A stretch of 22,769 nucleotides of DNA from a virus. The notes below the pieces were generated by a model. It saw only the letters and a program-made list of their open reading frames with translations, searched no databases and was not told where the DNA came from. The position numbers were made by a program, and so were the translations under genes. Of the stretch, positions 1-22,769 are shown piece by piece; position 1 is the stretch's first letter, and the number at the start of each line of letters is the position of its first letter. The DNA lies in the IMG/VR virus record IMGVR_UViG_3300043015_001826, positions 1 to 22,769 of that record, one strand, 5' to 3'.

Positions 1-826
1 GCACCAGGGGTTCCATGGCCACCACGGCGTCTTCGGCGTCCATTTCATCGTAAACAACACGGACGGCCCAGTTGGCCACGCTGATCGTGGTCTCGGAGCT
101 AACCGGGGTCGATCCGGTGTAGTTGTTGGGATCGTCGCTGGCGATCGCGCTGCGCTTGTAAGGCCGAACGCCGGTGGTCAGGCTGGGTTGGAGCATGGTC
201 GCGTTGGGCATGTCGATCGTACCGAAGAGGGCTGCGACAGCGTTGGGCACCTGGAATTCTTCGTAGATGCTGGGGAAGGTGCCATCGGGGATCCACTCTG
301 CACCAGATCCGGCGCTGTCGGTGATCGCCTTCTCGATCTGGCCACGAATGCCGCTGGGTGCGCGGTGGAGGATCTGGAGGATCTCTGCATCGGTGCGCGG
401 TGTGGAATTGTTTTTAGCGACCAGACGGACCAGACTGCGGCGTTCGACCGCTTTCTGTAGGTCTTGCTGCCATTCGGTCATCACGGTTTTGTCATCCAAC
501 AGGCCGGGCTGGTGGATTTCAGCGGTACGGCCGCCGAACTTCAACCGGCGGGTGTTGCTCTTCAGATGGATACGGCCGGTCTCGTCACAGTACCGATGCA
601 CCAGCTCGCGATCGCTGGCGCCCTCGACGGAGCGCATGGCCGGGCGTGCCTGGGACTCCATCAAACCTTGCAGCTTTCCGGACAGGTCTTCGACGGCCTT
701 GGTGGTGGCTGCGTTGTCGCCAGCGGTACGGGTAAGGACTGCGGCGGCCTCTTTGAGGTGCTCACGCAGGGACGTTTCGGTGATCTGGTCGGGCACGGTC
801 AGGCCCTTGTTTTGACTGTCGAACAT
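1..826 (-). CDS. HK97-fold major capsid protein, C-terminus beyond window
   Basis: About 275 residues are visible; the gene runs off the left edge. The first 100 or so residues are helical and polar, like the scaffold-like delta region that HK97-type capsid proteins lose to the prohead protease. A capsid-like core follows: GSGAEWIPDG, then FQVPNAVAALFGTIDMPNAT and a polar strand-rich stretch. The start is the ATG at 826. Its A overlaps the TAA stop of the upstream portal-protease gene (TAATG), so translation is probably coupled. The position directly after portal and protease is the standard place for this gene. The family assignment rests on pattern and context, not on a search. Confidence 0.85.
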   Translation of the reverse strand, partial: MFDSQNKGLTVPDQITETSLREHLKEAAAVLTRTAGDNAATTKAVEDLSGKLQGLMESQARPAMRSVEGASDRELVHRYCDETGRIHLKSNTRRLKFGGRTAEIHQPGLLDDKTVMTEWQQDLQKAVERRSLVRLVAKNNSTPRTDAEILQILHRAPSGIRGQIEKAITDSAGSGAEWIPDGTFPSIYEEFQVPNAVAALFGTIDMPNATMLQPSLTTGVRPYKRSAIASDDPNNYTGSTPVSSETTISVANWAVRVVYDEMDAEDAVVAMEPLV

Positions 827-3402
827 TATTTCGACTCCTCGAGGAAGGGCAAGCCATCGGCCGCCGTGGGTTGATCTCTGAGCCACGACAGGGAATCCGC
901 CGTGGTCGTTGATTTGTCGTCTTTGTCGCCGATCATGGCATGGATCCGGCGCCGTGTGGCCGGGTTGGCCAGCATGTCGCGGATCTGCTGATCGTTGGGC
1001 TGGTCAGCAGATGCCGCCAGCAGCGCCATGGAATTCGCGGGGATCGGGGTGATCGAAAACTCGACCAGTTCGTTCTGGCTGGCCACGATCCCCATGCTGT
1101 TTTCGGCGTATCTGGGATCGTTTTTGGGCAGATCCGCCCGGTATTGCACCTGACCGGGGAAAAACCCGACCGATCCGGCGTTCAAAAAACCCCGCTGTAG
1201 CTTGCCCGCAACTTCGGCAGCAAAGGGATCCTGCATGTCAAATTCCATGTCGATGACCAGCTGCCCATCGACAACATCCACCGCCAGCGCACGGGCGATC
1301 GGCGGTCTGCCGCTGTCGTGGTTCCACAGGATCACAGGGTTGGATTTGAACGCGTCCAGCTTCCAGCTCTGTTCGACTATGTCGCCCATGCGATCCACGT
1401 CTGCGGTCGATGCCACAAATTTGAATCGGCTCTGGATCATGTCGTCGGTCTGCCCATCCTCTGGCGCCATGCGCTTAAGGACGATCCCCAGTCGGTGTGT
1501 CATGTCTCCCCCATCCTTTGCGGCCATGCCCACGGCCATGCGCTCCCCTGCGTCGGCCGCGTCCATCTGGCGCCCCACCTTTTCCGCCCATGTCTGGCCG
1601 GGGTCTCCAAACCACGCAGCCCACGCCACGCGGCCGGGGCTTGGATAGCCAGGCTCCCCAGGGTCGAAGCCCTCGCCGTCTTTGTCGCCTTCGTGGCGGG
1701 CGAACCACGCACGCATCGCCCGCGCCTTTTCAAATGTGATATCCCCGCCGTCTGCGACCCGCCGCGCCCACAGCTTCGTGCCCTGGGTCATGCCGTCGCC
1801 GGCCTTGCCCTCTTCGATCCACTGGACTGCCCGCCTGGCCTCTTCGACCATGCCCGCCGTGGGTGTGAAGTCGATCCCTTCGTATCTGGCCGGGGTCGGC
1901 TTCGTCACCATGTCGCCGTCTTCGTCGGCTGCGCGGGTGGTGGCGCCTTCGTAGTAGCAGCGGCAATTCTCATGCCGTGGCAGCTCGGGACCGGCGTGTG
2001 ACCCGTCGGAACGAATCGCGAACACCCTGCCATCCAACGGGGCGCATATCTCGCACACCTTTTCGTCCCTGCCCGTCCTGTAGCGCACCGCTGGGCGGGC
2101 TTTGGCCTCTGGCTGGGTGTCGGTGTCGGTGCTGTGCACGATACGGAGAATCGGCGGGCTGGCGGCCTGCTGGGTAACCTCTGGCGGGCTGACCGGCTGG
2201 CCGGCCGGCTCTTGGATCATGCTGGGGTCGATTTCGGTGAAGCCCTCGACCTGGAGCGCATCGATCGGGGTCAGGCCGAATTTCTCCACCAGCATGGCCG
2301 CCCGCTGCATGCGGTCGGATCTGCTTTCCTGGAGCGCATCCACGCCGCTGGTGTCATGCACCACGCGATCGGACATGGTGCCCATGCGCTGCGCGATCCG
2401 GGTTAGGCCATCTTCGATCAGGGCGATCAACCCCAGCAGGTTTTGCCAGTAGATCCGATTCTGCTCTTTGGCGGTCGCAAAGTTGGCCGACGGCAGGAAG
2501 AGCCGCACGTAAGCCACGCCGATCACCGCCAGCACGCTGGATCGTGTCCAGTCGCGGGCGCTGGTGAATTCCATGTCTCGCGCATTGAAGGGCAGCAGGT
2601 TGACGTCAACGGGGCCGTTGATCGGCACCACGCCGGTGGATTCGATGTTGCGTTGTACGGCCTGCACCAGCTTTGCCATAACGTCGCCTGGGATCGGCAT
2701 GTCGCCTTTGGGGCTGATCGTCATGGAAGGCTGGCCACGCCCGGCCTCAGTGCGCCAGCGTTGGCTGGCCGCGTACTCGCCGCCCAGCTCCGTCTGGAGC
2801 ACCTCGATCGCACCCTGACCATACAACCCGGCCACACCGTCGCGCCACGTCGTCTGTTTGATGTGGATCACATCGTCGGGGCTATAGTCGGTGTATGTGC
2901 CATCCTGATCGAAGCGGTAGGCCAGCACCCCGCCGTCGGCGCTGGGGATGATCTGGACATGCTCAGGGTGGAGCCGTACCACAGAAGCAACCGACGACCC
3001 CGACCCCAAAACCAGCCCGTAAAAATTGCCGGCCAGCAGCAGATCGACCATCATTTGACGGCGCCACAGGGTGGGGCCTGTGCGGTGCGATGGCCGGCGC
3101 ATGAGTCGGATCATAGGGTGATCGGCCACCGTGCGCGACCGGGCGCCCACTTTGCGCTGCACCGTCAAGGGCAGGCCCGAAATGTCGTTAGCGACCGCTT
3201 CGACCGCCGCGTAAACCCATGGAAACTGCCCAAAAGCGGCCATGCTGTTGACGACAGGGTACGGCGGTGGCTGCGGTGTTTCGCGCTCCCATGCGCCCCC
3301 ATAGGTGATCTGGGTGGGCTGCTCGACGATGGTCAGCTGACGGATAATCCACCGCCAGCCATCTTCGATCCGTTGGGAAATAGTGCGCTTGTCTTTGGCC
3401 AT
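826..3402 (-). CDS. Portal / MuF-like / prohead protease (S78) fusion protein
   Basis: One uninterrupted frame of 858 residues. Residues ~25-350 match an HK97-type portal (VYAAVEAVANDISGLPL, NFYGLVLG, SPDDVIHIK, and the FATAKEQNRIYWQNLLGLI helix). A proline-rich linker near residue 400 carries a degenerate copy of the genome's GGCCGG repeat. A MuF-like zinc motif follows (VCEICAPLDG ... HENCRC). Residues ~498-620 form a domain with WFARHEGDK and GRVAWAAWFGDPG, seen in other phage head proteins. Residues ~634-858 are an S78 prohead protease: candidate catalytic His in VILWNHD (about 695), Ser in NAGSVGF (about 744), then VEFSITPIPAN. Portal and protease are normally separate proteins. The ATG at 3402 is used; the frame is also open to a TTG at 3438, and neither has a strong Shine-Dalgarno. 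Confidence 0.87.
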   Translation of the reverse strand: MAKDKRTISQRIEDGWRWIIRQLTIVEQPTQITYGGAWERETPQPPPYPVVNSMAAFGQFPWVYAAVEAVANDISGLPLTVQRKVGARSRTVADHPMIRLMRRPSHRTGPTLWRRQMMVDLLLAGNFYGLVLGSGSSVASVVRLHPEHVQIIPSADGGVLAYRFDQDGTYTDYSPDDVIHIKQTTWRDGVAGLYGQGAIEVLQTELGGEYAASQRWRTEAGRGQPSMTISPKGDMPIPGDVMAKLVQAVQRNIESTGVVPINGPVDVNLLPFNARDMEFTSARDWTRSSVLAVIGVAYVRLFLPSANFATAKEQNRIYWQNLLGLIALIEDGLTRIAQRMGTMSDRVVHDTSGVDALQESRSDRMQRAAMLVEKFGLTPIDALQVEGFTEIDPSMIQEPAGQPVSPPEVTQQAASPPILRIVHSTDTDTQPEAKARPAVRYRTGRDEKVCEICAPLDGRVFAIRSDGSHAGPELPRHENCRCYYEGATTRAADEDGDMVTKPTPARYEGIDFTPTAGMVEEARRAVQWIEEGKAGDGMTQGTKLWARRVADGGDITFEKARAMRAWFARHEGDKDGEGFDPGEPGYPSPGRVAWAAWFGDPGQTWAEKVGRQMDAADAGERMAVGMAAKDGGDMTHRLGIVLKRMAPEDGQTDDMIQSRFKFVASTADVDRMGDIVEQSWKLDAFKSNPVILWNHDSGRPPIARALAVDVVDGQLVIDMEFDMQDPFAAEVAGKLQRGFLNAGSVGFFPGQVQYRADLPKNDPRYAENSMGIVASQNELVEFSITPIPANSMALLAASADQPNDQQIRDMLANPATRRRIHAMIGDKDDKSTTTADSLSWLRDQPTAADGLPFLEESK
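1501..1512 (-). promoter_or_regulatory. Possible internal ribosome-binding site and ATG for a stand-alone protease
   Basis: Inside the fusion gene, GGGGGAGAC lies immediately before an in-frame ATG at 1503. Initiation there would give a 225-residue product, close to the usual length of a separate S78 prohead protease, beginning MTHRLGIVLK just ahead of the protease fold. The spacing (about 3-5 nt) is shorter than ideal, so this is a candidate only. Confidence 0.4.
2191..2210. repeat. GGCCGG palindromic element, degenerate copy inside fusion gene
   Basis: This copy reads GACCGGCTGGCCGGCCGGCT and lies in the proline-rich linker between the portal and MuF-like domains, encoding PAGQPVSPP. Its left flank (TGGCGGG) resembles the flank of the copies at 4986 and 10761. 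Confidence 0.6.
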
Positions 3403-3443
3403 TGTTGCCCGTGTACCGTCGCCGGGTTGCAAGGTCAAGACCT

Positions 3444-3472
3444 AACATACACGACCGGGATCCCTGTAGCAA
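3444..3472 (-). promoter_or_regulatory. Candidate promoter before the portal fusion gene
   Basis: Reading leftward, TTGCTA and TATGTT are separated by exactly 17 nt. The -10 lies only 5 bp before the possible TTG start at 3438, so a transcript from here would favour the ATG at 3402. Four of six positions match consensus in each box. The rest of the 3405-3501 gap holds only a copy of the palindromic repeat. Confidence 0.4.
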
Positions 3473-3483
3473 TTTGAAGGGTC

Positions 3484-3503
3484 GACAGGCCGGCCGGCCG
3501 GTC
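3484..3503. repeat. GGCCGG palindromic element between terL and portal
   Basis: GACAGGCCGGCCGGCCGGTC. Its last bases form part of the TGA stop codon of the large terminase gene. Confidence 0.85.
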
Positions 3504-5025
3504 ACACCCACTTCGGTTCGGTCTTCATCCAGTACACCATGTAGCGCAGACAATCCGACAGGTGGTCGGCCTCTTTGTGGATCGTCCCGTCGGGCTTGCG
3601 TCTGTATAGGTTCAACTCTCTAAGCAGCTCCACGCAGTTGGCATGGAAGACCAGCCGGGGATGGCCTTGCTCACACAGCGCCAGCCGTTCGGCCACCGCG
3701 TCGATCCCCGGCTCCACCCCTTTGCGTGCTGGGCTGGTGTGGAGGTCGTGATCCCTTGCCAGCGTGATCCGCCCGTCTTTGTCTGCTGGGTCGGCCACCG
3801 TCCATGCAAACCGATCTTGACCAGACAGGGCAATTATCTGGCGGGCGTTGGCCGACAGCTTGACGTCTTGCGTCAGCAGCTCGCAGTAAATGTGCAGCTG
3901 GTCAAGGTCGGGATCGAGCGCACCCCACACACATGCGAAATTGTATCCGAAGTCAATCGCCCGGAACCGGCGCCACTCCGTCGGCAGGGTGCGCGGCTCC
4001 ACCACATGGATGGCGCGATCGAGCGACGGGTAGATCAGGCCACGGGCGCGGGCAAATTTGCCATACAACCGGGCGTCGCGCTTGTGCGGCTCCAGGTGGC
4101 TGAAGCGTGCCAGCAGGGATCGGCTGCGCACGTGCGGGTTGTCCAGACCTGTGATCCGGCTGTACAGATGGCCGGGCGGTGGGTTGTGCACGAAGCGATC
4201 AAAAGCCCATGTCAAGCCCTTCAGCGGTGTCATGGACAGCACCGCCACCCCGTCGGTTTCGGCCAGCCCACGGCTGATCTCTTCGTACACGTCTTCGGGG
4301 TGCTCTTCGTCAAGGATGGCCGCTCGTGGGGCGTTGCCCTGGAATTTCTCGCGACCCTGTGCAGCCGCCTTGCAGACGATCCGGCCCCCGTTGGGCATGA
4401 TGCACTCGGCCTGGTCGACGGCTTTCCATTTGCGCCGCTTGGTGCCCGCTGGAAGCCACCGATCAAGCTTTGGGCGGTGGTATTCAAGGCTATCGTTGAA
4501 GGTCAGCGCAGACACCACGACCGCTCGATCATGGGTGGCCGGCCCAACAGGGATGGCCGACGGGTCGATCCCGTTCAGCCTGCACCACCGACGCACCCAC
4601 CATTCCCCAGACCCTGCGGCCAGCGCCACGGCCAACTGTATGGCCGATTCCGACTTGCCCGCCCGGTTGGCGCCGCCGATCATGTACGCCACCAGATGCC
4701 GCGTATGGAGTAGTTCGGCCATGGTGTCGCGCTGGCTGGTGCGTGCTTCTGGCTGGCCTTCCATGTCACACCCAGCCGTGTGGCACACGTAGGATCCGCG
4801 CACGCCGGGTACTGGGTGCATTTCATGGCCGCAGCCCCGTGGGCGGCCTGTGTCGCCATGCCACCGGGTGCAATGTGGACGCCACAGACGCCCAAAGGCC
4901 AGCGGGTAGGCGTCGGCGATGGCCTCCAGGTCTCCCAGGTCTTGGATGTGCTCCGACAGCATCCACCGCGCCTCATTGGGATCCTGTGGCGGGTGGACTG
5001 GCCGGCCGGCCGGTTTACTCGTCAT
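3502..5025 (-). CDS. terL: Terminase large subunit (packaging ATPase-nuclease)
   Basis: 507 residues, a normal length for the family. It translocates DNA into the prohead and cuts it. ATPase signatures are Walker A GGANRAGKSE (117-126), Walker B AAILDEE (235-241) and coupling motif SMTP (264-267). The nuclease half shows IDFGYN (Asp 358), ADPADKDG (~411) and a C-terminal KEADHLSDCLRYM with candidate metal-binding Asp residues. The N-terminus before Walker A has an unusual Cys/His cluster (C52, H56, C65, H67, H70, C81, H82, C86) that could bind zinc. The ATG at 5025 overlaps the end of terS by 11 nt. Residues 4-13 are encoded by a palindromic repeat copy, so the conserved protein may really begin later, for example at Met 22. 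Confidence 0.95.
   Translation of the reverse strand: MTSKPAGRPVHPPQDPNEARWMLSEHIQDLGDLEAIADAYPLAFGRLWRPHCTRWHGDTGRPRGCGHEMHPVPGVRGSYVCHTAGCDMEGQPEARTSQRDTMAELLHTRHLVAYMIGGANRAGKSESAIQLAVALAAGSGEWWVRRWCRLNGIDPSAIPVGPATHDRAVVVSALTFNDSLEYHRPKLDRWLPAGTKRRKWKAVDQAECIMPNGGRIVCKAAAQGREKFQGNAPRAAILDEEHPEDVYEEISRGLAETDGVAVLSMTPLKGLTWAFDRFVHNPPPGHLYSRITGLDNPHVRSRSLLARFSHLEPHKRDARLYGKFARARGLIYPSLDRAIHVVEPRTLPTEWRRFRAIDFGYNFACVWGALDPDLDQLHIYCELLTQDVKLSANARQIIALSGQDRFAWTVADPADKDGRITLARDHDLHTSPARKGVEPGIDAVAERLALCEQGHPRLVFHANCVELLRELNLYRRKPDGTIHKEADHLSDCLRYMVYWMKTEPKWV
4986..5014. repeat. GGCCGG palindromic element at terS/terL overlap
   Basis: The core ACTGGCCGGCCGGCCGGT lies at 4997-5014. The 28 bases 4986-5013 are identical to 10761-10788 inside the replication initiator gene. 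Here they encode PAGRPVHPP at the TerL N-terminus, in a different frame from the other copy. Confidence 0.85.
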
Positions 5026-5497
5026 CTGTCTGGCTGTCGTCGTCTTCGGTGTCGTCTTCGTGGTAGACCGTGGCGATCAGCTGCTCCCGGATCTGGCTGG
5101 TGTGGTCGATACGCTCCAGCAGTCGATCGAGATCCTGACCGTCACCCAGCCGGCTCGACTCGGTCTGGGCGATCTCCCCACGTATGTCGAGCTGTCGGTG
5201 GTAGCCGAATCGCCGCTCCATCACCCACGCAGCCGCCCTCCAGTCCTCCTGTGCGGCCTGTTGGATGCGTGCGAGCTGGGCAGCGGCACACTGTGAGCGC
5301 CCCTGCGAAATGGCCTGCCAGAAGGCCGCATAGACTGTCCCGCGTTCGTTCTGACCTCTGGCGAGGATCCTGTAATATGTGCGCTGGCTGATCCCGATGT
5401 ATTGACAGGCCAGCTCGTTGGTCATGCCCAGCCGCATGGCCTCACGTGCCATGCGCACCATTTCCGGGGTGATCTCGATTGGTGGGCGCCCCATCAC
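5015..5497 (-). CDS. terS: Terminase small subunit
   Basis: 160 residues. The N-terminal ~55 residues look like a helix-turn-helix DNA-recognition domain: a predicted helix with MVRMAREAMRLGMT, then ACQYIGISQRTYYRILARG. A helical middle (QLARIQQAAQEDWRAAAWVMERRFG) is typical of the oligomerisation region of phage small terminases. The C-terminus is very acidic (HEDDTEDDDSQTDDE), a likely contact for the large subunit. It lies directly upstream of terL, overlapping by 11 nt. Its ATG at 5497 overlaps the TGA of the methyltransferase gene (ATGA), so the three genes are translationally coupled. The name is from fold pattern and position. Confidence 0.88.
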   Translation of the reverse strand: MMGRPPIEITPEMVRMAREAMRLGMTNELACQYIGISQRTYYRILARGQNERGTVYAAFWQAISQGRSQCAAAQLARIQQAAQEDWRAAAWVMERRFGYHRQLDIRGEIAQTESSRLGDGQDLDRLLERIDHTSQIREQLIATVYHEDDTEDDDSQTDDE

Positions 5498-7122
5498 TCA
5501 CCATCCACCACGGCCGACAGCCGCGCCCGGATGATGTCGCAGTAGTGAGGATCGCGTTCACTGGCGATGCAGGCCATGCCCTCACGCTGTGCAGCGATCA
5601 GGGTTGTCCCACTGCCGCCGAAAGGTTCCACCACCAGCCCTCCGGGTGGTGTGACCAGTCGCACCAGCCAACGCATGAGACCGATCGGCTTGACCGTGGG
5701 ATGGTTGTTCTTGACCTCTGAAGCGGTTCGGCCAGCGCCTGTCCTGGGGTTGTTGAGACCCGCCGATCCCTCTTTGCGCTCGACAGCCTGGGCGCCTGTG
5801 ACCGCTGGCAAGTCGTCGCAGCCCTCTTCCCGTTCTGCGCGGCTGGGCTTGACGCAGTGGTATATGTTGCCCGGCCATCGGCCTCCCTCTTTGTGTTGCT
5901 GCACAACATCACCGGGCTTTGCTCCACCAAAGTCAATGGATGCCGCTTGACTTTGGCGTATGACCTTTGTGAAGTCTGGTATTGATTTGTCAGCCTGCGG
6001 CCATGCTGGATCACCATAGGGGATCCGCGCCGCGTCGATGTTTAGGCCGCCCGTTCCATGCGTCAGAACGTTTTCGGCGATCGTCCCTTGTAAGGGCTTG
6101 CGTACCAGGATCGCCGGCTCCTGTGCAGGCTTTAGGGCTGTACCCCAGCCCGCCCACCGCTTGGCCTCTGGCGTGATCCCGGTGTGTTCTGGCATGGCCT
6201 GCGGTGCTGCGTATGACTGTCCGACCATGTTGTTGACAGCTACGCCACGGTGCCCCATGGCGCCCAGATGCTTGTCGATCTGGATGCACACGTTGTGGCT
6301 TTTGGGGAATCCCTGCCATTGCAACCACGCGATCATGTCGCGTACTTCAAACCCGGCATCTTCGAGATTCACCGTCAGGCGGTGTACGGTGCGTGTGGCT
6401 GCGAAGGCGACCATGTGCCCGCCGGGCTTCAGCACCCGAAGACATTCGGCGGCAAATTCTGCACCGGGTACGCTGGAATCCCAGCCCTTGCCCATGAACC
6501 CGATCCCGTATGGTGGATCGGTCACTATGCTGTCGACGCTGTCGGCGGGCAGGCTTCGAAGCATCTGTAGACAGTCTACGCAGTGGAGGTCATGGCGGCC
6601 GATCGTCACCGTGTCGCCTGCCTGGGTGATGGTAGGCACATCTTCTGGGATCTGGTCGTCGGTGGATCTGTCGGCGGTGTCATCGTCGGCCGTGGCGCCT
6701 TCCATGTCGAACGGGTCAGCGGTTAGGATCGCGTCCAGCTCATCCTGTGACCACCCCAGGCCATCCAGATCGAAGGACTGATCGGCCAGGCTCTGGAGGA
6801 TATCGGCCACACCTTGATCGTCCCACGTGGCGATCTCGTTTAGTTTGTTGTCGGCCAGCGCCAGCGCCGCAGCCTGTGCAGGGTCGAGATCCATGTATCG
6901 GACCAACACTTTGTCCATGCCCAGCTGTTGCGCGGCTTTGTGGCGGGTGTGGCCTGCGATGATCACCCCGTCGGTGCGCCGGGCAATGATCGGGGCGCCC
7001 CAGCCGAAACGCTCGATCGACTTTGCGACATGATCAACGGCTTCGTCGTTGTGGCGTGGGTTTTGTTCCCATGGCTTGACGTCGTTAATGTGTACCCACA
7101 TGGCGGGATTGTCGGTTGTCAT
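5494..7122 (-). CDS. ParB-domain fused DNA methyltransferase
   Basis: 542 residues. Residues ~10-100 form a ParB/sulfiredoxin-like domain (WEQNPRHNDEAVDHVAKSI, GVIIAGHTRHKAAQQLG). Residues ~165-542 form an amino-methyltransferase: catalytic TDPPYG at 201-206, and the SAM-binding motif VEPFGGSGTT at 498-507. Catalytic motif before SAM motif is the beta-class order. DPPY methylates the exocyclic amine of adenine (N6) or cytosine (N4). No cognate restriction enzyme is visible, so it is probably solitary, for self-protection or replication/packaging control; the ParB-like part suggests DNA positioning or specificity. The start is the ATG at 7122 after CAGGAGACACC. A 39-bp leader with the palindromic repeat, nearly identical to that of the tail chaperone gene at 22693, precedes it. 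Confidence 0.9.
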   Translation of the reverse strand: MTTDNPAMWVHINDVKPWEQNPRHNDEAVDHVAKSIERFGWGAPIIARRTDGVIIAGHTRHKAAQQLGMDKVLVRYMDLDPAQAAALALADNKLNEIATWDDQGVADILQSLADQSFDLDGLGWSQDELDAILTADPFDMEGATADDDTADRSTDDQIPEDVPTITQAGDTVTIGRHDLHCVDCLQMLRSLPADSVDSIVTDPPYGIGFMGKGWDSSVPGAEFAAECLRVLKPGGHMVAFAATRTVHRLTVNLEDAGFEVRDMIAWLQWQGFPKSHNVCIQIDKHLGAMGHRGVAVNNMVGQSYAAPQAMPEHTGITPEAKRWAGWGTALKPAQEPAILVRKPLQGTIAENVLTHGTGGLNIDAARIPYGDPAWPQADKSIPDFTKVIRQSQAASIDFGGAKPGDVVQQHKEGGRWPGNIYHCVKPSRAEREEGCDDLPAVTGAQAVERKEGSAGLNNPRTGAGRTASEVKNNHPTVKPIGLMRWLVRLVTPPGGLVVEPFGGSGTTLIAAQREGMACIASERDPHYCDIIRARLSAVVDGE

Positions 7123-7158
7123 GGTGTCTCCTGATTGTTGACCGGCCGGCCGGCCTGT
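7120..7158 (-). promoter_or_regulatory. Repeat-plus-RBS leader of the methyltransferase gene
   Basis: The palindromic element (GACCGGCCGGCCGGCCTGT, 7140-7158), a short spacer containing TTGTT, and the strong ribosome-binding leader CAGGAGACACC (7123-7133) lie directly before the ATG. Of 39 positions, 38 match 22691-22729 before the tail chaperone gene. Confidence 0.7.
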
Positions 7159-7215
7159 TTTCCACAGTGTTATTCACAGGTTGTGGATAAGTAGTTTTCC
7201 ACAGACTTATGCATA
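7158..7215. other. DnaA-box cluster, candidate replication origin
   Basis: This AT-rich island in a GC-rich genome lies between two leftward genes. It holds TTTTCCACA (7158-7166), TTATTCACA (7170-7178), TGTGGATAA (7182-7190, a perfect inverted TTATCCACA), TTTTCCACA (7195-7203) and TTATGCATA (7207-7215, one mismatch). Four boxes match the DnaA consensus TTWTNCACA within 46 bp. Such clustering suggests host DnaA binding, for phage origin firing or for control of the adjacent methyltransferase gene. Confidence 0.7.
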
Positions 7216-7224
7216 GCCTGTCGA

Positions 7225-7713
7225 TTAATCGGATCCCTTGACCAGATAGAAGATCGAGCCGTCGGGATCGTTGCTGGTGGTGATCGTCACTGTCTCACGA
7301 AGCGGGATCGGGCTGTCGGTTGTTGCCTGCACGCAGACATACAGCGCCGACAGGGTGCCACGGCGCCCGCTGGGGAACGTGTGGGGCACTGTCACCGCGT
7401 CCGTGCAGTCGGGCAGGGTAGACACCCAGCAGTCGGTCGTGGAAAGCAGACACGACACGCTGCACAGCGTGCCTGGCCTGCGTGGGTCGCTGTGGAAGGT
7501 CAACAACTGGACGCCGTGGGGATCCTCTGGATCGATGCGTGGCCCCGTGGGGGTCTCCACAGTCTCCAGATGGGGGCACGCTGGCGGGGTGGCCAGCAGT
7601 GGATCACCGGATAGCCTGACCTCCAGATCGTCAGCGTCGACGGCCACCGTGCCCAGATGAAGCGCGGGATCCGGTTTATCGTCGAAGGCCAGCGCCACCA
7701 TGATCCACAACAT
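7225..7713 (-). CDS. Hypothetical phage protein, Cys-containing
   Basis: 162 residues, not recognised. The composition is polar and strand-rich with no membrane segment. Cysteines are scattered in the middle (CPHLE, LCSVSCLL, DCWVS, PDCTD, YVCVQ), which could suggest disulfides or metal binding. The start at 7713 follows GGGGTGATGG. It lies 3 nt after the stop of the zinc-motif gene upstream, so the two are probably co-translated. It ends just before the DnaA-box island. Codon use (G/C third positions) matches its neighbours. No function is proposed. Confidence 0.6.
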   Translation of the reverse strand: MLWIMVALAFDDKPDPALHLGTVAVDADDLEVRLSGDPLLATPPACPHLETVETPTGPRIDPEDPHGVQLLTFHSDPRRPGTLCSVSCLLSTTDCWVSTLPDCTDAVTVPHTFPSGRRGTLSALYVCVQATTDSPIPLRETVTITTSNDPDGSIFYLVKGSD

Positions 7714-7716
7714 CCA

Positions 7717-8448
7717 TCACCCCACGGGCAGCCACTGGCCGGGGTCGCTGCCACGTGCTGCCGCTTCCACGGGTAGACAGATCGGGTATGTGATCGCGCT
7801 CTCTCTGTACTGCCCGACCGCGTCGCCATAGGTCACGCCGGCCACCCGCTGGAAAGCTTTGCCCTCCCTCTCTTGATCAGCCGGGGTCATGTGTACAGTC
7901 AGATCAAGCGTGCCATCTGCGTGGCTGTCGGCCACGATCGCGGTTCTCCACTGCGATGCACCGTCCACATCGGGGCGCCGGTAGCGCACCACCTGGGCGC
8001 ACGCGGCCAACTGCTGGCGGTATTCGGGATCGAGCGGTGACAGGGTGACCACCAGATCAAGGGTGCCGCCATCGCGCTGGCGGGTGACGGTGGCCGACCG
8101 CCAGCGCGGTTCGCGGGTGTTGGTGTCGTCGGCCAGTCGGAATTGAACGGCTGCATGGCGTAACATTTTCGGGTTCAGCTCCATCAAATAGGGGGGCGAT
8201 TTGGGCTGGGCGGGGAAGGGTCGCAAGACCAGGGCCAGCAGCCCTCCACAGTATCCACACACACAGTAACCCCAGCCCGGTGGGGGCTGGGTGTAGTCGT
8301 CATGTCTGATCCGTCGGAAGCGGTCGACAGGTAGCCACCACACCTGAGGTTTGCCGCACATGGTGCAGGCCAGTGGATGGCCGGGCATGTCCCACCACAT
8401 GAGGGTCGTGCTGAAATGCAGCCCGGCAATGGTGGCCGGGTCGATCAT
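7717..8448 (-). CDS. Hypothetical zinc-motif protein with an internal tandem repeat
   Basis: 243 residues from the ATG at 8448, which overlaps the upstream TGA (ATGA) after a GGGGGA Shine-Dalgarno. The N-terminal half has two Cys pairs in zinc-ribbon spacing: CTMCGK, then about 40 residues later YCVCGYCGG. The C-terminal half holds two related units of about 45 residues: RWRSATV...DGGTLDLVVTLSPLDPE and QWRTAIV...DGTLDLTVHMTPADQE. This suggests a duplicated small beta domain. No function is recognised. The same frame is open upstream to an ATG at 9051 with a good RBS, giving a possible 444-residue form; the shorter start is preferred because another frame carries a better gene over 8445-8705. 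Confidence 0.65.
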   Translation of the reverse strand: MIDPATIAGLHFSTTLMWWDMPGHPLACTMCGKPQVWWLPVDRFRRIRHDDYTQPPPGWGYCVCGYCGGLLALVLRPFPAQPKSPPYLMELNPKMLRHAAVQFRLADDTNTREPRWRSATVTRQRDGGTLDLVVTLSPLDPEYRQQLAACAQVVRYRRPDVDGASQWRTAIVADSHADGTLDLTVHMTPADQEREGKAFQRVAGVTYGDAVGQYRESAITYPICLPVEAAARGSDPGQWLPVG

Positions 8449-8705
8449 TCCCCCTCGGTCTCCGTCAACTCTTCGGTGGCCTCCGTCGGCTCCTGGGTGG
8501 CCTCCGTCGGCTCCTGGGTGGCTTCCGTGGCCTCCGTGGCCTCCGTGGCCTCCGTGGCCTCCTGTGCGGCCTCTTGACAGTCGCATTCTGGGCACACCTG
8601 CATCATATCCGTCAAGGTCTCGTCGTTCTGCGCCATCAGCACCCCGGCGCACATGCCGCCGATCATCCAGGCCAGCCGGATCGCCCATTTTTTGTCCATC
8701 TGCAT
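8445..8705 (-). CDS. Small membrane protein with acidic Thr-rich repeat tail
   Basis: 86 residues. A short basic start (MQMDKKWAIR) is followed by one hydrophobic segment (LAWMIGGMCAGVLMA). A small Cys cluster (CPECDC) and a repetitive acidic tail, EATEATEATEATQEPTE and similar, come next. Repeat units differ mostly at synonymous third positions (ACG/ACC, GAG/GAA), which supports this frame over the Gly-His frame that overlaps it. A GGAGGGA Shine-Dalgarno precedes the ATG, and the stop overlaps the next gene's start (ATGA). It may be a membrane-anchored, extended periplasmic or extracellular protein; a lysis accessory role is possible but unsupported. Confidence 0.72.
   Translation of the reverse strand: MQMDKKWAIRLAWMIGGMCAGVLMAQNDETLTDMMQVCPECDCQEAAQEATEATEATEATEATQEPTEATQEPTEATEELTETEGE
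8475..8562. repeat. Coding minisatellite (21-bp and 9-bp units)
   Basis: Two tandem 21-bp units (8475-8495, 8496-8516) are followed by a variant unit and then four 9-bp GTGGCCTCC units (8527-8562). They encode the Glu-Ala-Thr and Gln-Glu-Pro-Thr repeats of the membrane protein. Such tracts change length easily by slippage. Confidence 0.85.
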
Positions 8706-8708
8706 CGT

Positions 8709-8969
8709 TCAATCCCTCCACTGGTCTGGGTGTGGCGCCCAAATTGCCCACACCAGCAGCCAGATCAGACATATGACTATCACACTGGGCGGCCATGGTG
8801 TGCTTTGGATGATTGAGCCGGTCGTCATGGCGATCAGAAGACGCAGTCCGACCACCCACGACCTCGACACCCTGATCCGACCCAGGGCGACAAAGCGGCC
8901 CCACAGTCTCCGTGTCCCAGTCGATAGGCGCCGCGCCCAGCTCCGGAGTAGGTAGGCCAGGCGCGGCAT
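8709..8969 (-). CDS. Small single-span membrane protein
   Basis: 86 residues from the ATG at 8969, or about 39 from the internal start MTTGSIIQS. The N-terminus is arginine-rich. Near the C-terminus is a clear transmembrane segment (VIVICLIWLLVWAIWA) with a short polar tail, PHPDQWRD. Its stop codon lies within the Shine-Dalgarno region of the next small membrane protein, which suggests an operon pair. Start choice is uncertain: a GAGG lies about 10 nt before the longer start and none is clear before the shorter. Possible roles include holin-like or other membrane functions, but size and hydrophobicity alone do not decide this. Confidence 0.5.
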   Translation of the reverse strand: MPRLAYLLRSWARRLSTGTRRLWGRFVALGRIRVSRSWVVGLRLLIAMTTGSIIQSTPWPPSVIVICLIWLLVWAIWAPHPDQWRD

Positions 8970-9068
8970 AGGTCGGATCCTCGATCTGGGGTGGTGCGGT
9001 GGGCAGCGCTTCGAGGTCGACCCCTGGAAAGGGGATCAGTTCCCCGGCCATGCTGCCCCCCCTATCGA

Positions 9069-9515
9069 TCAGTCTGGATGCACGATCGATACCTGTACAT
9101 ACACGCCCGGCTGATCCCCTGCATGCTTTGTAGCGGTAACTTCCACGACCTGCGAATCGTTGGCGATCACACCGGCCATCTGGGCGGCATCGAAGATGCC
9201 CTTAATATAGTTGTCAATGTCTCCCCAGCACCCGCCGACGGGCGCCGGGTAGTCCTGATCGGCCAGCCAGTACAGCGCGGCCAGCCCAGACCGTGGGCGG
9301 CTCTTTGGCCGTGGGATCACGACCTCGATCGAGACCGCCACCGCCATGCCGATCGGCGTGCGTCGACGATAGGCGGCCTGGAGCATGAGGGCGCACCGCT
9401 GTTTATATTGGGAGTAGCGCTTGGTATTGTACGTGCCCCACTTCGTCACCCGTGGGCGGCTGGCGGGGATGGGTTCGCCGGGGATCCAGAGCTGGATCAA
9501 TGGTTCGCCGCTCAC
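9069..9515 (-). CDS. rusA: RusA-type Holliday junction resolvase
   Basis: 148 residues from a GTG at 9515 that overlaps the upstream stop (GTGA) after a GGGGGG Shine-Dalgarno. A longer frame exists, but its extra N-terminus reads a palindromic repeat. RusA endonucleases resolve recombination and replication junctions. The family signature is clear: an N-terminal PGEPIPASRPRVT, then GDIDNYIKGIFDAAQMAGVI, then NDSQVVEVTATK. Acidic residues D99, D101 and D120 match the spacing of the catalytic aspartates of E. coli RusA. Size is normal for the family. It belongs to the early replication and recombination block and may also debranch DNA before packaging. Confidence 0.88.
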   Translation of the reverse strand: MSGEPLIQLWIPGEPIPASRPRVTKWGTYNTKRYSQYKQRCALMLQAAYRRRTPIGMAVAVSIEVVIPRPKSRPRSGLAALYWLADQDYPAPVGGCWGDIDNYIKGIFDAAQMAGVIANDSQVVEVTATKHAGDQPGVYVQVSIVHPD

Positions 9516-9844
9516 AGCACCCCCCACGCGTCGACGGTGGACAGGCTGGCCGGCCGGCCGGTCACATCTGATCGCATGATGGGGATCCGCACGCTGCACG
9601 ACGTGCACACCCCCACGCCCAGACGGTGCCCCATGCTGGGATCGGTGGTGCATAGGTCCACATCGTCAAGCGAGGGCAGGCGCACAATCGCCAGCTCTGG
9701 ATCGGCTTGGTGTGCAGGCCAGGCGCTGACCCGCTGGCGCATCACCGACAGGGTGCCGGGGCACGCCTTGCCAAAGCCCAGATCACGGCCGCAGACGGCG
9801 CCGGATCGCACCCAGCGCGGCTCGAAGAGGTCGTGAATGATCAT
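9512..9844 (-). CDS. Hypothetical small Cys-rich protein
   Basis: 110 residues, not recognised. Cysteines at C18, C28, C64, C80 and C83 (the last two as GVCTSCSV) suggest metal binding. The ATG at 9844 overlaps the TGA of the upstream gene after GGGGGGAGACCG, and its stop overlaps the rusA GTG. The C-terminal ~15 residues (TGRPASLSTVDAWGVL) are encoded by a palindromic repeat copy, so the ancestral protein may have ended before it. Context (between loader-like protein and RusA) suggests a DNA metabolism role. Confidence 0.6.
   Translation of the reverse strand: MIIHDLFEPRWVRSGAVCGRDLGFGKACPGTLSVMRQRVSAWPAHQADPELAIVRLPSLDDVDLCTTDPSMGHRLGVGVCTSCSVRIPIMRSDVTGRPASLSTVDAWGVL
9544..9564. repeat. 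GGCCGG palindromic element in the gene before rusA
   Basis: The core CTGGCCGGCCGGCCGGTCAC lies within the last codons of the 110-residue gene, about 30 nt before the rusA start. Confidence 0.8.
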
Positions 9845-10638
9845 CGGTCTCCCCCCATGGCCAGCCCTGCCCGCTGGAGAAAGGCCGCCGCTTCGTCGCT
9901 GACGTTTCCGCGCATGGCCTGATATACCGCCCGCCGGATCCGGGTCTGCTCTGGTGTCGGGCCGTGTTCCTCTTCAGGGCTTGGCCGGGTGTACCATGGC
10001 GACCCCGGCCGGCTGTCTTCACTGACAAGCCGGGCGCTGGATCCCGACACATAGTTGCGGGCGTCGTGCCTGTTAAACGCCTTCCATGCTTCCGACAGGG
10101 TAAGCGTTGGGCGCCAGTTGGCCGGCCGGCTGGGGACTTGACCTTTGGGGATCTCGCGCTGTAGCTCGATCTGCTGCTGGGCTGCGATCTGGCGGCCTTT
10201 CTCGCAGTCGCAGATCACCAGACGGTGACCGATCCGGTAGGGCACGGCGTGCCAGTCTACGCGGCCATCGTCGCCCATGGGGTGGCAATGCTGCACAAAG
10301 TGACGGAATCCGGTCCCATGTTCCGACACCGACCCGTCGGCCGCCAGCAGCTCGCCGCACCCTGCACACCCACGGGTGATGTGGCGCACGGTGTGGCGTT
10401 CGTCGGCCTCGATCGTCATGCACAGCGACAGCAGGTCGGCCGCCGTGGGGAAAAAGCGCCCGCTTTCCGGGTCTGCGATCCACGCCCGTGCGGCCTGGAG
10501 CACCACATCGGAGCGCATGGCACGCAGACAGTCGGCATAGGCCATCTGCACCCCCCGATCGTCGGGGTGGGGGCATTTGTGCACCCGTGCTGCGCGTAGG
10601 TATTCGATCACCTCTTTAATGTCGTCTTCACTGGCCAT
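9841..10638 (-). CDS. Putative helicase-loader-like replication protein with zinc motif
   Basis: 265 residues. The N-terminal ~75 residues (VIEYLRAAR...VQMAYADCLRAMRSDVVLQAARAWIAD, then RFFPTAADLLSLC) resemble the small helical domain of phage replication loaders that follow DnaD/O-like initiators. A CAGCGE pair at ~90, then HCHP and ICDCEKG, could form a zinc site. The C-terminal third is polar and probably flexible. It follows the replication initiator with an 11-nt overlap and a CAGGAGACACC leader, supporting a partner role of lambda P type. A partial palindromic repeat copy lies inside (SRPANW). The loader function is inferred mainly from position and a loose pattern. Confidence 0.6.
   Translation of the reverse strand: MASEDDIKEVIEYLRAARVHKCPHPDDRGVQMAYADCLRAMRSDVVLQAARAWIADPESGRFFPTAADLLSLCMTIEADERHTVRHITRGCAGCGELLAADGSVSEHGTGFRHFVQHCHPMGDDGRVDWHAVPYRIGHRLVICDCEKGRQIAAQQQIELQREIPKGQVPSRPANWRPTLTLSEAWKAFNRHDARNYVSGSSARLVSEDSRPGSPWYTRPSPEEEHGPTPEQTRIRRAVYQAMRGNVSDEAAAFLQRAGLAMGGDR
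10120..10131. repeat. GGCCGG palindromic element, short copy in loader-like gene
   Basis: GGCCGGCCGGC only, without the usual flanks. It lies in coding sequence. Confidence 0.5.
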
Positions 10639-11464
10639 GGTTGGTGTCTCCTGTGTAGTCGGTCAGATCCCATGGGGCCTGGCCGGGCTGGTGGGTGGGG
10701 GCTGGGGTGGCGTAGCGCTCTGCAAGGGTCAGCGCGGGCGCCAGTGATGGGGTGGAGCTGGTGGCGGGTGGACTGGCCGGCCGGCCGGGGTCGACTTGGA
10801 TCCCGTTGGCCTCCAGCACCCGCCAGATTTTGTCGAGCCGTGGGCGGCTGGCCGACCTGCCCAGATCAGCCGCCAGACCGTCGCGGCCTGTCTGGGCGAT
10901 CTGCTCCAGGGTGGTGTAGCCCACCCGCTGGAGGTCACGAACCAGATCCGGCCACAGCCGATCGCGGCCATCACCAGAGACAGAATCGAGATCAGTCCCG
11001 GCCAGCCCGCCGGCCGGTATGTGTTCTCTGTCTCTGTTCTCTGTCTCTGTAGATCGCGCGTGTGGCGGGCTTTGGGCGATTGTTGGGCGAAAAGTGGGCG
11101 AAAAGTGGGCGACCGCGTGAGGTTCGCCGGGTGTTTTCGCTCCAAAACTGGGCGGTTTTTGGGCGATTGTTGGGCGATTGTTGGGCGGGTTTTGGGCGAC
11201 GTGCAGGGCGTCGATCCGCCATGTCTCACCACGTAGCAGCGTCCGCACGGCGTGATCCGTCCATGACCAGCGGGCAGCCAGGCGCCGACGGCTGGGGATC
11301 CGTGCGACACGACCCAGCCGGATCTGGCCATCCCAGAAGCGCAGATCCATCATGGCGGCCGACTCACACCACGGGGCGCCGGTGCGCTCCAGCTGGTCGG
11401 CAATCTCGATCCACCATGCGACAGGGCAGGCTTCCCAGCCGATGGCCGCCGGGGTGGCCGTCAC
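10628..11464 (-). CDS. Replication initiator, O/DnaD-like winged-helix protein with internal iterons
   Basis: 278 residues from the GTG at 11464, overlapping the stop of the small membrane gene (GTGA). The N-terminal ~90 residues look like a winged helix: VAWWIEIADQLERTGAPWCE, then RIPSRRRLAARWSWTDHAVRTLLRG, as in phage initiators and DnaD N-domains. A Pro/Asn/Gln-rich linker (NPPNNRPTIAQKPP...FRPTIAQSPP) is encoded by nine 11-bp direct repeats. The C-terminal part (~170-225: LWPDLVRDLQRVGYTTLEQI...LDKIWRVLEANG) is helical, then disordered. Iterons within the initiator gene recall lambda ori inside O, which binds its own origin and recruits helicase. The next gene is loader-like, as P follows O. 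A 28-bp repeat copy near the end encodes PGRPASPP. Confidence 0.7.
   Translation of the reverse strand: MTATPAAIGWEACPVAWWIEIADQLERTGAPWCESAAMMDLRFWDGQIRLGRVARIPSRRRLAARWSWTDHAVRTLLRGETWRIDALHVAQNPPNNRPTIAQKPPSFGAKTPGEPHAVAHFSPTFRPTIAQSPPHARSTETENRDREHIPAGGLAGTDLDSVSGDGRDRLWPDLVRDLQRVGYTTLEQIAQTGRDGLAADLGRSASRPRLDKIWRVLEANGIQVDPGRPASPPATSSTPSLAPALTLAERYATPAPTHQPGQAPWDLTDYTGDTNHGQ
10761..10790. repeat. GGCCGG palindromic element inside replication initiator
   Basis: 28 bp (10761-10788) identical to 4986-5013 at the terS/terL junction. Here it is read as PGRPASPP, in a different frame from TerL's PAGRPVHPP. Confidence 0.85.
11024..11049. repeat. 13-bp CT-rich tandem repeat
   Basis: TTCTCTGTCTCTG occurs twice in tandem (11024-11036, 11037-11049). 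It is strand-asymmetric and immediately beside the iteron array, in the initiator gene. Confidence 0.75.
11068..11198. repeat. Iteron array, candidate replication origin within initiator gene
   Basis: Nine 11-bp direct repeats ending in GGGCG occur in two blocks: four at 11068-11111 and five at 11144-11198. The commonest unit is ATTGTTGGGCG (three copies); others are AAAAGTGGGCG (two), GTTTTTGGGCG, GGTTTTGGGCG, AAAACTGGGCG and GGCTTTGGGCG. The 11-bp period places sites on one DNA face. Two adjacent units keep the G block exact while the encoded residues vary, which favours protein binding to DNA over protein selection. Confidence 0.75.
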
Positions 11465-11619
11465 AGCCACACCAGCCCGACGAAGGCCACGCCGGCGCCC
11501 ACGCCGATCACAAACCATAGCAGGCCGATCAGCAGCTCGCGCACGGTCTGGCGGTGCCTATAGGCCGCCCAATCTTGTTCGGTGACGAACCACAGGGTAT
11601 TAGTATTTTGTTCAGACAC
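11461..11619 (-). CDS. Small single-span membrane protein, 52 residues
   Basis: A short gene starting with GTG at 11619, preceded by GGAG five nt upstream, and ending in a TGA that overlaps the initiator's GTG. The N-terminal ~28 residues are polar (MSEQNTNTLWFVTEQDWAAY). They are followed by one strong hydrophobic segment (LLIGLLWFVIGVGAGVAFVG) running to a Leu at the C-terminus. The coupled start-stop and G/C third positions support it as real. The function is unknown. A membrane protein inside the replication block might act in membrane association, superinfection exclusion or host takeover, without evidence for any of these. Confidence 0.65.
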   Translation of the reverse strand: MSEQNTNTLWFVTEQDWAAYRHRQTVRELLIGLLWFVIGVGAGVAFVGLVWL

Positions 11620-11630
11620 GAAGACTCCAC

Positions 11631-11678
11631 GGGGCTGGCCGGCGCACTGTCAAATGTACGGCCAGCCCCTCTTTTTTT
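11631..11678 (+). terminator. Rho-independent terminator facing rightward
   Basis: A perfect 11-bp stem, GGGGCTGGCCG (11631-11641) with CGGCCAGCCCC (11659-11669), has a 17-nt loop and is followed by TCTTTTTTT. The T-tract is on the + strand only, whereas all flanking genes are leftward. It would therefore stop antisense transcription into the HTH region and not the operon itself. Confidence 0.75.
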
Positions 11679-11689
11679 GGGGTTGATGT

Positions 11690-11917
11690 TCAGCGGTTCG
11701 CTTTTTCGTATGCGAGGCCGCGCTGCATGGTGAAGATACTTGCGCCGTATAGCCGCAGCGCATTTACCAGAAGGCGGCCGTCGATACGCCTGTGGCCTGT
11801 CTCACACAGTCGAAGGTGGTCGGGGCTGGTTCCCAGTTGTGCGGCCGCCGTGTAAAGCGACAGGCCAGCGTGTCGCCGCTCTTCGGTGAGCACTACGGGC
11901 CAAGGTTTGGATTGCAT
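11690..11917 (-). CDS. Small HTH (XRE-like) regulator
   Basis: 75 residues from the ATG at 11917, behind the stereotyped CCAGGAGACACCCACC leader. The sequence RRHAGLSLYTAAAQLGTSPDHLRLCETGHRRIDGRLLVNALRLYGAS follows the XRE helix-turn-helix pattern (GLS..xAAxxLGxS...LxxxExGxR). A short tail follows. It lies downstream of another HTH gene, separated by an orphan leader and a repeat copy. It could regulate the divergent promoters at 12777-12882 or the early operon. Longer in-frame upstream sequence has no good start. Confidence 0.68.
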   Translation of the reverse strand: MQSKPWPVVLTEERRHAGLSLYTAAAQLGTSPDHLRLCETGHRRIDGRLLVNALRLYGASIFTMQRGLAYEKANR

Positions 11918-12001
11918 GGTGGGTGTCTCCTGGTGGAAGGGGTGGGGGTGTCGGTGGTGGCGGGGGCCCTTCGAGCATAGGGCAGACCGACAGCGGGGAA
12001 A

Positions 12002-12020
12002 GCCGGCCGGCCGGCCGGGG
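12002..12020. repeat. GGCCGG palindromic element between the two HTH genes
   Basis: GCCGGCCGGCCGGCCGGGG, in the 149-nt gap between the HTH genes. Confidence 0.8.
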
Positions 12021-12024
12021 CTGT

Positions 12025-12033
12025 CAGGAGACA
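12025..12033 (+). promoter_or_regulatory. Orphan RBS leader without a gene
   Basis: CAGGAGACA points rightward directly after a palindromic repeat copy, the same order as at 13194-13242. No ATG, GTG or TTG with a sensible frame follows before stops. It looks like the remnant of a lost gene start. The rest of the 11918-12066 gap shows nothing else that can be supported. Confidence 0.45.
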
Positions 12034-12066
12034 AACCCCAGCACCCGGCCAGCCGACCAGCCGCCG

Positions 12067-12282
12067 TTACTGTAGCCCGCCGGCGGTGTCGGGTGCGAAC
12101 ACGATCCGCAGCTCGCAGCCCAGCAGGTCGGCGATCTGCTGGAGGATCTGCGGCCGGGCTGTCCAGCCGCTTTCTTCGATCTTGATCATGGTGTGGGCGC
12201 TGATCCCCAGTTCCCGTGCGAGGGTGTAGCGGCCAACGCCGGCGGCCTGTCGCGCTTCGATGATCTGTTGTCCGATGTGCAT
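12067..12282 (-). CDS. Small XRE-family HTH DNA-binding protein
   Basis: 71 residues from the ATG at 12282, behind CACAGGAGACACCGATC. A clear helix-turn-helix, IIEARQAAGVGRYTLARELGISAHTMIKIEESG, is followed by ILQQIADLLGCELRIVFAPD, a common XRE tail. Candidate early regulator or repressor. A 10-bp perfect inverted repeat (12333-12360) about 50 bp upstream of its start is a possible operator. It lies second in the early leftward operon behind the HNH gene. An in-frame upstream extension to 12354 is rejected because the leader fixes this start. Confidence 0.8.
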   Translation of the reverse strand: MHIGQQIIEARQAAGVGRYTLARELGISAHTMIKIEESGWTARPQILQQIADLLGCELRIVFAPDTAGGLQ

Positions 12283-12332
12283 GATCGGTGTCTCCTGTGT
12301 GGGGGGTTGTGTGCAGTCTATAGCATGGATGC

Positions 12333-12360
12333 GGGCGCATGTGGCGGACAACATGCGCCC
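12333..12360. promoter_or_regulatory. Perfect inverted repeat, operator or attenuator
   Basis: GGGCGCATGT and ACATGCGCCC are separated by 8 nt, just past the HNH stop and upstream of the HTH gene. No T-tract follows on either strand, so an operator or RNA-stabilising hairpin is more likely than an intrinsic terminator. Confidence 0.55.
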
Positions 12361-12366
12361 GGCTTG

Positions 12367-12732
12367 TCAGCGGGTGCCCGCTTTGGCCTTGCGACGGGCG
12401 ATCACGGCTTTGGCCTCCGCACGGTACGGCGCCAGATCCAGCCCGGTATGGCTGGTGATGTACCGGGCGGTGCGGGCGGCATCGTCGCCGCAGGCCTTGA
12501 TCAGCCAGTCGGCCAGCGGCATGTCACCGCGCTGGCTATTGCATGCATGGCACGCGGTGATCAAGTTGCCTTCACCGTTGCCGCCGCCGTGGGTGCGGCA
12601 GACCAGATGGTCAAGCGACAGCATAACGCCGCGATCTTCGGCCTTGGCGCCGCAGTAGGCACAGGACATGCCGTCTCGCAGGTAGATAGCCAGGCGCTTG
12701 TCTTTGCGGATCCAGTTTTTAACGTGTGCCAT
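12367..12732 (-). CDS. HNH endonuclease
   Basis: 121 residues from the ATG at 12732, behind CACAGGAGACACCGAC. The HNH/zinc-knuckle signature is complete: SCAYCG (first Cys pair), SLDHLVCRTHGGGNGEGNL (HNH core Asp-His and second His) and TACHACNSQRGD (second Cys pair and Asn). The C-terminus is basic (AVIARRKAKAGTR), suiting DNA binding. It is the first gene of the leftward operon, right after the candidate promoter at 12777-12806. It may be a free-standing homing-type nuclease or an early host-DNA or packaging nuclease; the sequence does not distinguish these. Confidence 0.88.
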   Translation of the reverse strand: MAHVKNWIRKDKRLAIYLRDGMSCAYCGAKAEDRGVMLSLDHLVCRTHGGGNGEGNLITACHACNSQRGDMPLADWLIKACGDDAARTARYITSHTGLDLAPYRAEAKAVIARRKAKAGTR

Positions 12733-12776
12733 GTCGGTGTCTCCTGTGTGCGGGCTTCATCGCCCCGGTGGTGTCC

Positions 12777-12806
12777 AGTATGTATTGCGCTGCATATGTA
12801 TGTCAA
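12777..12806 (-). promoter_or_regulatory. Leftward early promoter
   Basis: Consensus TTGACA (12801-12806) and CATACT (12777-12782) with an 18-bp spacer, about 45 bp before the HNH start. Confidence 0.68.
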
Positions 12807-12865
12807 TGCATACCGTGCGTTTTGGTGCATGTTTTTTTGTGCATGTTTTATGTTGACGGGTGCAT
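12791..12865. promoter_or_regulatory. Five TGCAT motifs, candidate operator cluster
   Basis: TGCAT occurs at 12791, 12807, 12826, 12840 and 12861 across the two divergent promoters, in an AT-rich stretch with two GTGCATGTTTT direct repeats. The spacing (14-21 bp) suits cooperative binding by a small HTH protein. Confidence 0.5.
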
Positions 12866-12882
12866 GCAGTTGGTTACATACT
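12853..12882 (+). promoter_or_regulatory. Rightward early promoter
   Basis: TTGACG (12853-12858) and CATACT (12877-12882) with an 18-bp spacer. This is the same -10 and spacer length as the leftward promoter. It drives the three rightward genes. Confidence 0.65.
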
Positions 12883-12928
12883 GAAGGCCAGCGGGGAACA
12901 CGAACCAACCCCGACAGGAGACACCGAC

Positions 12929-13150
12929 ATGATCACCGACACCACCACCACCGCCCAGCAGCTCGACACCGACACCGATCTGGCATGGCTCGAAGAGGTC
13001 GCAGACTACAGCCGCACCCAGACCCACGAAGCGATCGACCAGATGATCGAAGACATGGCCGACGAAGCCGACGAAGCCGCCTGGCTGGAGCGCTGCGAAG
13101 AGCTGGCCTATAGCATCGAAGACCACGACCAGCCCTGCTGGTACAAGTAG
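12929..13150 (+). CDS. Small highly acidic early protein
   Basis: 73 residues from the ATG at 12929, behind the leader CGACAGGAGACACCGAC. It contains 21 Asp/Glu against 3 Lys/Arg, a net charge near -18, spread along likely helices (EAIDQMIEDMADEADEAAWLE). No known domain is recognised. It is the first gene after the rightward early promoter and is followed at once by a strong terminator, so it should be made in excess over the genes behind it. Size, charge and early position are those of DNA-mimic or anti-restriction proteins, which makes that a testable hypothesis only. Confidence 0.72.
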   Translation: MITDTTTTAQQLDTDTDLAWLEEVADYSRTQTHEAIDQMIEDMADEADEAAWLERCEELAYSIEDHDQPCWYK

Positions 13151-13157
13151 CCCCCAC

Positions 13158-13184
13158 GGCCACGGGTTCAGCCCGTGGCCATTT
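13158..13184 (+). terminator. Rho-independent terminator or attenuator after the acidic gene
   Basis: GGCCACGGG (13158-13166), loop TTCAG, CCCGTGGCC (13172-13180), then ATTTT. It lies only 7 nt after the stop. The T-run is short, so partial read-through to the next gene is expected. Confidence 0.75.
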
Positions 13185-13193
13185 TATGACCTC

Positions 13194-13219
13194 GACTGGC
13201 CGGCCGGCCGGTCAACAAT
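13194..13219. repeat. GGCCGG palindromic element upstream of a rightward gene
   Basis: The core ACTGGCCGGCCGGCCGGTC continues into AACAAT. It is followed by CAGGAGACACACC and the ATG at 13243, the same order (repeat, AACAAT, leader, ATG) as on the other strand at 7122 and 22693. Confidence 0.85.
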
Positions 13220-13242
13220 GACAACACGACAGGAGACACACC

Positions 13243-13878
13243 ATGATCGAAATGCACCGACTCAACCGCGCACCCATCACCATTATGCAGATGGGTGGCG
13301 CCCTGAAGCAAAGCGGATCCCACTACGGGATCGTTATCAACCCCGAAACCCGCGCCGTGGGCGACTACGCCGGGATCGGCGCTGGCATGCCCGCCGAAAT
13401 CTATCACCAGCGGGTTCTGTTCGTGCCCGTGCGCCGCACCGTGCACCAGCCCAGCCTGATCAACGCGATCAGCGAAAACTTCGACCTGATCCACGACCTG
13501 ATCGCCTGCTATCAAGGCGTCGAATACAACGGATCCGACACCGTGGGCGTCTGGTCGGATCTGCACGTCGACCTTTTCGAGCTGCTGCGCGACACGCTGA
13601 TCAATGTGCCCGACCTCTTCGATGCCGGCGACTACATCCACGGATCGGCGCTGTCTGACCTTCTGGCATATGGTGAGACCGTCGACGATATCGCACAGGG
13701 TCTGATCGAAGAAGGCGCCGCCAACGCGGTGCACCTTGACCGCGTCGACCTGATCGAAGCCCTCCAGACCTATCTGGCCGACGAATACCAGAGCCTCGCA
13801 GACGATCGCGACATGCTGAACAGCGACGAAATCGGCTATCTGGATGCAATCGCCACCGCGCTGGGTGCTGGCGCATGA
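13243..13878 (+). CDS. Hypothetical early acidic protein
   Basis: 211 residues from the ATG at 13243, behind the repeat-AACAAT-CAGGAGACACACC leader. No family is recognised. The N-terminal ~70 residues look strand-rich (PITIMQMGGALKQSGSHYGIVINPETRAVGDYAG). The rest is predicted helical and acidic (LIHDLIACYQGVEYNG, VDDIAQGLIEEGAANAVHLDR, LQTYLADEYQSLADDRDML). No membrane segment is seen. It is the second gene of the rightward early operon, and its TGA overlaps the next ATG. An early role in host interaction is likely from position only. Confidence 0.72.
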   Translation: MIEMHRLNRAPITIMQMGGALKQSGSHYGIVINPETRAVGDYAGIGAGMPAEIYHQRVLFVPVRRTVHQPSLINAISENFDLIHDLIACYQGVEYNGSDTVGVWSDLHVDLFELLRDTLINVPDLFDAGDYIHGSALSDLLAYGETVDDIAQGLIEEGAANAVHLDRVDLIEALQTYLADEYQSLADDRDMLNSDEIGYLDAIATALGAGA

Positions 13879-14174
13879 CCTGCCCAGACTGCGAAGAGCT
13901 GGCGGCCAAACTGGCGGCCGCCGAAAAGGCGATCGAGTTGATGGCGCCCAGCGCACCGGGTGAAATCGTGGCGCTGCGGTGTCAAATGCTGGAGATCCGG
14001 CGCATGTTGGCCACGCTGACCAACGGGCGGTACGCGGTGCTGGCCGACGGCCTGGCAGCTGGGCGCCTTTATGGTGCGTACTACACCATAAAAGACGGCC
14101 AGCCGCTGCGTGGTGAGCCGCTGGCCGCCGTGGTGGCACTACTCGAAGCAGTGGGCGTGATTGATCTGCGTTAG
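13875..14174 (+). CDS. Hypothetical small protein, CxxC and coiled coil
   Basis: 99 residues. The ATG at 13875 overlaps the upstream TGA (ATGA). An N-terminal CPDC is followed by a helical, Ala/Glu/Lys-rich stretch (ELAAKLAAAEKAIELM), then a second helix (IVALRCQMLEIRRMLATL) and a Tyr/Gly-rich segment (GRLYGAYYTIKDG). No family is recognised. It is the last gene of the rightward operon; its TAG overlaps the TAA of the convergent fibre-like gene at 14171-14174. Confidence 0.65.
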   Translation: MTCPDCEELAAKLAAAEKAIELMAPSAPGEIVALRCQMLEIRRMLATLTNGRYAVLADGLAAGRLYGAYYTIKDGQPLRGEPLAAVVALLEAVGVIDLR

Positions 14175-14410
14175 CTGCCCGTGTACAACTTCAGAGCATC
14201 CAAGACCGCCCGCGCCATTTCGCGGGCGGTTGTTGCGTCTGGGCTGCCCGCGTCGGTGTCGTCGTATGCCGCCAGCAGGGTGGCCACGTCGGTGGCTGAC
14301 AGCAGCAGCGGCACCACATAGCCGTCGACGTCCACCTCTGCACCGCTGGGGGTCTGGGTGGAGGTCACGACCTGCATGACCTGGGGATAGTCAATGTGGG
14401 TTGTTGCCAT
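14171..14410 (-). CDS. Hypothetical small protein at the end of the late operon
   Basis: 79 residues from the ATG at 14410, behind AAGGATTCGAC. The N-terminal half (HIDYPQVMQVVTSTQTPSGA, VDVDGYVVPLLLSATD) looks strand-rich; the C-terminal half is helical (ATLLAAYDDTD, AREMARAVLDALKLYTG). It follows the fibre-like gene and is probably the last gene of the late leftward transcript. It may be a tail accessory protein; no family is recognised. Confidence 0.6.
   Translation of the reverse strand: MATTHIDYPQVMQVVTSTQTPSGAEVDVDGYVVPLLLSATDVATLLAAYDDTDAGSPDATTAREMARAVLDALKLYTGS
14206..14235 (+). terminator. Terminator-like hairpin inside the convergent gene
   Basis: CCGCCCGCG (14206-14214), loop CCATTT, CGCGGGCGG (14221-14229), then TTGTTG. 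It lies about 30 nt past the last rightward stop, inside the coding end of the leftward gene. Confidence 0.5.
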
Positions 14411-14419
14411 GTCGAATCC

Positions 14420-15199
14420 TTAGGTTGGGTTTGTAATTGCCGCATACTTAAACATGAATCGCTGCCGATCACCGCTATTCACGGTGTCTGCATTCAACCG
14501 GATGCCGATCCCGACGATTAGCCTGACGTTCAGGCTGCTGGATCCGCCCGTTTGGTTAGAAGATCGGCTTCCGTTCCCTGTGGCCACGTTGGATGCGTCA
14601 TACACCTGGTATGCTGATGCACCGACACCGCCGCCGCCACGGGTGACCGCGTTAACGCAGTATGCCCTGTTGTTGTGCATGGCCGAACTATTGACCGTCC
14701 ATGCACCATAGGAATTTTGGCTGCCCTGCGTCTTTTTGATGATCGCACCGATGCCGGCCTGGCTGGTGGCAAGGTTTAGATCAGGGTGTACCGCGACACC
14801 AAAGACGACGCCCTGATGAAAGTCGTCGACCAGATTGTCCAGCTCCGACCGGATCGAGACCGTCAGCAGGTCACCCGTCAGCACTTGCGACCCATCGATC
14901 AAAAGGTCTTTGTACCACCTGGGGGCCCGTGTTGATGAACCGTTGTCCCAGCGGTACAGGTCGCCTGTGGCGCTGGCGCCCCATTGGATGGTATTAAATC
15001 CGCCGCTATGGGTCACCCCGTTGGTGCCGTAGTTTGTGTCCAGTTTGGAATCGGGATCAACTAGCGTCCATGATCCATCGGTTAGGTCAACCGTAGTCCA
15101 TGCCAGATCGTAATTTGACGATCCGCCGCCGCCGCCGCCCGTGGTCGTGCCGCCCGTCTGGGCGAATGTGGCAAAGCCACCTGGAAATCTGCACGACAT
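14420..15199 (-). CDS. Putative tail fibre or receptor-binding-type structural protein
   Basis: 259 residues from the ATG at 15199. A short N-terminus (MSCRFPGGFATFAQTGG) leads to a flexible Gly/Thr/Ser linker (TTTGGGGGGSSNYD). A Trp/Asn/Gly-rich, beta-type domain follows (WTTVDLTDGSWTLVDPDSKL, GDLYRWDNGSS, NSYGAWTVNSSAMHNNRAY), ending in RQRFMFKYAAITNPT. Linker plus jelly-roll-like composition is typical of phage tail-tip or fibre head domains. The position downstream of endolysin and near the end of the late operon fits a host-range gene. Assignment is by composition and context; no specific family is claimed. Confidence 0.55.
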   Translation of the reverse strand: MSCRFPGGFATFAQTGGTTTGGGGGGSSNYDLAWTTVDLTDGSWTLVDPDSKLDTNYGTNGVTHSGGFNTIQWGASATGDLYRWDNGSSTRAPRWYKDLLIDGSQVLTGDLLTVSIRSELDNLVDDFHQGVVFGVAVHPDLNLATSQAGIGAIIKKTQGSQNSYGAWTVNSSAMHNNRAYCVNAVTRGGGGVGASAYQVYDASNVATGNGSRSSNQTGGSSSLNVRLIVGIGIRLNADTVNSGDRQRFMFKYAAITNPT

Positions 15200-15200
15200 A

Positions 15201-15491
15201 TCAACCCCAGGTCACATAGTGAAGATTGGGTGTGCCCGACGTCGAAGCGAAATAGACCCGGAAAAGGCCGGTATACCCTTCGGCACGCTGCCAGACGGTC
15301 AGCCATTGCTGTTTGGGCATCTTCACCGGGGTGGAGCTGCCGCCCATTGACATGGTGCCGTCATTGGTGCCATCATCCAGATAGACCGACACCGCCTGCA
15401 CGGTGTCATCCAATTGCAGATAGTTGGCCGACATGGTGGAGCTGATCGCGATCTGCCCGCTGCGGGTGTGGGTCGGCGTTGCGCTTGCCAT
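15201..15491 (-). CDS. Hypothetical small structural-type protein
   Basis: 96 residues from the ATG at 15491, behind GGGGATCACACT. It is rich in Ser, Thr, Gly, Val and Tyr with alternating hydrophobics (VQAVSVYLDDGTND, LFRVYFASTSGTPNLHYVTWG), suggesting a beta fold. It sits 1 nt before the fibre-like gene start, so they are probably translated together. It may be a fibre partner or tail decoration protein. Confidence 0.55.
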   Translation of the reverse strand: MASATPTHTRSGQIAISSTMSANYLQLDDTVQAVSVYLDDGTNDGTMSMGGSSTPVKMPKQQWLTVWQRAEGYTGLFRVYFASTSGTPNLHYVTWG

Positions 15492-15507
15492 AGTGTGATC
15501 CCCTTGA

Positions 15508-15741
15508 CTATTGACCGGCCGGCCGGCCTGTCATGGTGTTGATTGTTTGGCGTAGGATAGCCCGCACGTGGTGCAGACGGGGCACCAGAAGCGACCATGG
15601 GCGCCACTGGGCGGGCAGCTCGGCATCGGGGCGCCGACGTGCGCCTGGCAGTGGCTGCCACCCTGCGGCTGGTGTCACGGTCACCCGTTCCCGTCGCCAT
15701 GTCGCCCGGTCAGTCTTGAGATCATGCGCCACCATAGCCAC
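15508..15741 (-). CDS. Hypothetical basic protein, C-terminus encoded by repeat
   Basis: 77 residues. The frame opens with GTG at 15741, or with ATG at 15735, behind AAGGGGGG, and overlaps the end of the signal-peptide gene by about 20 nt. It is rich in Arg, Trp and Pro (ATWRRERVTVTPAAGWQPLP, QWRPWSLLVPRLHHVRAIL). The last residues TGRPAGQ and the TAG come from the palindromic repeat, so an older stop may have been lost. No family is recognised; as a small overlapping gene it is less certain than its neighbours. Confidence 0.5.
   Translation of the reverse strand: MAMVAHDLKTDRATWRRERVTVTPAAGWQPLPGARRRPDAELPAQWRPWSLLVPRLHHVRAILRQTINTMTGRPAGQ
15511..15532. repeat. GGCCGG palindromic element at a gene boundary in the late operon
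   Basis: The core GACCGGCCGGCCGGCCTGTC is preceded by TT. It overlaps the end of the 77-residue gene. Confidence 0.85.
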
Positions 15742-16231
15742 CCCCCTTGCGCTCAGTCAGTTCGATCGCCCTGGTTAGTTTGTACTCCAGATCGGCCAGC
15801 GGCTGAAGCAATCGATCCAGCTGGTGCTGTTGGGTGACGTCACGGAACCGCGCGGCCGTGTCGTCTTTGTGCTGGCGCAGATCCTCGCGCACGGTCTCCG
15901 CTGTCTGGATGGCGCGGGTGCATAGCTGCTGGAGCTGCTGGACGTCGCTGCGCAAGCCCTCCAGGCCGGCCGTATAGTCTGCGATCTTCTCACGAAGCAC
16001 CTGATCAGCGTTGTCGCGGGCTATCGCTGCCCGCGTCTTTGCGCTGAGGTCATCGCGCCCGGCCTTGCTGTTGTTCATGCGCTGGAGATACCACCCACCA
16101 CCGCCCAGCGATGTAAGGACAGCCGCCAGCAATGCGCCCAGCGTGTTGGGATCCATCTGCACCTTATTGCCCGCCCATGCTGTCGACGGCATGGCCAGCA
16201 CCATGGCCAGCAGTATGCACGCCGTGATCAT
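15722..16231 (-). CDS. Secreted coiled-coil protein, spanin-like or lysis accessory
   Basis: 169 residues from the ATG at 16231, behind GAAGGGATC. A signal-peptide-like start (MITACILLAMVLAMPSTAWAG) is followed by a second hydrophobic stretch (LGALLAAVLTSLGGGGWYL). A long polar helical region with coiled-coil character comes next (LREKIADYTAGLEGLRSD, QLQQLCTRAIQTAETVREDL) and a Gly-rich end. A membrane-anchored coiled coil near the endolysin resembles inner-membrane spanins, but no paired outer-membrane lipoprotein was found. The alternative is a tail or lysis-timing protein. Confidence 0.55.
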   Translation of the reverse strand: MITACILLAMVLAMPSTAWAGNKVQMDPNTLGALLAAVLTSLGGGGWYLQRMNNSKAGRDDLSAKTRAAIARDNADQVLREKIADYTAGLEGLRSDVQQLQQLCTRAIQTAETVREDLRQHKDDTAARFRDVTQQHQLDRLLQPLADLEYKLTRAIELTERKGGGYGGA

Positions 16232-16233
16232 CT

Positions 16234-16719
16234 TTAGATCCCTTCATCCATGCCCCACCCAGATCCACCGCTGGAGACCTCCAGGGCGCTGGGTCGGCTG
16301 GGTGCATCCTGCACGCTGGCCACCATCGGGCGCCGTGCCATCTGGACACGGTGACCGACACCGCCAGCGATCACCCGGCGCACGTCGCCGATCGTCGGGG
16401 TGTCGTTGCCCACACGGCGGCCAGCTGCTGCGATGAAAAGGTGCAGCAGCCGATCGATCAGCAGGCCGTCGACGGCCTCCAGGATCTGGCCAGCGATGCC
16501 GGGCAACACCTGCTCGAAGTCTACCGCCGCGTCCACTTTCTCCACAAACAGCGGCACGCTGTCGACATAGCGATCCCGCAGCTCTTCGAACACCAGCTCT
16601 TCGTCGAATCCAGCCGTCAGCATTTCGACGGCCTCGCCGATGATCTCGCCTCGCTTCGCTTGGATGTTGCCGCGTATTTCGGCCAGTCGTGCCCGGATCT
16701 TCTGGATGATCTCGCCCAT
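16234..16719 (-). CDS. Hypothetical helical protein between endolysin and spanin-like gene
   Basis: 161 residues from the ATG at 16719, behind TAGGGGGCACCC, 9 nt after the endolysin stop. The N-terminal ~60 residues are helical and charged (IIQKIRARLAEIRGNIQAK). An amphipathic, moderately hydrophobic middle (QILEAVDGLLIDRLLHLFIAAAG) is not clearly transmembrane. The C-terminus is polar. Position in the lysis region suggests a lysis role (holin-like or regulator), but no holin signature is evident. Confidence 0.6.
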   Translation of the reverse strand: MGEIIQKIRARLAEIRGNIQAKRGEIIGEAVEMLTAGFDEELVFEELRDRYVDSVPLFVEKVDAAVDFEQVLPGIAGQILEAVDGLLIDRLLHLFIAAAGRRVGNDTPTIGDVRRVIAGGVGHRVQMARRPMVASVQDAPSRPSALEVSSGGSGWGMDEGI

Positions 16720-16728
16720 GGGTGCCCC

Positions 16729-17445
16729 CTATGCAATATCGAGGAAAAACGCGGCCTTGGCTTTGGCCAGCAGCGCCGCTCTGCTCTTGATCCCGTTTGT
16801 ACCACCGTTGATCGCCCGTGTCACCGCTTCCAAATCGTCGCGGTCAGCGTCGGCGTTGATGTTGCGATCCAGCCAGTAGTGGGCGGCCACCTGATATGCC
16901 ACGTACGGCATGGCCGCCAGATCGGGCTGGGCTTCGAGGTTGATCCCCAGATAGTCGCCCAGCGCACGATAATTCGCGCGGCCAGTCAACTGGATCACGC
17001 CCCGGCCCTTGTAGCGCACCCCGTCGCCTGGCTGGGTGTTGCCCAGGTCTTTTCGGCCTTCGTATGCTTTGCCGCTGGCATACTCCACAAGGGTGGCGAA
17101 ACCTGCACTTTCATGGGCGATTTGAGCCAAAAAATGCGCCTTGCGCAGTGGGGTGGCCGCTATTTCGATCAAAGCGGCCTGTAACAGTGGAAGGTGTGGC
17201 GCCTGGAATTTGGGCGCCACGGCCTGCACATCTTCGAGTCGCACCCATTCGATCCCCTGCACCACGCTGGCCAGCCGCCTGTCGAGGTCGGCCAGCAGCA
17301 CACCCGACGGCTGACCAGTCGGCCGCAGCCCGGCGGCTCGTTCGGCCGCTTGGATGGCCGCACGGGTGCGCCGACCCATCACCCCATCCAGTCGGCCGGG
17401 TTCGTACCCCATCCGCGCCAGCGTGTGCTGGAGTCGCAGGATCAT
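16729..17445 (-). CDS. Endolysin: peptidoglycan-binding domain plus GH19 chitinase-like domain
   Basis: 238 residues. Residues ~1-45 (LQHTLARMGYEPGRLDGVMGRRTRAAIQAAE) form a PG_binding_1-type repeat. Residues ~80-238 are GH19-like: LLQAALIEIAATPLRKAHFLAQIAHESAGF with the likely catalytic Glu in HES, then YKGRGVIQLTGRANYRALG (the hallmark GH19 motif), and VAAHYWLDRNIN and VTRAINGGTNG. It cleaves the glycan strand of the host cell wall at lysis. Domain order and size are typical of endolysins from Gram-negative phages. No signal peptide is visible, so a holin or other export is needed. The ATG at 17445 overlaps the upstream TGA. Confidence 0.9.
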   Translation of the reverse strand: MILRLQHTLARMGYEPGRLDGVMGRRTRAAIQAAERAAGLRPTGQPSGVLLADLDRRLASVVQGIEWVRLEDVQAVAPKFQAPHLPLLQAALIEIAATPLRKAHFLAQIAHESAGFATLVEYASGKAYEGRKDLGNTQPGDGVRYKGRGVIQLTGRANYRALGDYLGINLEAQPDLAAMPYVAYQVAAHYWLDRNINADADRDDLEAVTRAINGGTNGIKSRAALLAKAKAAFFLDIA

Positions 17446-17687
17446 GGTGTGTCCAGCTGGGCGCAGATCACCCGCCAGAGAAGTGGTGCACCGTCGGCGC
17501 CATTGCGGCCGCTGTAGGCGCTGATCGCTTCGATGTACAGATCGCCGCTCAGGCCTTCGGCGATCAGGTCTGGGATCTCTTCGGCGCGGGCGTTGGGTCG
17601 CAGTCGGTCAGACAGTGGCGCCCGCGACCTGAAGCCCCGAAATTTGGCCGGTATGTTGCGGATTACGTATGTTTGTAGCTTTGGCAT
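17442..17687 (-). CDS. Hypothetical small protein before endolysin
   Basis: 81 residues from the ATG at 17687, behind AGAGGCCACACC. The sequence (QTYVIRNIPAKFRGFRSRAP, ARAEEIPDLIAEGLSGDLYI) is mixed helix and strand with no membrane segment; no family is recognised. It is translationally coupled to the endolysin by an ATGA overlap. The 17688-17760 gap upstream carries a palindromic repeat and an AT-rich stretch with TATAAAG, a weak -10 candidate without a convincing -35. Confidence 0.6.
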   Translation of the reverse strand: MPKLQTYVIRNIPAKFRGFRSRAPLSDRLRPNARAEEIPDLIAEGLSGDLYIEAISAYSGRNGADGAPLLWRVICAQLDTP

Positions 17688-17735
17688 GGTGTGGCCTCTG
17701 ATCGCTTTATATCATGTTGGATCGTCAATACATTG

Positions 17736-17755
17736 TTGACAGGCCGGCCGGCCGG
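17736..17755. repeat. GGCCGG palindromic element after the tail-tip gene
   Basis: TTGAC followed by AGGCCGGCCGGCCGG, in the noncoding gap between the tail-tip gene and the 81-residue gene. Confidence 0.85.
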
Positions 17756-17760
17756 ATCCC

Positions 17761-19371
17761 CTATGCTGTTTCGTCTTCGGACACGTTCACCGGCAGGGTG
17801 GCCAGCGTTAGCCGCGTTCGGTTGTCGTTTAGATCCATCTCCTCACGTACCACCATCACCAGCCGTTGATCGTAGCCGTACCGCGTGCCCGTCAGTCGAC
17901 CGCGCACCCCAGCGGTGGACAACTGCACCACGTCGCCGGCCGCGTAGGATCTCAGGCCGTATACCGCGACCTCCACAAACTCCGGCACGAAGTGGCTCCA
18001 CCCAGCCAGGCGGTCGCGGGTCTCCGTGGCCACGTCGGCCGCATTGGATACGCCGACCGTCTGCGCTTGCAGATCATACGTCACCAGCTCACGGGCGGGC
18101 AGGGTGGTGACGTTGGACGAATCCGACACCGTGCCACCACTGTGGAGGATCCGCAGCGTGTGGTATACCTCCGGCACGTCGGGCGGGTGCCATTGGATGC
18201 TGGGCACCTCGATCAGATCATCGTCGGACAGGTCGCCAAACTGCCTGGCCAGCCCGACGGTGTGGAGCTGCCGCGCCATGCGTGGCACGATCTGCCCTTC
18301 TTTGAAGGCCAGCCAGATCCCGGCCGCACCCCATATCGACACGATCCACGCCGCCGGGTCTGGGATCTCCGCTTCGATCAGGATCCGCCAGTCGTAAGAT
18401 CCAACGGACAGAGACAGGATCCGGGCGGCCTGTGCCCAGCCGTAGTCGCTCAAGAGGTCGGCAGGGATACCCAGCCCCCACGCCTGTGGCAGCGTGTCGT
18501 ATGCCCCATTGGTGCCCGCGCCTGTGGACGTCAAGACCTTGCGCAAGATCTCGATCGGGTGTCCCTGAAGTAGAACAACCGATCCAACCGGCCGGCCGGT
18601 GCTGGCCGCTGCCGCCGTGGTGCCATACTGCCCAGACGATGAAAGGCCGGTCAGGGTGCCCGTGGTCTCCCCTGTGAAGGTCAGGTAAAAGTCGTCCCCC
18701 ACGTCGGGCGTGATCTTCACCGCACCGGTTCCCCCGGTCTCACGAAGGAATCGATCCGTGGTGGCGCCTGTGATGCTGATCGACGTGTCGGCTACCGTAT
18801 ACCCTGCCGACAGCGTGTCGGTCTGCCCAGCGCAGCCATAGAATAGCTGCGCACGGTCTGCCGCGCTGGCGCCCGCTGCGGCCAGACGGGTACGGATCCC
18901 GGTGGTCAGATCCCAGCATTCGATCCGCAGCAGATTGGGGTGGCCATCGCTGGAGACTTCAGACACCCGACCCACCTTAAGGGCTTGATACTCGGATCGG
19001 GTATAGCCGACCTCCCCGATCGACAGTCGCAGGATCGCGCCCTTCCGTAGCGCACGGGCGGCATACTCCAGGCCGGCGCGGGTGTACTGCTGACCAGACA
19101 CCAGCCCGTCGGAGACCTTGATCGTGACACTCCAGCCACCTTCGATCGGTTGCCATGTCTGTATGTTGATCCCGGTGCTGCCCAGCCGTGGGGCGTATCC
19201 GTCACGCTGTAGCAACTCCGCAAAGGGCGCTAGGCCGGGATCGGTCGCGGCATACCACCCGTCGTGTCCAACGCCCTCGCCGTTGGCCGGCATAAGACAT
19301 TCCAAAAGCAGGGCTTGGTGTACCACGCCGCCGCTGTAAAGCTTGGATCGAAATGAAGCCGGCCATGTCAT
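17761..19371 (-). CDS. Putative tail-tip or baseplate hub protein
   Basis: 536 residues from the ATG at 19371 (MTWPASFRSKLYSGG), 2 nt past the upstream TGA. The frame extends to 19530, but that part reads as a shadow of the previous gene. A beta-rich N-terminal half contains YTRSEYQALKVGRVSEVSS and LRIECWDLTTGIRT. A Thr/Gly-rich insert follows (TSISITGATTDRF, FTGETTGTLTGLSSSG), then VSIWGAAGIWLAFKEGQIVPR and DNRTRLTLATLPVNV. It follows tape measure and a Dit-like gene, the usual place for siphovirus tail-tip proteins. A short palindromic repeat copy lies in its middle (STGRPVG). Assignment is contextual. Confidence 0.6.
   Translation of the reverse strand: MTWPASFRSKLYSGGVVHQALLLECLMPANGEGVGHDGWYAATDPGLAPFAELLQRDGYAPRLGSTGINIQTWQPIEGGWSVTIKVSDGLVSGQQYTRAGLEYAARALRKGAILRLSIGEVGYTRSEYQALKVGRVSEVSSDGHPNLLRIECWDLTTGIRTRLAAAGASAADRAQLFYGCAGQTDTLSAGYTVADTSISITGATTDRFLRETGGTGAVKITPDVGDDFYLTFTGETTGTLTGLSSSGQYGTTAAAASTGRPVGSVVLLQGHPIEILRKVLTSTGAGTNGAYDTLPQAWGLGIPADLLSDYGWAQAARILSLSVGSYDWRILIEAEIPDPAAWIVSIWGAAGIWLAFKEGQIVPRMARQLHTVGLARQFGDLSDDDLIEVPSIQWHPPDVPEVYHTLRILHSGGTVSDSSNVTTLPARELVTYDLQAQTVGVSNAADVATETRDRLAGWSHFVPEFVEVAVYGLRSYAAGDVVQLSTAGVRGRLTGTRYGYDQRLVMVVREEMDLNDNRTRLTLATLPVNVSEDETA
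18587..18600. repeat. GGCCGG palindromic element, exact 14-bp palindrome in coding sequence
   Basis: ACCGGCCGGCCGGT lies in the tail-tip gene, within the Ala/Thr-rich segment that follows its Gly/Ser loop. Confidence 0.6.
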
Positions 19372-19373
19372 GA

Positions 19374-20183
19374 TCAGAATGTCCGTATATGGCTGTCGGT
19401 GGTCTGGCTGGTCTGGCTGCTGCTGCCGAAGTCGGTGCTGTTGATCGTGTCGTTGATGGATAGACCACCGGATCCGATCTGTAGATTGCCCGTCGCCAGT
19501 TCGCCGCCCAGCATGGCCGACACCTCCCACGGCAGTTCCACAAGCGTTAGATCCATGTCGAAGATCAGGCCGGGGTGTCGGCTGTCGTCAAGCCACCTTG
19601 TGGAGTTGTTGGCAGTTGTGGCGTCCATGTACAGCGTGGGGAACGTGTACTGGGTGCGCACGATGGCGCCCTGGGGTTGATAGGCATACAGGCCACGCGA
19701 CAGGGTCAGGCTGTACCCGCTGCCATACGCCACCGCACCCGTGATCACCGCCCTTTCATATCGCAGCGGGTTGGTGGTCTGGATCTCGATTTCGTCGCCG
19801 TTGGCCAGCGTGACACCGCCACCGAAATAGGGCAAAACGTTGGAGTCGGTGAAGATCTGCGACCCGCCCGATCGTGCGGTGCGCACCGTGGCGGCCATAT
19901 ACGCTTTGTCGCTGTCGTGCGCGTATGCAATGCGGCCACCGTATCGAAGGTAACTGTCGAGGGTTTGTAGCGCGCGGATCGCGTTCGCATGGTTGGCGGT
20001 GTTGTAGCGCCCACGCAGGGTGATCAGTCGGCCACCGCCACGATCAAGCCGGGTCATGGTCAGCCCTTCCGCGTCCACGACGTCACGGTATTGGGCGACC
20101 GCCACGGCCGACACGTGCGGCAGTTGGATGACCTGGAAAGACGAAGCCCCATCGGGGTACCAGTAGATTCGTGGTGCGCCCAT
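19374..20183 (-). CDS. Putative distal tail (Dit-like) protein
   Basis: 269 residues from the ATG at 20183, which overlaps the tape-measure stop (TAATG). It is predominantly beta (QVIQLPHVSAVAVAQYRDVV, RLITLRGRYN, RAVITGAVAYGSGYSLTLSR), ending in a Ser/Gly/Asn-rich tail. Immediately after the tape measure, siphoviruses encode the distal tail protein that starts the tail-tip hub; size and fold type fit. There is no sequence motif that proves it. Confidence 0.55.
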   Translation of the reverse strand: MGAPRIYWYPDGASSFQVIQLPHVSAVAVAQYRDVVDAEGLTMTRLDRGGGRLITLRGRYNTANHANAIRALQTLDSYLRYGGRIAYAHDSDKAYMAATVRTARSGGSQIFTDSNVLPYFGGGVTLANGDEIEIQTTNPLRYERAVITGAVAYGSGYSLTLSRGLYAYQPQGAIVRTQYTFPTLYMDATTANNSTRWLDDSRHPGLIFDMDLTLVELPWEVSAMLGGELATGNLQIGSGGLSINDTINSTDFGSSSQTSQTTDSHIRTF

Positions 20184-21961
20184 TATGCCCGTCCCCTTAG
20201 TCCGGTGTCTGCGTTGGTCAGTTGGCTAAACCGCCTCTGAAATCGATCCTGTGTGCCGCTGTCGAAGCCCAGCGCCTGCTGGATCACGGTGGCGCCAGAT
20301 CCCAGCATGGTGGAGGTCGGCGCACGTGACATGGCCAGCCGGGTGGCGCCGTCTGCCCGCTCCATCCGCCCGCGTGTGCTGGCCGCTGCTGACCTGCTGG
20401 CGCTGCCGGCCATGCCTGGATTGTTTTTGGCTATGCCGAATCCCTGCTCTTCTGTGTACAGAACAATCCCCTCTTCGCTGAATAGCTGCCGCAGGACCGA
20501 TTTTTCACCCTCCCCCGGCTCTTGAATGTCAACACCGGGGATCAGGTTTAGCAGTTTACGGAACAGCTCCGAAAGGGCATCGGCGATGGCGCCGGGCAGC
20601 ACGGTGACCAGCTGCACCACGAATTCGGGGATCACATCCACCAGGATCGTGGGCAGGGCTTGGATTCCGCCCGTTATGTCTTGGATCATGGTGTCCAGTC
20701 GCTCTTCGACACCTTCGGCGCCACCCATTGCGCCGATCTGCTGGAAAGCCCCCAGCACACCCAAGATCGGGCCAGCCAGTGCCGCTGCCTTTCCACCAGC
20801 AGGCAGCAGCCCTTGGATCGCTCCGATGTTGCCGCCGGCCAGTTGTACGGCCGCGCCAGCCGTCTGGATGGCGCCCGCCTGCTTATCGATCTGCGCCTGC
20901 TTTTCCGCTTCGGCGATATCTGCCAACTCCTGGCGCACCTCGATCTGTCGTTGTAGCAGTTCCAGACTGGTCGATAGGTTGGTGTTCATTTCGATCAAAG
21001 GTGCGTTCAGATCGATCCCGATCCCCACCAACTCCGCACCCGGTGCAGCAAACCCCAGCGCCTTGAAGGCTTCTGCCAGTGTGTCGATCTCTTCGGCGAA
21101 GACCTTGATCGCTTCGGTGCCCTCTTTTACCCTTTGCGTGGCGGTTTGTTGCTGATCGGCCACGGTTGCAAGGCTCTGCGCGTATCGGTCTTCAGCCGTG
21201 GTAATCACATCCACCGCAGTGGCAGCGATCGTGCGCTGCTGGTTCAGTTCGGCCAGCTTTCGGGCGGCCTGTTCCAGCTCTGTTCGCACCCCAGACGAAG
21301 CCGTGGCAAAGTCTCGATCGTTCTGTATCAATTCACGCTGTCGTGACAGTTGCTGGCCGTATTTCTCCACCAACTCGGTGGCCTGTGCGATCTGCTGGTC
21401 GATCAGCTTTAGGCTTTCTTCACGCTCGCTGCGTTGCTGCTGGAATGCATCGGCCGCCGTGCGGGCGGCCACGGCCGCGTTGAATTGCTCCTGGGTGATC
21501 TTCTCTTCGGCCAGCGCGGCCAGAAGCGCGGCCTCTTTGACCTTCTGGTGCAGTTCCACCATGGCCGTGGCGCGTTCTGCGGCCGCGTCCATGGCCTCAT
21601 TTGCTTGCTCAAGATTCTGTTGAAGAATCTTGTATGCGGCGGCCGCCACACCGACAGCCACCCCGATCGGCCCCAGGATCGCCAGCAGCCGACCACCCCC
21701 AAGGGTCGCGACCTCCAGGCTATCTGCCATATCCGCAACCAGCCGGGCGCCTTCTTCAAACGCTGGATTGATCCGACCCAGCACACCGCCCAGCATCTGC
21801 GATGCCCGCGCCGTTTCGCCTGCACTGTCGCCCAACTGCTGAGACTGTTGATCGAGCCGATGCACCTTGTCGGTGGTGTCCCCGGCCGCGCTTGACAGTC
21901 GATTCAGGCTCTGCACGCTGTCGGTGGTGTCGGTCTCGATTGTGTTGCGGTAGACGCTCAT
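20183..21961 (-). CDS. Tail tape measure protein
   Basis: 592 residues, short for the family. By the usual ~0.15 nm per residue this predicts a tail tube near 90 nm. The protein is helical throughout: a polar N-terminus (SVQSLNRLSSAAGDTTDKV) and a small hydrophobic segment (LLAILGPIGVAVGVAAAAY). Long coiled coils follow (AMDAAAERATAMVELHQKVKEA, EREESLKLIDQQIAQATELV), then a Gly/Ala/Ile-rich hydrophobic region (IPEFVVQLVTVLPGAIADAL), as in other tape measures. It sets tail length and is ejected with the DNA. The ATG at 21961 overlaps the upstream TAA (TAATG). Confidence 0.85.
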   Translation of the reverse strand: MSVYRNTIETDTTDSVQSLNRLSSAAGDTTDKVHRLDQQSQQLGDSAGETARASQMLGGVLGRINPAFEEGARLVADMADSLEVATLGGGRLLAILGPIGVAVGVAAAAYKILQQNLEQANEAMDAAAERATAMVELHQKVKEAALLAALAEEKITQEQFNAAVAARTAADAFQQQRSEREESLKLIDQQIAQATELVEKYGQQLSRQRELIQNDRDFATASSGVRTELEQAARKLAELNQQRTIAATAVDVITTAEDRYAQSLATVADQQQTATQRVKEGTEAIKVFAEEIDTLAEAFKALGFAAPGAELVGIGIDLNAPLIEMNTNLSTSLELLQRQIEVRQELADIAEAEKQAQIDKQAGAIQTAGAAVQLAGGNIGAIQGLLPAGGKAAALAGPILGVLGAFQQIGAMGGAEGVEERLDTMIQDITGGIQALPTILVDVIPEFVVQLVTVLPGAIADALSELFRKLLNLIPGVDIQEPGEGEKSVLRQLFSEEGIVLYTEEQGFGIAKNNPGMAGSASRSAAASTRGRMERADGATRLAMSRAPTSTMLGSGATVIQQALGFDSGTQDRFQRRFSQLTNADTGLRGRA

Positions 21962-22155
21962 TACAGGCCCCCTGTCATCGGCAGGGTCGGAAAGACCATG
22001 GCCTTTTGTTGCTTTGCGTTCTCCACCAGCACATCGAATTCAGCCAGTCCAGACAGCCGACACGCCGTATCCACCAGCACGGCCGCCCATGTGCCGGGCG
22101 CTATCCCCAGCATGGTGGCGGGCGTGGTGTGGTAGCGCCTGGCTTGCTTATCCAT
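21961..22155 (-). CDS. Second tail assembly chaperone segment, possible frameshift product
   Basis: 64 residues if started at the ATG at 22155 (behind GAGGGG), with sequence ARRYHTTPATMLGI then TWAAVLVDTACRLSGLAEFDVLVENAK, a pattern common in the small ORF between tail chaperone and tape measure. The frame stays open upstream to 22254, overlapping the end of the first chaperone gene by 80 nt in the +1 frame. A shift near the end of that gene (TTT C at the FPV end, or the weak TGA C stop) would join the two as a G-GT-type pair. Both readings are kept open. Confidence 0.6.
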   Translation of the reverse strand: MDKQARRYHTTPATMLGIAPGTWAAVLVDTACRLSGLAEFDVLVENAKQQKAMVFPTLPMTGGL

Positions 22156-22174
22156 CTGGCTGCACCCCTCTTCG

Positions 22175-22693
22175 TCACACAGGAAACGGGGCCCAGTGCT
22201 GGGCCACCTCCGTGGCTGGCGCCAGTGTAGCCTGCAAAACGTTGGCCAGTCCATCGGAGCGGATCACGCGGTCGGCCAGCAGCCGCACCACCCCATCCCC
22301 GTCGCCCTCTTCGTCTGGGCTGTCAACCCACACCACGGGCACCCAGTGGGTGGGATCGTCGAAGTCTTGGACGTGCGTGATCACGCTTTTGGCCACCTGC
22401 ATGGATCGGCCGATGATCTGATCGATCTGCTGCCGCTGCTCTTCGTCTGACCGCTGCGCGGCCTCCAGCTCGGCCGCCTCGAGGCCCGTCAAGTCGGCTT
22501 CGTCCGGCTGGCGATAGCGCCCGATCAGCTGCTGGAGGGTCTGGATAAGGACACCCAGCCGGGCGGCCTCCTGTACACCGATAAACCGCACCTTAAAGGC
22601 CAGCGCGACCCCAGGCCGCAGCGGTTGGTAAGCGATGGCGGAAGATGCTTGATCGATCTGATCGAAGATCCCCCGCTTGGTCGTGGTTTCCAT
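22175..22693 (-). CDS. Tail assembly chaperone
   Basis: 172 residues from the ATG at 22693, behind CAGGAGACAAC. It is mostly helical, with a polar N-terminus and a low-complexity Gln/Glu region (LEAAELEAAQRSDEEQRQQIDQ). A strand-rich stretch (HWVPVVWVDSPDEEGDGDGV) precedes the end. Its place between tail tube and tape measure, and the overlapping second frame, match siphovirus tail chaperones, which coat the tape measure during tail assembly. The leader at 22691-22729 is nearly identical to that of the methyltransferase gene. Confidence 0.7.
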   Translation of the reverse strand: METTTKRGIFDQIDQASSAIAYQPLRPGVALAFKVRFIGVQEAARLGVLIQTLQQLIGRYRQPDEADLTGLEAAELEAAQRSDEEQRQQIDQIIGRSMQVAKSVITHVQDFDDPTHWVPVVWVDSPDEEGDGDGVVRLLADRVIRSDGLANVLQATLAPATEVAQHWAPFPV

Positions 22694-22708
22694 GTTGTCT
22701 CCTGATTG

Positions 22709-22729
22709 TTGACCGGCCGGCCGGCCTGT
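22709..22729. repeat. GGCCGG palindromic element upstream of the tail chaperone
   Basis: GACCGGCCGGCCGGCCTGT preceded by TT, in the noncoding leader. With the RBS it matches 7120-7158 at 38 of 39 positions. Confidence 0.88.
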
Positions 22730-22743
22730 ATTGCCCGATCTGC

Positions 22744-22769
22744 TTAGTTGGCGTTGTATGTCGCCGATT
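22744..22769 (-). CDS. C-terminal end of upstream gene, probably major tail tube protein
   Basis: Only the last codons are present (reading SATYNAN then TAA). Position before the tail chaperone suggests the tail tube gene; the sequence itself is too short to show it. Confidence 0.3.

Follow-up and report, generated by a model that had tools for sequence, protein, structure and literature searches.

A 22,769-base virus record from an uncultured tailed phage (the window) carries 13 tandem arrays of the tetranucleotide CCRG (R = A or G), which we interpret, with moderate confidence, as genome-wide, oriented DNA sites for a sequence-specific protein. The recognised genes of the window lie nearly all on the minus strand and include those for a portal/protease polyprotein (826-3438), TerL (3502-5025), TerS (5015-5497), a ParB-domain methyltransferase (5494-7122), a RusA-like protein (about 9069-9512, start probably at 9512) and an endolysin (16729-17445). 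No close relative of the window was found in the phage collection; a second assembly of the same phage is identical over 7,166 bases and terminates just past the array at 7142. Relatives were retrieved with TerL, the polyprotein and the major capsid protein (MCP) as queries. All are metagenomic contigs, several of them incomplete, and the gene calls behind the statistics are automatic.

Number and unit of the arrays

The unit is repeated in tandem 3 to 8 times (12-32 bp). The 13 elements reported in a first-pass annotation are all present, each as an array of at least three CCRG/CYGG units lying within about 13 nt of where it had been placed. First-order Markov sequences of the window contain a mean of 0.13 such arrays (maximum 2 in 100 runs) and third-order sequences a mean of 1.01 (maximum 4), against the 13 observed. 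The comparison with shuffles and with relatives of similar GC, proposed earlier as a check, was thus carried out, and neither matches the array number of the window. Chance or GC content as the cause is rejected by these shuffles and by GC-matched relatives. The array-bearing relative G002 (54% GC) has 11 arrays against 0.41 expected.

The elements had been described as a palindrome with a fixed ACAGGCCGGCCGGCCGGT core, and this description has to be abandoned: six of the 13 in the window include a CCAG/CTGG unit, and arrays of the relatives often consist of CCAG only. The window arrays are made mostly of CCGG with an occasional CCAG; pure CCGG arrays are symmetric, and a palindrome arises only where all R positions are G. 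The flanking TTGAC or GTCAACAAT noted at the same time is found on some copies and is not general. Outside the arrays, copies of two units are hardly, if at all, in consistent excess, which identifies the longer array as the unit; a short Chi-like unit was rejected on the same grounds. Some three-unit copies are probably due to chance or driven by RPAG/RPAN protein motifs.

Position of the arrays in the window

The arrays described here are on the minus strand, except that at 12003..12018, to which no strand was assigned. By our own reading of the gene map, eight of the 13 (3490, 4998, 7142, 9546, 13196, 15515, 17744 and 22713) lie at a gene start, stop or gap. The first-pass annotation had counted nine or ten.

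The array at 3490..3501 comes immediately after the stop codon of TerL and ahead of the portal gene, at the point where relatives carry an insertion of 0.7-0.9 kb. That at 4998..5013 (CCGGCCGGCCGGCCAG) spans the TerS stop and the TerL start, and G008, G009, G012 and G013 have an array at the same place. Several copies precede genes: 7142..7153, 20 nt upstream of the ParB-domain/methyltransferase gene (conserved in G008); 9546..9561, about 35 nt upstream of the RusA-like gene (conserved in G008 and similar in G002); 13196..13211, about 31 nt upstream of a divergently transcribed gene (13243-13878); 15515..15526, 24 nt upstream of a gene starting at 15491 (conserved in G008 and G009); and 22713..22724, 20 nt upstream of a gene starting at 22693 (degenerate in G008). 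The array at 17744..17755 lies 6 nt past the stop codon of a tail gene, is conserved in G008 and G009, and forms an insertion edge relative to G012 and G013.

Three arrays lie within genes at linkers or loops. That at 2193..2208 (CCGGCCGGCCAGCCGG on the sense strand) falls in a linker of the portal/protease polyprotein, where a swapped middle domain has its left edge. The array at 10773..10788 (CCGGCCGGCCGGCCAG) is in the C-terminal linker of an initiator-like gene and has eight units in G008. The three-unit array at 10122..10133, inside a 265-aa gene, may be protein-driven, the motif (S/G)RPAxWRPTL being itself conserved. The array at 12003..12018 adjoins a block, CTGTCAGGAGACAAACCCCAGC, that is conserved in the window, G008, G009 and G002, in territory of uncertain nature. 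A further three-unit array (18588..18599), inside a tail gene, is absent from the aligned place in G008 and G009 and is probably a chance occurrence.

The initiator-like gene also contains nine 11-bp repeats, which are separate from the CCRG arrays. The arrays were considered as replication iterons and rejected as such, since the origin-type repeats form this separate set.

Distribution among relatives

Arrays were found in about nine distinct phages belonging to one clade, all members of which are positive, at 0.1-0.9 per kb; because the genomes compared here are related, counts are not independent and p-values are too small. The next group, with TerL about 43% identical, has arrays in none of 11 records, and contigs with an MCP at most 57% identical, many of them at 58-70% GC, contain none or a single three-unit array.

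Conservation and lineage-specific code

Between G012 and G013, which are 90% identical, arrays are common to nearly every aligned site. The window and G008 are 68% identical and share nine of 12 aligned array sites. In these arrays the C, C and G positions are identical at 108 of 117 places (about 92%), as against 68% in the flanks, and 14 of the 15 changes at the R position are exchanges between A and G.

The code at the R positions is particular to each phage lineage: GGGG or GGGA in the window; GGAG in G008 (54% GC), where CCGGCCGGCCAGCCGG makes up five of six four-unit arrays; AAAA in G002 and G009 (54% GC), whose arrays are CCAGCCAGCCAGCCAG, i.e. CCAGx4; and often AGGG in G003, G004 and G012, whose arrays are often CCAGCCGGCCGGCCGG. 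A takes up a fraction of 0.13 of the R positions in the window, 0.39 of those in G008 and 0.98 of those in G009; the corresponding CCAG:CCGG ratios outside the arrays are 0.59, 0.70 and 0.70. G008 and G009 thus differ at R (Fisher p = 7e-11) despite equal GC (54%) and an equal background (0.70), which indicates that the code is independent of base composition.

A change made genome-wide at dispersed sites is the trace that would be expected from an altered reader acting in trans; the alternative would be gene conversion among the copies. The earlier proposal that the elements bind a protein is the best fit, given the conserved skeleton and the phage-wide, coordinated change of code.

Polarity, spacing and folding

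Arrays of at least four units are almost always oriented along the TerL strand (plus:minus, 5:0 in the window, 7:0 in G008, 7:0 in G009, 4:0 in G002, 8:1 in G012 and 8:2 in G013). In all six genomes tested, arrays are spaced more evenly than under random placement, significantly so for the window, G012 and G013 taken singly. Against a null matched to gene boundaries, the summed coefficient of variation (CV) is 3.6 versus 5.5 (0/2000), a joint figure for related genomes. Of the arrays, 38% are no more than 40 nt from a gene end in the automatic calls, where about 21% would be expected; the preference for gene borders is real but moderate.

Neutral or selfish spread would be another origin for such a set: a functionless product of tetranucleotide slippage could have spread to places that tolerate it, its copies being kept similar by gene conversion. 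A slippage-like (CCAG)7 run in G008, the tolerance of linkers for copies and the few copies that differ between relatives are in keeping with it. However, the sites are kept between genomes that are 90%, 85% and 68% identical, with the skeleton well above the flanks; even spacing and polarity are unexpected for such a process, and no clean empty site was seen. We regard this origin as improbable.

The first-pass annotation was correct that the elements are devoid of T-tracts, and their absence is one of several observations bearing on whether the arrays are intrinsic terminators or RNA hairpins at gene ends. CCGG copies do fold (-10 kcal/mol), and one copy in G002/G009 is located in a loop closed by a 9-bp stem. 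At orthologous sites, CCAGx4 copies are unfolded, with a fold energy of 0 kcal/mol, which excludes single-strand structure; moreover, the flanking arms are not in general complementary beyond chance, arrays are conserved inside genes and no Rfam family was matched. A palindrome or hairpin as the key feature was rejected on the CCAGx4 copies and the lack of general arm complementarity, and terminators or hairpins are refuted as a general explanation, with a residual likelihood close to nil.

Arrays and module edges

Edges of swapped or inserted modules fall at arrays about three times as often as in even the gene-boundary-matched controls. Of 107 clusters of similarity breakpoints, 19 lie within 20 nt of an array, where 3.9 are expected with shifted arrays and 6.8 with the gene-boundary-matched null (0/2000 in both); these clusters represent about six distinct junctions, each counted in several genomes and therefore not independent, and the gene-boundary null leaves linkers inside genes unmatched. 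In-gene linkers tolerate arrays and breaks alike.

Two junctions are the clearest. To the right of the 2193 array, the polyprotein has one of two unrelated middle domains, and both occur in both sub-clades. In the alignment, the variable domain of the window (approximately 1893..2192, minus strand) is of the CxxC...CRCYYE type; G002, G004, G005 and G009 have the other type. The gap after TerL is 0.7-0.9 kb longer in G002, G008 and G009 than in the window, and the break is at the array. The suggestion that the elements mark module junctions is supported both by the breakpoint statistics and by this domain swap.

A rival reading is that the arrays are linkers in the strict sense, short recombination sequences shared at module borders and homogenised by recombination among copies, for which a general annealing or recombination enzyme would suffice. 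The excess of breakpoints near arrays, the left edge of the swapped polyprotein domain, found with both domain types in both sub-clades, and the insertions starting at the array after TerL are all in its favour. On the other hand, codes that differ between lineages lessen the shared homology that such linkers should supply, and neither strong polarity nor even spacing is predicted. The few distinct events, each scored in several genomes, and the tolerance of linkers and gene gaps for both arrays and breaks, with in-gene linkers unmatched in the null, further weaken the argument. Such linkers are a possible explanation, albeit a rather unlikely one.

A putative reader protein

What the genomes show directly is the number of arrays, their conservation, the coordinated code, the polarity, the even spacing and the coincidence with module edges. 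We infer that a protein reads the arrays and that it does so on DNA rather than on RNA. The recognised sites would be oriented, about 16 bp long, and composed of tandem CCRG, often followed by TCA. The R code proper to each lineage would reflect one reader acting in trans on all copies, although gene conversion among copies is an alternative source of a concerted change. The sites would be laid out evenly, one per 1.3-2.6 kb and in one orientation, preferring gene borders and linkers between domains. Most likely, the sites would halt or modulate transcription between modules, or organise the DNA of the phage. They would also serve as junctions in module exchange, either because the reader or the sequence promotes exchange or because exchanges that respect the sites survive. 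A general role at translation starts, which had also been considered, is unsupported, since arrays are conserved in linkers and after stop codons as well.

The putative reader could be encoded by the phage or by its host. Pfam and PHROGs named no repressor, integrase or other DNA-binding regulator among the proteins tested, the window being a fragment, and PDB and family searches yielded no regulator. Structure predictions for two clade-specific proteins gave a pLDDT of 45 for one and of 67 for the other, the latter without a significant match in the PDB library. Two candidates were rejected. The ParB-methyltransferase is present in outgroup phages that have no arrays and was not detected in G012, G013 and G004. 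The initiator-like protein was absent from the search results for G012/G013, and G002 and G009, which have their code in common, differ in the DNA-binding part of this protein.

A second dispersed motif and the possible role of the host

The more distant contig L101/G029 (MCP 48%) has no CCRG set and carries another dispersed palindrome, CGAANTCGANTTCG, 13 times with one mismatch allowed. Its places in L101 include the TerL-portal gap, the stretch after the MCP gene and positions 25-35 nt upstream of gene starts. A 139-kb phage (G041) from the same metagenome as L101, to all appearances unrelated, has 57 evenly spaced occurrences of this motif, and a 62-kb relative of the 139-kb phage has 25. 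In the 40 kb examined of the 139-kb phage, there was no match to the TerL or polyprotein of the clade. The presence of CGAANTCGANTTCG in unrelated-looking phages points to the host.

The arrays could be iterated marks connected with the host, in the manner of HIP1, Chi or DNA uptake sequences; the host would use or tolerate the motif, and the code would follow the host. The sharing of CGAANTCGANTTCG by L101/G029, the 139-kb phage and its 62-kb relative is in favour of this. For CCRG itself, the searches found no unrelated virus with a dispersed array set; CCRGx4-TCA is absent from 195 Verrucomicrobiota genomes, a phylum guessed from a single 39% relative; and short sub-motifs are not enriched, unlike those of Chi. 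The only lead of the host search was that TerL relative, 39% identical, in a Verrucomicrobiales MAG. We regard host-linked marks as unlikely.

A broader form of the reading in terms of a reader protein is that the arrays may constitute a punctuation code, in which evenly placed, one-way arrays, recognised by one reader whose specificity has shifted at R between lineages, would mark the borders of gene and domain exchange, and other phages would have marks laid out alike but built on an unrelated motif that varies with the host. In this extended form the proposal is doubtful.

Comparison with known systems

No published description of such arrays was found in the open-access literature. By the features tested, the CCRG arrays are not members of the stoperator, SAS or HIP1 families; their layout appears to be stoperator- or SAS-like in logic, in a different sequence class.

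The stoperators of Cluster A mycobacteriophages are 20-30 short sites distributed genome-wide, mostly in one orientation relative to transcription. They are single, asymmetric sites of 13-14 bp bound by the immunity repressor, and their lineage variants co-vary with this trans-acting protein (PMC6550527, PMC9283540). The CCRG arrays are likewise short, genome-wide and predominantly in one orientation, with lineage-specific motif variants. However, they are tandem tetranucleotide arrays of 12-32 bp, found also inside genes, and not a 13-14 bp motif of the L5/Bxb1 kind. Among the proteins tested with PHROGs/Pfam, the window being a fragment, neither a repressor nor an integrase was recognised.

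The SAS/ESAS of Cluster K mycobacteriophages are short repeats located at gene starts; they are oriented, particular to each phage, conserved between subclusters and absent from the host (PMC3203893). CCRG arrays are also short, oriented and phage-specific. They differ in having 4-bp repeat units and in their position: SAS are at translation starts, whereas the arrays are only partly before starts, others being located after stops or inside genes.

HIP1 and the alternate HIPs of cyanobacteria are GC-rich palindromes present in very many copies, and in some lineages a different palindrome takes their place; HIP1 is an 8-bp sequence of the host genome tied to methyltransferases (PMC4390886). The resemblance concerns the L101/G041 motif, in that it is common to different replicons. 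The CCRG arrays, in contrast, are clade-specific, oriented and, in many genomes, non-palindromic (CCAGx4 in G002 and G009).

Finally, short conserved boundary sequences at the junctions of phage modules could guide homologous recombination at mosaic boundaries (discussed in PMC3029335). Module or similarity edges coincide with CCRG arrays in a comparable way (19/107 versus 6.8 in the null, for genomes that are not independent). The known cases are individual junctions, whereas the CCRG type is repeated at 10-20 evenly spaced positions, in a code proper to each genome. It has long been asked how mosaic phage genomes continue to swap modules at suitable points, and boundary sequences have seldom been visible. 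The clade described here shows a recognisable mark at many of its borders, and the variants of the code between lineages make both the putative reader and its role in recombination or transcription testable. The second, unrelated motif of L101/G029 and G041 suggests that marks dispersed in this manner could occur more widely and have a connection with the host.

A gene loss and an assembly end close to arrays

Of two closely related members of the clade, G012 lacks one 128-aa gene of G013; the loss is clean, and the absent stretch begins about 17 nt before a CCRG array of G013. The two contigs are circularly permuted relative to each other. The arrays may also break assemblies, since a second assembly of the window phage (L009) ends 13 bases past the array at 7142 (window 7154-7166).

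Conserved and variable regions

The block CTGTCAGGAGACAAACCCCAG(C) adjoining the 12003 array (window 12019-12040) is kept in three relatives (G008, G009 and G002) as in the window. It resembles a ribosome-binding leader, with no obvious start codon. The divergently transcribed gene at 13243-13878 encodes an acidic protein of 211 aa, which has no family match and diverges rapidly among relatives. The portal/protease polyprotein (826-3438 in the window, compared with L011, L012, L013 and L014) has one of two interchangeable middle domains, both found in both sub-clades.

Another dispersed palindrome, RCGAANTCGANTTCGY, occurs in records L101 and L152-L165 (G029, G041, G042), with 13 copies in the distant relative L101 (G029); an unrelated-looking 139-kb phage from the same metagenome carries 57, evenly spaced.

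Putative replication origin

Nine 11-bp direct repeats, TGGGCG(A/G)...., lie in two groups (11073-11203) within the initiator-like gene (10628-11518) and are probably replication origin iterons. This arrangement, with repeats read as origin iterons sitting inside the initiator-like gene itself, recalls that of lambda O.
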